64,000 nt of DNA from Polytrichum commune (taxonomy: Eukaryota > Streptophyta > Polytrichopsida > Polytrichales > Polytrichaceae), in NCBI GenBank assembly GCA_950295325.1, contig OX485803.1:27838001-27902000 (forward strand). Direction: 5' to 3'. Positions 1 to 64,000 of the stretch are shown piece by piece. The notes below the pieces were generated by a model, which saw nothing but the letters and a program-made list of their open reading frames with translations, was not told the DNA's origin and searched no databases. Positions within the stretch are counted from its first letter, which is position 1, and every line of letters starts with the position of its first letter. The position numbers were made by a program, and so were the translations under genes.

Positions 1-1816
1 ACATTCAACCGAAAAATTTAAATTTTTTAAAATACTTACAACAATAAAATACGCCCTCGAACACCTCCAATGCTCCGAAGCACCAACTGCTTAAGATTCA
101 CTTCACAACCTCAAATGCAATCAAATATCTAGATGAATCACTTGTATAGTGGGCCCATAACCTATTGGAATCAATAGGAGATAAGATTGCACAAGCATAG
201 ACACCTATACAAAGGCATATGAACAATGCTTAAAGTGAGATGGTCCCTAGGATGGGAACATGATAGTTTTATTCTAACCTTATTTTTTTCATGTTTTTTC
301 CATTATATTTCTATTGACTATGAGCAATCTAATGTTCTATCCTCTACATAACCATTTTCTTCCTCCTCTCCTCCATAATCCATCACTTCCACAATATATC
401 CTATTGAAAATGTGGAGGGCGGTGGGGTTTCTTCATCCACTACGACTACATGCAGTTGCAATGATTACATTTGTCAAAACTTTACGTAAAAACGATGAAA
501 ATAAATACACAATTTAACAAAACACCAAATGGTCACACAATTTGGTAGATATACCTTTACATTATATGTGGCTCCTCTTTGTTGTCTCTTTCCTCCATCA
601 TTTTCCTTACCCGTTACATCGTTTGTATTTGGTCACTTATATTTTGCAATTCTCATTATTGGCCTCCTCAACTCCCATGTGGTTTTCATGTTTTTCTTTG
701 GCCTCCTATAATAACATGTGCCGATTTGAAATTTCTCCACCTCCGTGATTCTACTATTTTTTTCCAAACTTGTGGACGGACTCTAATATTGAATCAATTT
801 TTTTTTTCCTCTTCATTATCTTTATTCACTTCTTGTCTCTTCATTTTGTTCTGTTGTTCTTCTACAGTGACTGTTCTCATTTTTGACAAGTGGTTGGATA
901 GAGAGTTGCAGTCAAATTTCCTTCTTCCACGAAAAACAACAGACATGTGGTTCATTCCATCCTTTCGTATTCTATTTCCCCTCCGTCTCAGCAATTTCAT
1001 CTTAATATCTTCACGTGTTGAAGCCCTATCCCATTCAATTCCTTGCATTAATATAATCTTTTCTTTCGTTGGATTTGTTGGGTAATAACAAAATATGACC
1101 TGCAACTACTCACACAAAATTTAAAATTTTGGAATTCATCAAATTTGCTGCAATTCTCCTTACCATGACAATATACATTTTTTTGTTACATTGATCTTTA
1201 CTTATCACCCTTTTTGGCTGATGCTTAAACACCTTCCATTTTTGATTTCGTTGCTCAAATGCATGGTTCCACAACAACACAACCCTCCACACAATTACAT
1301 TTAGAGACGGTTGGCCTTGCTATCCACTTTGTCTACGCAAATGGGCTAAACTTGTAATTAAGAGCTCTACCTCTAGCTCTGTTATTTGCACATCTAGGGG
1401 CTTCGCCTCCAAGATTGTCAATATGAAAAATCGGAATCACTAGATCATCCGTGTTGACATCCCTCTTCCAAGTAGTTAAGGTTGCATCTGCCATCATGTC
1501 ATGACTCCTTTAACATTTTGATTTGCTTGTGGGATTTTCTTCTATTCAATGTTTGGAGAGGAGGTTTGGGGACCCTAAACCCCAAGGGGATTGCCGACAT
1601 TGTCTAGGATCATCTTCTTACCTTCCAGATTTGAGGCTATGATGTTTGGCATTTTTCCTATACGCATGGGTGATTCACAAGTAAGTACATAATTACTATT
1701 GATAACTAACTACATAACTAGTGGTAATGACTATGATAAATCTTAGTTATGACTTAGATGACTTGTCTTAGTCACGTTTTCTATAGTAATGATTAATCTT
1801 AGTCATATTGTTTAAA
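1..1816. other. AT-rich stretch without a recognisable gene
   Basis: Only short ORFs with low-complexity or shifted-frame composition are present on either strand. Nothing resembles a known domain. It is probably the interior of the decayed CACTA element. Confidence 0.5.
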
Positions 1817-2125
1817 CTAATAACTAGTCTTAGTTATATATTCTAAGGTTTTGGGTTTAAGGTTACGCACCTTTGCTGCGGATCGTTGACTTGGTGGCGG
1901 TGTACGCTCTTTGTCCGACTTTGTTCTCTCATTGTTGTTGTCGTCCCCACTGTCTCCGGTGTAGAGGTCGTCTTTTTTTGGTCTAGCATTGGATCTAGTT
2001 AGGTGTTCTTTGGAAGAAGGTCCACAACTTGGTTTAGAATGGCCACTATGAGGAATTGACCTTTTCATGCCCGGAATAGGGACGTCCCTAGAGTCCTCAA
2101 ACATGTTAGATAATAACCTTGACAT
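1817..2125 (-). CDS. Hypothetical hydrophilic ORF, 102 residues
   Basis: A charged, Ser/Pro/Lys-rich reading frame with an acidic patch (GDSGDDNNNERTKSD) and no recognisable fold. It starts near MSRLLSNMFEDSRD and ends at a stop at 1817. It sits upstream of, and opposite to, the ruined SET cargo gene in the decayed CACTA element. The low-complexity hydrophilic composition resembles linker parts of transposon-encoded proteins, but I recognise no homologue, and it may not be a gene. Confidence 0.2.
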   Translation of the reverse strand: MSRLLSNMFEDSRDVPIPGMKRSIPHSGHSKPSCGPSSKEHLTRSNARPKKDDLYTGDSGDDNNNERTKSDKERTPPPSQRSAAKVRNLKPKTLEYITKTSY

Positions 2126-2475
2126 TCAAATCAAAATAACATTCGAAATATGTGGCATTCTAGCAAATCCTTGGAATACCTCTTCCACATGCTCTTCTGG
2201 TAAATTGGCTACGAACCTCAGTATCACATGTACAGATGAAGACGGCGAGAGTGGAGGTATTTGAGCCATTTTTCTGCAATAAATGACCAATGTTGAGACA
2301 ATAATTATTCAAAGGTTAGAAACACCTAGAAGCAAGCCTCACACCTCAATATAGCAACATAACTTCAACCAAGGAAATGAAGAAGAGGGCCAAACACGCT
2401 AGACCAAAACGGAGAATGCCTTGAATTGCATAGAAACATTTGGAAATGGATCCGAGATCATGAAATGATCTTTCG

Positions 2476-3330
2476 CAATTATATGACATAAAGGACAAGG
2501 AAGCAGATAGACAACAACTCACAAATTACACATGCCCATGTAAAAAATGCATGGGTGCAAAAATGTTGTCAAAGAAAACCATCCGTAAACATTTTTGAGT
2601 GTACAAACGTGATCTTGAATTCAAGAAATCAATCTTAATATGTTTGTTAGATGTTGTTGATTTTATTTTATTTTCTCTTTTGAGCAGTATCTAAGTGGGA
2701 TGGTGCGTAGCTTGCTATGTTGCATTCAAACATGTAGAAAATGCAGCGACCTTATATGCAGGCTGCAACAATTGCTGCTTTATAGTCTTTAATTTCACCT
2801 ACTTTACTGCTCCAAATGGAGGAAGAACCTAGTTCATTTAGCGACCAACAAAGGTTGGCACGTAATTTTAGGACGGATACTTTTCATGGGCAATGAGGCT
2901 CATGAGCAAATCCGAAACTTCCTCGCTTTACATATTGGAATAGGAAGTGGGAGGTTAGAGTGCCAAGGCATCTATACATGAGATGAGGTGTATTTGCATT
3001 GCAAGCAAGAAAGGCCAAGGATGAATTATTGCCGTTTGTAGGGCAATTGTTTTTTAAACAGAGTTCATAAATATGTACAAAGTAAACCCATGGTATATAA
3101 AATATGTACTACAACTAAAGAAAAACCGTCTACCAAGATGGTGATTCATTCATAACTCTATTGAAAGGGACGAGATTGCCATTGTGCAGTGGAATTATGT
3201 GTCGTTGCCTACATTGTAGAACCCCAAAGTTTGGGGATATGCCATGTTGTAGCAACACGGGAAATTAAAGAATGGGATAAGCTATTCACATATTACGCAA
3301 TAAATTGAACCGTTGTAGTGGCCTTAAGTG
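2476..3330 (+). pseudogene. Ruined copy of the CACTA-borne zinc-ribbon/SET gene
   Basis: Two blocks align, in order and on one strand, with the intact gene at 45853-46736. Block 1 (about 2476-2640) reads KEADRQQLTNYTCPCKKC then MLSKKTIRKH, against KEADKRRLVKYRCPCSMC and VLSRTTIRKH in the intact copy. Block 2 (about 2870-3330) holds a SET domain: KWEVRVPRHLYMR, a stop where the intact copy has Trp, then GVFALQARKAKDELLPFVG, later SIERDEIAIVQWNYVSLP, and finally ATREIKEWDKLFTYYAIN before a stop, matching ASRDIEAGEELYAHYSVN. At least three in-frame stops and several frame changes mean it cannot be translated. At least one stop (TGA for TGG) replaces a Trp codon. Confidence 0.75.
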
Positions 3331-3339
3331 AGGCATGGA

Positions 3340-4760
3340 TCCATTGTTTCATTTGGCATAATTCAGTGAGAATAAAGGCATTCTAGACTTTGGATGTGTG
3401 AAATTCTCACTAAAACCAACTGCTGTAGTCGACTTTCATACGGATGACAAAACGTAGTCATTGTTTTGGACTCTAGGACTACAAACTTTGAAACCATATG
3501 GTTGACTAAATGTAGACCTTAATTTTGACTCTATGACTACAAAATTTGAACATGCTTACTTGAATCTCCAAATACTGAATGTAAACATGAAGAATTCGTA
3601 GTTGTACGAATGATAACATATTGTCTACACAAGTTCAACAATAGCCTACCACAATTAATGATGGACTTGAGGATAACAAAGATGCCAATGTCATGGAGGA
3701 AGAGCAATTTGAGGAGGTAAAGCTCATGAAGGTCCTAGAGGAATAAATAAATCCATCATACAAGGGTTCTTGAACAATGCATTTAATTGCAGTGATTCTC
3801 TTCTTAAATTGCTTCACAATTTTTGGAGTATCAAATACATGTCCAGATGATTCACACTCTTCATATTTGATCGATTAATCCCTTATTCAACATATTCATT
3901 TGCATTTCCCTTCATATGCAGCAAATGTTTTTTGTATATTACTAGAAAGATGGGAGGAAGATTATTTTACAAAGAAAACAACAAAGCTCAAGAGTATTAT
4001 AAAAAGAAGACTGGAGACTTGAAATGCATAGTCTGACATATGGCAAGGATAAAGAACATCATGGCCTAAGGTCCATATCCACTTCCATTGACATGACACC
4101 TAGTGCCTTGTATTGAGAGGATGCAAGGTTCTAACTATGGAAGACGTTGAACCGTGTGGTGGACATTGTGGAAGAAGATTCAGATTTGGAAGATGATGTT
4201 ATCTGACATTAGGAAAGGTGGTGGCATGGAAAAAATAGTAGGTATAAGTGTATATCATGCATTTTGTGATTGTCTAGACTATGTATTTGAATATTGCAAA
4301 GCCAAGAAATAAACAATGATGTTGTATAAAAGTAATAAAACTCAAAAACATTGCAAATTGATTTAAAAAAATGATTGTATTGTCAAAATTCAATATACAA
4401 TCAACAAAAATACCATTGTCATAAAAAATTTATTGAAATGATCAAAGAGCAAGGAATCACCACAGGAATAAATACGAAGAAATCCAAATCCAATATAAAA
4501 ACTATTCATTATTAGGACTTGAAAATCATAGTCAACTAAGTATTAATCTTAGTCATGCGGTCCATTATGACTATGAAAATAAAAAAATATTGTGAGAAAA
4601 CATGTTCGCAACACGTTCTCTACACAGTTCCCAACTAGGTCTTGTCAGATATAATTAAAAGCCTAGTCATATGATGACTAAAGTCATTTCTAGTCATCAC
4701 TTTGGATCAACATGATTGCCCTAAAACCGACAATTAAATCCAATGATATAGCCGTAGTCA
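3340..4760. other. Gene-free remnant with short direct repeats
   Basis: Near 3460-3550 a phrase like gactctaggactacaaa occurs twice. Near 4510-4650 the TTAATCTTAGTCAT-type motif recurs. If this is the 3' half of the decayed CACTA element, the Tnp2 transposase expected here by comparison with the intact element is missing. Confidence 0.4.
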
Positions 4761-4784
4761 TTTTTTCGTGTTTTCCTTGTACTC

Positions 4785-6322
4785 AACCTTCAAGGACCAA
4801 TGTTGCCAAGTTCGCCAACTGACCGAATGATTCCCGTATTCTTGACAAGGCGGAACAACCACCTGCATTGAAGTCTACAAGACATTGTAATTTTCCAAAA
4901 TCCTCTAGAAGTTCTTGCACTTTTGAGAACAATATGTCTAGAACTCTCAACTTCATGAGCCCACTAATAGATGTAGGTAGACTTTGCAATAGGTGACAAT
5001 TATTGAGGTCCAATATTTTGAAGTTGACCTAATGATTCCAATAACCATGACAAGGTGGAACAACCACTTGCCTTGAAGTCAACAAGACTTCCTAATTTTC
5101 CAAAATCCTCCGGAAGTTCTTGCACTCCTCAGTCGGATATGCCTAGAAATGTCAAATTCATGAGCCCACCAATAAATGTAAGTAGGCTTTAAAATTGGCC
5201 ACAACCTTCGAGGACCAATGTTTCCAAGTTTGGCAATTGACCCAATGATTCCCGTACCTTTGACAAGGAGAAACAACCCCTTGCATTGAACTCCACAAGA
5301 CTTTGTAGTTTCCCCAAATTCTTCAGAAGTTCTTGCACTCCTAGGTCCGATATGTCCTAAACCCTCAACTTTGTGAGCCCACCAATAGATATAGGTAGGC
5401 TTCAAAGCTAGTCATAACGACAGAGTTTCAATATTTTCAAGTTTCCCAACTAACCGAATGATTTCGAAAACCTTGAAAAGAAGGAACAACCTGTTGCATT
5501 GAAGTCTACAAGACTTTGTAGTTTCCCAAAATCCTCCAAAAGTTCTTGGACTCCTGAGTGCGATAAGTCAAAAACTCTTAACTTCGTGAGCCCACCAACA
5601 GATGTAGGTAAGCTATGAAGCCGGTCACAACGATGGAGTTTCAATATTGTTAAGTTTGGCAACTGACCGAAATATTCCGGTAACCTTGACAAGGAGGAAC
5701 AACCCCTTGCATTGAACTCTACAAGACTTTGTAATCTCCCAAAATCCTCCGGAAGTTCTTGCACTACTGAGTGTGATAAGTCAAGAACTTCCACATTCGT
5801 GAGCCCACCAATAGATGTAGGTAGGCTTTGAAGCTCGCCACAACCTTTGAGGACTAATCTTTGCATGTTTGGCAACTGTATGAATGATTCCGGTAACCTT
5901 ATAAGTAGGAACAACCCCTTGCATTGAACTCTTCAAGGCTTTGTAGTCTCCCAAAATCCTCCTGAAGTTCTTGCACTCCTGACCCCAATATGTTTAGAGC
6001 TCCCAAATTTGTGAGCCCACCAATAGATATTAATAGGCTTTGATCTTGGCCACAACCAAGTTTCAATATTATCAAGTTTGGCAACTGACCAAATGATTCC
6101 GATAACCTTGAAATGGAGGAACAACGACTTGCATTGAAATATTCAAGACTTTGTAGTCTCCCAAAATCCTCTGGAAGTTCTTGCACTCTTGAGTCCGATA
6201 TGTTTAGAAATCTCAACTTCGTGAGCCCACCAATACATGTAGGTAGATTTTGAAGGCGGCCACAACCTTCCAGGTCCAATCCTTCCAAGTTTGGCAACTG
6301 ACCCAATGATTCCGGTAACCTT
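4785..6322 (-). pseudogene. TNL exon 4, LRR segment 3, truncated
   Basis: About seven super-repeats, diverging toward 4785 with frame changes near 5900 and in 5080-5450. The last readable repeat ends LATLVLEG and is cut by the terminus of the decayed CACTA element, so the true C-terminus is lost or lies before the window. High identity between units (each about 213 bp) suggests expansion by unequal exchange. Confidence 0.8.
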
Positions 6323-6654
6323 CACTACTAGAAAATCATGACCAAATCAACAAAAAATCAACAGATCTTTGTTGATCCGGGCACTGCAATGACCGATTTA
6401 ACTGATTTTTGAATTTTTGTAAAAATCAACAGTTTGCTGCCTACATTTTTGTTGATCTGAATAGTACAATGACCAAATCAACAAAATTTTAGTAACTGTA
6501 GAATCGGTTTGGAATCTTTTTGGAATATTCTAGAATCTATTGGAATATTGTAAAATCTTTTTAATCTTTTGCAATTTATGGATTTGTAAGTGTATGGGTC
6601 TGGAAATAATTACGAATTCAAAGGTGTGTAAATATTATAAATATTATATTAGTT

Positions 6655-7205
6655 GATAGTTAATATTATATATATATATAAATATGTATATGAATTAATA
6701 TTAATATGTATATAATATATGTAATATATATATATATATTCGTATATTTGTATATAATGTATATGTATATAATATATGTAACATATATAATATGTATGTA
6801 TATAATATATGTAATGTATATAATATATGTATATAATATATGTAACATATATGTATATATTAATATGTTACATATATGTATATATTAATATGTATACATT
6901 TACTGTAAATATATACAGTATATATTTACTGTAATTATCTACAGTATATATTTACTGTAATTATGTACAGTATATATTTACTGTAATTATATACAGTATA
7001 TATTTACTGTAATTATATACAGTATATATTTACTGTAATTATACTGTAAATATATACGTAAATATATTGTAAATATATACTGTAAATATACTGTAAATAT
7101 ACTGTAAATATATACAGTAAATATACTGTAAATATATACAGTATATAATTACAGTAAATATATACTGTATATAATTACAGTAAATATATACTGTATATAT
7201 ATACA
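6655..7205. repeat. TA-rich microsatellite and TACTGTA minisatellite
   Basis: Irregular (TA)n and TATATGTA runs to about 6890, then tandem units of roughly 26 bp alternating TATATTTACTGTAATTAT and its inverse ATATACAGTATA. Each unit can pair with itself. It lies inside the non-autonomous CACTA element. Confidence 0.8.
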
Positions 7206-7261
7206 TCAAGTAGGTAGTAAAGAGAAAATAGTGGTCTTAGTCTAGAAAGTTTTAAAACACT

Positions 7262-7510
7262 CCATTTATGTAATGTGTGATGTGATGACCTATTGGTTAA
7301 GGCACATGTGTGGGTGTCACTTGGTGCAAGGTTCGAACCTCGTGGCCGTCAATTTTGGCCTTGGTCTTGACACCTAGGTAAGTGGGAGGTGGTCTATTCT
7401 TAGAGGTGAGGTATAGGTTGAGGGTCATTTGGGATGGTTTAGGAGTTGCAGTACTGTTATCTTTTAATTTTTAATTTTTTAATGAAATAAAAAAAATAAA
7501 AAAAATAAGT
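7262..7510 (+). mobile_element. tRNA-derived SINE
   Basis: An internal RNA polymerase III promoter is visible: A box TGACCTATTGG at 7286-7296 and B box GGTTCGAACCT at 7330-7340, spaced about 35 bp. A unique body follows, ending in a T-rich then A-rich tail near 7460-7510. The arrangement is that of a plant SINE. It is inserted in the CACTA element, hence younger than the element's interior. Imperfect AAGTTTTAAAA-like phrases at both ends may be the target duplication. Confidence 0.75.
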
Positions 7511-7652
7511 TTAAAATAAAAATCTTTTTGTGACCATATCAACAGAAGAAATCAACAAAATTGTGTTACATCATGTCCAGGTCAACGCGTCCTAAGTAAC
7601 AACCGCGACCAACGCCGTTCTGTTGATCCGGACGCAGAATTTTCTACTAGTG

Positions 7653-8316
7653 CTTGACAAGGACAAACAACCCTTTGCATTGAAATATTGAAGATTTTGT
7701 AGTTTCCCAAAATCCTCTGGAAGTTCTTGCACTCCTGACCCCGATATGTCTAGAATTCCCAAATTTGTGAACCCACCAATAGATGTAGGTAAGCTTTGAA
7801 GCCGGCCACAACTTTCCAAGTCCAATGTTTTCAAGTTTGGCAATTAACCGAATGATTCTGGTAACCTTGACAAGGAGGAACAACAACCTCCATTGAAATC
7901 TTCAAGACTTTGTAGCCTCCCAAAATCCTTCGGAAGTTCTTGCACTCCTGAGTGTGATATGTTTAGAACTCTCAACTTCGTGAGCCCACCAACAGATGTA
8001 GGTAAGCTTTGAAGGCGGCCACAAAAAACGAGGTACAATCTTTCCAACTTTGGCAGTTGACCCAATGATTCCGGTATCCTTGACAAGGATACACAACCAC
8101 ATGCACGAAAATGTTCAAGACTTTGTAGTCTCCCAAAATCCTCCGGAAGTCCTTGCATTCTTGAGTGCGATATGTTTAGATCTCCCAAATTTGTGAGCCC
8201 ACCAATAGATGGAAGTAGGCTTTGATCCTTGCCAGAACCGTCGAGGGACAATTTTTTCAAGTTTGGCAACTGAGCAAATGATTCCGGTAACCTAGACAAG
8301 GAGGAACAACTATTTG
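7653..8316 (-). pseudogene. TNL exon 4, LRR segment 2
   Basis: About three 71-residue super-repeats between the solo LTR and the CACTA element, for example SRLPESFAQLPNLKKLSL, PTSVGGLTKLRVLNISHSG and PEDFGRLQSLEHFRA. A stop replaces the expected Gln of FGQLPN near 7845. The open frame runs a few residues into the CACTA terminus (SSTSRKFCVRINR), which is element sequence. Confidence 0.85.
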
Positions 8317-10947
8317 TGTGGTACCATTTTTTGGTCTCAATGCTTGAGTTTTAGTTTTGAGATGTAAATGAATGTCAAAATTTTACTCAAGACTAGTGAA
8401 GTAGTGAAGTATTAGACATTTAGTCATTCTGAAGTGGAAACAGGCTAGGAGAAAAGAATTTTCCTTGCTGCCCGGAGTTTAGAAGGATATTAGGGGGCAT
8501 GGAATTCACATGTGACAATTAGAAGTAACACTTGGAATCCTAGCTGTAGATAGTCACCACCTTTTGAGACAGGAAAGAGATAAGAGGAAGGAGGAAGAGG
8601 ACAAGGGAGAGGGCATTGTAATTTTGATCCTCCTCTCGTGAAGAGAGTGAATTCTTAAACTCTCAGGGTGTGAAGCCCTTGAATTTATGTGTACAGCACC
8701 TTTTTATCAATACTAATTGCCATTATCAAATCCCTCTCTTGTGAATTGTGAATGTGAACTTTAAAGTCATGTGAAAGGATATGTGTGTGTGTGTCTTGAA
8801 GTTGTTACCATTGTGAAAATGGGAATTGTGAGCATTGTGGTGAATTTGGAGTTGTGATTCAGGAGTGTGAAACTCTTGAATTGAATCGTATGTGTTTTAT
8901 GTTTAGATTGTGAACAGTCTTATATAGAGTTACATGGACAGTGTCTTAAGATTCTAAATTCTAAATATAAAATTGATGTGTGGAAAGTGAAAGTCCTCTC
9001 GGGAAGGGAGTAAGTTTAATTGTGACGTTAATCTCAAACAAAGTGGTGATCTCCTTCTCCTGTGAAAGGAGTAGGATTTTGATGAGTGCTTTTAAATCTC
9101 GTGAAGAGATATCTTATCGGTATCGGAGTGTAAAACTCTAATTGGAATTGTGAAATTGTCTTGTGGGTCAATCTTTAAATTAATTGTGTGGAACTTGTAA
9201 TTGAAATGCAAGTCTAATATGGCAACTTATTAAGTTAAGATCGGGTGAATGTGAAATTCATCTCTTCTCTGTGCATTCGACCATGTGAAGTGGTCGAATT
9301 AATTATAAGTTATTAGAGGTGAATCCTGACCAATGAGGAATGGACAGGAACTTTAATTATCTTCTGAACCTTCAAAGCTTACGTTATCAGTCAGAAAGGC
9401 TTAAGTAATAGATAAGGGAAACATATAACTAAACCTTGTCGAGAGAATAAGGAAGTGCACTCCTTCAAATTCCCTGCAGAGATTGAGATACATAAAACAT
9501 AAACTTTGTGTTACCCCTGTAAAAGGAGGTGAGACTGGTTATGTGTTCTTATGTGTCCGGGATAAGAATTTAACTTATATGGGAAGGGGGAAAAATTCTC
9601 TTTTACACTCCTGAAGAAAGAATGGAGAGAGTATCTGAAAGCTGTGCATAAGGGTGATCCGAGTAAGTCTAATCGGTAAACCTTTGCCTTAATTGAAGGA
9701 AATAAACTGATTTTTCAGCTCTCATTAGCTTTGAGACCTCGTAGAAGAGAGCCCGTTTAAGTCATGGAATTTATCAGATAATATTAATCCCTGTGGTCGT
9801 TTGCTGGTAGCATTCTGTGAATGCGAAAGGAATGTGAAATTCCGACAGAGTTAGATTTCCCTGTGAGAATCCGATCGAGAAAATCACTGAAGAATTCGGA
9901 CGAGAGCGACCTGTTTAATTAATCGATAAGTCAATCAGCAAACATTCTGGGTAATGTAGTCTGCTTCAAGGGGAGCAATTAATTGTGATATCTCTTTTCG
10001 CGTCGTGAGTTCTGCGAAGGAAATGCGGGGCATTTAGATTGTGTAAGGACAATCGATTCACTCCTGGGGAAATCGGCTTACGGCTTGAAGAATACGAGAA
10101 TACCTGGGATAGTTCATTCTTCTCTCTTCATGAAGTTAGTTTCTGATGAGAGCAGAGAGGACTCCTGAAATGGTTTTGTTGAGTATTCGAGAACGCACTG
10201 ATTGGAAGAAGGAGAAGCCCATCAGTCAATCTCATGAAGAGTAGATCACCGGAGAAAGGATGTTGCATCCTGTGAGAAAGGGAGACGTGCTGTGTGTGAT
10301 CGAAGGTTGAAGTTGTGAAGAAAGAGTCGTGAGCGGAGCAGGCGCGAGAGGACCTGAAGAGAAAGCTAAGGAGTGAAGAGGAAGCCGCGGTCGGTTATCC
10401 CATATCGATTGGGTAAGAAGCCAAGGGCAGGTATATAGCCTAACCCTTCCCAGTTGCTAATGTGTCCAGACGCTTCCCTTGGCACACCCAGACTCGTCAC
10501 TTGGAACTGTTACTGGTTACTTGACTCTGGTTACTAGACTCGTTACTTGGTACTGGTGACTAGACTGTCTATTTGACTCGCTACTTGAGACTCTGGTTCT
10601 GGATTCTAGACTCGTGACATTTAGGCCGATTAAGACGCTTAGACTCGTTCGCTTGCTCGCTTAGACTCGGTCCCGGTTACTTGTCACTAGACTTTTGTTA
10701 AGTATGACAAAATGATAATTTATTTTATGAACCCTTAGTCTCTTTATAAGTTAAGTACTACTCGCAAGTGAACCCTAAGTGCAGATGGGAAAGTAAATTC
10801 TAAGCTAATTGACCATCAAAAGCAGTTTGTAATCATTTCAATCTATCAATTAATCTTATAATGACACACTAAAGTTACACCTGACACTTATTTGGTCTTC
10901 CCTGGGGTTTTTGAGAGATTGAACCCACACCTAAAATCCTTACTACA
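8317..10947. mobile_element. Solo LTR, 2.63 kb, TSD ATTTG
   Basis: The element starts TGTGGTACCATTTTTTGG and ends TCCTTACTACA, the TG...CA ends of an LTR. It is flanked by the 5-bp duplication ATTTG at 8312-8316 and 10948-10952. There is no gag/pol ORF and no second copy of the first bases inside, so it is best read as one long LTR left by recombination. Near 10480-10690 phrases like gactcgttacttgg recur. It splits the LRR exon of the TNL gene; removing it with one ATTTG restores the frame. Confidence 0.82.
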
Positions 10948-10952
10948 ATTTG

Positions 10953-11835
10953 CATAGAATTCTTCAAGGCTTTCAAGTCTCCCAAAATCCTCCGGAAGCT
11001 CTTGCACTCTTGACCCCGATATGTTTAGAGATCTCAACTTCACGAGCCCACCAATAAATAAAGGTAGGCTTTGAAGCTGGCCACAACCTTCCAGGGCCAA
11101 TCTTTCCAAGTTTGGGAACTGACCCAATGATTCAGGTAACCTTGACAAGGAAGAACAACCACTTGCATTGAACTCTCCAAGATTTTCTAGTCTCCCAAAT
11201 CCCTCCGGAAGTTCTTGCACTCTTGAATGCGATATGCCTAGAAATCCCAACTTCGTGAGCCCACCAATAGATGTAGGTAGGCTTTGAAGCTGGCTACAAC
11301 AATCAAGTTTCAATATTTTCAAGTTTGGCAACTGACCCAACGATTCCGGTAACCTTGCCAAGGAGTAACAACCAATTGCATTGAAGTCTACAAGACTTTG
11401 TAGTTTTCCAAAATCCTCTTAAAGTTCTTTCACTCTTGAGCACGATATGTTTAGAACTCTCAACTTTGTGAGCTCACCAAGAGATGTAGGTAGGCTTTGA
11501 AGTTGGCAGCAATGATCCAGGTCCAATCTTTCCAAGTTTGGCAACTGACCCAATGATTCCGGTAACCTTTGAAGTTGGCTATAATGATCGAGGAATAATC
11601 TTGCCAAGTTTGACAACTGACCCAATGATTCCAGTAACCTTGACAAGGAGTGACAACAACTTGCATTGAAATCTTCAAGACTTTGTAGTCTCCCAAAATC
11701 CCCCGGAAGTTCTTGCACTTTGGATTGTGCTATATTTAAAACTCTCAACTTCGTGAGCCCACCAATAGATGTAGGTAGCTCTCGAAGATTGCAACATCCC
11801 TTAAGGTTTAACATACGCAACCTTGGAAACAGAAT
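10953..11835 (-). pseudogene. TNL exon 4, LRR segment 1
   Basis: It starts at an acceptor (11836) with ILFPRLRMLNLKGC and runs into LRR units alternating three types: LPESLGQLPNLERLDLD, LPTSIGGLTKLRVLNI and LPEDFGRLQSLEDFNA. Together they make a 71-residue (213-bp) super-repeat. A stop replaces Pro near 11420 (KEL, stop, EDFG). The segment ends at EEFYAN, where the solo LTR begins. Beyond 10952 the open frame continues for a few residues into LTR sequence, so that tail (CSKDFRCGFNLSK) is not receptor-derived. Joining to 8316 across one copy of the duplicated ATTTG keeps the frame (YANSCSSLSR). Confidence 0.85.
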
Positions 11836-12241
11836 CTAGAATATAACAACCACATTCTTGTGAGGTTTTATTTTTTATGTACAATAAAAAATGCCAACAA
11901 GACCAAGTTAACCATGAAGATAATAAACATGCAAATAGTTTATATCAACTATTGCTCTATCATTGTAGAGAATAAGAATGGGCAACCCAAGTATAACTTG
12001 TACCAACTTCAATCTACTCATTCCAATCTAGGAACACAAATTTAAGATGCAATAGACGTAATGTTACACCTCCTATTTTCATCATAACAACATATTTTTC
12101 ACAAAACTCTTATAGCAATTTTTTCATAGAAACCCACGTAACTAAGACTTCATTAAGTCATATTTTTAATACATGAAACTTACACTCATCTTTATTGTAA
12201 AAGGTTCACAATTAATGCATCAAGTTCAATGAGAGTTTTAC

Positions 12242-12541
12242 CTGCATTCCAAAGTCTTTGGGCCAAATACAATAAAGGTGATTATTGTATGCAAGATCCA
12301 ACACTATTAAGTTGGGTAATTGCAAATCATGAGGCAACTCAATGAGATTGGAATGTCTCCATTGCAACCATCTCAATTCCCTTGACCAGTTTGAAAAATC
12401 GCCTTTCACGTCACAATCTTCCAATATGAGAATTCGAAGTTCATTCAAACTTGCAAAATGTTCAGCTTGCCAAATTGCTTCAATTCCGTTTCCTCTATTT
12501 TGAATTCCACTTGTTGTTAGTCCTCGCACTTTTTCAGTACC
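12242..12541 (-). pseudogene. TNL exon 3: LRR lead-in
   Basis: The exon lies between acceptor CGCAG (12542) and donor CAG/GTAAAA (12241). It reads GTEKVRGLTTSGIQNRG then LNELRILILEDCDVKGDF, followed by the typical TNL phrase RELRWLQWRHSNLIELP and LQLPNLIVLDLAYNN. It is in phase with both neighbours and has no internal stop. This is the conserved entry segment between NB-ARC and the LRR array of TNL proteins. Confidence 0.8.
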
Positions 12542-12861
12542 CTGCGAGACGAACCTAACATATATAAACAAACTCCTTTGTTGCAAAGTACTTCATACTC
12601 ATAATACCTTGGAAACAAGTACTACTTATCATTTCTGCACCAAATTGTTTTGTAAACTTCAACTAAAACATCTACCTGATTTCTTCTCTTCACTAGGATA
12701 TATTATATTCTTAACATAACTATCCTTCCAACAAATAAGTTGCCTTGATTCTCGTACACAATTGATACATGTGTTGTGAATCAACATAAGAGATTTCAAA
12801 GGAATTTGACAACATGGACAAATACACGTGGTAAATATGTCAAGGCAGTCATGATTGTTAC

Positions 12862-13957
12862 CTTATTTTGTTCAAGAACTTTGGTGACTGCTGAAGGATT
12901 ACACAAGTGGCTTTGCTCCCCTGCATTCCGTGGTGATTTCTTCAGGACCACATCACGTCCCATGTCTCGCAAAAGATCGTGCATAGTAAGGAAACCATTA
13001 TCATCCACCTTAAGTAGACACCTATCAATAAGTGTGCATAGTGTTGTAGTTGCTGCAGAACTAAACAAATCCTCTGAGTTCCAGAAATCCAATGCCATTT
13101 CCTTTGGTGCACGGACAAGAAAGAAGGCTACATCCAAAAACATTTCCTTTTCAACTTCACAAAGACTATTGTAGCTCAATTTGAGACAATCTAAGATATC
13201 TTTACTCTTGTGGAGTGTCATGATTGCCTCATTCCATACTCTTTCATTATCCTTTTTGTCAAACAAAAACCTTCCAATAACTTCCAAGCCTAAAGGTAAG
13301 CCACCACATGTCTTTGCTATATGGCTTGACAATTCGCGAAGTCTAGGACTTGGAATATCGTCGTGAAAGGCACTCTTCATAAAAAGTTGTAGGGAATCGG
13401 ATGGGCTCAACACTTGCACCTCGTACAACAACTTCTCTCCAGCATCCCTCATTATGTTGTTCAATAGGTTTTGATCACGAGATGTGATCAACACTCGACT
13501 TCCTCCAGCAAGATTATTCATATTTGGTATAAGCTCATCAAATTGAGTACGTTTTACAATGTCATCCACAAATACAAATATTTTTCTTCTTCTTGATTTG
13601 TTCAAAACAACGTTCAAAACCACCAATGTTTTTCATATCCTCTTGTAGCAAGTCCCACACCATTTTTTCTTTAAGATTCGCCATGTTTGCATCCTTCACA
13701 TCCTTCAAAAAACTTCGACAAGTAAAATTGTTTTGCTCATTGTATAGGTGTGTGGCAAGAGTCGTTTTGCCAATCCCGCCCGTGCCAGTTAAGCCCACAA
13801 CACCCACGGTGTTGCCCATTTGGTTCAAAATGTTCAAAACCACCTTCGATGATTGCTCTAAATTAAACCCACTGGGTACCGCGCATGATGCAGTTGAGCT
13901 AGGCCAAAAGCTTCCAAAACTCTAGCCACAATATCTATCATGAATTCACATTCATCT
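12862..13957 (-). pseudogene. TNL exon 2: NB-ARC domain with two frameshifts
   Basis: The exon begins after an acceptor at 13958 with DECEFMIDIVARVLEAFGL, a usual TIR-to-NB linker. The P-loop reads TGTGGIGKTTLA, kinase 2 reads IFVFVDDI, then GGSRVLITSRD (RNBS-B), CGGLPLGLEVIG (GLPL), MFLDVAFFLV (RNBS-D-like) and LTMHDLLRDMGRDVV (MHD motif). All switch motifs are therefore still legible. One frameshift lies near 13870, between HHARYPVG and FNLEQSSK. A second lies near 13590 in an AAG-rich run, between the P-loop half and the kinase-2 half. Either is enough to stop translation, though single-base assembly errors cannot be excluded at the homopolymer-like site. The donor is AAG then GTAACA. Confidence 0.85.
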
Positions 13958-14116
13958 CTGTGACCCCAAATATCCATTAGAAATCAGAGGAACTCAACAC
14001 ATTCTATGATTCTATGAACAAATCACCAAGCAACCATAAATGATGGAATGTTAACACTTGTGAAAATCTAATCAAATTCTACACTAAACAATTATAGAGG
14101 TCCATGCAGTGCTTAC

Positions 14117-14718
14117 TTGTACTCGGAATGTCGAAATCCTGTAAGATGATAAGCTTCCAATAGGGCACTCTTCCACCTCTTTACATCCTCTTCTCGATTC
14201 TTTCCCAAGTGTTTTTCAAAAGCCTTAGCAAAGGGTCCACTTTCGATCCAACGAAGATGCTCAGGCTCAACACCTTGAAAAAAAACAGGGATAACCTTCT
14301 CGGAGCTTTTCATCATATCAAACAGCTCATTAAGACAATATTTTGATTCAGCATAACCCTCAGAAAAAATCGCAAGATGCACACGAACCCCACAGAGTGC
14401 CTCATTGATCGACTTCAATGCATGGTTCCCCTTAATAAGAGTTTTAGCATCCAAAAATGGATTACAACCGCGAACACGAAGTAAATTATACAAGTGAGAA
14501 ACAAAAGAACGTTTTACATCCGGTCCACGGTGGTTCAAAAAAACATCATAATGGCCCAATGCCTCCATGCTCAAATCTTGTGAATCAAGCTCCATCCCTT
14601 TGTTGACATCCTCCGTTTTTGTTTTTTCTCCCTTTCCGAATGAAGCCCTTTGTTTTTGTTTTTTTTTGGTGTCTTCATTTATTTCCTTTTCGAATGAAGA
14701 GCTCCCTCTTTTTCCCAT
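14117..14718 (-). pseudogene. TNL exon 1: TIR domain
   Basis: It opens at ATG (14718) with a basic, Lys-rich leader of about 55 residues (EDTKKKQKQRASFGKGEK), possibly nuclear-targeting, before the TIR fold starts at YDVFLNHRGPDVKRSFVSHL. Later TIR landmarks are FLDAKTLIKGN, SINEALCGVRVHLAIFSEGY, the motif YCLNELFDMM containing the expected catalytic Glu region of plant TIR NADases, and VIPVFFQGVEPEHLRW. Length is normal for a TIR exon. The donor is GTAAGC right after TACAA, and phase agrees with an acceptor at 13958. The exon itself is open and intact. The first ATG is chosen because no other Met precedes the domain in frame. Confidence 0.88.
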
Positions 14719-14804
14719 TTGGATTTGCCTACACCAATAATATCAAAAATGTATCCATGAACCATATAGAGATCACTATTTCCACTTTATTTAGGTTCTC
14801 ATGA

Positions 14805-16650
14805 TGGATCCAAATCATATGTGCAACACGCTCATTACCATATGCAAACCAACACCAAAGGAATTGTTGCTAGAGAAGTAGCTCCTACAACCCTCCTACA
14901 TAATCCTCTTCGTACAAACCCAAACACATTGTCATAGAGTGAATGATGTCATTGACTTGACCATGAACCCACATTTATGGGGCATACACCTACTAAACCC
15001 CAACAAGTGCCTCAAAATCTTATTATTGAGTCTCCATTGCATTCCAATAAGGTAGGTTTATCGACGTTATATTTTACAAGAATTGGTCTTCCTCATATTT
15101 ATGTCCTCAATAGCTAGATGATAGTAATTTTATAGGAAACTAAATAAATTCGTCACATTGACACCTATTAGAATCTACAACCACCCATAAAATCATTCCT
15201 AGTCCACTTTCAATACTCAAACTATGACCAAGAATTTGGAACTTGTAATTTGAAACCACTAGGCAACACAAGCTAATTAACTATTAAGAACAAGGTGAAA
15301 TCATGATTCAAGAAGACTATCCAAGATTAGAAGGTACTTGGATGCACTCACTTGATAGGCTATGTAGTCTCCTTCCAAGTGTCCAATTGAAAATTAGAAT
15401 CACTAAATGTTGTAATTTTACAAGACATGAGGATGAGGATGCCCCCAAAACATCCATTACATCTTCCCTGCAATCGATCACCAAAAATGACGACTGTAAT
15501 GACATGCCACACAATAGATTGAAACAACACCGTTGATCAAACGTCAATCCAAATGAATTGCAAATTGGAGCACTTGTTTTAAATAATCCAAAGGAAACTT
15601 GTAATTGACTTAAAATGAACAGTTGACAATCGGCAAATTCTCTAAGAACTTGACACTTGTAAGGATGAAATTATGTTGGAAGTCCCACATTTCACATGGA
15701 CAAAGGACCAAAAAACTTCCAAGAGGGTAAGTAGACTAGGGTAGTTCAATGCTCCATCTGAATTGTTCCACACCAATTTTGTCAAGAGTTTACCGATGAA
15801 CCACATAGACAACAAAACTTCAACTCCATGTACATGCATGAACGTACTTAACATATGAAAAAACCAACACCAAAGTTGTCTCAAAATCAAACAACACCAA
15901 TCCACAAGAATTGTTGCTAGAGAAAGAAGTGTAACAACCCTCATGTAGGCACCCGTCCTCCAAACCCCAACACATTTATTGCCACAAAGTGAATATGTCT
16001 TTGAGTTCACCATGAACAAACATCATACTCCACAATCAAGAGGAGGTGTTTTGATCACCTACGGGACCCTAAATTCCAACAAGGCCTCAACATCTCAAAA
16101 TTGAGTCCCTATTGCATTTCGATAAGGTAGGTGAATCAAAAAGTTCAAGAGGATATTTTACACAAATTACTCTTACTACTATGAAAAAAATTCTTAATAG
16201 CTCAAAATATAATAATTTACAATATTACCTTAAAGCAACGACAAACATACTCAAAAGAAGCACTCACTTGACCCTCATTGAAGAAATACAAGGCAATTGG
16301 ATGCACCCACTTGATTGGCTATATATTCTCCTTCAAGTGTGAAATTCGAGTGATAAAGACTCACTATACATCATATACACATATCGTCACCCCAACATTA
16401 CTAAGGCTCTCCAATTGCTACACCCTTGCAACCAAATCCAAAATGTGGACAATATGTGGATTGTGTTTCCTTTATGATTTTGCAATACACATGAAGACCA
16501 TGATGCACCCTGAAATTCAAACTTTCTATCAAAACATGAATTACATCTTTCCTACAAACAATGACCAAGAAAGATGGCAGCAATGAGTTGCTATGCACAA
16601 TGGACTGGAATAAGACAGTTGACCAAACATCAAAACATGGGAACCCAAAT
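14805..16650. repeat. Diverged direct duplication, two copies of about 0.7-0.9 kb
   Basis: Copy 1 (about 14805-15560) and copy 2 (about 15770-16650) share, in order, a ccatgaacc.cat phrase, gttgctagagaa, cctcaaaatc..attgagtc, attgcattccaataaggtaggt, and ggatgcac.cacttgat.ggctat. No domain-bearing ORF is present in either. It is probably an old repeat or retroelement remnant. Confidence 0.6.
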
Positions 16651-17539
16651 TAAGGAATTCATCTCATAATCAACTCGAAATAAAACGCAACAAAGATTGG
16701 AACGACACCATTGTTTGATAGTGGCATCACAAACCCCACCACACGATTCTCAACCTCCACTCACTTTAAGGGAGCCAAAAGCAAGAGTAGAATCTGATAG
16801 ACCCCTAAGCCCTTACACGTTAATAATTTGCTTCAACATATCACAAGGTGGTCTCTCCCTTTACTCAGGACTACAAAATTTTCAAACCTACACACCTGCA
16901 TCCTCTCTTGAGCCGACAAGACCCTTTGAATTAGATGAATATTGACTACCGACAGAAACCACATGCAATCAAGCACTCCCTACACATACTTCCGCACTTT
17001 GTAGATTGTTCCAGATCCTTCGATAGCAGGTCTCTCCCAGAAACTCCAAAATAAAACCACCACACTACAAGTATGCTTCACAATATGTAGACAACTAATA
17101 AAGAAGTCACCATGGATGATCCTCTTACATCAGAAGGACTTTTGTCCACAATTATTTTAGGGTTCACAAACCTGCCAAATGTCCAACAATTCACATGGAC
17201 ACAGGTAAAACAAAAGCACCCAAAAGGACTACTAAACAAGGGCAGTATTGGCCCAGGGTGCCAACAAGTGGGATATACTCCAAGGGTCCTCACATAATAA
17301 AACCATTTCAGAGCTGATAATAGTTCTATAATAATGTAATATAGAGTTGTCATAAAAAACTTCAAAACATGAGTTGGACCATAAGGTATGTGAGTGTTCT
17401 TTGGTTCGTTTTTCATGTTCTCCAACTTTCACTCATTGGATTTACACAACCAAACCCGTGCTACAATAGCAAACCTACGATGAAACATCTGCAATAACCA
17501 GATTCTAAACCGGACTGAAAGTGAACAATTTATCCTTTT

Positions 17540-17930
17540 TATATTGGATTCCAATGACAAGATTTTCTTGAATATTAGAGTTCCATCCCGTTTGGTCCGA
17601 TAGATGTCACACCTCTTCTGCATCCTATTCATCGAGGACTCTTGAATGGTGACAGGCGTGATTACAACCTTGAGTTTTGGGAATTCCCCAACGTGACAAA
17701 ACTAAACGGAACAAAGACCTTTCCTGATATTAATTTGCAACATTTGCAACTAACACTGGTATTAAAAAGAGTCCATTGAACCATTTGGGTGGACAAGACA
17801 AAAGGCAGTGAAGTGGTGTGGCTTTTAAAAGCCATTGAAGAAAACAAAAATTACTTAGAATATAGTCTCGACTTCGTCATGAAGCTAGTTGGGTATTGCA
17901 ACAATCAGAGTGATCTGCGCCAATGTAGTC
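17540..17930 (+). pseudogene. Unrecognised protein fragment, copy 1
   Basis: The plus strand reads EFWEFPNVTKLNGTKTFPDI, then LQHLQLTLVLKRVH, a stop, then TKGSEVVWLLKAIEENKNYL and EYSLDFVMKLVGYCNN. The copy near 19.9-20.2 kb keeps the same frame and the same stop after VH. Conservation of amino acids between copies suggests coding ancestry, but I know no homologue. It may be an exon pair rather than a broken exon. Confidence 0.35.
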
Positions 17931-19879
17931 TTACAATGTTCCAGCTCACAACATCTAGGGGTGCATCAAAGAAAGTAGTGCCATTCAATTCACACCCACT
18001 CCATAAGTAGAGAATAACTTTGGGGTCAATTGCAACTACGGTAGATGGGTCTTAAGTAGCTAGTGTTCTTAATCCGACCTCTAGATTTGATTGGTATGTG
18101 GTTCAGTGAGGATCAAAAAGCAAACATCATAACCATGCATGTTTAAAAGAAATTGGACTCAGTCTTCAAATATTAATAACTACTCTACACTCAATACTGA
18201 ACACAACTGGGAGGACCTATATCAACCAACAGTCAACCTAGAAACTAAGGTCTCAGGGGTCCAAAGTACAACCTACCTACACTATTTCTGTGAGTGCTAA
18301 TTGAGTCTACAAGTCATTCTTTTATATCTACAAGTTCGAAACTCTATTTAGTGCATTATCTTATGTCAAGGAGCTAAAATACATTCATATATGACATTGA
18401 CAATCAATACTCTAGGCCACAAGCTCTTGTCACATAGTTTATTATCTGTACGACAATAAACTTATGAAATTCAACAAATTTTCAACCATGCTTTGGATGT
18501 GACTCAAAATAAACTTTCCAGTAAACCCTGAAACATGTGCATTTATACGCATAACCAAGGCATCAGATCACAACAAAATTCTAGTCTACATCTCTTTTAG
18601 GATCAACACATATTGTTGATCTATCCCTGCACTATTTTTGCCTAGAGGCGGGGCGGCTCGGAGAATTAAATCCCCGACCCAGAGAACCAAAGGCCGGGCA
18701 TTGCAGAATCATGCCCATGCCTCAACTTGACTCAAGTGCGCATGTTGTGACTATTTGCAAAAATCACTATCAACACAATGTGTAACCCCCAAAAAAGACC
18801 TTAACACTTGCATCTCCCGCTAGCACCGCTCACAACCCCAAATAAATCAAACTCTATACCTCACTATGACCCGCAAAGCCAAACACATCAAACTTTCCTT
18901 CTCTAATCTCACCCATTATTGAAAACCATAACAGTCCTAGTACTAGTCACCTTACATGACTTTCCAGTTTCTGCCATTTGACATCAACAAACATTAAAAT
19001 ATAATATATAGATATATATAGCTCACAAGTGACCCACTCTTCACCCTCCTCCTCACTGAAAGCAGAGCCAAACTCAAGAAGAAATAAGTTCTTAAGTCAC
19101 GTCCCCCAAAATTCAACATCTACAGCTTGCCATGACCCAAAACTCTATACCTCTCACCATGACCACTCTCCAACCTTTTCCTTTTCATCACTACAATTTG
19201 CACAAAATTCTACACCAAATCCCTTCTGTCCTCCTACCTAAGCCTCCTCATCGTAATTATGATGACGCCACACACACTTCGAAAAAACACCGACACCAAA
19301 ATTTCATGCCACAAATTGAAAAATCTTTCCACCTCACCATCACAACTCTCCCACCCTCTTCTCCTCCACCTCACTGCAATCTGAATCCAAATTCTCAAGG
19401 AGAACACAATCAATCACAACTGCAAAGTCTTCAAATTAAACCGCCTATATCCTCTTTTGAATTGATGACACCATTTGAATTAGATGAATGTCTGCTACCG
19501 ACAGATTCCAACTAGTGACAAATTTGGAACATGAGCTCTTGTAAAGAATTTAGAGCGCCAAGCCCTCTCGGCGGGTTTTACCTCAGGATTCATTGTACCA
19601 ATCATCTAATGAAGGAAAGAAATCACATGCAATCGACCACTCCCTACACATACTTCATCACTTTATAAATTGTTGCAGATCCTTCAATAGCAGGTCTCTC
19701 CCAGAAACTCCAGCAAAAATCACCACACAACAAGTATGCTTCAGGATATGTTTACAACTAACAAAGAAGTCACAATGGATGATCCTCTTACATCAGGACT
19801 TTTTTCCATGATTACGTACTCCAAATACTCCAATTGAACAATTTATCCTTTTTGTATTGAATTCCAGTGCCAAGATTTT

Positions 19880-20220
19880 CTTGAATATCAGAGTTCCATC
19901 ATGTTTGGTCTAGTAGCTGTGAAACCTCTTGTGCACCCTGTTCATCGAGGACTCTTGAATGGTAACAGGCATGATTACAACCCTGAGGTGTGGGAATTCC
20001 CCGACGTGACAAAACAAAACGAAACAAAGACCTTTCCTTATATTAATTTGCAACATTTGCAACTAATATGGGTATTAAAAACAGTCCATTGAACCATTTG
20101 GGTGCATATGACAAAAGGCGGTGAAGTGATGTGGCTTTTAAAAGCCATTTAACAGAACAAAAATCACTTAGAACATAGTTTGGACTTTGTACTGAAGCCA
20201 ACTGGGTATTGTAACAACCG
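19880..20220 (+). pseudogene. Unrecognised protein fragment, copy 2
   Basis: It reads HPVHRGLLNGNRHDYNPEVW, EFPDVTKQNETKTFPYI, LQHLQLIWVLKTVH, a stop, then GGEVMWLLKAI, another stop and HSLDFVLKPTGYCNN. It is the more decayed partner of the fragment at 17540-17930. Confidence 0.35.
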
Positions 20221-22076
20221 TAAACTAGTAAGGTTATGTCCCACAGCGTAGTTCTCAATATGTGCACAATTAGATGAATAATTTGCCTCTCCAACCTAAA
20301 CCTCTGCATCTTATGTGACATCTACTTACTAATGGAGGTGCACAAGAATCACCTTCTGAATTGCTCTTCAAATTGATAGACTTTGAATTATAAAACATGC
20401 AATCGCATCCATGTCGCTTCACAACCATAGACCTCCAAGAATAACTCTTCTGTTCCACAAAGACTAACTTGTGAATTCCAGCATGTGCGCATTAATAAGT
20501 TGAATACTATACCTCTCAGCCCCCTAACTGCAATGAAAGGATGATACCAGGACATAATGTCCATCAATGGCTGCTATCGTCCTAATATTTGACATGGGTA
20601 ATAGTGTTGGAAGGCCATAATTGAAGATGAAAACAACGAACTCAAGTTTTGTGCCCATTGGAATCCGCATCTATTGTGATGCAATAGAAAATGGTGGAAA
20701 GAATTTTGACCCGGCTTACATGTTGCACTAGCAAAGATATCATTGAGGTTCAATGACGAGAGACTTTTGAGAGAGGATTATCACAATTGCAGAATCCCCT
20801 AAACATGTGCACTGGAGGTGCAAATAGGAATTTTCTCAAAGTTTGCAGGTTGTACCTTGAAGAAATTTTATGGAGCTTTGCAATGATTTCGGCAGAAAAG
20901 TTGAAACATGACGACCACTGTTCCTAAACTGTTACACGAAGAGGACAGTGTAACAATAAACGTACCACTTATATTATTGCATCCTAGGTTTGAGGGTAAT
21001 CGTTTCCACTCAGTGGCCACTTTTGAACGCAGTTTCCTGGAAAGAGATTACACCCTCGATTTTTGAAAGAATTCGTAAACAATCTAGTGGGCCACAACAC
21101 ATTTTCTGAATGTGGTGGATATGTATTACCTCTTCCTGATGGAAACAAAGAGCAGGCAATGCTAGAATCTGACTCTGACTCCGGTTCCTTCGAGCTGGCT
21201 TAGCTAGTCAATAATTAGTTTGTAGCTTTACAAACTTGCCTTCAAACAATATGTTCCTCGTGCCAGACTGACTGTGAGCTATAGCATCATCATCATTAGA
21301 TTTAGACCTGGACAACCACCGTCACCGAACACCTAAACCTCTTGCACACATGATGTTCGCTGAATCTCGAACAAAGTAGAAACACTGAAGTTTCACTGAC
21401 ATTATCAATTGCACCATAAGATACCTAGAACCTTATCAATACAAACTAAGAATGTTTAATTAATTTCTTTACATAATCAAATAGTTGTAGTATTCAAATT
21501 ATAGTTATTGAAATGTATAAGTTGTGACCAAAATCAACATGTTATGGCATCATGCCAAAACATTAAGCAATGATTTTTAGAACCAAAACAATGTCTTAAA
21601 TATGGGAGATTATATTTATGTGGGTGTTCAATGTCATGATGGATTGCTCTTGAACTAAATTTTGTAGAAAATGATTTCTTCAACTTCAAACACTCACACA
21701 ACCCCCTCGCCAAGAACAAAAATCCACAGTTCTTAAGCACCAGAGTGTTGAGCTTTCTATTTCCTTGAATATTTGCAATATTGTCCAAACAATGATCCTA
21801 GACAAATTTTGACATGGGACAATAATTCCATTCATCCCTCACATACACTCTCTATACATTTTTGTTGACAATGGATTATAACAATTCTCAAAGTGGAAAA
21901 TTTAAGTGCAATTGAATTTTTCCTCCTTATGTGGAATTAGGTTGGTTTGAAAGAAACGAACTCGTAATCACTTGCTTCACCCCAAAAAATAACGAATTTT
22001 GTCAATTAAACCCAATATCACAATAAGTGAAGAATTACAAAACCTTTCACCGTCATACAACTACACATGACCCCAG

Positions 22077-22564
22077 GTACGCAACTCCCATATTATACGC
22101 AGGGGGCATCGTACTTAAAACGGCTTAGAGGACGGCTTTTGTAAAAATTATATCAAATTAAAATGATAAAAAAGTTGGGTGAAGACCAAATTAAATAAAA
22201 TAAGATGAAAAAAAGTTGGGTTGCATATTTATTAAGCCTCCCATTAAAATTATAAGCCACGAATAGTTGCCTCCCATTAAAATTATAAGTCATTCACAAT
22301 GTTAAAATTTTATTAAAAAGTCCAAAAATTTGGGTAGTTTGACCTATGGTACATGTATTAAAAAAATCATATAATTAGGTTTTTAATGCAATTATATGCT
22401 TCAAAATATATTCATTTCCTATATATGATTACATTTTTGGATTCCTTGTTAGAAGGGCTACAAGGGTTTCATACATTAAAACAAATTGTAGTATCACTCA
22501 ATATTGGACTAAAACGCATTATAAGTGATTATAATCACGACCATATAATATGGGAGTTGCGTAC
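22077..22564. mobile_element. 488-bp inverted-repeat (MITE-like) element
   Basis: It begins GTACGCAACTCCCATATTAT and ends with the inverse, about 20-21 matched bases, with an AT-rich interior and no ORF of note. Target duplication is not clear; flanks are cccag and ccggg. The structure fits a MITE, but the superfamily cannot be told. Confidence 0.55.
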
Positions 22565-22784
22565 CCGGGCACATAACTATGTAGCAACCTACTTGTTGCA
22601 CATGCAATTACCCAATGCATTTGGTATTAGTGGATAATTACAAGTCATCCATGCAACAAAGATGGACATGTGATTGCATATTGTGATGGTTTGTTTGTGG
22701 ATAGTGCAATGGTTTTTCCTAACACAATTTAAATAATGAAGTGGATATGCACTTCCTATAGGGAGAGTACATACCTATGCATGG

Positions 22785-22985
22785 ACGTGACTTCCAAGTC
22801 ATATTGAGATCAACCTTTAAACGCACATCATGTTTCTCACAAGACATCCTGAACCAAATGATTTTTTTGCTTCCAAAGTGTTGGGGCAAAGCAAAGCTCT
22901 TTGGTAACGTCCCAACTCCACAATGACCATGAACGAAAATATAAACAATTCGACCTTGCTTTTGTATCATAAATAGGTCCAACAC
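22785..22985 (-). pseudogene. Weak coding fragment, possibly duplicated near 24.2 kb
   Basis: The minus strand reads YIFVHGHCGVGTLPKSFALP then VRLKVDLNMTWKSRPCIG before a GTATGTACTC donor. Near 24190-24330 a similar layout reads RRDSMDARFRKPHEDWDVNL then KEHLNTKSRLS before GTATGTACGA. HGHCGVGTLPK faintly resembles a degenerate P-loop, but I would not call a nucleotide-binding protein on this. Confidence 0.2.
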
Positions 22986-25785
22986 CGCTAATGCCTTACA
23001 CTGCCATTAGCTACAACATGGGGATTGCAACAAGCAAACATGTAATGCATGAATTTTGGACAATTCCAACTGCCATTATGAAAGTAAGGGAATGTAATAA
23101 TGCTTAAGAAACATGGGATACAAACATTTCAAGTTGTGGTTGATGTGTTGTTACTTTTGTTATTGTCTTTTCATGTTTTTGTCCCCACTAGTGCACATCC
23201 CTTATTAATTTTGAACAAGTGGTATAACCAAAAAGATTTAAATGACAATTTAATTTGTTTTGAGTTGATGTGAAATTATTGGAATACATGACTAACCATG
23301 TGCAACTATGATAGTTGTAATTTGAGCAATTTTTGAAGGCAAAGTCTATCAAATATCCAAAATATTATACAAGCATGTATGATTAGAGTGGTCAAACTGT
23401 TAGTTGCATACCTTTTAATCTCCAAATATTAAGCCTCCAAATATTAAGCCCAAAGTCTCTAGACTAGCTTGGCTTGATGGATTCACAAACTGGACCAACG
23501 CAAGCACCTCAAAAGGAACTCGCTCCTTAAATAACACTAAAACTACATTCACATGATCATGCTATTAAAAGTACATAATCTTTGAGGATCGGACAAGTTC
23601 ATGTCACTCATAATCTCTACCACCTCATTTGGGTTGGGTCACATCAATTGTCATCGACTCACTATTCAAAAATCGGCTGATGTTTATTATCACGTAGTAA
23701 AGTTTGTTGTACATCTCATAACATATTTGAACAAAATTTGACTATGGCCTTACATGGTGAAGGCACCACAAATACTCAAGCGGAACAAAGTTGGAAGGTG
23801 AAAGTCTACCACATATCTAGATTTCTCATCAAGCAATCGAACTCTCCGCTTGTTAAACATTATGTCTTATTTCTTGGTAATCTAAGCGGCACTTGACTGA
23901 TCTGGCTTGGCTTGGCGGATTCACAAACGACATGACCACCTCACCCCTGGTGAGATGCAACATATCCTCTAGCAAATCAAATTGGTTCAAAACAAGACCG
24001 CAAATGTCCCTCATGAACTTTATGACCCAAAAATTGTTGTGCTTCCTGCAAGCCATGCAATGTTCCTCAAAGTTGGAAGTGCTTTCGACTCAACAACAAG
24101 CTACATGTGGATCCTCACAAGGAATCATGCAACCACATAGCAATCTTGAGATACAGAAAAATATGCAGCTTTGTGAAAGGATCGTACATACCTATGAAAG
24201 GCGCGACTTGGTGTTTAGATGCTCCTTCAAATTGACATCCCAATCCTCATGAGGCTTGCGGAAGCGAGCATCCATAGAGTCCCTCCTCATGTTATCCCTT
24301 GCCCCCAAAAGTGTCGAACCAACGCTGAACCACTACCCAACTCAACAACGAGCTAGTCTCATCACCAAAAAGAACCACCAACAAATATTTGCTTCCAGGC
24401 GCGTTGCTTCCTGTTTACTCTGGTCCTCTCAGCATGAAGCACACCAACTTCAGAGATCCGCCAAATCATGGAACACAAATTGAACACTTGATCATCAGGA
24501 CCAATGGATTGAAGCAAGAAACTCCTGAAGGGAGGGTCACAGTTGCACTGCCTTTCGTTCATCAATCCGAAGTGGGATAAGAGGAGACCAGCCAGGAAGC
24601 AAAGTGGAAGAGGAGGGCAAAGAGTAGGAAAACGCCCATGAGCCTAAGCATGAGAACATCAGCGCCCTTCAGGAGCCACGAACCAACACTAGGAAAAGCC
24701 TGTATGGGAGTGGGTTGATCGTGAGAGCTGTGGTGGAGAAGGAGAGCCAACCACACAAGCGGAAGGGCGGCTATGGCGGGGAAGAAGGTGGGAGCAGAGT
24801 GAGTTTCCTCGGCCAAGTCCAGGTTCATAATGCATGGGCATCACCTGGTCACCTGGCTTGGTTGTGCCTTTTGACCCAGCATGGGTTACCGATTTTTTTG
24901 GAATCCTCCCTCTCCTGTAGCTCTCACGCTGTTCAAAGTGTCTGCAATTTGGCGAGATTCGCACTCAATGTGAGTATATAATTGTTCTGCAGTGGGTTTG
25001 AGAGTGATAGACACGTTTAAATAAATCAATGTGATACTGTTTCAAGTCTTGCCAAGTCCAGGCACGCATTGAGCGATACTTACGACTTTGGTTACAAGAT
25101 TCTTGAGTATTCATGACTCCAGCTTTGCTGCCCGAATTCTCTCTACTTATTTTACTCGAGATTCGCCTCCTTTGTCCTACCGAGGATGTTAAGTTCCCCC
25201 CACGAAGTTTGTTGGGGAGGAAGATTCGGGCAGGGGCAGCGGTCCGTTCAAAAAATCAAGATTCTCTGGACCCGATCGAAAACTGATGCCCGCCCGCCGG
25301 ACTTCGAAAAAACTATTGCCCTTGCATTCTTGAAGCCCGCTTTATCCACAAGTCCCATATTGAGTGCACTTCACCTTCAAGGTCCCAAATCCAATATATA
25401 TGTTCACTTTCATTGAGTAAATATTAAGCAATTGGTTGGAATTTCATTTTCAAAGTGAAACCACCAATAAACAATTTAATTAACTTGGAAGTTAGAAATA
25501 TTACAAAACCCTCATTAGCACTAAGGTTATGATTTATGTGACTTACCATTCAAAGGGTTTGTGTCATTCTAATTAATGATAAGTTATATTTACTGGATTT
25601 AATTCCAGTAAATCATGATTAATTACAGTAAGTACATTTTATAATTACTTAGGCTCAATTAATTTGGTAAGCATGCTTTCTGATTTAATTGGTCTTAATG
25701 AGAAATAATCAGGATCAATTAGACTTAGTTACATTCAATCACACTCAATTAGTTTAAATGCGTATGAAAACTTTGTGAAAGTAAA

Positions 25786-25850
25786 CACTATATTCGTTAA
25801 TTTGAGACTTTCTCTTGTCTCAAATTAATATGTGGACCACAACAACGTGA
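25786..25850. mobile_element. Terminus of the CACTRTATTCG element family
   Basis: CACTATATTCGTTAATTTGA followed by an inverted echo (CTTGTCTCAAATTAAT) and gtggaccacaacaac is nearly identical to the left 60 bp of the complete small element at 38608-38860. The matching other end is not found in this window. It may be a fragment or the edge of a longer element. Confidence 0.6.
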
Positions 25851-26322
25851 GTTCACCCGAAATTATATTGTCAACAATCTCAAATATATTATCAGTCTAG
25901 TATCCCAAAATCAATGGTTGGCGATATAAGCACATTGGGTAGAGCTCTTGAAACCAGCTTCACCAACAGAACCACAAGGGTGGAGCACTTGAAACGAACC
26001 TCACGAAAGAAATCATATAGTATAATGGCTATTATTAGCATATGAAGTAAAATATAGATACAACGACCTTGGAAGCGTCGTGCAAAAAATGCATATTCAT
26101 TCAACCCAACAATTTAGTCCCAAACAAAATAATAAAATAAATATCACATTTGTTATGAAATATTGTATATGGATATTCATCCAACCCCAATGGAGTTGGA
26201 GTGTTCCTAAGTTCAACCCACACTCTACTTTTATTTTGCAGAGCACACATATGACTAATATGTGCCTACTATAGTTACATATGGAACTATAATTATTATG
26301 ATAACACAATCCTACCAACTTC

Positions 26323-26799
26323 TCATTCAACGTGGCATGCTTCTTGTTCGATCCGAGCAAGGTTGTCTTTAGCAAAAGCTATGTACTTTTGAGGGATGGA
26401 CACTGATCCACTATGATTTTTCCGTGGTTTCCATGCTATGAATATGGAATCTGTATCTATCCAAGATGGACCGTACACAGAATCCACCTTCCACCGAAAG
26501 TTTGGGTTTGTATCCCAACCCGTGTAATGCCGAACCACATCTTCATTCTGTGCCATCGGTCGGTAGTACTCCACCTCAATTTGCTGAAAATGAGGGCTAG
26601 AAGTTACAAAATTTGGTTTGGACAAAGCTCTTGCCACCCACACTGGCTTTGCATATGTCTCATCTCCAGGACGCAAAATGAGCATATAGCCTTCATGACA
26701 ATCCACTGCAATGCGGAAAGATGGTGGAGGACGACTACTAGCAGGCCCCACGTAATGGTTGTCCACATCAAACTCCTCTCGAACCTCTCCATTTCCCAA
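26323..26799 (-). CDS. Unknown protein with WKPRK motif, partial
   Basis: An open frame of about 158 codons with natural composition: ILRPGDETYAKPVWVARALS, FQQIEVEYYRPMAQNEDVV, YTGWDTNPNFRWKVDS, GPSWIDTDSIFIAWKPRK and VSIPQKYIAFAKDNL, ending at a stop at 26323. The first codon is probably not a true start (no ATG; TTG at the 5' end), so an upstream exon is likely. The Trp-rich pattern, with a WVARAL segment early and a late AWKPRK, reminds me of small beta-rich modules in repeated plant proteins, but I cannot name the family. It lies between two CACTRTATTCG termini (25786 and 27739), in the same direction as the large gene beyond. Confidence 0.55.
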   Translation of the reverse strand: MGNGEVREEFDVDNHYVGPASSRPPPSFRIAVDCHEGYMLILRPGDETYAKPVWVARALSKPNFVTSSPHFQQIEVEYYRPMAQNEDVVRHYTGWDTNPNFRWKVDSVYGPSWIDTDSIFIAWKPRKNHSGSVSIPQKYIAFAKDNLARIEQEACHVE

Positions 26800-26899
26800 A
26801 AGACCAAAAGATGAGAGTGGAAAATGATTTTATTATGGTCAATACAATTTCTTTTAAGGGTTTGAAGAAGAAGTGGAACTAATTTAAGACACACGTTAT

Positions 26900-27738
26900 G
26901 AGTGAATGTTTTATATAATATAATATTTATGACAAATACGTAAATATAGTTCTATAGTTGTGCATGCGCATGCGTGTGTGCGTGTGTCAGGGTTTGATTT
27001 GCATTCAGTATCTTATCAGTTATTAAAATTTGAAATATTCTAATTCCATTGACGACCTAAAGTCGGAGATGGTTTAAGCCTAGGCCTTTGTGATGAGCTC
27101 CGAAGTGCTCAACTATCAAAGTTTCAACCATTGTTTTTGGACATGTTTTATTCACATAAATGTCAAATGTGTGCACACATACTAAAGAGCAATCTTCTTC
27201 AAGAGGACTTCTTCTTTCCATTATGGAGTCACAAATTTGCACTTAAGTCATGTGGCTAGAGAATAATTCATTTTTGTCATGGCATAGATCCCTTGTTTTT
27301 AGTTTGTATGTTGAAATCCTTGTCACGGAGAGTTGTACTAAACTAAATATTGTATTTTGTGTCATATGGTATTTTATGTCCATTTGATAACTTTTTTTGA
27401 TGACGCCATTCTTATGAATGAGTGAACCAATATTGTCTTAGATGATGGACGAGTTCATTCATTGGCCAAAACCCTACCTTCTCTTGTCATCTATTATTCT
27501 ATGGGTTGCGCACAAGGTAGAAATACCCAACCAGTGAACTACCCGCTACATGTGGAGTAGACTTCCATCATAATAGTGAAGTGATATTTTTGAAACGAAG
27601 AATTACGAGGATGGTAACTTGAAATGCATGTACATTCAACCAAATTTGGGTGCAACGAAGCTTTCGGTCTACATGGGGTGATTGATTACTCTCATACGAC
27701 ATCCTTCTTGATCGAGAATAATCTCTCATAAGATATAA
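26900..27738. other. No gene seen
   Basis: An AT-rich interval with a short GT/CA-rich run near 26960-26990 (tgcgcatgcgtgtgtgcgtg). Nothing codes convincingly. Confidence 0.5.
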
Positions 27739-28190
27739 CACTATATTCGTTAAATTGAGACTTTTTGGGCATTTTGAGACATTCACAGAAATAAGAACAA
27801 GGATAAATGGAACACATATTGGTGAAAGTTGTAAGATGCGAACACTTTGAAGCGGGTGTTTAGACCAAGAACCCCATTAATAATTCATATTTGTGATGGT
27901 TTAGGGTGAGCAATCCAAACCTTAGACCAAATTGAAGGGGAAATCTTAAAACATTCATATTATTGCACACAAAATATGAGAGCTTGTATGAATATGGTTT
28001 AGGTAGGGCAATCCAAACCATAGATCTTATTGAAGGGGAAATATGTTAACCAATATAATATTGCATACAAAATATTCCAAACTCATATTTGTGATGGTTT
28101 AGGTAGGGCAATCCAAACCTTAGACCATATGGAAGGGGAAATCATGTGAGACTTATATTATTGCAAATAAAACATACAAAGTATGGCATG
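27739..28190. mobile_element. Terminus of CACTRTATTCG family with three 98-100-bp subterminal repeats
   Basis: CACTATATTCGTTAAATTGA at 27739 starts a stretch of about 200 bp that matches the inverse of the right two-thirds of the element at 38608-38860, through gtaagatgcgaacactttga and the palindrome. It is followed by three tandem units of 98-100 bp, each with ggtttaggtagggcaatcc-type palindrome, then a ttgaaggggaaat phrase and a ttattgca.a.aaaat phrase. This is how subterminal repeats of a DNA transposon look. The next feature inward is the 3' end of the large minus-strand gene. Confidence 0.65.
27898..28119. repeat. Three copies of the GTTTGGGTCG-type palindrome
   Basis: Copies at 27898-27921, 27996-28019 and 28096-28119, each GGTTTAGG, a variable core, then AATCCAAACC. 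They are degenerate against the perfect copy at 63191 but of the same length and symmetry. Spacing is 98 and 100 bp. Confidence 0.7.
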
Positions 28191-28310
28191 TAAAATGCAT
28201 AGCATGCTAACACCACACATCCATTGGATAGTGCGACCCAAAATCATCTTGCCTATGGCCCAAAACCCTATGCCTACTATGGCCTATCTAGCCTTGGAGA
28301 CTGCCTATTT

Positions 28311-28530
28311 TTATTTTGCATCTTTTTCTTTTGCAGCGGCTTCTTTTGCTCGCATTGCTTCAACATTCCTGAAAATCTCCGCCCCGCGACTATAGCCAAG
28401 CTTGGGGTGACCGCCATCCATAACACATTTTGGATTCCGTCGGCCGCCCGAAGTATACGACGAAGAATTCGAATACGATGAAGTGGATTGTCTAGCATTT
28501 CTGGTCATGGAGTAGAAACGCTCCAACTCG
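28311..28530 (-). pseudogene. Exon G: basic/alanine-rich C-terminus
   Basis: It reads ASIELERFYSMTRNARQSTS, SYSNSSSYTSGGRRNPKCVM and ends FRNVEAMRAKEAAAKEKDAK followed by TAA at 28311. The acceptor is uncertain (a TAG-ended site near 28543). It is the last coding sequence before the palindrome array and the 27739 terminus. Confidence 0.45.
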
Positions 28531-28705
28531 ATGGACGCACTAGACCGGTCCGCATAGGTTTACGGGTTGGAGCAACCTGCAACGCGTCAATGCAAGAACA
28601 CATGTGTTAGTTTAGGGAGGAAGACCCAAACGTGTCACACGTTCATTTTTTAAGTGCAAAATGATTGTAATGCGCGGTTAACCATGTGTTTGGGGGGGGG
28701 TTCAC

Positions 28706-29059
28706 CTTGTCACCGGGGGCGTTCCCGTCCGAGTTGGCGAGGAGGGGCAAGGCGTCCCGCAAAGGAATAGGAAGGGTGCCACTCTTCGTAGGCCGAGCGT
28801 CCATCCGCAGCCGCCGTTGAGGTGTAATACTGCCGCCGGGCCGAGAGGGGGACACCTGGACGCATTTGCGATCTATGCCCTTGAGCGGCGACGGGGACGG
28901 AGATCGCCGGAAGATTTGCTTGGGTGGGGGGCTATCGACGACGTTGGCGTCAATAGGCTCCTTGGAGTAGTCGATGGTGGACGCGGCATCGTAGACGGTC
29001 TCGTAGAAGAAGCTCGCCAAGTTTGATTCACTGATGACCTCAATCGAGGGCTCCAAACG
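28706..29059 (-). pseudogene. Exon F: Ser/Pro-rich region
   Basis: Acceptor CATCAG at 29060, donor AAG/GTGAAC at 28705. It reads RLEPSIEVISESNLASFFYE, TVYDAASTIDYSKEPIDANV and a proline-directed Ser cluster (KQIFRRSPSPSPLKGID) with several SP sites, then SRPGGSITPQRRLRM. It looks like a disordered, phosphorylatable tail. It is assigned to the large gene by strand and order only. Confidence 0.5.
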
Positions 29060-29164
29060 CTGATGCCAAAACCCAAGGGAAGGGGGGGGGAGGGAGGAGC
29101 ATGTGAAAATTGATATACATTCGGGGCATAATATATCACACAAAATGGCACACCATGTAGTATC

Positions 29165-29481
29165 TCAAATGAGTTTATTATATTTTGCGTGAGAGTACAA
29201 CTCTCTGTACATATAGTCCCTCGGATCCATGTATCTCTCGCCTATCGGATTACAACTAAGGAACCGGGGCACGGGTAGTCCGCTCCCCACGAGCGTTTGA
29301 AGGTACTTAATAAGGTCTAACAAAAAGCGGTCTCGGACCTTCTCGACCGTCCACGTAGGGCAAACTATGAAGTTGGAGGTCGGGTTCAAAATGTTTTTGG
29401 AAGCGCTGTCGTCCACCATCAGGGTGTTGTCACGGGTGGGGCGAACATCGTAGGGACAACTGTGAGGCCAAACCCACCACC
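29165..29481 (-). pseudogene. Exon E: FCP1/NIF-like phosphatase, C-terminal half
   Basis: The acceptor at 29482 agrees in phase with the donor at 30820. It reads VWPHSCPYDVRPTRDNTLMV then VDDSASKNILNPTSNFIVCP, the motif-IV Asp pair and the conserved N-P of the family. FLLDLIKYLQTLVGSGLPVP matches the terminal helix. The frame runs to a stop at 29165 after YRELYSHAKYNKLI; whether it is spliced to 29059 or ends here is unresolved, because the visible GT sites do not match the phase of the next exon. Confidence 0.7.
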
Positions 29482-30820
29482 CTTAAGCGTCCTAGTCCGG
29501 GTGATGGTTTTGAGACTCGCATGTGTCACACCAAAAGTAGCAACATAAGATATACGTCTCATCTCAATGAACCCCCAACTTCTCTTAAGTCATGATGTTT
29601 TATTAATGCAATTTTCTTGAGTGGGTATAGCATTGGCCGCCTCAAGGGTCCAACCCACGGCCTTAGCTACACATGCTCTTAAGGACTTCCCTCTTGAAAC
29701 CTTAGTTCTGGCCGTTGATTCTTCACTAGTGCTCGTCACCTCGCTGAAGTTGTGACTTGTTGACTCCATGTGATGAGTACACAAGTGTTAAAAAACACTC
29801 ATCACTCTCATCACTTAGCGTTACATCCTCTTCCGCAATTCTTCGCCATTCACTCCCAAGTTCGTTCATTCTTCGCCATGGCACCCTTAAGTGCTTGATC
29901 ACAATCCCAACAACTTAACTACAAGTTCCCCCCCTTGATATCACCTTATGATGCCTTGTAGTCAACTCCCTAGCTAAATGCTCATTACCTAATTAGCATT
30001 AGGTAATATTCTTATTAACTAACTATGACCCAATCTAATGTCCCAGCTGTCTAACTTTTGAACCCAATACTGTATTTCCAGCAACTAAATACTGTATTTC
30101 CCAAAGCTCTAAGAGCTCAACTCCTTAGAGGAGAAAAAGCTTTAAACTCAATATGAATGTGGATGCTACAATTCTAAATGCCATGATTCCAAACACTATA
30201 AATCTAAATATCATGAATCTAAATTCTATAAGTCACATACAACAAGCTAAGCTCTAAATGTCTCAACCAAAGACTACTCCTAACCAATGTCAAACTAACT
30301 TCAAGACGAATTAGCCTTGGTTCTTCACCTCGAGACCTTGCACACACCCGTGCTCTTTTCTTGCTTCCCACACACCCACACTTATAACACGTGGGGTGCC
30401 AAGGAGCACAAAGGAAAGAGGATGAGAGAGGGAAAAGTGAGGGTTTATATAGTGAGTTGAGAGGGAGTAGGTGAGCACCCCCAAGGCTCAAGATAAACCT
30501 TTTGATCCTTTGCTACTTTGTAGGCTCTCATCCTATCCTCTAAGCCTTCAACTCTTAAACCAACCACTTAGGTCCTAATTCAAACATTTAACTCAAGGAG
30601 CCACCCTTGGTTCACCATACACTACGCTCACCTAACTAAGGAATTTTCTTCACACCCCTAAACTTTTAATCAACTACTCCACACGAGCCTAAGGTCTAAA
30701 CATAACTTCATTCAAGCTTCACTCTTTTTATATTTTTGTGAATAATCATAAAACATCAAAACATAACTTCTAATGGTTTCGAAGAGTTAAGAACACATGT
30801 GAGCACCATTTTGGGCTCAC
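29482..30820 (-). other. 1.34-kb intron between exons D and E
   Basis: GTGAGC donor and TTAAG acceptor, both in matching phase. The interior has Cys/Lys-rich reading frames without a known domain and repeated gctc/cttaag-type phrases; probably an inserted, decayed repeat. No gene is seen. Confidence 0.5.
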
Positions 30821-31382
30821 AACAACCGACCATGTTGGGACGCTGGTCCCATACGACTGGCTTCAAGACCTTAAGAAATTGATTTACGGCGGGGTTGTTG
30901 GGCTTCTTCACAACCCTGCCGTCGGGGGTGTATAATGTTTTACAAGACTCCTGTCCTAGGACCAAGCAGGGCGGTTGGAGTCCCTTGAAGATGAACTCCA
31001 TGACCGCCTGGGTGTTCTCGGACTTCATGGAGCTCCACACGATCACCCACCACTTAGATAGGGCGACCTGCAGGAAGCGCCGAAGCCACGGCCGGAGGTA
31101 CACTAGCTTGCTTTTGATGTACGCGGGGGGTCCGTCGTAGTTCCCGTCCTCGGGCTTGCAGAATGGCACCGTGGGGGCCTTGGGACAGTGCACGCATTGG
31201 ATGAGGACCCCGTTGAGGTCTAGCACCAGGAACCGCGTCTTGGGCGGCGGAGGTGGCACGGTTAGAATTGGGGGAACCACCACGCTGTCCTCCACGCTTC
31301 TCGGAGAGGACCGGTGGGGAGCCACGACGCTATGCTCCGAACCCTGCGGCGACGAGCGAGAGAAGGCGGCGACGACTATGTT
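30821..31382 (-). pseudogene. Exon D: FCP1/NIF-like phosphatase, N-terminal half
   Basis: It starts after acceptor CATAGCAG in phase with exon C. After RSVEDSVVVPPILTVPPPPP comes KTRFLVLDLNGVLIQ near 31220, the motif-I strand of HAD-superfamily FCP1/SCP phosphatases. The second Asp of DxD is Asn (DLNG), as I recall for a plant NIF subgroup, so classical catalysis is questionable. YLRPWLRRFLQVALSKWWVI and VWSSMKSENTQAVMEFIF match motif II (VWSS). VKKPNNPAVNQFLKVLKPV supplies the Lys of motif III. Donor GTGAGC at 30820. Confidence 0.75.
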
Positions 31383-31811
31383 CTGCTATGTCCATTTCAA
31401 GCACAACGAAATATTTACGCAAACACAACAAGCATTTGAACCATTGGCGGCAACAAAAACATACAAAGGGAACAACTCACAAGATACATTTGAACACACG
31501 TGGGCACACGTGGGCACACATGGGCACCAAAAATAATAATTTTATTTTTACAATTCTCTATGTACAATTTTCCTAGGGATGGAACCGCGGTGAACGAGCA
31601 TTCACACTATCCTAATTGTACATCTACAAAATTGCCTGTGAGTGCCGCGCAAGATCGAGCATAGTCGAGTGCAGGCTCACGGAGGGATCGTGAAGGGGTG
31701 GCGGGACCACGGAAAGGGCGAAAGTATTGGGCATGGGGGCATCGGGGGGTCGGGATCCAGTTCCTCCTAGCTAGGGGGACAACACCTCGCCAACAAGACA
31801 ATGACCCAGGA

Positions 31812-31835
31812 GGTTTGGGTCGTTCGACCCAATCT
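31812..31835. repeat. Dispersed palindrome copy in intron C/D
   Basis: GGTTTGGGTCGTTCGACCCA followed by atct. It lies about 20 bases downstream of the intron donor at 31855. Confidence 0.75.
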
Positions 31836-31855
31836 GGGAGGTCTTAGTACATTAC

Positions 31856-32500
31856 CTCGCCCTGGTCATGTCTGGATGACGTGGAGCCCTCGACCGTCTT
31901 TGCTGCCCCCCCTTTATCGCCACCGCCTTCTTCAACTACGTCAGCAACCTTCTCCTGCAAAGGCTCACGATCAGGCCCTTGTCCAAAACCAATCTCCACA
32001 TGTGCATCATGCATGGTTTCATCGACTTGGTTAGGAGTAGATGTATCACCAGGCCCTTGCCGGCCTTCAACATCTAACATGGCTATGTCTTTTTGACACC
32101 CATCTTGGTCAAGGGACGACTGAGCTGCAACAGGGTTTGGATCGCCCGACCGAAACTGTCCTGCATCGGGATAGTTTCCTTGGGGCACTACAGGCGGGGG
32201 TGTGTTTGGCTCGGACGACCCAAACATCATAGGGTCGTCCTGCTGGTGAGGGGGAGCCATCACTATGGGGGGCCGAAGTGGTGGAGGGCCCAAAGGTGAG
32301 GAGGCTCCAGGGACGCGCTAGATGTTCGGATCGTCCACTTGCTGTACTGGGGCGTAGGGGACATGGTGTGGCCGCATCATATGTTGGAAGCTGAAGGACG
32401 ATTGCGGCACAGGCTGTTGAGGGATGCTATGCGCAGGGAAGCCGGGGGGCAAGTGCGGAAAGGCGCTGGAGGGAGCCACAACCAATCCTTGCGCCCACAT
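31856..32500 (-). pseudogene. Exon C, part 2: proline-rich region
   Basis: It continues in frame across the LTR (GMWAQGLVVAPSSAFPHLPP). Pro/Gln/Met-rich: FPAHSIPQQPVPQSSF, HMMRPHHVPYAPVQQVDD. A TAG occurs at 32318, then PLGPPPLRPPIVMAPPHQQD, GPGDTSTPNQVDETMHDAHV and KVADVVEEGGGDKGGAAKTV. The donor is GAG/GTAATG at 31855. One copy of the dispersed palindrome lies inside the coding sequence (32204-32225, encoding MFGSSEPN). Confidence 0.6.
32204..32225. repeat. Dispersed palindrome copy in the proline-rich exon
   Basis: GTTTGGCTCG, GA, CGACCCAAAC. The only copy inside coding sequence. Confidence 0.7.
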
Positions 32501-35500
32501 TGTGAACCCTTTGAGTGGTCCACCACTCCGCGGGATCACTTTTAGTTAGAATGTTAGCATTAAAAGTTAGAATTGATAGGGAATTTAGGAAAAATTAGTT
32601 CATTTAGCATTTAGCCTAGAAGAAGGAAGGTCAAAATGAAACTAAGTAGTGCTAGAAGATAGCAAAGTAGAAAAAATGTGCTAGCTAGTAAAAACAACTA
32701 GCTAAGCAAATATTAGTAGATGCTAGCTATTAAGCAAATGTTAGTAGATGCTAGCTAAGCAAATATTAGTAGATGCTAGCTATTAAGCAAATGTTAGTAA
32801 ATGTTAGCTCACCAAGTGTTAGTTTATTAGTTAGTGTGAGGCACACAAGACTATTGGAGGTGTTTTACGTAAGAAGATAAAATCGGCTTGAAGACTTTTG
32901 AAGACAAAAAAAGAAAGAGAGCAAGGGGGCTACTTGCCCACTTGCCCCCTTGCCAATTCGATGGCGAAAAATTAGAAAGATTTCTAGGTTCCCCGTCGGA
33001 GCCACCACGGCGAGAGGGTGGCAACCTCAACCGGGAAAACCCCCGACACAAAATTTCGGGAAAGGGTTTGAAAAATGGATCCGGTGGAGGAGGGGTCCAA
33101 CCCTTTTGTGAGAGGGTTTAAAAACCCCTCCTTCCACCTTGTAGCTCTCTCTCTTTCTCTAGTTTTTGGGCGAAGCCCTGCTTCAATGTAGTTAGGAAAA
33201 AATCCTTTAGCATGTATTCTCAATGGTCTAAAAGAAAGGCTTGAGAACCTCCTCTACTCTCTCTTCCTCTAATGCTTGGGCGAAGCCCTGCTTCAATGTA
33301 GTTAGGAAAAAATCCTTTAGCATGCATTCTCAATGGCCTAAAAGAAATGCTTGAGAACCTCCTCTACTCTCTCTCCTAGTTAGAATGTGTGTTTATTAAC
33401 ACACCAACAAAATGATTCCTTCTTTGTAGAGGTAGGTTGGATGGTAGAGTCTTGAGTGGAGGCATTGTAGACCTCATCTGCCAATGCCCTGAAGGCTTAG
33501 TTCAGAAGCTATAAAAAGATACTTATTATTTTTCTCTTAGAGAGATTTCCTATAGCTATCCATAGCCGTTTCCCATTTGTGATTTGGTTAAGATGACAAT
33601 TAGTTATGAATTTTCAAAGATGGAGTAGAAAAAACTGGGTGGTCTTGTGGGTAGCGGCTGCTGGATCAGACCTGCGAGCCCAATAGGAATTTTAATTCCA
33701 AGAAGTTATATTTTTCCCAAGTAGAACTTTTGTGTAGCTTTCCAAAATGGCTTAGAACATTTGATTTGAGCATGATTTGAATTAGATATGAATTGTGCAA
33801 GATGGGACACATAGTTTGAGAACTTTTGGTTGACTGCTGCATTACAGAGGACCTGCTGGGTTCACTTCGGCTTACCTTTCTAATCACATATTTTTATCAA
33901 ATACATCTTTTTAATATCTCTCCAGGGTCATATAGAACGTTTTATTTGAATAAGATTTGAATTAGATATGAATTGTTGAAGGTGAGATACATAGTTTAAG
34001 TCTTCTTGATTGACTGCTGTGTTACAAGGAGTCTGCTGAATTTTTATTAGCTTAACCTGCTAATGTCATAATTTTTCCTAGTTAGAGCTTGTTCATAGCT
34101 TTCCAATGGTATAAGGAAAGCCTAGATCCAAGTAGTAAGGAATGTGCTATGAATTTTTGAAGTTAGAAGGTAGATAGGTGGGTTGGAAGGGTCGGTTGAA
34201 TCGACCTCACACTTCCAACCCTCATAACTTTTGCAAATCTTATCCGATTCAAGTGATTTTTAGATCATTGGAAATATAATTAGGTGCACTAAGTATAAAT
34301 ATTATTCTTGGGATTAAATTACAGCGCAGAATAAATACTTTATATTTTAATTGTTAACTAAGGTACGCTTACTACCAAACTAGTTACAAAGAAGGAGGCA
34401 AGGTCGATGCTAGGGAAGTGGAGCAAGGAAGGAGATAGCGGCTCGGCCTACATCGAGCCCAAATCAACCGAGGAGAATTGAGGTAAATTTAGTAACGCTA
34501 GCCTTCCATTTAGGGTTGGAGGGAGCGCGGCTAAGGTACACATCTATAAACCCACTCACCTATCTCGTAAGGTCAAGTGGCTTGACCACTTGACCGCCAA
34601 GGGAATACCCAACTCCATTGTTTTCGGGGCCCTTGGTATGTTTTGTGGTAGTAGCTTCATTTATTAGCAAGTTTCGTGTGTGGTAAGTCGGATTAATCAC
34701 CGACACGACCACTCTGAATATTGTTGGTGGAAAGGTGGGGTTAATGACCCGCGAATCTACTATTATGTTGTTGGCCCCATAGATTGGGAGTAATGGCCCC
34801 AATTTATGAAGATTGCGCAACAGGTTGAACCTACAGGTTGTCCGTCACCCTGGTCCCATTGAGTTGCATTTCGTGGTCTATCCAGTGTAAACACATTTAA
34901 CAATCAAAACATACAAAATAAATCGTAAATCCTTGTTGGCAAGAGACCCGAATCGGAAACTTAACTCGGTAGAGTGACACCACCCTTCGAACCATTGATG
35001 TCCGAAGGGTTTGAGATGTTACTCGACCTTCAAAGGACCTGCACGAGGCCTTAGAAGGTTCCGAGGTAAGGGGTGCACCAACCAGGTAAGGGGTGATGCT
35101 TAATATGTTAATGTAGTGAGTTAGGACGTGCAAACAAAAGTAAGTAATTAAGAAGGAATTTGTGTGAAGGGTGGGACTTAGACCAAGTACCCCCGCTTAG
35201 AAAACTAAATAGAACTAAATAAAGAAATAGGAAGAATTGAATGGTCCATCAAATTGTCGTTATTCCGTTCGTTGAGTTAGGGTGGTATGAGTCACACCCG
35301 GTTGGGTGTATTAGAACCATCCCAATTCACAAATTAGGATTGCCTTGGTTTCAAGGCTGGTGCGTCTGCGCGTAGAATAGGTTGTAGGTTAAGGTTAGAA
35401 CTAGATATGAAATTGGTTAGTGGAGTTTAAAGCCACACTAGTAAAAAACTAAGGTCCAACCTCCGGAGGTACTACGACGCATATTTAATCTCCCTTAAAA

Positions 35501-35632
35501 ATCTAACTACTCACGTTATACACCTATCATCCGGGTTCGGCTTGGGCGCCTGCAAATGCAGGCCACCTTCACCGAAGGGCTTGTGTGATACTTTTAGGCT
35601 CCCTCGAAAGGGGGTGGCCCAAAAGTACCACA
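32501..35632 (-). mobile_element. Solo LTR, 3.13 kb, inverted copy, TSD CACAT
   Basis: Read on the minus strand it starts TGTGGTACTTTTGGGCCACC and ends GGGTTCACA. The duplication CACAT flanks it at 32496-32500 and 35633-35637. No gag/pol ORF. It is similar along its whole length to the inverse of the element at 36835-39922, for example the phrase cggattaatcaccg near 34.69 kb and the aggggtccaaccc region near 33.09 kb. It splits exon C of the large gene; removal keeps the frame. Confidence 0.82.
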
Positions 35633-36480
35633 CACATCCCTTGTATCACCTGCGATATGAGATCGACGCTCGATGGAGGTTGGGCCATCGCCCTTTGTCG
35701 TTCCTACTCCAACAGCAGAGCCCTTAACTCTGCTACCTTGTTCCGCATTGAGGGTTCTTCTGCGGCAGCTTTTTGGAGGCGGACGCGTTGCTCCTCGTCC
35801 CTCCGCATCTTCTCATTGGCCTCCTCCACGGTTAGGACTTCGGGTTTCATCCTAACCATGCTTGCGAACGCTGTCGGGGAAGGGGGATCCGATCTGAGCC
35901 GTTTGGCGAGCTCAATGTCGTCCTCATCCTCACTGCTTATGGTGATCGTCTCCTCCACTACGTAGTCGCCGTAGAGCTTCTTCCCCTTCACTCTCCTTCT
36001 CTCCCTGAACATCGCAGTCGCGTCTCTGGAGAACATGTCCCTAGCATCGTCCACCGTGAGGACGGGCACCAACTTATTTTGCGGGGTTGCCACCCGCATA
36101 GCTTTCTTCCGTTGGGGGGCTTCAGATTCCTGCGTGTACCCCGTTGCTCCTTCTTCGACCTTCCCTTCGGCCTTCTGCTCCTCTTGTTCCTCTTGTTCCT
36201 CCTCCTCCTCCTCCACCTCATCACCCGGCCCCCGAGATGAGGTACCCGGATGCAATCCGACGAGCGGTTCGGGTGCTCCAACCGGCGCCCTCATCACAAA
36301 TTCCTCGGGGTTGACACGCCTTGCCATATCCATAGGGTTTTCACCTCCCTCTAGAATCTCCTCGACGTAGCTCCCCGGGATCCAATCTAGGATGTCCATT
36401 TTCTTTGCAATGGCTTTTTGGGTTTTGTAAAATTGAAGATCATTGTCCTCTATATAGGAGTACACCTTCAAACCCAACAT
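35633..36480 (-). pseudogene. Exon C, part 1: end of methylase fold, acidic and charged tail
   Basis: It opens after an acceptor with MLGLKVYSYIEDNDLQFYKT, the last strand-helix of the methylase-like fold. A Glu-rich run of about 25 residues follows (DEVEEEEEEQEEQEEQ), then two similar segments VLTVDDARDMFSRDATAMFR and VLTVEEANEKMRRDEEQRVR, an internal duplication. A TAG stands at 35704 after RALLLE. The frame is open beyond it (MAQPPSSVDLISQVIQGM) up to the solo LTR. The stop may be a mutated Gln codon (CAG to TAG) or the genuine end of a methylase gene. Confidence 0.6.
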
Positions 36481-36625
36481 CTGCACATTCCAAACACAAT
36501 TTGGATCAGAAATACGCTCATTAAATTACACCAAGAACAAGAAAAAGAAACAATAAGAGAAAATCAAGACAGAAGGTTTGGGTCGCTCGACCTTAACTAT
36601 AAACGATTATTTTGCAGTCCCTTAC
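36481..36625 (-). other. 145-bp intron B/C carrying a palindrome copy
   Basis: Donor GTAAGG at 36625, acceptor TGTGCAG at 36481, phase 0. The palindrome at 36575-36597 fills much of its 5' half. Confidence 0.7.
36575..36597. repeat. Dispersed palindrome copy in intron B/C
   Basis: GGTTTGGGTCGCTCGACC followed by ttaac; the right arm is slightly decayed. Confidence 0.7.
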
Positions 36626-36834
36626 CATGCCAGCGTAGATAGGTTTGGATCCCCCGAAGACATTGAAAATTGAGTTCCCTCTTCTTGTTATAACCCTCAT
36701 AATCCGCAAGTAGAACTCCATCCGCAACTCGTCGGCAGTATAGTTGGCGTACTTGGCCTCGTCGTACAGGCTTTTGCTCGCACCCAACCCCTCTGCAACT
36801 TGGAAGAGTTTTTCCATCCGATTTATAGGGTGGT
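36626..36834 (-). pseudogene. Exon B, part 3: methylase motif-I region
   Basis: Rejoined to 39923 across the duplicated GTGGT it reads HNHPINRMEKLFQVAEGLGA in frame. It ends with RVITRRGNSIFNVFGGSKPI and YAGM before donor GTAAGG. With the next exon (MLGLKVYSYIEDNDLQFYKT) this matches the C-terminal AdoMet-binding motif of circularly permuted N4/N6 DNA methylases, where a strand ends in F-G-G-S/G, a helix follows and an acidic residue closes the next strand. The usual GSGTT is GSKPI here. With no DPPY-type motif seen upstream, activity is doubtful. Confidence 0.6.
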
Positions 36835-38607
36835 TGTGGTGCTTTTGGGCACCCCCCTCTGAGGGAGCCTAAAAGTACCGCACAATCCCTTCGGTGAGGG
36901 TGGCCTGCCTTAGCAGGTGCCCAAGCCGAACCCGGTTGTTACGGTATTTAATGGGTATGTGGTGTTAGTGGAGGGATTTGGTAATCGCGTCGTATCCTTC
37001 CGATAGGTTGTGCCTATATATTAAGTGCCTAGGATAATTATCAAGTTTTCTAACCTAATGTCTACTCTATCCTAGTCTACGCGCAGACGCACCAGCCTTG
37101 GGATCAAGGCAACCTAACCCTACTGGATGAAATAACCTTACCTTTTACCTTGGGCCACCTTTAATTCTTTACTTCTTTTATATTAAATTATCTAAACGGG
37201 GGGACCTTAATTAAGTCCCACCCTCTCAACCTTCATTATTAGTTTATGGTTAATTGAACAAAGCCTATATTACTAAGTTCATAAATTATGGCATCACCAC
37301 CTACCTGTTTGGTGCACGCCCTAACCCGAACCCTTCAAGGCCCTGTGCGGGTCTCTTGAAGGTTGATTGATACTTACACCCTCCGATCTTTGCCGTCGGA
37401 GGGGTAGTCTCAATCCTCCGAGTTAAGTTTCCGGTTGGTTTTTTGCCCACGGGGGTCGTACAAATTGTGTTGGTTATTAATTAGTTTAACACGGTTTGAC
37501 CACAAAAATTCAACTTGATGGGACTGGGAAATAAGGCAACCTGTGTGTTCAACCTGTTGTACAATCTTCAAGGGTTGGGGCCATCACCTCCAACCCTTGG
37601 GGCCAACAACATGATGGTGGTTTCGTGGGTCATTACTCCCACCTTACCACCTACAAACATACAGAGTGGTCATGCCGGTGATTAATCCGGCTTCACCACA
37701 CACGAACGAGCTATAAATAGAAAACTACTACCACAACATTTAACCGAGAGGCTCCGCACACATGGGAGTTGGACTTCCCCTCGGCGGCTAGGTGGGTGAT
37801 GCCCCCCTAGCCTTACATGGATAGTTGGGTTGGGGTGAGAATATACCTTTGCCGCGCTCCCTCCATTCCTAAATTGAAGGGTGTAGGGTTAAAATGCTTA
37901 CCAATTGACTCCCATCTTGGCTTGGCGATCGTTGGTGTAGAACCCCTACTCCATCGCTCGGCCACCCACAACACCAACTCGTACCCGCCACCTTTGGATG
38001 GACAAACCTCTTCTTGTAAGGCAACAGACACCCCTTTGCTTAAACAGCCATAACTTTTGTCCAAAAGCTTCAATTGGACCAATTATTAGTAATCTGGAAA
38101 GCTAACAACAAGAACTATCACTCATCCAATTATCAAAGCAACTGCATGTACCTTCTTAAAGATATAAGCCTACAAAGTCAGCTCTTAGAATTCTAGAGGC
38201 AGCTGGGATACCTTCATTCAAACATCCATAACTTTTGCTTATTAACTTAGATTCTAGCAAAATTAGACTTTCTAGAAACCTTAAAATTAGATCTACAACT
38301 GCTCCAAATATCAAAACAACTGCATGATTCCTCTTGCAGGTATGAGCTTACAAAGTCAGCTCTTATGTTTTAGGAGGCAGCTGGGATACATTTATTCAAA
38401 CATCCATAACTTTCACTCTTTAAATCTGATTTTGACAAACTTATACTTTCTAGAAAGCTAACAACAAGAACTATAACATATTCAAATATCAAAGCAATTG
38501 GATTATTTGTCTTTTAGTTATGCGCATGCAAAGTTAGTACTTGTAGTTTGAGAGGCAGCTAGAATACCTTCATTAAAACACTCATAACTTTCACAAATCA
38601 AATTAAT

Positions 38608-38860
38608 CACTATATTCGTTAATTTGAGACTTTTTCTTGTCTCAAATTAATATATGGACCACAACAACATGGTCTAATGTTTGGGTCGTCCTACCTAAAC
38701 CATCTTGATATGAGTTCTTAATTGGGTTCTTGATATGAACACCCGCTTCAAAGTATTTGCATCTTACAACATTCTCCAATATCTGTGTGATTTTATCCAT
38801 ATTCTTATATTTGTAACTGTCTCAAAATGCCCAAAAAATCCCAAATTAACGAATACAGTG
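38608..38860. mobile_element. 253-bp inverted-repeat element of the CACTRTATTCG family
   Basis: Left CACTATATTCGTTAATTTGA, right (inverted) CACTGTATTCGTTAATTTGG. It carries one copy of the dispersed palindrome and no ORF. Its two ends match, separately, the termini at 25786 and 27739. Flanks are aat and ata, so a 3-bp target duplication is not perfect. It interrupts an LTR tandem unit. It looks like an internally deleted derivative of a larger element. Confidence 0.75.
38679..38701. repeat. Dispersed palindrome copy in the 253-bp element
   Basis: GTTTGGGTCG, TC, CTACCTAAACC. It links the palindrome family to the CACTRTATTCG element. Confidence 0.7.
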
Positions 38861-39922
38861 ATATTAGATTCTAGCATGCTTATACATTCTAAAAAACTAA
38901 CAACAAGACCTATAATATACGTAAATACAAAAGAAACTGAATGACTTGTCTTTTAGTTATGCGCTTGCAAAGTCAGCGCTTGTAAATTAAGAGGCAGCTG
39001 AGACATCTTCATTCAAACACTCATAACGGTTGCTCCCTAACTCTGATTCTAACAATCTTAGGCTTTTTGGAAAGCTAACATAAAGAGCTACATTCACTTA
39101 AAATCTGAAGGCTAAATTTTAATTTTTGTGTGCACAACACTCGCTTGAAAGTGGCACAGCAACTTAGGGGTGTGTTCAAAAACACACTACCTTCTCTCAA
39201 GAGTTCTAACTATTAGAATTCTAACTTATGCCTATCGTGAATGAATGGGAATGGTTTTCTCCTTCTAACTACAATTCTAGAGGGCTTCGCCGTGCAAAAA
39301 ATGGAAAAAATTAGAGAGAGATTGAAAGGGGAAGAAGGGGTTTTATCATCCTTCAAAATGAAGGGTTGGACCCCTTCTCCCTTCCGTTCACCGAGGGGTC
39401 CCGTTCCTTGAACGGTGGCAACCAAGCCCTCGGAGGTGAATGGGGGTGAGGGGTGCCACCTCGCACCCCACTTGCTCAAGCCCTTAGAAAAGCTTTTCCA
39501 TTTCCATTTGGAATTCATTTTTGGTTGGCAAGGGTGGCAACATGGCCCCCTTGCCTTAGTTGGCAAAATTCCTTACGCTCGTAGTTGTCACTTTCTTTTC
39601 TGTCTTGGCCGCTTTCGGAATTACCCTTGTTTTGCCGCGACTTGACTTTTGCTTGCTTGATTTGGTTGTTCCTAACTTAACCTACCTACTAACTAGCCCA
39701 CTACTTCACGCTTCCGATTCGGGTAAAGGGCATTTCCCTTTTACCCTTTCGATTTCTAATTTCTATTTGCCCAAGAGTTTAACCCAAGGGTAAAGCTCCT
39801 TTAGCCAACCTACCTTAATCTAAACGGTTTGTGCTAAATTTCCCTATTATTCATCTAAGGGTTTTGCTAAAACACCTCAATTGTGAGCCAAATTGCCTTT
39901 GGGGGCAATTTTGACGCTCACA

Positions 39923-40800
39923 GTGGTTGTGCACCTTCAGCAAGTTCACTTTGTACACAAAGTACAAACACAATACATTCACGACCTTTGTTTTCTTGTC
40001 TTTCAACGTCGTGTAAGACCCCTCCGCCGGAGCAGCAATGTAATGAGATTTAGAGACAGCATAATCAGGTTGTAATTTCCTCACAATCTCATATACCTGC
40101 TCCGCCCTCCTATCCTCGACTATCCACAACCAAATGTCGACCTCTCGGAATTTGGGGCTTGCATAATCGACGAACTTTGATATGAAGGGCTCATAGAAGG
40201 GGGTGCTCATAGTACCCTCAAACAAACTTCCAGGAATGTTTCTGAAATCTATCATTCCAAAGGGGAATCGATCCCCAACATTCATCCTAATCGCCTTCCG
40301 AGCGTCGACGCCAGGCCATCCCTGGATTTTTCAAGGCTCTAGGGCGACAAGGTTGAAATGTGCATCCCCCTCAAAACTGACAAGCTTCTTCTCCTTTATG
40401 AAGTTGGAGAAGGCACGCGTTGTGTGATCTGCAAGAGCCCGGTTCTTCCCACCCTTCACCAGCTTTGACCGTAGGAAGTCCTCCCCCGCTTCCCTTATCA
40501 GAGCTGCCATAGAAGCACTGGTGAATTTGTACTCCGCCTTGAACGCTCTCCAGTTTGCCTCGTGGACCTCGCCATCCACAAAAAAGGTTCAATTCGGGGA
40601 CTATCTTGTGTAGCTCTTGGACGATGATAGTCTTCTTCTTCTTATTCTCTGTCTATTCCTTCATTGTGTAGCATGAAGGAACGAAGGATTTTGGCTTGGA
40701 AAAAACTATCTTTGGGTGCACCCAGCATCTCTTTGCCGAGGGCTCGACATGTAGTATGTGGGTTGCCGCCTTCCCCATTTCGGTCTCCGAGAGGCCTTGG
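39923..40800 (-). pseudogene. Exon B, part 2 (between CACTA and solo LTR)
   Basis: It reads GLSETEMGKAATHILHVEPS, then KRCWVHPKIVFSKPKSF. A TAG at 40653 follows MKE. After KKKKTIIVQELHKIVPELN a one-base shift in a T-run near 40587 leads to VDGEVHEANWRAFKAEYKF, TTRAFSNFIKEKKLVSFEGD and HFNLVALEP. A TGA at 40331 follows, probably a former Trp, then KIQGWPGVDARKAIRMNVGD, FPFGMIDFRNIPGSLFEGTM, EVDIWLWIVEDRRAEQVYEI and KKTKVVNVLCLYFVYKVNLL. The last part is the region where a beta-class methylase would have its DPPY-type motif; no clear DPPY/NPPY is seen. Confidence 0.65.
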
Positions 40801-41182
40801 CACTACAACAAAACACGTCTTTTATTCCCGCACCCACTTCACTGCATGTCTTTTATTACCATAAACAGTAAACGGTTGAAATTGTTGAAATCCACCTTTA
40901 CTGTCCTCATATCTGAGTTTACTTCGGGGTGTTATGGTAGTCATGTGGGACAAGAATGTGCTTGGGAACGCACTTGAGAACGTGTTCGGGAACGTCAGAG
41001 AACATTCATTACTACGGATAGTAAAGTGGTCGATTTGACCGTGTCACTTCAAAATGTGATGTGTTTTTGGGTTTTCCATAGAATGCTCACAAAAGAATGG
41101 CCCGTTTATTTTTGCTAACATATAATGAAATATACATATTCGACCACAATATGAGATTACTACATATGCAAGATATTATAAT

Positions 41183-42071
41183 TTAATCTAGAGGAGCATG
41201 ACCATCTTCTTCAAGTGCAGCTTCATCCTCGTCTTCAGAAGACGGTTCATGGTCGTTTGTGTTCAAAGCTGCGAGCACCTCATCACTGCTTAGAGCCACA
41301 ACCTCATCTAATATTGGGTCAGTTGGGGTTGCATCATTCTCTAATGATGCTGGTTTCAATCCACAATGGTCTCCCGTATTGCCTAAAGATAGGCATCCTA
41401 TGTCTGGTATTGAATCTTTTGTAGAAATGACTCTTGCTCCCCTTGGCTCTTTTCGTAGAACCACCTTCCATCCATGATTGTTCAAGTCGTCCGCAAAGAA
41501 TACCTGCTCGACGTGTAGTGGAAATGCGAAAGATTCGGCTGATAGTGACACTAATCTATCAAAATTCACTAGGCTAAAGCCATAATCGTCTCGCTTCATG
41601 GTAGCATTATGCCCAACCATATTTTCCATCACCCAATTGCAATACAACACAACCAGTTCATACATACCATAGTCCACGGCCAATATTTCCTCCACCCATC
41701 CCACATACTCCAAGTTTTCCGCCTTGAAGTCCCTGTCATGTACACTGGACCGGCAATGTTGGGAGAATGTGGCGGCCACGCCAGAGTCAACCGTGGTCAA
41801 AGTTCCTTTCGCACTACGCACGCGGATATGATTTCCGAAGACATACATGGAGCGGTACGATGTTGCTTGGCTAAAGGGTGGAAGAGACAATACTAGCACA
41901 TCTTTTTCAATCGCCTCTCCCGCCTCTTTGGCGCGAGAAACAACCGATTTGAACCACTTGGGGAACCCTTCATCTCGAAGGTCTTCAGGATAAACAATCC
42001 GGCCATTTCGTTTTCTCCTCCGATATTTTGCACGTTCCAGTTTGCGTTGTGCCATACTTGCAGTGTGACGC
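41183..42071 (-). CDS. CACTA transposase exon 3: DUF4216 region and acidic tail
   Basis: The acceptor GTACAG at 42072 matches the phase-2 donor at 42450. It reads RHTASMAQRKLERAKYRRRK (basic), then EGFPKWFKSVVSRAKEA, NLEYVGWVEEILAVDYGMYE, VVLYCNWV, DDYGFSLVNFDRLV and FPLHVEQVFFADDLNNHGWK followed by VVLRKEPRGAR. This is the DUF4216 block that follows Tnp2 in plant CACTA transposases. It ends in an acidic tail (EPSSEDEDEAALEEDG) and a stop at 41183. No internal stop. Confidence 0.88.
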
Positions 42072-42079
42072 CTGTACAA

Positions 42080-42440
42080 TAAAACATTTATGTAATGCCT
42101 TACATGTTTACGCGAAACACTAACTCAGTGCGTACATAAGGGGCTTGTACAGTTACTACGTAGAGTTATGATTCTCATTCGTTATTGCCAGAGAATACTA
42201 GAGGCAGTAATGTTTTGTAATATGACTTTGTCATGTTACTGCATAGAGTTTAAAATTTAACTATTGTGATATGACCTATACAGTTACTACGTACAGTTAT
42301 GGATATACTGAGTTTTTAATCGAAATTACTAGAGGCAATGATCTTCTTGTAAGTTGACTTTGTGTAGTGAGGTGCAAATGTTTGTAAGTGCAAGAATTTC
42401 ACAATTGCATATTGATGCCTGTAAAATAAAACAATTTGTT
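42080..42440. repeat. CACTA internal repeats in transposase intron
   Basis: Phrases such as ttactacgtacagttatg, ttcgttattg.c.gag.a and tactagaggcagtaatg recur here and again near 58.5, 60.0 and 60.25 kb, the other end of the element. Confidence 0.65.
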
Positions 42441-42450
42441 CGTGTCTTAC

Positions 42451-43400
42451 TCTCTCCACGGCTCTAAGGGAGCCACATTATTGACCACAAATTCGTGTAT
42501 CCAGTCGCGTATCTTTGGTGTTAGTATCTTTGGTCGCCCAACACCTTCGAGGATTTCGTCGTTCATTGTAGGGTCCTCCTTATCGTCCCATACCCTGCGA
42601 CTTGTAACAGTATATGATTGCATGTACTCTGTGCAAAAGCCAAGCACTTCATCTATGGCGTATCCTTCAGCCATACTAGCTTCGGGTTTTGCGCGATTCC
42701 GAACGTAACCCTTCAATGTTTTCAGGTACCTCTCCATAGGATACATCCAACAGACATGTACTGGCCCACAAATATCTAGTTCCTCCACCAAGTGCACCAA
42801 AAGGTGCGTCATGACGTCAAAAAATGCCGGTGGAAACTTTTTTTCGATCATGCACAATGTAATGGCCATATCCTCTCGCAGGTCGCTCATTTCTGATGGG
42901 TTGATGGTTTTGGCGCACAATCGTTTGAATATCCGGCTCAATCTTATTATACATATACGAACGTCCTTTCTCATGATCGTGCGTACACAAAGAGGCAAGA
43001 CTTGCTGCATAAGGACATGATAATCATGCGATTTCAATCCTTTCAGACTCCCATCCACGTGGACTCTTTTTCTCAATTGGCCAACATAGTGAGTAAGAGT
43101 TTTCAGCTGCCACATAACATCCACAAACACATACGGGATTTGCGGCAATGTCATGCTTCCTTGTTTTTTCCCCGGTATGGGCCACAAATGCGGCCTTATG
43201 TTGGCTTCTTTCAAGTCCATGCGAACCTTTAGTGTATCCTTCTCTCCAAATAGGAATTTCATGAGACTCTCCGTTATGTTTTTCTCGCAATGCATTACAT
43301 CCAGTGTGTTGCGTATAAGAAGGCCATGTTTCACAAAAAATTCCAGGTTAAGTAGATTGCATTCTGTTGCATACCATATAACTGAATCATAGTAAGTGCA
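42451..43400 (-). CDS. CACTA transposase exon 2: DUF4218 region
   Basis: It reads KHGLLIRNTLDVMHCEKNIT (the conserved NxLDVMHxEKN of Tnp2), then MTLPQIPYVFVDVM, LKGLKSHDYHVLMQQVLPL and the DUF4218 block MTHLLVHLVEELDICGPVH, WMYPMERYLKTLKGYVRNRA and KPEASMAEGYAIDEVLGFCT. Donor AGAGA/GTAAGA at 42450. The 5' splice to exon 1 is not settled: acceptors near 43370-43390 are out of phase with the best donor at 43788. No stop lies within the domain. Confidence 0.85.
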
Positions 43401-43419
43401 ACAACAATTGTTGCACTAT

Positions 43420-43680
43420 ATGACTATACCACTACTTAGTTCAGTAATGGAGTATGAACATGACTACAACTAGTCATGTTCAATTACTTTAAATAGTCAT
43501 GTTCATTCACTTGTTATAGACATGTATTACTTCCCATAGTCTATTACTTCCCATAGGACATGACTTAAACCACTACTTAGTTAAGTAATGGGGTAAGGAG
43601 TATGAACATGACTACAACTAGTCATGTTCATTCACTTGTAATAGACATGTAATACTTCCCATAATCCCGGTGTACATTTA
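43420..43680. repeat. Tandem duplication of about 150 bp
   Basis: Two units with cactacttagttcagtaatg, gtatgaacatgactacaact, agtcatgttcattcacttg and catgtattacttcccata. They lie in the intron between transposase exons 1 and 2. Confidence 0.65.
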
Positions 43681-43788
43681 CTTCGACTGTAATACAATCA
43701 AATTACCATCTTCGTAAACTTCTGATATTCAAATAAAACCCATAACATATGCTCATCAATTCGGGTAAAACGAGTTTTCGGTATGCAC

Positions 43789-45339
43789 CTTCCAATATGG
43801 TAACGCATAAAGTGCGTTCTTCCTCTTCACTCCATGCTCGTCGATTGGATCCAATTTGTCTCCTTCCTTATTGATCGGCGACTCTAGCAACCAATCTTGT
43901 CTTTGTTTAGCAAACCGCAAAATATCGCGTGACAACAATGTCTGCGGGGGACCTCGGCGTTCCTCTCCTCCATCAAAACTACTTTTTAATCGTCTGTAAG
44001 GATGGTTCATTGTCAAATAACGACGATGACCGAGATAAACATTTTTGCCCAATGACTTGGACCTCCTCGTTGCCACATTTGGCCCACACGCAGGACAACC
44101 CCGGTACCCCTTCGTGACTTGCCCGGCAAGCAATCCATATGCCGGGAAGTCATGAATGCTCCACATAAGAATCGCCCGGAGCTTAAAATTTGGGTTCGTA
44201 TTGTATATATCCTCTACACTTTCATAGGCCTTCTCCAAAATGGATCCGTCCTTTGCAATCACCCCTTCCCACAATCTTTGTAGTTCCTCCACCAATGGAG
44301 CTAAGTACACATGTATGTTTTCATCTTTCACGGATTCTTTGCCGGGAATGATTAGGGATAGCATCACAAAAAACCGCTTGGTGACCAACCAAGGTGGCAA
44401 GTTGTAGTTTAGCAATACAACTGGCCATGTAGAGTGACTTAAAGATTGATTAGAGAAAGGGTTGACACCATCCAACGCTAGTGCCAAACGTAGATTCCGG
44501 GGTTCCTTCGCAAACTCCGGCCACCTTGCGTCCACGTGTTTCCATGCCTTTGAATCCACAATCGATCTTATGGTGGAATCCTTGCTTTTCCCCTCAATAT
44601 GCCACGTCATAAGCTTGGCTAGTCGTTTGCAACGGTACATTCGGAGCAACCGAGGTATAAGAGGGAAGTGTCGCAACACTTTCACTGGAATGCTATCCGA
44701 ATTCGGAACATACCGAGATTCCTTGCATTCCGGACACACTTTTGCGTCTTTGAGTTCGTTCCTAAATAAGCAATGGCCATTCTTGCACGCATGGATAGTA
44801 TTGTAGCTCAAACCCAACTTCTTCACCAATCTTTTGGCCTCGTAGTGTGATTGAGGACAAGTGTTTTCTCTTGGGAGTAGATCATGTTTTAGCAGTTTCA
44901 ACAACTCGTCGACACATGCGTTGGAAACTCCAAAAATGGTGCACACATTAAGGATCATGAGAACTGCTTGTAACCGGTTGGTAGGGTTGTTCTTGAATAG
45001 TGGGGTGTTGGCTTCTTTCAATAAGTCCTCCGTGTTGTCGGCAATGTCGTCATTGACCTCATCACCTACATGGGAATGTGTATTGGCCAATTCATCCAAA
45101 TCTTCGTGAGTTCCCTGAAGTTCTTCCTCAATTCCCTCTTCATTTGGAGTGGTATTTGTATATCCGGGCAAACCATCAAACCTCTCGAAACATTCGTGGA
45201 CCATCCGGATTACCTCCACTTCCTCATTATTATCCCGCAACACTTCTGCATTTTCGTGTGCAACAATGTCTTCGACTACTCCTATTTCCATATCATTATT
45301 TCCTTGTGCCGTCATGTACCTCCTTCCTTGGGTCGCCAT
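43789..45339 (-). CDS. CACTA transposase exon 1: Tnp2 (Transposase_21)
   Basis: It opens MATQGRRYMTAQGNND, with an acidic N-terminal stretch, then the zinc-finger-like KNGHCLFRNELKDAKVCPEC. The Transposase_21 core follows: LRLALALDGVNPFSNQSLSH, STWPVVLLNYNLPPWLVTKR, FVMLSLIIPGKESVKDENIH, SIHDFPAYGLLAGQVTKGYR and GCPACGPNV. These are the conserved blocks of plant TNPD/Tnp2 proteins and include Asp residues proposed as catalytic. The open frame continues to a stop at 43756, but LPYWKV suggests a donor at 43788. The enzyme cuts and joins CACTA ends in the nucleus. Confidence 0.9.
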
Positions 45340-45589
45340 ACATATGTCTTTTTGGGCAATATAAATGTCATTGTTGACCTCCTACATATGCACCATGAAG
45401 AAGAAAACAATATATTTTCTCTTAGTAACCTTATGTATTTACAAACATTTGAGAATCTATAATTGATGACCATCCCAAAGGGAAAAAGCAATCTTCTGTG
45501 CAAGCACGGTAAACTGGACAGGACCTGTAGCATTCCTGGAGTGTAAGTAGATCATTACTATATATAGTAATAGTATGGTTGTGGCAGCT

Positions 45590-45740
45590 TAAAAGCTATG
45601 CACCATTACTATGAACAATAACACATTACTATGCACTATTACTAGTAACAGTAGCACATTACTATGAAGTATTACTATGAAAAGTAGCACATTACTATGC
45701 AGTATTACTATGAAAAGTAGCACATTACTATACACAGTTG
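45590..45740. repeat. Tandem CATTACTATG repeats
   Basis: Five or six units of 30-40 bp built on acattactatg.a.tattac, between the transposase and the SET gene. The same words occur at 55.93-56.16 and 57.06-57.25 kb. Confidence 0.75.
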
Positions 45741-45852
45741 AGATTAATATATGACACCCCATCACAACTCTTAGCTGCTCCAAGTACAAGACATAGTGGT
45801 GAAATTGCTGATGCATTAAATTCGAAAAATGTCTCAACAAAATCGCGGGAAT

Positions 45853-46736
45853 TTAATTCACGGAGTAATGCGCATACAGCTCTTCTCCTGCCTCTATATC
45901 CCTTGATGCAATTGTCATAACAAAGTCCCACTCGTTCTCCTTCCAAGGTTTGGGAAGCATACTATACTCCCACACTACATTGCCAATTTCCTCTCGCCCT
46001 ATGGAGCTGTTGATAAATCCAGCAACATTGCCCTTCTCCACACTTCCGTCTATGTAAATATCTTCCTCAGCTTTAAGGACATAACTCTTGAAGCTTGGCA
46101 CAAGACTTTTCATTTTTCTGTATTCTGACTTGCTATATTGGGGACCTACAAATGGCAAGAGAATATCTCCTTCTTTTGCGGAATCCATGGCAAACAAACC
46201 CCAGCCCATAAATGAAAATTTTGAAATTTTCACCACCCAGTGTCTTTGGTGAAAACTGAAAGTGGTGAACTTCGGTATGGGCCCATTGCACCACTGCCCA
46301 TCGAAAGCTCCACGCCTCCAATTCATCAATTTCAGCTCCTCCTTAGTGTAATTTCTCTTTTGGGGGACATGTTTTGGGGTTGTGGACTCTTTAAAAAACA
46401 ATTGAATGGCCACCTTGGCCGCGGCCTCAACAAAGGGTCGTCTTTGTGCCTACACGAAGGGAATCAATGTTACGTCATAATTCAATTGCCTCGTTTACAA
46501 TACAATATAATTCGAAAATGACTATATATTTTACTCACCAATATGGATTTCGTAAATGCGGAGTCACGTTTGTATCGACGAAGATGTTTTCGTATGGTTG
46601 TTCTTGACAATACCTTCCCCCCTGCACACATACTACAAGGGCAACGATACTTTACCAATCTTCTTTTGTCCGCTTCTTTTTCTTCCAAGTCCCATAGCTC
46701 CAAGTCCAACATTGCACGCCTCGATATTGCATCCAT
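45853..46736 (-). CDS. Zinc-ribbon/SET-domain protein carried by the CACTA element
   Basis: Two exons, 46736-46539 and 46449-45853, joined by a GTGAGT...GTGTAG intron of 89 bp at phase 0, give 264 residues. Residues 1-66 hold YRCPCSMCAGGKVLSRTTIR and KHLRRYKRD, a CxCxxC...His ribbon like the transposase-associated N-terminal module of plant CACTA proteins. Residues about 136-264 are a SET domain: WVVKISKFSFMGWGLFA, EGDILLPFVG, YVLKAEEDIYIDGSVEKGNV, AGFINSSIGREEIGNVVWEY and RDIEAGEELYAHY. SET domains are lysine methyltransferases of histones or other proteins. The usual NHSCxPN is NSSIGREEI, so the knot His is lost, but GEELxxxY is kept. No post-SET cysteines. It lies just upstream of the transposase on the same strand. 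A ruined homologue lies at 2476-3330. Confidence 0.85.
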
Positions 46737-46739
46737 TTT

Positions 46740-49680
46740 GATTCTGCATCAAAGTAAATGAATTATAGTAGAAAGAATGTGACCTTCAATTAGCGGGTTA
46801 AAGATGTTGGCACAATTCAAAAATCAAATTCACCTGCAACATCCTTTGCACCACATTTGTTGTAATTGGTCTGGAGATCTTAAATTATGGATTCCTTTAA
46901 CTTAAAGTTCACGTTTTTACTTCATGTAGTAAATGACATTACTTCACATTGTCACATTACTATGACATTACTTCATGGAGTAAATAACATTATTTCATGA
47001 CATTACATCATGAAGTAAATGACATTACTTCACATAGTGACATTACTTCACAGTTGAAAGGGCAATTATAGAACATGTGAATCCTAAATCAACACATTAA
47101 ATCTTGTTATATTTAGTGTACATTGTATTCTAGCGATCAACGTAGAATTGTAGTCGCACATTCTCTTTCAGTACAAATGTTATTTCATGTTCGTATAGAG
47201 GACTTCATGACCTTTCCGTGGACAACAAGAACACAATTTTTGATGGACATATGCATTTTTGAAAGCAAAAAACCGAGACTATGTTTGAAAATTTCCAAAA
47301 AAAAAAATGAAAGGTTTCAGATTCCAGCGAACAGCGTAGAATTGCGGTCGCACATTCTCTTTCAGTACAAATACTATTTCATATTCATATAGAGGACTTC
47401 ATTACCTATCCGTGGACGCCAAGAACATAATTTTTGGACTTCATATGAATTTCTAAGAGCCAAAAAACCGGCACTATGTCTTAAAATTTCCCAAAAAAAG
47501 TGAAAATGGCCGAGTTCCACACTTTTGCATTCAATTAAAAAATATCACTGTAACTTGAAATTTAAAATATAATCAACATCAATGAGAATGGTCGACATTC
47601 TTTGATATATTATGGTTTTAAATTTATCAATGTATGGTCCATGTTACGTGTCGGGTTCAAATAAAAAAATTGTATCAAAAATGGCTCATAAACAATGTAG
47701 AATTACTAAACACCAAATTCGTGCATGTAACTTCCACATATTACCGTAGTTGATATTTAGGGTTTGAGTGTACATTTAATGTTGCTTACTTTCTTAGGGT
47801 TAGTGATATGATGTGTTTGCGTTTGTATTAGTGTATCAAACACTAAATATCATATTTAGGGTAGTTATGGAAGGTGTAGAAAAGTCAATTTGACGCATAT
47901 CCACCCCAGCGACTTCCTCTTCCAGCTGTATTTGACTTGACAAACAGGGGACCATAGTTACTATATGCAATCTGGTGTACATACTTACGCAACCAAAATT
48001 ACCGAGCTTTATTACTATGCACTATTACTAAAATCAATACATGAGGATGGAACAGGTAAAACCTTTGTGAGGACTTTGTCTTGCTAGTTTAGGGTATCGA
48101 AATGAGGGGAGGAAAAACATCTCCCGAGTCTTGCTCGCGTGCCACAGCTCCAGAGCATTACAAACTTAGCCTTCTACGCATGCTTGCACCCTCAAGTACG
48201 CATGCTTTCACCTTCTGATTCACACTTAGCCTCCACGTTGATCCCGAAATGCTCTCGGTGTGTGTGTGCTCAATTGCTGATTGAAGCTCCTGCAATGAGA
48301 ACAAAAACGTGGGTTGTGGTAGCGGATACAGTAGACACATGAACTGCAAGGATGAATACGTAACCTCGTTCATCCCATCCATAGTAAGCTTAGGGTTTCA
48401 ACGTTCACTCTTTTGTGAGGCTCGGAAGTCCTGTGCGGGTTTCAGGAGACACTCTTTTGTGAGGCCCGATTGCGGAAGTCCTCTGCGTGTCTCGGCGTCA
48501 GCACGGTGTGCGCGTTTTGCAAATTTGTGATCAAGCTTTCCCTTTGAAGCCATCAATCTCTAGCTCCATCGCCGCAGAGTGTGAAAATAGTCTTTCACTG
48601 GGATCTTTGGGAGCAGGTGTGGCGTTACTTGAAAGAGGATTCAGGGAGCGGTGTGTGTTGGTTGAAAAGGAGAGTTTCTGTGTGCATAAAATGAGGTTTG
48701 GTGAACTTGGATTTGTGCAGAGCTAAAGTTTGATTTAAGTCTTAGGAAGGTTTGTGGAGTTTAGAGTTTTATGTATTGTCGGCACAGAGATTTTACCCTA
48801 AACCCAAATCCGAATCTCTTAGTGTAGCCATTACTTAGTTTTGAAGATTATTCAAGGTGAATATACGTGTATTTCCATAGTCGGGGTTTTTCTTCTGCCT
48901 GGGCTTTTTGTCTTGTACCTTTTCTCTTGTGGATCTGTGACAGAGTAGTTGTGTCCTTTTATTTTTTTGTTTGAGCTTACGACAGGTAGTCATCGACAGT
49001 GTAGCATTCTTTTCTGATGATAGTTGTGGGGGGGGGAGGAATTCCAGTTTTCCCCATGCTGAGCAATAGCTTGGAGAAGAAGAACCCAAAGAATATTTTT
49101 TTCCCAGGTGGGGATTGGGATATCAGATTGAAGAGGTGAGGCGAGGTGACGTTAGGTTTGGGCTCGGCAGCAACGAAGTTTTGAAGTGTTGGAATTTCCC
49201 AAGCCGTGATGCCGCACTGGTGGACTCCCTGCATTGAAGCATATCCTATCAGGTGAGCTGCGTTTTGGAACCCTAAAAATCATCAGGAGAAAAGGGCTTT
49301 GATGAGCAATGGACTTGAATTCTTGCCAGAATACCTTCTTTGTCAATTTTAATACCTTGGGTTCTTGAAAAGATCTTTTGATTACTGTCTGCAGCATCTC
49401 ACTGTACGATCCCGGTGCAGCCATGGATGTCGAAGTTTTCGGCTGAATGGAAGTCTATATCTTTTGTGTTCACAAGTCAACGATTTGAGTCCCTGAAAAT
49501 GTGTTCTTTACATATGAGATTAGTTTACTGGATTATAGGATGGTGGGCATTCAGTTTGGGATTTATTCGGTCATGAGGCTTTGTAGATGGTTGCTCATAT
49601 TGTGTGTGTGTTTAAAAAAAGAACAAGAAAAAGCCTTTTTGAGCTTGTGGTTGTCTTCATGGAAGACCAGCTTGACCTTT
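46740..49680. other. Non-coding part of the CACTA element
   Basis: Contains CATTACTTCATGAAGTAAATG-like repeats at 46.92-47.05 kb, a 200-bp tandem pair at 47.13-47.51 kb and a 45-bp tandem pair (cactcttttgtgaggc) at 48.40-48.50 kb. ORFs at 48.1-48.7 kb have no recognised domain; they could be 5' exons of the captured hydrolase gene. Confidence 0.45.
47125..47510. repeat. Tandem duplication of about 195 bp
   Basis: Two units starting atcaacgtagaattgtagtc and aacagcgtagaattgcggtc, each with cacattctctttcagtacaa, tagaggacttcat and tccgtggac..caagaaca. Confidence 0.8.
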
Positions 49681-49684
49681 TCCT

Positions 49685-49730
49685 CTTTGTTTGTTTGTTT
49701 GTTTGTTTGTTTGTTTGTTTGTTTGTTTTG
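49685..49730. repeat. (TTTG)n microsatellite
   Basis: About ten TTTG units directly before an acceptor-like TTTCAG. Confidence 0.9.
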
Positions 49731-49736
49731 TTTCAG

Positions 49737-49794
49737 TTTGCACTTCACAGTGTGCCAACGTCTGGATTTGTGTTCCCATCAGATGAACATCGTT
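49737..49794 (+). pseudogene. Captured exon, probably of the same hydrolase gene
   Basis: Bounded by TTTCAG and GTAAGT, it reads FALHSVPTSGFVFPSDEHR with one base left over. That phase fits the exon at 50683, which starts with the remaining two bases, so both may come from one transcript. The protein match of this piece alone is unproven. Confidence 0.4.
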
Positions 49795-50682
49795 GTAAGT
49801 TTTCGATTGGTGTTCGAGTACTGCAACAGGAAGAAATAATACTCTTGTAGTTCCAGTCTTGAGATTTTCTATATATACTTTGTCCATGTTAAGCCTTCGT
49901 TGCTGCTGCTGGTGAGCATCTATTGTGTTGCAATGGCCATGGCCTGAATTTAACCTCTATACTGAGCACCCATGCATAAAAGAACAATTGATCCCATATC
50001 TCAGTTGCCGTTGGTGCCATTAAGATTGCATTCTTTCTGTTTATTTACACATTGACAGTAGCCCCTCAATCTTGTACATCGGGCCTCTTTCGTGAGACGT
50101 GTTTTCAAAACGTCAAGCAAAACACCTGCGTGTTGTATCCTGTGTGTTGTATAACTTTCAATGCCAACCCTTAACCTGTAGTCCATCCTCCTCCACTTTC
50201 ACACCTGGCTCTAAACTTGTACTGATGGCTTCATCTCACAAGCAATGAGTCCTCTTTTAATTTGTCTCCCCTGCATGCATTGAGTCTCGCTGGGTTCTTC
50301 AAACTGGGCTAGCTCTTAACATTCGAGATTTTGCAGTGAACAGTGAGCGGGGATTAGCTACAACATTTCATTGCTGTTGGAGAAGGGAAGCTATCAATTG
50401 AGGGTGAACATACATTCAAGTGAAGCGTGGCAAAACCGATCCGCTTGACAGCTTTTGTATGTATTGTGCAGGCGTACTCATATCGTAACGTCATACCATT
50501 GCTTTCTTCTGACTACCATGTAATCGCCTTTGACTGGCTAGGCATGTACCAAACCCCCACTAAATCGCCTCAACTGCATACTTCAGATATGATAGGTCAG
50601 TAATTGATATAGAAGAACAGACATGTTATTGAACAAGTTGCAACAAGTTGAGATATAACAGGTTTAGTTTTCTTTCTTTCAG

Positions 50683-50739
50683 GTTTTGGATATTCGGACA
50701 AGCCACAGCCTGAATACGGCTTCAATTACAGCACAGACG
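50683..50739 (+). pseudogene. Captured exon of a plant alpha/beta hydrolase
   Basis: Bounded by TTTCAG and GTGCGA, the exon encodes FGYSDKPQPEYGFNYSTD. The GFG(Y/F)SDKP phrase follows the oxyanion strand of epoxide-hydrolase-like alpha/beta hydrolases, and the extended PQPEYGFNY agrees with a plastid-targeted plant subfamily as I recall it. No catalytic Ser exon is recognisable nearby, so it is a fragment carried by the CACTA element, as in gene-capturing CACTA transposons. Confidence 0.6.
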
Positions 50740-51785
50740 GTGCGAGTCTTTGTTATTTGTAGTTCCAATGTAGTTACTGTTTTTCTTGCTGGAAGTGACT
50801 GCTTTGTTTGTGGTCGGGCTTTCAACCTGAATGGTCTTACGCATCTCTGAACTGCTTACTTTGGGCTCGTGGAGACGGTACATTCGATATGGAGCAGGTT
50901 CCTTGCTCAGGTTGTTCAACCCTCTCTTCTTTGGTTGGTTAAGATGGACTAGGGGATTTTGTCCTTGTAAATCTCTTGCTTCGAGGACGTGCTCGAAGTA
51001 TGGGACAGCACATGGAGGTGTGTGTGCCTAAAACATTCTCTTCTATTTAATAATAATTGCAAGAGACAAGCCCGCAGATTCATCTTACATCGAGCCGTTC
51101 GTTGTCATTTAAGAAGTTTATTTTATTTTATTTTCAGTTTTGAGGATTGTTTGATGGCCTTCCATGAGTCATAATTCTTGCCTTTACACCCCCTCCTATG
51201 TGGTTAGACCAGATTGCGAGGTTTGGTTGACTGCCAATCCTAAACACTGACCTCAACTGCTTTGAAATGTACCAGCTCTGGTGAGCTACGAGAGTGTTTT
51301 TCCTTAAATGTTCGCGTTGGGAGTTAAAAGTTCAGCTGAGGCGGTGTTGCGACGATGTTGTTCACTTGAGGTGGCAACTCTACAGACTGTGTATATGATT
51401 TCTCTGTCAGAATTACGATCACGTAGAGACAGGTAAGTGGTGATCAGAGAGATGATGTTGATGTCTGCGTCAGTGCAGATTTTGTGAATTTGTTGTTGCC
51501 TTGGAGGAATATCATAAAGGGCCGTATTGTTGACCATTGTTTGTCATACAGTTTTTAAACATGAAATTACTGTAAGAGGAGCAATCTCTCTCACATCTCA
51601 TCCGGATCAAACGTTGCCACAATCGATGACCGAGGAGCATGCGTAGTTGAAGTGTAACTAGTCCGCGAAAAGTCTAGAGTTATTGTGTGTGCTTGGGGAG
51701 AAAACAAAGAATGCCAATCTGTAACAGTGTGTCCAGGGAGATCTGTGGGCATAATGATCAGCCAAAATCGCAGTGTTTTTTTAAG

Positions 51786-51975
51786 TCCCAACTGGTTACA
51801 TGTTGTGATCGTTCAAGGTTTTTCTTCATGAAAAGTTGGGTATATTTGCCAGATTCCTCTACACGTGATCGATAATCTTCCTGAGCTCTTGAAACTTCGG
51901 CCAGTTGTTTCTCAAACTCAACCGGTTAATCCGTAACGAGCAGTTGGTTCTCTCCATTCATTTGATGGTAAGCAA
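51786..51975. repeat. Repeat shared with 56820-57000
   Basis: Both copies run tcccaactggtt..atgttg, ttcctgag.tcttgaa, ctcaaccggttgatt and gttctctcc.ttcatt in the same order and orientation. Confidence 0.75.
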
Positions 51976-52139
51976 GAGGTCGTTGAATCTGGGACGAGAA
52001 CTCAACCAACAAGTGATTTGTGCTGTCTAGTTTTAAAACTTAGCGACGCTAGTCATAAGCTTGCCACCATCGATTCTGTCTTAGTTGAGGCAGTTACGAA
52101 GGGGCTATTGAGCTTGGAAATCCCCTTTTTCATTCTTTA

Positions 52140-52680
52140 AATCAAGCTCTCTGCGTATACTGATAAGAATGCAACTCATTGCACTGAATTGTAATTTGAA
52201 CTTGTATGTCGGATAATTCCTCACTGGGTACCATCAGAGTCAGAGAATTGGTATGATATACAATACAAATTCCCCCCATTATGATGGAGTGCAAGACTTT
52301 CTTTTCTTCATTTTTTATAATGATGTGGCCGAGTGTGAACTTTAATCGTGTGGTGGATATAATGTGATTCTCATGGTCAAATATAGGCACTTTGTATATA
52401 AACTGATAAGTATGCAACCCATTGCTCTGAATCGTAACATGGACATTTAAGCTGGAAACTTCATCGTTGAGTACCATCAGAGTCAGAGAAATGGCATGGT
52501 ATACATTTTAAATTGCTCCCCATTTTGAGGTAGTGCAAGTATTTATTTTCTTGGTGTTTTCCAATGATGTGGCTGAGTATTAGGACTTCAAACTTTCTCA
52601 TTCCATAACAATGTTTCTGCAACTTCTTGACTTCTTGCATCTCGCCGAAGAAGCTAGCCTCTCCCCACCAAAAATACAAT
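52140..52680 (-). repeat. Two tandem units of about 280 bp with coding character
   Basis: Units begin near 52150 and 52395 and share actgataag.atgcaac, ttgctctgaat.gtaa, gtaccatcagagtcagaga and aatgatgtggc.gagt. On the minus strand the best frame reads LNVHVTIQSNGLHTYQFIYK and, in the next unit, IQVQITIQCNELHSYQYTQR. The repeat of amino acids suggests a captured fragment of a protein with internal repeats. Family unknown. Confidence 0.5.
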
Positions 52681-53284
52681 TGAGCTTTTCTGTTTGAAAT
52701 AGTTATTCCTTGATTGTCCAGGAGTAAGAGGTGTACAAGGGTGATCGCAAGAGTCTGTACTATTATGGTTTGAAGGTTCTCCTTGTCTTAAAAGGCTCAA
52801 TTCTTTATTTAGATACTAGTAAATGATTATGAGATAATGGTATTAAATTGAACATTGCTTTCTAATGATGATGCCAACAGGTCATGCCACTCTATGAAAT
52901 AAGCCAGACAGCTGTTGAACATGCTCCTCAGTGCTCATAATCCTTATGTGCTTGTTCGACTAATCAAGAATCCACTTAATAATGGGTCAGGAGTTGAAGT
53001 CAATTATGTCACATATTGATTCCATTTATCTTGCAGTATGATAGGAATGGGAAAATGCCAATTTAATTATGCTCTTTAAACGTAAGAGCATCTCCTATGT
53101 ATTGAATTCAGCCAAGAGATTGATTCTTATACGAACCTGGAAGTTGAGAAGGTGGTGGCATATTTGTAATATTCATCATCAGCATCTGTTACTTTAAACC
53201 TCCTACAGCTCAAATTGTCTAGGGTCTGCAGTTTTAGGAGCTGAACGTCATCTTCAAGCTGAAAGTTGGTAGCTATTTCTGCAG

Positions 53285-53332
53285 GATGGAAAAGTTTCGC
53301 AACTAGAGCATGTGTTTATCCGTGGAAGTAAA
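53285..53332 (+). pseudogene. Captured exon of spliceosomal SmD3
   Basis: Exactly 16 codons between CTGCAG and GTAAGG encode DGKVSQLEHVFIRGSK, which is the Sm2-motif segment of SmD3, a core protein of spliceosomal snRNPs. The remaining SmD3 exons are not recognisable within the element, so this is a captured fragment. Confidence 0.7.
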
Positions 53333-54139
53333 GTAAGGCATGTACATATTCACTGCATACTTTTATGGGTTCTCAGTATGGTATTATCCTATACATGATT
53401 TTCTCACAGCAATATTGGATATCTTCAGAGCAGGACAGCATTTGCACAAACCCTATATGCATTTAGTGGGATTGTTTTTGGGCATTGAGGCCAGATAGTA
53501 TTTAAGTAGCAGCTTTGATTTCAAGCAAGGAACATGTAACCTAATAACCTTAGTTTAAGCTATTAATTCTTTCCCTTGTTAGTATTTGGGATCATTCCAA
53601 GAGGTTCATAGAAGAGAGGTCTTTGTGAAGAGCTCATATGTTCAAAGAGTAGTTGGTTATGTTCATGTTCTATTCTGATTATAGATTGCTAGTGCATAGA
53701 GTTTCATTTGATTGGAACATGACATCATATGATTGATTCGTGGGTTTTCATGAGATTGACTACATGCTCAAGATGTAGACACCATTCTAGGCTCAATTGT
53801 TCAATATCTCAGCTATACACTTACAAACCTGCATAGGTTTGATTGCGTCAGATTTGACCTCCAAATGATGACTTGTAATTGTATGCAGCTGTTCTTCTTC
53901 CACACATCAATTGTGTGATAGTCGGCATTGGAGCCCGCTATGCCTCCCAAGTTCCCCTTTCATACATTTTCCAAATTTTTGAAATCTCGGTGTGGAGACA
54001 GAGAGCCAATTAGACTCTACTCATGTCCTGCCTTTTTAATTATCTGCACACATGCTTCCGTCAAATATGCACATTGCACATTTCAATTGGGGGAGCGAAT
54101 AAAAAGAGAAGATTAAAACACCGTTTTGCAGCACTGTAG

Positions 54140-57100
54140 GAAACGTGTAATTGTAGAGGAGACGGAATACGAGCAACTGCGGCGGCTTAAAATTGAAAGA
54201 AACAGCAGGAAGTTGGAAAGCTTGGGCTTTCCAGCATTAGCGGCGGCGATCGCACCGGCACCTCGGAAAGATCGGTAAATCTGCCTTCTTATTCAAAGTA
54301 CGTCATATCTTTGTCTTTGAAGTATGCACTAGGAACTATTGCGCCCTCAAACTTATCGCATGTATTTGTGTCATTACTGCAGTTCTCTTGTCACAGTCGT
54401 ACATGTACCGCACCTCGACTTTGTATCCTTGTATACTTTAATATTCTACTCCTAGATTAGGGTGGTTTTTGTCAAATGCGAGTCGCTATTATGGATCACA
54501 AGTTAACCACCTTACTCAGTGAAATAGCTTCATTGTCCGATGAAGATGTCCAGAAGTTGTTTATTGAGGTTTCCCAATTCCCTGCAATACATGCCTGTAT
54601 GATAACCAAAATGCAAGAGCTATTGGCTCATACCTTCGAGGATTCCAGGACAATCTCGGAGTCCTTGAAGCCACCTAGGAGGAGTTGCAGGTTATCAACG
54701 TTACCATCAACCTCAACGCACATAGAGGCACGAGATTGTCGCAACCCTTGCTAGCCCCCCTTGACCATCTTGCCAATTTTCAATTCTAGCAAAGGTTACG
54801 AGCGCTAACCATTCGCATTCCGCCATGCTAATGGTTAGCTCCTCCTACCCCGGACCTTATAGTTCATAGGAGGGAAACCAACCCTCCTACTTTGCTTTCG
54901 GGACTCACCCCTTAATCGGTAACCCATTCCTAGATGTGGACTTCCATCCATGGAAGTCCAATCCCATGTTGATCATCGCATTGCCGGAGCAACACTACAA
55001 CAACCCGAACCATACTAGGCAACTATGGCCTCACAATGGGCCAATGCCCATGGAGGCCTTGCCGTTTGGCCTCGGGTGGGTGAGGCCACACCACCTCACC
55101 CATATAAGCCTCTAGGACTTTACGCGGGGCCCCTACCCCACCGTCAACCAACCTCTTGTCTCTCTACCAAGAGTTGGGGCCAAGTGGACACTTTCCTTTA
55201 GCTGCTGGGCCTAGAACCCCCCCAGCAGCTTCAGACCATCATAACTTCCTTGTATGATGTCTGATCATAACAACCAACCACTCCATCTTCATCTACGCGT
55301 CACGTAGATGCCAATGGACTCCTCACTTGCCCCATTCAGGCAAGTAATGAGGAAGTTATGCCTGCTTGAACCTTGGCAGTCCCGGGAATCTCTCCCAGGC
55401 ACTGCTGTACCAGGGCGCTGTCCCGGGACAGCGCCCCACTCAAATGGCCATAACTCCTAGCTCACACGTCAGATTGAGGTGTTCTTGAGCATTCTAGAAT
55501 CACCACGCCATGAGCTACGCATAGCTCATGGCCTTACCCTTGTGCCTCCTAGTCTCTGTGGGTGGGAGGCGTTCCCAACGCCCGGGGCCCTCACCCACAC
55601 TAGGATCACTTGGGCCCTCTCACCAACGGCGCCACAAGTCCCGGGTGTCACTCCGGGGTCCCCCTTGTGCCCATGGTGTTTCGGGCACTCCTCATGGAGA
55701 GGTGCGCGACAGAGATACTAGCAAGGAAGATGGTTCGTGCAGTGAGCGATTTGAAAAAACTGATAAGGATGCAGACTATGTTCTAGAATCGGAAACAGAG
55801 GCATCCGAAGAGGAGTGCAGAGAACCCATTGCACCACAAGCAAAATTGGTAAGTATCATGCTTTCCATGGCCGTTCATCATAGTTTTGTCTTTGCATTTT
55901 CTAAATTCTTCTTCACCATGCATTGAGCTTTACTGGGCACAATACTATGCATAGTGCCACATTACTATGCGCAATAGGACATTACTATGCACTATAGTAC
56001 ATTACTTTGCACAATACTATTCACAGCAGGACATTACTTTTCATATTACTAGACACAGTAGGCCATTACTATGCGCAATAGGACAGTACTATGTACTGTA
56101 GGTCATTACTCAGCATAGTAGAACTTCACTTTGCACAGTAGAACAACACTAATCATTATATGACCGAGACGCCTTTATGAATTTGTTTTCAGACTCCTCA
56201 CAATCCAAGAACTTGGTCAGTGAGGAAGAAGAAGATGGCTTCAAACCCTAGGGCGAAGAGAGCTCTACCCGTTGATGATGTTGGAGACTGGGATGAAGAT
56301 TGCGACAACGAAGAGGATGGGGAGGAGGAAGGAGACGCGTATGATTGGAGCAAGCCAGTGTTGATGGAAGATTCCAGAGATTATGGTAGAGTGCGGGGGA
56401 AGCAACCCCAAAGGGATGATGGTGCTTTGCACGAAGATGGTGGTGCAGCCAAATTGGCGCTGGAAATAGAGAAGAAGCTCAAAATTATGAAAAATGAACT
56501 GGCTATGCAATCACGCCTTCACCCAGCGAGGTCACGTAGCAGCGACGAAGACGAAGACATGATCGGCAAGGAATGGGTAGCGAGACGAAGAGAACCACAT
56601 CATAATTCGCAAATGAAGGCCAAGAGGAGGGCTGCCAACAAAGCGTGTCGGGAGCAGTTTGAGGAGAGAGCGCGGGATGGAAAACAACGATTTGTAGTAG
56701 ATCTCGATGATAATGGTGTTCAATTCGTTTTCATTTCCTTGTATGATGTGCGTATGGAACCCCCCATGGAACTAGCTAGCAAGATTTTTGGGCATAGGTG
56801 GTTGAGGTCCTAGTGTTTCCAACTCCCAACTGGTTGTATGTTGACATCTTCCAGGTTTTCTTTATTAGTTGGTGCATATTCTACAATCCCTCTAAAACAA
56901 TCTTTAATTTTCCTGAGATCTTGAAGTGTAACCAGCTATTTCTGAAACTCAACCGGTTGATTAGCAACTAGCACCTGATTCTCCCCGTTCATTAATGAAC
57001 TTCCCATCACCATTTTGGGTTGTTTTAGATTGTAGAATCTCCTACAGGTTTTGATTTGTAATTGGATTGTATACTAGAGTAGAACATTACTGCATACAGT

Positions 57101-59417
57101 AGAACATTCTAGTATCACATTACTATGCACAGTAGTACATTACTACGCACAGTAGGGAAGTACTATATAGAGTTGTACATTACAAACCACAGTAACTACT
57201 TGCAGTTAACATGCACAGTTGTACATGACCATGCACAGTTATTTTGCATAGATCCATATTATTATATACAGCTGAACAGTTAGGTAGTGGCTAATGTGGG
57301 TGGTCAATGTGGATTGTGGTTGATATGGATTGCTATGCAGGATTTCCCAGTGGTGTATATAGGCCACAATGGCTGAATGCTCTGCGTGGCTACTCCAGCG
57401 ACTTAGACTGGAGCGTCGACAACATAAATGACCAGGATGGGACAGCATTGGACAACATCCATACGCGCATGAGGGAGAACTGGGAATATCGAGGATACAA
57501 CGGGGAACCGCGTGTGTTAAGGTATGAGGTATTGAAAACCAACCTTGCCCAACAGCTAAAGAGCAAAAGAACGCAAATGAAAATGCGAATTATGAAAGGT
57601 TTGTGTAAACCAGAATCTATCCGGCTTGATCATTGGTGTAACATGGTGGAGCTCTGCCGCAATCCGAAGAAGATCGTGCAGGCGAACGTTATGAGGGAGG
57701 CCCGGAAATGTGTGAAAAAAGTGTCAACATTCGGCCGATCCGAGGGTGAGGTGCGGGCACGGCTGGTAAGCACTTTGGCAACTCCGAATTAGTTTTTTAC
57801 ATTTATCGCACGATTATTGGTGAAAGTAGCAAATGATGTGCAGTTGTTGTTATGATTTTTGCTAACTCACTTTCTTTGTGTAGGCGGCAAGTTTGCAGAG
57901 GGACCCCCGCCAAGAAGAGGTGGAGGAGGAGCTTGAAAGGCCCAAGAACACATCAAGGTTAAAAGGCGGGCGTCCAGCGTCGTCCACGTTGTCAAAGGGG
58001 GGGGAGGGATAAGCGATGCACAATGGGGTTTAGGATTATCTCCTCATGTAAGTCGAACGAGGAGTGCAGGTATTGAGGAGGTAAGGGCAGAGGTTCGGCA
58101 GTTGGATGAAAAGTTCAACAACATTCAGAGCTCGCTTCTTGCAGTAATGACAAAGCTTGGGATACCAGTGGAAAGAGAGGTAGGCACACCGTCACGCGGA
58201 GGACACCCTTGCAGTGTTGATGCGGGAAAATCCAACTCTCGGAGAAGTGTATGTCCGCTTGCACGGTCAGCTTCAAAGGAGCCCACAAGCAAGGTAGTAG
58301 AGTCTGGTGGTGCAGGTGATTTGCCAATCGTGGCGAGCCCCGAAATCCCCTCCGGGTCCCAGAAAACCTCTTCGGAGCATGAGGACTTTGAACATGTACG
58401 CAATATGGGCGGATTCTTCTGAAATCACTTTCATGTAAATTTTACTCCACATAGTTAAGTAGAGATTACGCCATAAAGTGAGATGTATATGCCATTACTG
58501 GATTTGTTTACTATAAGCAGTCAACGCGCTTACTAGGTGTAGTAATGGATTTAATTCGTTATTGTCCGGCATTACTATTGGCAGTAATGACCCGAATGTA
58601 ACTCACAGTGACATAACTGGTGGCAGTAGAACATAATATCACCAGGCTTAGTTATATGGCCTTATGTATGTGTTGAACTAAATCATAACTGGTGTAGCGA
58701 TGTCTAATGTGCGCAATAGAAGTCGACATCCACAGGTAAATGAGGTTTCCAACGATGCAATTCGACCAGTTCGGGCGCCATCGAGCAGCCAAGGCATGAG
58801 TGCGCATGGTGGGGATGGCAAAAAAGATGCTGCCCCTAAACAGAAGCGTGCACGACTGACTGAAGGCGAGAAGTTGACATTGGAAGCTCTGCCAATTTTA
58901 AAGAAAGGTGACGTTGTAGAGAAACTGAGAAGTAGCCCATTAAAGAACAAACAGGTGGTGGACAAACGTCGGGCGGATAAACCTCCCCTTGCCACCAAGG
59001 CTTCAAAGAAGACCAAAACCGGCCTCGAATTGGTACGCACTTGCTAGGAAACATGCAACGATATTTTGTTGTTGAACTCATGACCTTGCCCTAATGTAAT
59101 TCAAACACTAACACGTGGTTGTTGCACTTGTGCAGAATGCGGGGGATGTGGTTCATATCTGTGGTCATGAAGAGGAAGACTTGAAGACGACATTCATTGG
59201 AAAGGGTATTATAAAGAACCTAGCAGGTGGGATGTTGCACAATAAGGTGATTGGCGGTGGCTACATATCTCTCACATTTAAGGAGACATATAAGGACGAC
59301 TATCCCCTATGTTTTCCCCTCTCCGAAGACGACCCTCTAATCACTACAATCGGCAACGCCAAAGGCCACTATGTTCTTTGGCCAAATGATTGTGTTAGGT
59401 TGTATGCACCTGCGTGA
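54140..59417 (+). CDS. CACTA second protein, Transposase_24/TNPA type, multi-exon
   Basis: Exons by splice signals: 54140-54274, about 55713-55848, 56193 to about 56750, 57341-57765, 57884-58395, 58736-59032 and 59136-59417; a start exon upstream is not identified. Exon 1 reads EETEYEQLRRLKIERNSRKL then ESLGFPALAAAIAP, the usual N-terminal phrase of these proteins. Proteins of this class (TNPA in En/Spm) bind subterminal repeats and help the Tnp2 transposase. One frameshift lies in a run of eight G near 58005. It is divergent from the Tnp2 and SET genes, unlike the same-strand order of En/Spm. Confidence 0.75.
54440..55690. mobile_element. Probable insertion in intron 1 of the TNPA-type gene
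   Basis: A GC-richer block unlike its surroundings. It starts near an ORF MRVAIMDHKLTTLLSEIASL, SDEDVQKLFIEVSQFPAIHA, which shifts frame near 54650 and resembles a gag-like helical N-terminus. It continues with gtcccgggaatctctccc-type and ccataactcctagctcacac-type phrases like those of LTRs. Borders and target duplication were not found. Confidence 0.35.
55713..55848 (+). CDS. TNPA-type gene, acidic exon
   Basis: It reads RDTSKEDGSCSERFEKTDKD, ADYVLESETEASEEECREPI then APQAKL before GTAAGT. The acidic DxDY-type segment after the N-terminal helix is usual for these proteins. The acceptor is not certain. Confidence 0.6.
55930..56160. repeat. CATTACTATGCACAGTA repeats in intron
   Basis: About eight units of 25-30 bp, such as acattactatgcgcaatagg. 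The same words appear at 45.6 and 57.1 kb. Confidence 0.75.
56193..56810 (+). CDS. TNPA-type gene, exon with coiled and acidic segments
   Basis: After acceptor TTTTCAG it reads TPHNPRTWSVRKKKMASNP, DVGDWDEDCDNEEDGEEEGD, KLALEIEKKLKIMKNELAMQ and a charged region to about 56750. The open frame ends at 56813; the exact donor is unresolved, since phase 1 is required by the next exon. Confidence 0.6.
57060..57250. repeat. CATTACTATGCACAGTA repeats in intron
   Basis: Six to seven units of the CACTA-specific motif directly before the next coding exon. Confidence 0.75.
57341..57765 (+). CDS. TNPA-type gene, Transposase_24 core exon
   Basis: It reads FPSGVYRPQWLNALRGYSSD, TALDNIHTRMRENWEYRGYN, RYEVLKTNLAQQLKSKRTQM, RLDHWCNMVELCRNPKKIV and ARKCVKKVSTFGRSEGEVRA before CTG/GTAAGC. 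Conserved points of the plant Ptta/En/Spm Transposase_24 family are visible: the LxxxHxRMRExWE phrase, the W in the middle and the basic RxxxxKxxxxFGR helix. No stop. Confidence 0.8.
57884..58395 (+). CDS. TNPA-type gene, linker exon with a G-run frameshift
   Basis: It reads AASLQRDPRQEEVEEELERP and KGGRPASSTLSKGG. After a run of eight G near 58005 the sensible frame shifts to GISDAQWGLGLSPHVSRTRS, RAEVRQLDEKFNNIQSSLLA (coiled coil) and a Ser-rich stretch to EDFEH before GTACGC. The slip may be a real mutation or a sequencing error in the homopolymer. Confidence 0.6.
58430..58690. repeat. Roughly 180-bp CACTA subterminal unit, copy in intron
   Basis: Contains ccataaagtgaga.atat, ttgtttactataa.cagtca, cttacta.gt..agtaatgga, ttcgttattgtccg and attacta..ggcagtaatga, all found again at 59.93-60.31 kb. 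Confidence 0.7.
58736..59032 (+). CDS. TNPA-type gene, basic exon
   Basis: The acceptor CCACAG and donor GTACGC are both in phase 0. It reads VNEVSNDAIRPVRAPSSSQG, KDAAPKQKRARLTEGEKLTL and KKGDVVEKLRSSPLKNKQVV, a Lys-rich segment probably acting in nuclear entry and DNA contact. Confidence 0.6.
59136..59417 (+). CDS. TNPA-type gene, C-terminal exon
   Basis: After TGTGCAG it reads NAGDVVHICGHEEEDLKTTF, IGKGIIKNLAGGMLHNKVIG, GGYISLTFKETYKDDYPLCF and IGNAKGHYVLWPNDCVRLYA before the stop at 59417. The G.G-beta-rich pattern ending in A.G..V.WP matches the C-terminal domain (DUF8039-like) commonly found with Transposase_24 proteins. Confidence 0.7.
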   Translation, partial: NAGDVVHICGHEEEDLKTTFIGKGIIKNLAGGMLHNKVIGGGYISLTFKETYKDDYPLCFPLSEDDPLITTIGNAKGHYVLWPNDCVRLYAPA

Positions 59418-59929
59418 ATGTAGTGTGGACTTGTAGAGCAATGTTGATATTCAGACTTATAGAACCTCGGAGTGTAGTATTTATCATTGCTAGTAGTGAA
59501 ATGTGGAACATGAATGACATACTATTTGTACCCTTATGAATTTGGTAGTAGAACATTGGAACCATGTTTGTGTGACTGCACTTGGTGGAGGAATGTATTA
59601 TGCACTTCACTGTATGTCGTAAATGAATGTTAGTTTATAGAATCAACTTGCATCTCAAAGTGAAGCGACCATCCATTAGATGACTCAGCATAGTATTGTT
59701 AGTATGAATAAGCAAATTATTTTGTAAATGCCATTAACATCTAATTGTGATGAGTTGACCTCATGTTACTAGTTGTAGTAAGTACAGTCATATGCATCCA
59801 GAACATGTCACTTTGCAAAGCCATATAAAGTTCACTACCAGTTAGTAGCAATAATGACATGTGACAACCATATGACTCCACAAAGTAAGCCAAATAAAAA
59901 TGGTTGATACAAAAGTTACTACACATAGT

Positions 59930-60560
59930 AAAGTAGGTCCATCCGCCAAATAGTGAGAAATATATGCTATTGCCAAAGATGTTTACTAAAACCAGTCACA
60001 TGCACTTACTATACCGAGTTATGGATGTCATGCGTTACTGTCTGTGATTACTAAGGGCAGTGACGTGGAGAATTCAATTCATTACCCGTAAGATGACTTT
60101 GTGTAGTGAAGTGCGAATGTTAGTACACCCCTACATGACTACTTTATTGCACATAGTAAAATGGATATTACGCCATAAAGTGAGAAATCTATGTCATTGC
60201 CAGATTTGTTTACTATAATAAGTCACATGCACTTACTACGTACAGTTATGGATCTCCTTCGTTATTGTCCGAGATTACTAGAGGGAGTGATATGCAGATC
60301 TTTTTTCATTTCACATATATGACTTTGTGTAGTGAAGTCCAAAAGTTAGTACACACCTACATGACTTGTCCGAGATTACTACAGGGAGTTATATGGTGAC
60401 GTGTATTATGTTGCTTATATTGACGAGGCATAGTGAAGTAGGACATGACTTCATGAAGTGAAGCACGCGGAGCACCCCAAACTTCACTTCCATTGGGAAC
60501 GTGTTCATTGGGAACGTCTTGTCCGACATTACTATGACCAAACTTTACTGCTTGTCCGAA
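59930..60560. repeat. Right subterminal repeats of the CACTA element
   Basis: Two and a half units of about 180 bp (starts near 59930, 60130 and 60320), with ttactacacatagtaaagt, tgtttactaa.a.cagtcac, cacttacta.. and gagattactagagg.agtga. Candidate binding sites for the TNPA-type protein. Confidence 0.7.
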
Positions 60561-60653
60561 GCGACTGGTCGTTTCTTACGTCAGTAAAGTCTGGGTTTTC
60601 TCACTCGTAGGAGTGAAAAAACCCAGTTGTAAAAGACGTGTTTTGCTGTAGTG

Positions 60654-60907
60654 TGGAGTGTTCGAAAGAACTCTCTCATTAGAGGTTTCAACTGCTTGAA
60701 ACGTGCGGTCGAGTTAAAAAGCAGGCATGTGTCGGGATCGATCAGGTCCCCCGTCTCGTGCTTCTCGAACACGTTCTTCCACTTCAACCATACATGATCG
60801 GATGTTGTTATCAAATAAATTTCTCCTCGCAACTCGTTGTATTTTTTTTGCTTATGACTTGCATTATCAATAGAAGAGAATTTGTTTATCATTTGGTACT
60901 TGAAGAG
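60654..60907 (-). pseudogene. Exon B, part 1 (upstream of the CACTA insertion)
   Basis: It begins after acceptor ATGCAG with LFKYQMINKFSSIDNASHKQ and continues ELRGEIYLITTSDHVWLKWK, then LIDPDTCLLFNSTARFKQLK and PLMREFFRTL. It is cut at 60654 by the right terminus of the 19.85-kb CACTA element. The frame continues at 40800 as QGLSETEMGKAATHILHVEP once one TGG is removed. Composition is helical; no named domain. Confidence 0.7.
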
Positions 60908-61002
60908 CTGCATATGGACATAGAAAACGCGTGTTAGATCTATATTTGTTATTTGTTCACTTTCTTAGAGGAAAGTGATGAATAATAACTCCTACAACAA
61001 GA

Positions 61003-61025
61003 GTTTGGGTCGATCGATCCAAACC
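61003..61025. repeat. Dispersed palindrome copy in intron A/B
   Basis: GTTTGGGTCG, AT, CGATCCAAACC. It lies a few bases downstream of the donor at 61033. Confidence 0.75.
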
Positions 61026-61033
61026 ATACTCAC

Positions 61034-62346
61034 CTCCCACTTTGGATTTTTGTTTTTTGCATTCTCCCTCTCCTTGGGAGGCCTGCCGTAGAACTCCCAC
61101 ACCTCCCTTGACGCCATGATGTTGCGAATCCACGCTTCTTGTTCCCCATGTTGAAGTAGCGGGAGATGTCGCTCAATCTAGTTTCGTCATCTGACCACAC
61201 CACCAAGGCCTTCCACACCTTCAATTTTTCTTTCTGGTGATTGGGATCTTCCCACTCGGTCATGAGTTGGATTTTCTTCGATGCTTCCACGCTGTGCTGG
61301 CCATCAATTAGCCAAAAATCACCCTTCTGAATTGACGGCCACATATCCTGGGTGGGCATTCTTTTGTGTCCATGGGGCATAACTACGATAGTTTGCCTAT
61401 CGTCTTTGAATTGCTCGCTCACTATCTGCGCGATTATTCAATCCACGTAGGCATCTTCCTTTGCCCGAACACACTTTTCCGGCGGGGCTAGGTGGCACTG
61501 AGCAATGTTGATGTCGAACTTGAAGTCCCTACCCATGAAGAAACAGTGCGAGCACTTGGTCGTGAAATTGTTCACGATTTTTTGGATCTCAGACGCGTCC
61601 ACTTCTTGCCCGGGCTTTGGCATGCGCAGCTCTGGGGAGACTGGCTCATCAGTCATAACTGATGCCGATTCTCTTTGCCTCTTTGAGGGAGTTGTCTGCC
61701 GGCTGTTGGATGGCGTCGGTGTCTCACTATCAGCCGATGTTTCTGTAGGCGTAGTTCTTCTTGAATCAGCGGGAACCGGTCGCGGCTTCCTCACTGTTTG
61801 AGGTCTGGACGAGCCTGCGCCTTCTTCAGTTGTGGCCTTCCTCCGCACCGGTTGTTGTGATTTGGACTTGCTCTGTTGAGCCTTGTTTAACGTATTGATT
61901 GTATGTTTGAGCTTGGTAAACCTGGTTGCCACTTTCGTATTTGAAATGCTTGCATCTATGAAGACATACTCCGGTTTAATAACGTCTGGCTCAACGCAAG
62001 AGTCCTTAACGTACAAGGGATCAAATGGCTCGGAGAATTGGTGCATGAACATATGTGCACTCTGCATTGCAGAATTCTCAAGAATGACGTCGATATAGTC
62101 ACCTAGAGCCTGTACTGACGCCACCTCCCACCCCGTCATAGTTGCCCATGTGTTTTGATCCACTGTCCCAACCTTCACCACAAAGAGGATCTTGAATTGC
62201 GATGCCTTGACAACTTGTAAGGACCACGCAATGACGAGCCCGTCCTTGGGCACGTATGACTCATCTTCAGGGGTTTCGTGTTCCTGCCATACCATATCTG
62301 GTGCGAGCGAGAACCATCTTTCACCAGGTCTTTTTTTGGGGGCCAT
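61034..62346 (-). pseudogene. Exon A: novel N-terminus, linker and ParB-like domain
   Basis: The ATG at 62346 immediately follows an acceptor (CCTTGCAG), so the leader intron lies in the 5' UTR. It reads MAPKKRPGERWFSLAPDMVW, then a compact unknown module to about residue 150, and a Ser/Thr/Pro/Arg linker (TPTETSADSETPTPSNSRQT). A Cys pair follows (TTKCSHCFFMG). A TGA at 61438-61440 sits where Trp is plausible (DAYVD, stop, IIAQIVSEQF). Next is the ParB-like core, QTIVVMPHGHKRMPTQDMW, then DFWLIDGQHSVEASKKIQ near 61305; the GQHS phrase matches the G(H/Q)HR strand-helix signature of ParB/Srx-like domains. A frameshift near 61140 separates SRYFNMGN from EQEAWIRNIMASREVWEFYG. The donor is GAG/GTGAGT at 61033. 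Confidence 0.65.
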
Positions 62347-62372
62347 CTGCAAGGAAAATCACACCACTGTTA

Positions 62373-62394
62373 GTTTCGGTCGGGCGACCCAAAC
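62373..62394. repeat. Dispersed palindrome copy in the leader intron
   Basis: GTTTCGGTCG, GG, CGACCCAAAC, about 25 bp upstream of the acceptor that precedes the start codon. Confidence 0.75.
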
Positions 62395-63158
62395 TATCAG
62401 AATGGATGTCAAATATGCACGGGTAGATCACTTAGTGCATTTTAAAAACGACGTGCGGCATAATATAGAGAGGATTAAAATCATTTGAAATAAAAATTAT
62501 AAAGGAATTCCAAATAATGAAGGGGCCATTAAATGTAGACAATCCCATTATAAGTAAGTTAGATGGACATAAAACGTGGGCCATTAATTTTTTGTAAAAT
62601 TAATATAGGGGCTGAAGATAAGGATCCTAAAAGGTGTGTTTAGTATGGTATGTAAATGGGTTTAGGACTCACGGGGATGGATGATGATTGGGAATTCTGT
62701 CTGTCCAAAGTTACTTAAAAGGAATATAGAGTACAAATTATTGCAGTGACTTGGACAATATAAGTAATGGAAGGGTGCAAACAAATGGGCCATTTTTGAA
62801 ATTTAAGTAATTATAGGGAGGCTTTAATTCAGCCCTTGAAGGTAAATAGCCCCAAAACAAAAAACCCCCAGCCGCACGTGGTGCACAAAAATGTCTTAGA
62901 GTGATCTACCCGTGCAAATATGTTGAGGTCACACAACTCAAGCCGCGTGAACTTTGATAAATGTCAATAATTATCTGGGATTGGGAGTTAGCTTGATCGT
63001 GTAATACGATTTTTAAAATACTTGGTAAAAAACTTCTTCCCAAGTGTTTTCGTGTTTCCAAGGGCATTTACATTATTCATGTAGATATCTTGTACACCGC
63101 GCTTATTTTGTTTTTAGTATCTTCTATTATGGGATCAATATGAATTTCGTATCTCATA
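62395..63158. other. 5' region of the ParB/methylase gene
   Basis: AT-rich with no convincing ORF. It probably includes the leader intron; promoter elements could not be assigned. Confidence 0.4.
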
Positions 63159-63213
63159 GTTTGGGTCACTCGATCCAAACCTGCAGTTGTGTTTGGGTCG
63201 CTCGACCCAAACC
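63159..63213. repeat. Two palindrome copies, one perfect
   Basis: 63159-63181 is GTTTGGGTCA, CT, CGATCCAAACC. 63191-63213 is GTTTGGGTCG, CT, CGACCCAAACC, a perfect 10-bp inverted repeat with a 2-bp spacer. They lie 9 bp apart. Confidence 0.85.
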
Positions 63214-63289
63214 AGTTTCCGTACACTGAAACAACAAAAATTAGTTGTGAATAATATGTATTCTCGACTAATTCTTGTTGTTTCAATTT

Positions 63290-64000
63290 ACGATCGCTAA
63301 TGATACATTGCTTATTATGAAATGCTTGTTATAAAATGCTTATTAAATGATGCTTATTATATAATACATGTGATAGAATGCTTAGAATAGAATGCTTGGG
63401 ATAAGTATAAGAAAAACAAACTTATGCACCAAAAACGTTACCTGTTCTTGCAAGCTTTAGAAGAAGCTTTTCTTGCAAGCTATTTGTGTAATTGGAATCT
63501 GAGAAGCAGTTGTGTTCTAATCTCACAAATACTGGAGACTCTGATGAATCTTAGACCGCTCTACAGACGAAATGAACTAAACTTTTAATGTCGCAACACT
63601 CTGTATGTAAAGGTAATGAGATTTGAAGATCCTAAACCCTCAACACTCCGAATTTCACAAACTCACAACCCTCAAAACTCTGAATCTAATCCTTCAAGCT
63701 ATCACCAATCTGATAATAAACCCTCAACACTCAACACTATAAAGCTCTTAAACCCTCAACACTCTGAATCTAATTCCTTCAAGCGTCAACAATGTAAATG
63801 CTAAACTTCAACACTCTAAACTCAACACTCTAAACTTCACAACCTTCAACACTCTAAAGCTCACTCCTTCAAGCTATGAACATTCTAAAGCTCCTAAACA
63901 CTTCACACTCTGAATCCTTAAACCCTCCACACTCTGAAACGCACAAAGTATCAATACTCTTACGAATAAACCAAAAAGAAGAATCAGACAAGAACCTATA
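63290..64000. repeat. Short tandem repeats near the window end
   Basis: At 63.30-63.40 kb units of about 20 bp on aatgcttattata. From about 63.64 kb, units of 20-40 bp on ctcaacactctgaatctaa and ccttcaagctat. Possibly subterminal DNA of the putative large element. Confidence 0.6.

Follow-up and report, generated by a model that had tools for sequence, protein, structure and literature searches.

A two-gene DNA transposon of Polytrichum commune with a ParB-motif accessory gene and a repeated palindrome that may be its own address

What is the long minus-strand gene at this locus, and why do palindromes lie at both of its ends? The window, the whole stretch of 64,000 nucleotides that was analyzed, comes from Polytrichum commune (contig OX485803.1, positions 27,838,001 to 27,902,000). 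A preliminary description took the part from 27739 onward for an undescribed large DNA transposon carrying a ParB/DNA-methylase/FCP1-like gene. Our best explanation overall, with a probability of about 0.55, is that the locus is a copy of a two-gene transposon whose accessory protein reads the palindromes as the element's own address.

The terminus CACTATATTCGTTAAATTGAGA at 27739 is a real border of the element. When the query began at 27739, 39 of the 40 places scored had their start at query position 1 and one at position 25; the 40 were drawn from 967 first-look candidates and include the window's own copy. The 11-base terminus was exact in 11 of 12 other copies fetched across the border and had a single base change in the twelfth. 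The 11 printed flanks of those copies all differ. The preliminary description had staked its claim on an inverted terminus beyond 64 kb, and this was found just past the window end, at window coordinate 70618-70639 (G000:C1:27908618-27908639). The further copies with the same borders that it expected are also present. The exact 22-base terminus occurs 344 + 356 times genome-wide (0 + 0 for the reversed-pattern control), and on C1 these termini pair head to head with a spacing of mostly 16-18.5 kb. A target duplication, also foreseen, was present in all 11 elements read at both ends; it is 4 bp long, and ATAT for the window copy. It sits outside an extra AA/TT (offset 2), so the true ends are AACACTA...TAGTGTT.

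The source is a young two-gene DNA transposon family with hundreds of termini in the 408-Mb genome. The intact copies read (A, B, and C) were 16.4-16.7 kb each. In intact copies, two genes are arranged divergently: one encodes a DUF7869 protein, and the other is the accessory gene reported here. The window copy is decayed and heavily interrupted, and it has no intact transposase gene of its own. Its accessory gene is 79-94% identical to copy B in amino acids, in exon pieces from 62346 down to 29168. The features of the window are as follows.

25786..26804, minus strand: end of a second, truncated family copy; its terminus is at 25786, and its DUF7869 gene is present as the C-terminal end
27733..27736: left target site duplication ATAT, in the register of the 11/11 elements; the right copy is outside the window
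27737..27760, plus strand: terminal inverted repeat AACACTATATTCGTTAAATTGAGA
27899..28118: three subterminal units, each with a degenerate palindrome (27899, 27997, and 28097; 5, 4, and 4 mismatches to the internal word)
29168..29461, minus strand: 3' part of the last exon of the accessory gene, FCP1-like, covering residues 173-270 of the exon in its intact form and 94% identical to copy B
29462..30821: insertion that interrupts the FCP1-like exon, visible as an alignment gap against copy B
30822..31343, minus strand: 5' part of the FCP1-like exon, with the motif DLNGVL; the window fragment matches NIF PF03031 at E 6.9e-8
31813..32225: internal palindromes at 31813, 32135, and 32204, with 1-2 mismatches to GTTTGGGTCG-NN-CGACCCAAAC
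31856..32500, minus strand: 3' part of the linker exon (alignment to copy B)
32501..35634: insertion in the linker exon (alignment to copy B)
35635..36480, minus strand: 5' part of the linker exon (alignment to copy B)
36626..36835, minus strand: 3' part of the exon at the methylase (MTase) position, with NVFGGSK (alignment to copy B)
36836..39922: insertion in the MTase-position exon, containing the 253-bp derivative (alignment to copy B)
38608..38860, minus strand: reverse-oriented 253-bp derivative of this family with an internal deletion; it matches copy B at both ends
39923..40802, minus strand: middle of the MTase-position exon, with FGMIDFRNIPG and an in-frame TGA at 40331-40333
40803..60652: 19.85-kb insertion with a Tnp2 (CACTA) element, Tnp2 ORFs at about 41183-45381
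60653..60904, minus strand: 5' part of the MTase-position exon (alignment to copy B)
61034..62346, minus strand: first coding exon, with the ParB-like motif IDGQHSVEAS and the ATG at 62346; in-frame TGA at 61438-61440 and frame break near 61114-61141
62373..63212: palindromes upstream of the accessory gene, at 62373, 63159, and 63191

This layout agrees with much of what had been described from the letters. Three palindrome-bearing units do follow the terminus, and one minus-strand gene, whose exons match copy B, does have its 5' end at 62346 with palindromes beyond it. The 253-bp element, read as an internally deleted derivative, is one: 196 bp match one element end and 62-63 bp the other. 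It has one palindrome, at 38679 with 2 mismatches, and its flanks carry a readable ATTA duplication with AT replacing AA/TT. The native sequence in view, which the earlier reader put at about 10 kb, is nearer 9 kb (summed segments, with all of 62395-64000 counted as native). That reader could not see the divergent DUF7869 gene. Its remnant in this copy, the last 147 residues only, lies outside the window.

The product of the DUF7869 gene matches PF25273 (E 1.2e-41) and is most likely a transposase of the Sola1-like kind. Terminal inverted repeats, a Sola1 feature, are present, and Sola1 elements have a 4-bp target site duplication. The same length is given for Sola2 in the part of the source available (PMC3627910). 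An open-access literature search returned no paper on DUF7869.

The accessory protein is about 1,650 amino acids long by the exon model. The model predicts, in order, a domain containing the ParB-like motif, a second one at the permuted-methylase position, an apparently disordered linker, and an FCP1-like domain. The last of these, named in the preliminary description, is clear in copy B, where it matches the Pfam family NIF (PF03031) with 52 bits against a gathering cut-off of 21.8. The catalytic motif of FCP1/NIF phosphatases is DxDx(T/V). It is absent at that place in 4/4 transposon families, which read D-[LV]-N-G. Two tandem host homologues have DVDG in one case and DVNG in the other.

The ParB superfamily has a motif of the G-x-H-[RS]-x-x-A type. 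The accessory genes encode GQH[ST]xxA in 4/4 families, and element L106 has GQHVEHA. No significant match to a ParB domain was found for the accessory gene in Pfam, NCBIfam, or PDB; the best weak match in the region was DUF6551 (E 0.11), on the GQH[ST]xxA motif itself. Support for the earlier ParB-like label is at the level of this motif.

The DNA methylase of the preliminary description was not supported for the accessory gene. Nothing above chance was found in Pfam, PHROGs, NCBIfam, PADLOC, or PDB (best E 0.13-0.25). A profile comparison of the MTase-position domain gave E 0.088, and 3 of 20 column shuffles did better, at 0.063 or below. In an hmmsearch with one methylase profile, the accessory exon scored E 0.32 against 1.5e-6 for a piece of a MULE-like element. 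The DPPY-type motif is absent in 4/4 families, and FxGxG is absent at its expected place. At the DPPY place three families have DFR, and F3 as aligned has DTR, with DFP nearby; at the FxGxG place 4/4 families have N-[VI]-[FC]-G-G-[STN]-K. Searches of PDB with the ParB and MTase-position exons (phmmer and hmmsearch) gave no useful match, nor did tblastn against phages. A scan of viral contigs with the ParB block gave 104 pattern matches, of which 0 were confirmed. AlphaFold on the first exon of the window as a single sequence returned a mean pLDDT of 34 and no usable fold.

These results bear on the idea that the gene encodes an active N4C or N6A methylase that modifies its own element, as suggested for an Ectocarpus relative. 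The gene position and the ParB partner are as in Sola1-1_Ec32 in the available part of that report (PMC12477816), and a MULE-like relative has a recognizable permuted methylase, though without DPPY in the pieces translated. The non-canonical DPPY and FxGxG places in all four families, the lack of a family match, and a profile score within the shuffles make this idea improbable. The MTase-position and FCP1-like domains probably serve for binding and not for catalysis, since the catalytic residues known for such domains are replaced in the four families compared.

Between copies A and B, dN/dS was 0.08 for the ParB-like exon, 0.24 for the MTase-position exon, 0.17 for the linker, and 0.15 for the FCP1-like exon; the two DUF7869-gene exons gave 0.21 and 0.17. 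All six coding exons are under purifying selection in this comparison (Fisher p 9e-5 or lower). The test is of the one copy pair A-B; the near-identical pair B-C has too few changes (dN/dS 0.04-1.02). Families F2a and F2b have the same plan of exons, with 35-37% identity over the first two and 41-42% over the FCP1-like one. All four joints have AG acceptors, and the first two have GT donors. The order of modules is alike in F2a, F2b, and F3. A passenger gene, captured from host or bacterial sequence and of no use, is therefore disfavored and very improbable: the selection on every exon and the kept module order argue against it, even though the FCP1-like domain is similar to host genes of the NIF family (27-30% identity, E as low as 2.7e-21).

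The palindromes consist of the word GTTTGGGTCG-NN-CGACCCAAAC, a 22-bp palindrome of 10+2+10 bp. It occurs about 18-38 times per complete element, before both genes and in introns. Copy B has 33 sites with at most 2 mismatches; five shuffles had 0, as did window positions 1-25700. Exact sites number 9,231 genome-wide, and the reversed control gave 0. The conservation of the half-sites follows from how sites were picked, and the flanks are variable, with a majority base at 39-45% in three families. Because the flanks are not conserved, the palindromes are not copies of one longer repeat, an origin we ruled out. Many sites are nonetheless arranged in short tandem arrays. Coding sequence is overlapped by 2/33 and 2/25 sites (expected 16.0 and 12.0; p 1.6e-7 and 2.1e-5), with approximate exon limits in the F2a test. 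Avoidance in F3 was not significant (2/18 sites, expected 5.4, p 0.06).

Where the sites lie speaks to a second explanation, in which they are binding sites or hairpins for the transposase and the accessory gene does something else. Binding to subterminal repeats is common among transposases, and degenerate palindromes do occur in the subterminal units of the family. In copies A, B, and C, only sites with 3-4 mismatches lie near an element end, and exact sites run from about 2.7 kb off an end to the element middle. Exact palindromes that reach the middle, before both genes and in introns, and the same word in an element with a different, weakly SWIM/MULE-like transposase, make transposase sites quite unlikely.

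That other element (L096) has a transposase gene in divergent orientation to a gene for a ParB-like domain (motif GNHR) and a permuted methylase. MULEs are marked by a target duplication of the 9-bp class and a SWIM zinc finger. L096 has a 9-10 bp duplication, AGTTGGCATG, on both sides as read from the printed flanks, and a weak SWIM match in its transposase (E 0.075, below cut-off). The permuted methylase of the MULE-like relative gave hhalign E 3.1e-7 and probability 93 (best of 20 shuffles, 0.13); DPPY was absent in the pieces translated. The accessory exons of the reported family had no tblastn match at 1e-3 in L096 or L097, and an FCP1-like match was absent there by tblastn. Profile comparison of the four accessory exons with seven pieces of the MULE-like element gave a best E of 0.022. 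The word of L096 is identical to that of the reported family.

Eight types of ParB-motif elements were examined. They use seven words, two of which are close variants, and each shows a repeated 10+2+10 word, weakly in L103 and L104. Those two have 2 and 4 strict palindromes, with 1 and 2 in the largest same-word group, and their word is visible mainly at 2-4 mismatches. The F2a and F2b words are only one base apart in each half-site, and each therefore also picks up sites of the other at 2 mismatches. The two ends of the F2a copy do not share a 4-bp duplication. Of nine control stretches, one has an unexplained six-copy palindrome; it is the right flank of F3. Control L100 has 3 sites at 2-3 mismatches and is not a clean control because it extends into an F2a-related derivative. 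The ParB exons of L096 and L105 are 81.5% identical, and their words are different. Palindrome word and ParB sequence, as compared here, do not track simply.

A host factor might instead read the palindromes and be exploited by several transposon superfamilies. One word common to two unrelated elements whose accessory proteins have no clear similarity would fit this, as would closely related ParB exons with different words. Seven 10+2+10 words in eight types would need several host factors of one class, and sites are concentrated in elements. Among the first 100 sites listed for the word of the reported family, 61 lie in exact-terminus pairs covering 1.6% of that stretch, 16 lie within 20 kb of an unpaired terminus, and 23 lie elsewhere (10 in L096, 9 in L097, 3 in L102, and one at C1:438279). 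We consider a host reader unlikely.

We put at about even odds that the palindromes are a self-address used by the accessory protein. The coupling of word and ParB-like gene in a MULE-like element with a different transposase speaks for it. The sharing of that word by L096 and the reported family, despite no clear protein similarity, speaks against it. The accessory protein, as a dimer, would bind the palindromes, which would mark the element. It would then recruit or shield transcription machinery there, possibly through docking of its FCP1-like fold onto the tail of RNA polymerase II. Both element genes might thereby escape silencing, as VANC proteins allow for VANDAL elements. New families would arise when the word and its reader change together. 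More tentatively, and at somewhat less than even odds, the system may be a eukaryotic counterpart of ParB-parS. Family-specific 22-bp palindromes, read by ParB-like proteins that the transposons encode, would be an address for the genes of the element. This address could change within a family and be taken by other superfamilies, with several competing, mutually insulated systems per genome.

The P. commune genome holds several such families in parallel, whose DNA words are clean and which have candidate reader genes; some of these are in unrelated transposons. Should the ParB-like protein be the reader, the evolution of a private transposon address could be tested by swapping words and proteins, and word-protein pairs could serve as orthogonal DNA tags. 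The proposal, if true, would also link algal ParB-plus-methylase accessory genes to dispersed palindromes. It would mean that a domain can lack methylase motifs and still be kept under selection, and a DNA address system of bacterial style could then be tested in a plant.

Several known systems resemble parts of this one. The termini contain CACTA, as in CACTA (EnSpm) elements. Membership was rejected: a 3-bp duplication directly outside CACTA was found in 0/11 elements, which end in AACACTA with a 4-bp duplication. Copy B has DUF7869 and no Tnp2 match in the ORFs scanned, and the Tnp2 of the window belongs to a nested insertion. The MULE-like L096 shares the divergent pair of a transposase and a ParB-like plus methylase gene, and the identical word; it differs in its transposase, its 9-10-bp duplication, GNHR, and a recognizable permuted methylase. 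Bacterial ParB-parS has palindromic sites of roughly 22 bp in several copies. A ParB-like motif and multi-copy palindromes are the likeness here; the difference is that GQH[ST]xxA is what supports ParB, with no sequence match to the ParB family.

The Ectocarpus element Sola1-1_Ec32, a giant Sola1 element, has a ParB plus methyltransferase gene opposite its transposase, such genes are mentioned for green and red algae too, and its authors propose that these proteins bind and modify their own transposon (PMC12477816). This makes the word "undescribed" too strong. Here, too, the accessory gene is on the strand opposite the transposase. Compared by description, the present system differs in being in a plant and in its C-terminal FCP1-like module, non-canonical methylase motifs, and family-specific palindromes; the available part of that report does not mention FCP1 or palindromes for Sola1-1_Ec32 (PMC12477816). 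Among the matches listed in the open-access literature, none connected a gene of this sort with palindromes or with an FCP1-like domain. The parts that we did not find described are the FCP1-like module and the repeated palindrome word; the kind of transposon is already known.

Transposons need self-recognition to escape silencing without harm to the host, and VANDAL/VANC of Arabidopsis is the evidenced case, with a transposon-encoded second protein that acts in anti-silencing (PMC5735166). VANC motifs are 8-9 bases long and repeated in non-coding parts, often in tandem; related families have different motifs, and the VANC6 motif is also in the unrelated element AT9TSD1 (PMC5735166). They are not called palindromes, and no ParB-like or FCP1-like domain is named, in the available part of that paper. 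The mark of VANC-type anti-silencing is a protein that attaches to its repeated motif and reduces DNA methylation. The second protein, the repeated non-coding motif, its family specificity, and its sharing with an unrelated element are common to both; here the word is 22 bp and palindromic. On anything tested the reported system is not a member of VANDAL/VANC, but by analogy it may work like it.

The element whose left terminus lies at window position 27739 belongs to a family that is mobile, in part recently. Both of its genes are under selection, and a palindrome is repeated before both genes and in introns. The preliminary description proposed a large transposon with its border at 27739, and that border holds. 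A 601-bp query from it gave 40 scored matches of 967 candidates, the window copy counted; 39 of the 40 start at query position 1 and one at position 25. A 550-bp query up to the inverted terminus gave 41 rows. Forty stop at position 550, and the remaining row is a fragment adjoining one of the 40 places. The inverted terminus of the window copy lies beyond the window, at window coordinate 70618-70639. All 11 elements with both ends read have a 4-bp target duplication outside AA...TT, and a 5-bp duplication was found in none of them. The proposal thus withstands the refutation that the preliminary description had set for it, namely no inverted terminus past 64 kb and copies whose similarity runs on through 27739.

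The genome assembly, in which the window occupies G000:C1:27838001-27902000, contains 407.8 Mb in 64 contigs, seven of which are 42 to 78 Mb. TIR-NBS-LRR-like ORFs and Tnp2 ORFs point to a plant, and a set of seven chromosomes might fit a polytrichaceous moss. The 22-mer terminus has 344 forward and 356 reverse exact matches in it, and the reversed control has 0. Pairing was examined among the first 100 places listed, 93 of them on C1, the contig of the window. Among these, 42 neighbouring C1 pairs were <60 kb apart, and 37 of the 42 face each other. The facing pairs measured 16.0-18.5 kb in 18 cases; 15 were longer, likely through nested insertions as in the window copy, and 4 were shorter.

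Three intact copies, A, B and C, contained 16431, 16449 and 16703 bp. Some transposition is recent, since aligned columns show 99.4% identity between B and C and 91.5% between A and B. Each intact copy encodes a DUF7869 gene, the likely transposase, in two long exons (PF25273, E 1.2e-41). Genome-wide, 150 of 150 scored places of the DUF7869 family (1491 candidates) exceed the Pfam cut-off. The accessory gene, which diverges from it, has exons of 442, 444, 495 and 270 codons in the copy B model, with GT/AG at all three introns; more ORFs, which may be exons, follow its last stop. The dN/dS between A and B was 0.08-0.24 in all six coding exons (Fisher p 9e-5 or lower), with one stop codon in DUF7869 exon I left out. 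The A-C values are in line with this. Those of B and C run from 0.04 to 1.02, with too few changes to be informative. The first accessory exon has an A-B dS of 0.31 against 0.07-0.11 in the others, which suggests mosaicism or gene conversion. In the stretch that separates the two genes, A and B are 69-93% identical.

The window copy is very unlikely to be autonomous. Its accessory gene is broken by four insertions, two in-frame TGA codons and one frame break, and only the last 147 residues of its DUF7869 gene were found (69667-70107). The window also contains the following.

5450-14742, minus strand: ORFs that, as named from sequence, resemble pieces of TIR-NBS-LRR resistance genes
45853-46449, minus strand: SET-domain ORF (PF00856, E 8.8e-11) beside Tnp2 ORFs within a 19.85-kb insertion; may be a host gene that a CACTA element carries
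56181-58422, plus strand: three ORFs of 161-210 aa within the same 19.85-kb insertion

The reported gene had been read as ParB, DNA methylase and FCP1-like. The FCP1-like module is confirmed, the C-terminal exon scoring 52 bits against a Pfam cut-off of 21.8. Its nearest host homologues, among three compared, are a tandem pair at C2:43149300-43151900 with 27-30% identity. FCP1-like domains are expected to carry DxDx(T/V), and this place reads DLNG or DVNG in four transposon families. The ParB-like reading is at motif level: the first exon has a block with GQH[ST]xxA conserved in four families, but domain-library and PDB searches gave no significant match (best DUF6551, E 0.11, on that block). 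The methylase assignment was not upheld. The second exon sits at the methylase position and, compared with a 23-row YhdJ-type profile (DPPY-type motif in 20 of 23 rows), aligns in the expected region at E 0.088. Three of 20 column-shuffled controls scored better, so we do not call it a methylase.

Related families were read as follows.

F2a: 16.06 kb between the termini found, CACTATATTCG ends
F2b: partial
F3: 24,985 bp, TACC duplication, termini differ
L106: 10 kb read, fifth DUF7869 family (E 5.6e-44)

F2a, F2b and F3 contain the ParB-motif, MTase-position and FCP1-like exons in the same order. The divergent DUF7869 gene is present in F2a (E 4e-40) and F3 (E 2.4e-46); in F2b its side falls outside the stretch read. 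For F3, identity amounts to 23-27% across the first two exons; the FCP1-like exon reaches 33-36%, the DUF7869 gene 35-52%. L106 encodes a divergent gene with DGQHVEHA, and the 10 kb read there showed no FCP1-like part. In the genome-wide DUF7869 list, an open frame of 692 aa, which the F3 copy also has, recurs at many places with identical scores and points to a recent burst of the 25-kb family.

The palindrome of our family is GTTTGGGTCG-NN-CGACCCAAAC. Copies A, B and C contain 26, 33 and 34 sites with up to 2 mismatches, and 31, 38 and 38 with up to 4. Shuffles, window 1-25700, the F2 stretch and a 17-kb F3 piece contain 0 sites. Exact sites genome-wide number 9231 for our word, 2909 for that of F2a and 644 for that of F3, with 0 for each reversed control. 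The central two bases are variable, and the majority base in the flanks reaches 39-45%. In copy B the sites occupy introns and the stretches upstream of each gene; coding sequence is overlapped by 2 of 33, with 16.0 expected. The overlap is 2 of 25 sites against 12.0 in F2a and 2 of 18 against 5.4 in F3 (p 0.06), exon limits being approximate in both. The eight ParB-motif element types use seven words; F2a and F2b have words that differ by 1 base per half-site.

Palindrome words of the ParB-motif element types
GTTTGGGTCG: our family and L096
TTTACGAACG: F2a
TTTACGGACG: F2b
CCCACGGGTG: F3
GGGTGAGGCA: L106
CCCTGTGCGT: L105
TGGGGTTCGG: L103 and L104 (less strict)

Nine control stretches had a largest same-word group of 0-2 in eight, one of which (L100) is not a clean control, since it runs into a derivative related to F2a, and of 6 in the F3 right flank. 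That flank (L037, about G000:C2:4183250-4183650) contains six copies of another palindrome, with a GGCCGTTAACGGCC core, at ~100-bp spacing.

Three stretches where our word lies outside our elements were examined: L096, L097 and L102.

G000:C1:2152000-2161999: L096, MULE-like element read together with L099 and L098

The element spans ~12.3 kb; its ends match over 61 bp (87%), and AGTTGGCATG stands on either side. One strand encodes ORFs that match SWIM weakly (E 0.075). The opposite strand encodes a gene with WDGNHRFFAW and then a permuted methylase (hhalign probability 93, E 3.1e-7 against 0.13 for the best of 20 shuffles), in whose translated pieces DPPY is absent. In L097 and L102, parts of related MULE-like elements are seen. 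An ORF adjoining the L096 element (L099 3550-4653, minus strand) has a motif by which it resembles the C-terminal end of a hAT transposase. Genomic matches of the L096 ParB-like exon number 153 (1246 candidates, 149 scored). In a profile comparison, GQH[ST]xxA pairs with GNHR of the MULE-like protein at E 0.022, a value that is no more than suggestive. The palindrome so accompanies a ParB-like accessory gene in two unrelated transposon types.

Word and ParB-like exon are decoupled, because L096 has the word of our family while our exons match neither L096 nor L097 at E 1e-3, and L105 is 81.5% identical to L096 in the ParB-like exon yet has a different word upstream of its gene. A word can thus be replaced quickly, and one word can occur with very different proteins. 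The accessory protein may bind the palindromes, and binding would affect transcription or silencing. Mainly because of the decoupling, we give this mechanism about one chance in two. Its strongest rival is that a host factor reads the palindromes.

The family had been put forward as undescribed. The accessory-gene plan is in print for Ectocarpus, in a source that also mentions green and red algae (PMC12477816), and Physcomitrella Sola1 appears in a review table (PMC9033089). In open-access listings and some passages, neither the FCP1-like part nor the palindromes are mentioned. The family is therefore a variant and not a new kind. The nearest working model for the palindrome mechanism is VANC, which others showed to bind its motif with a loss of DNA methylation (PMC5735166).
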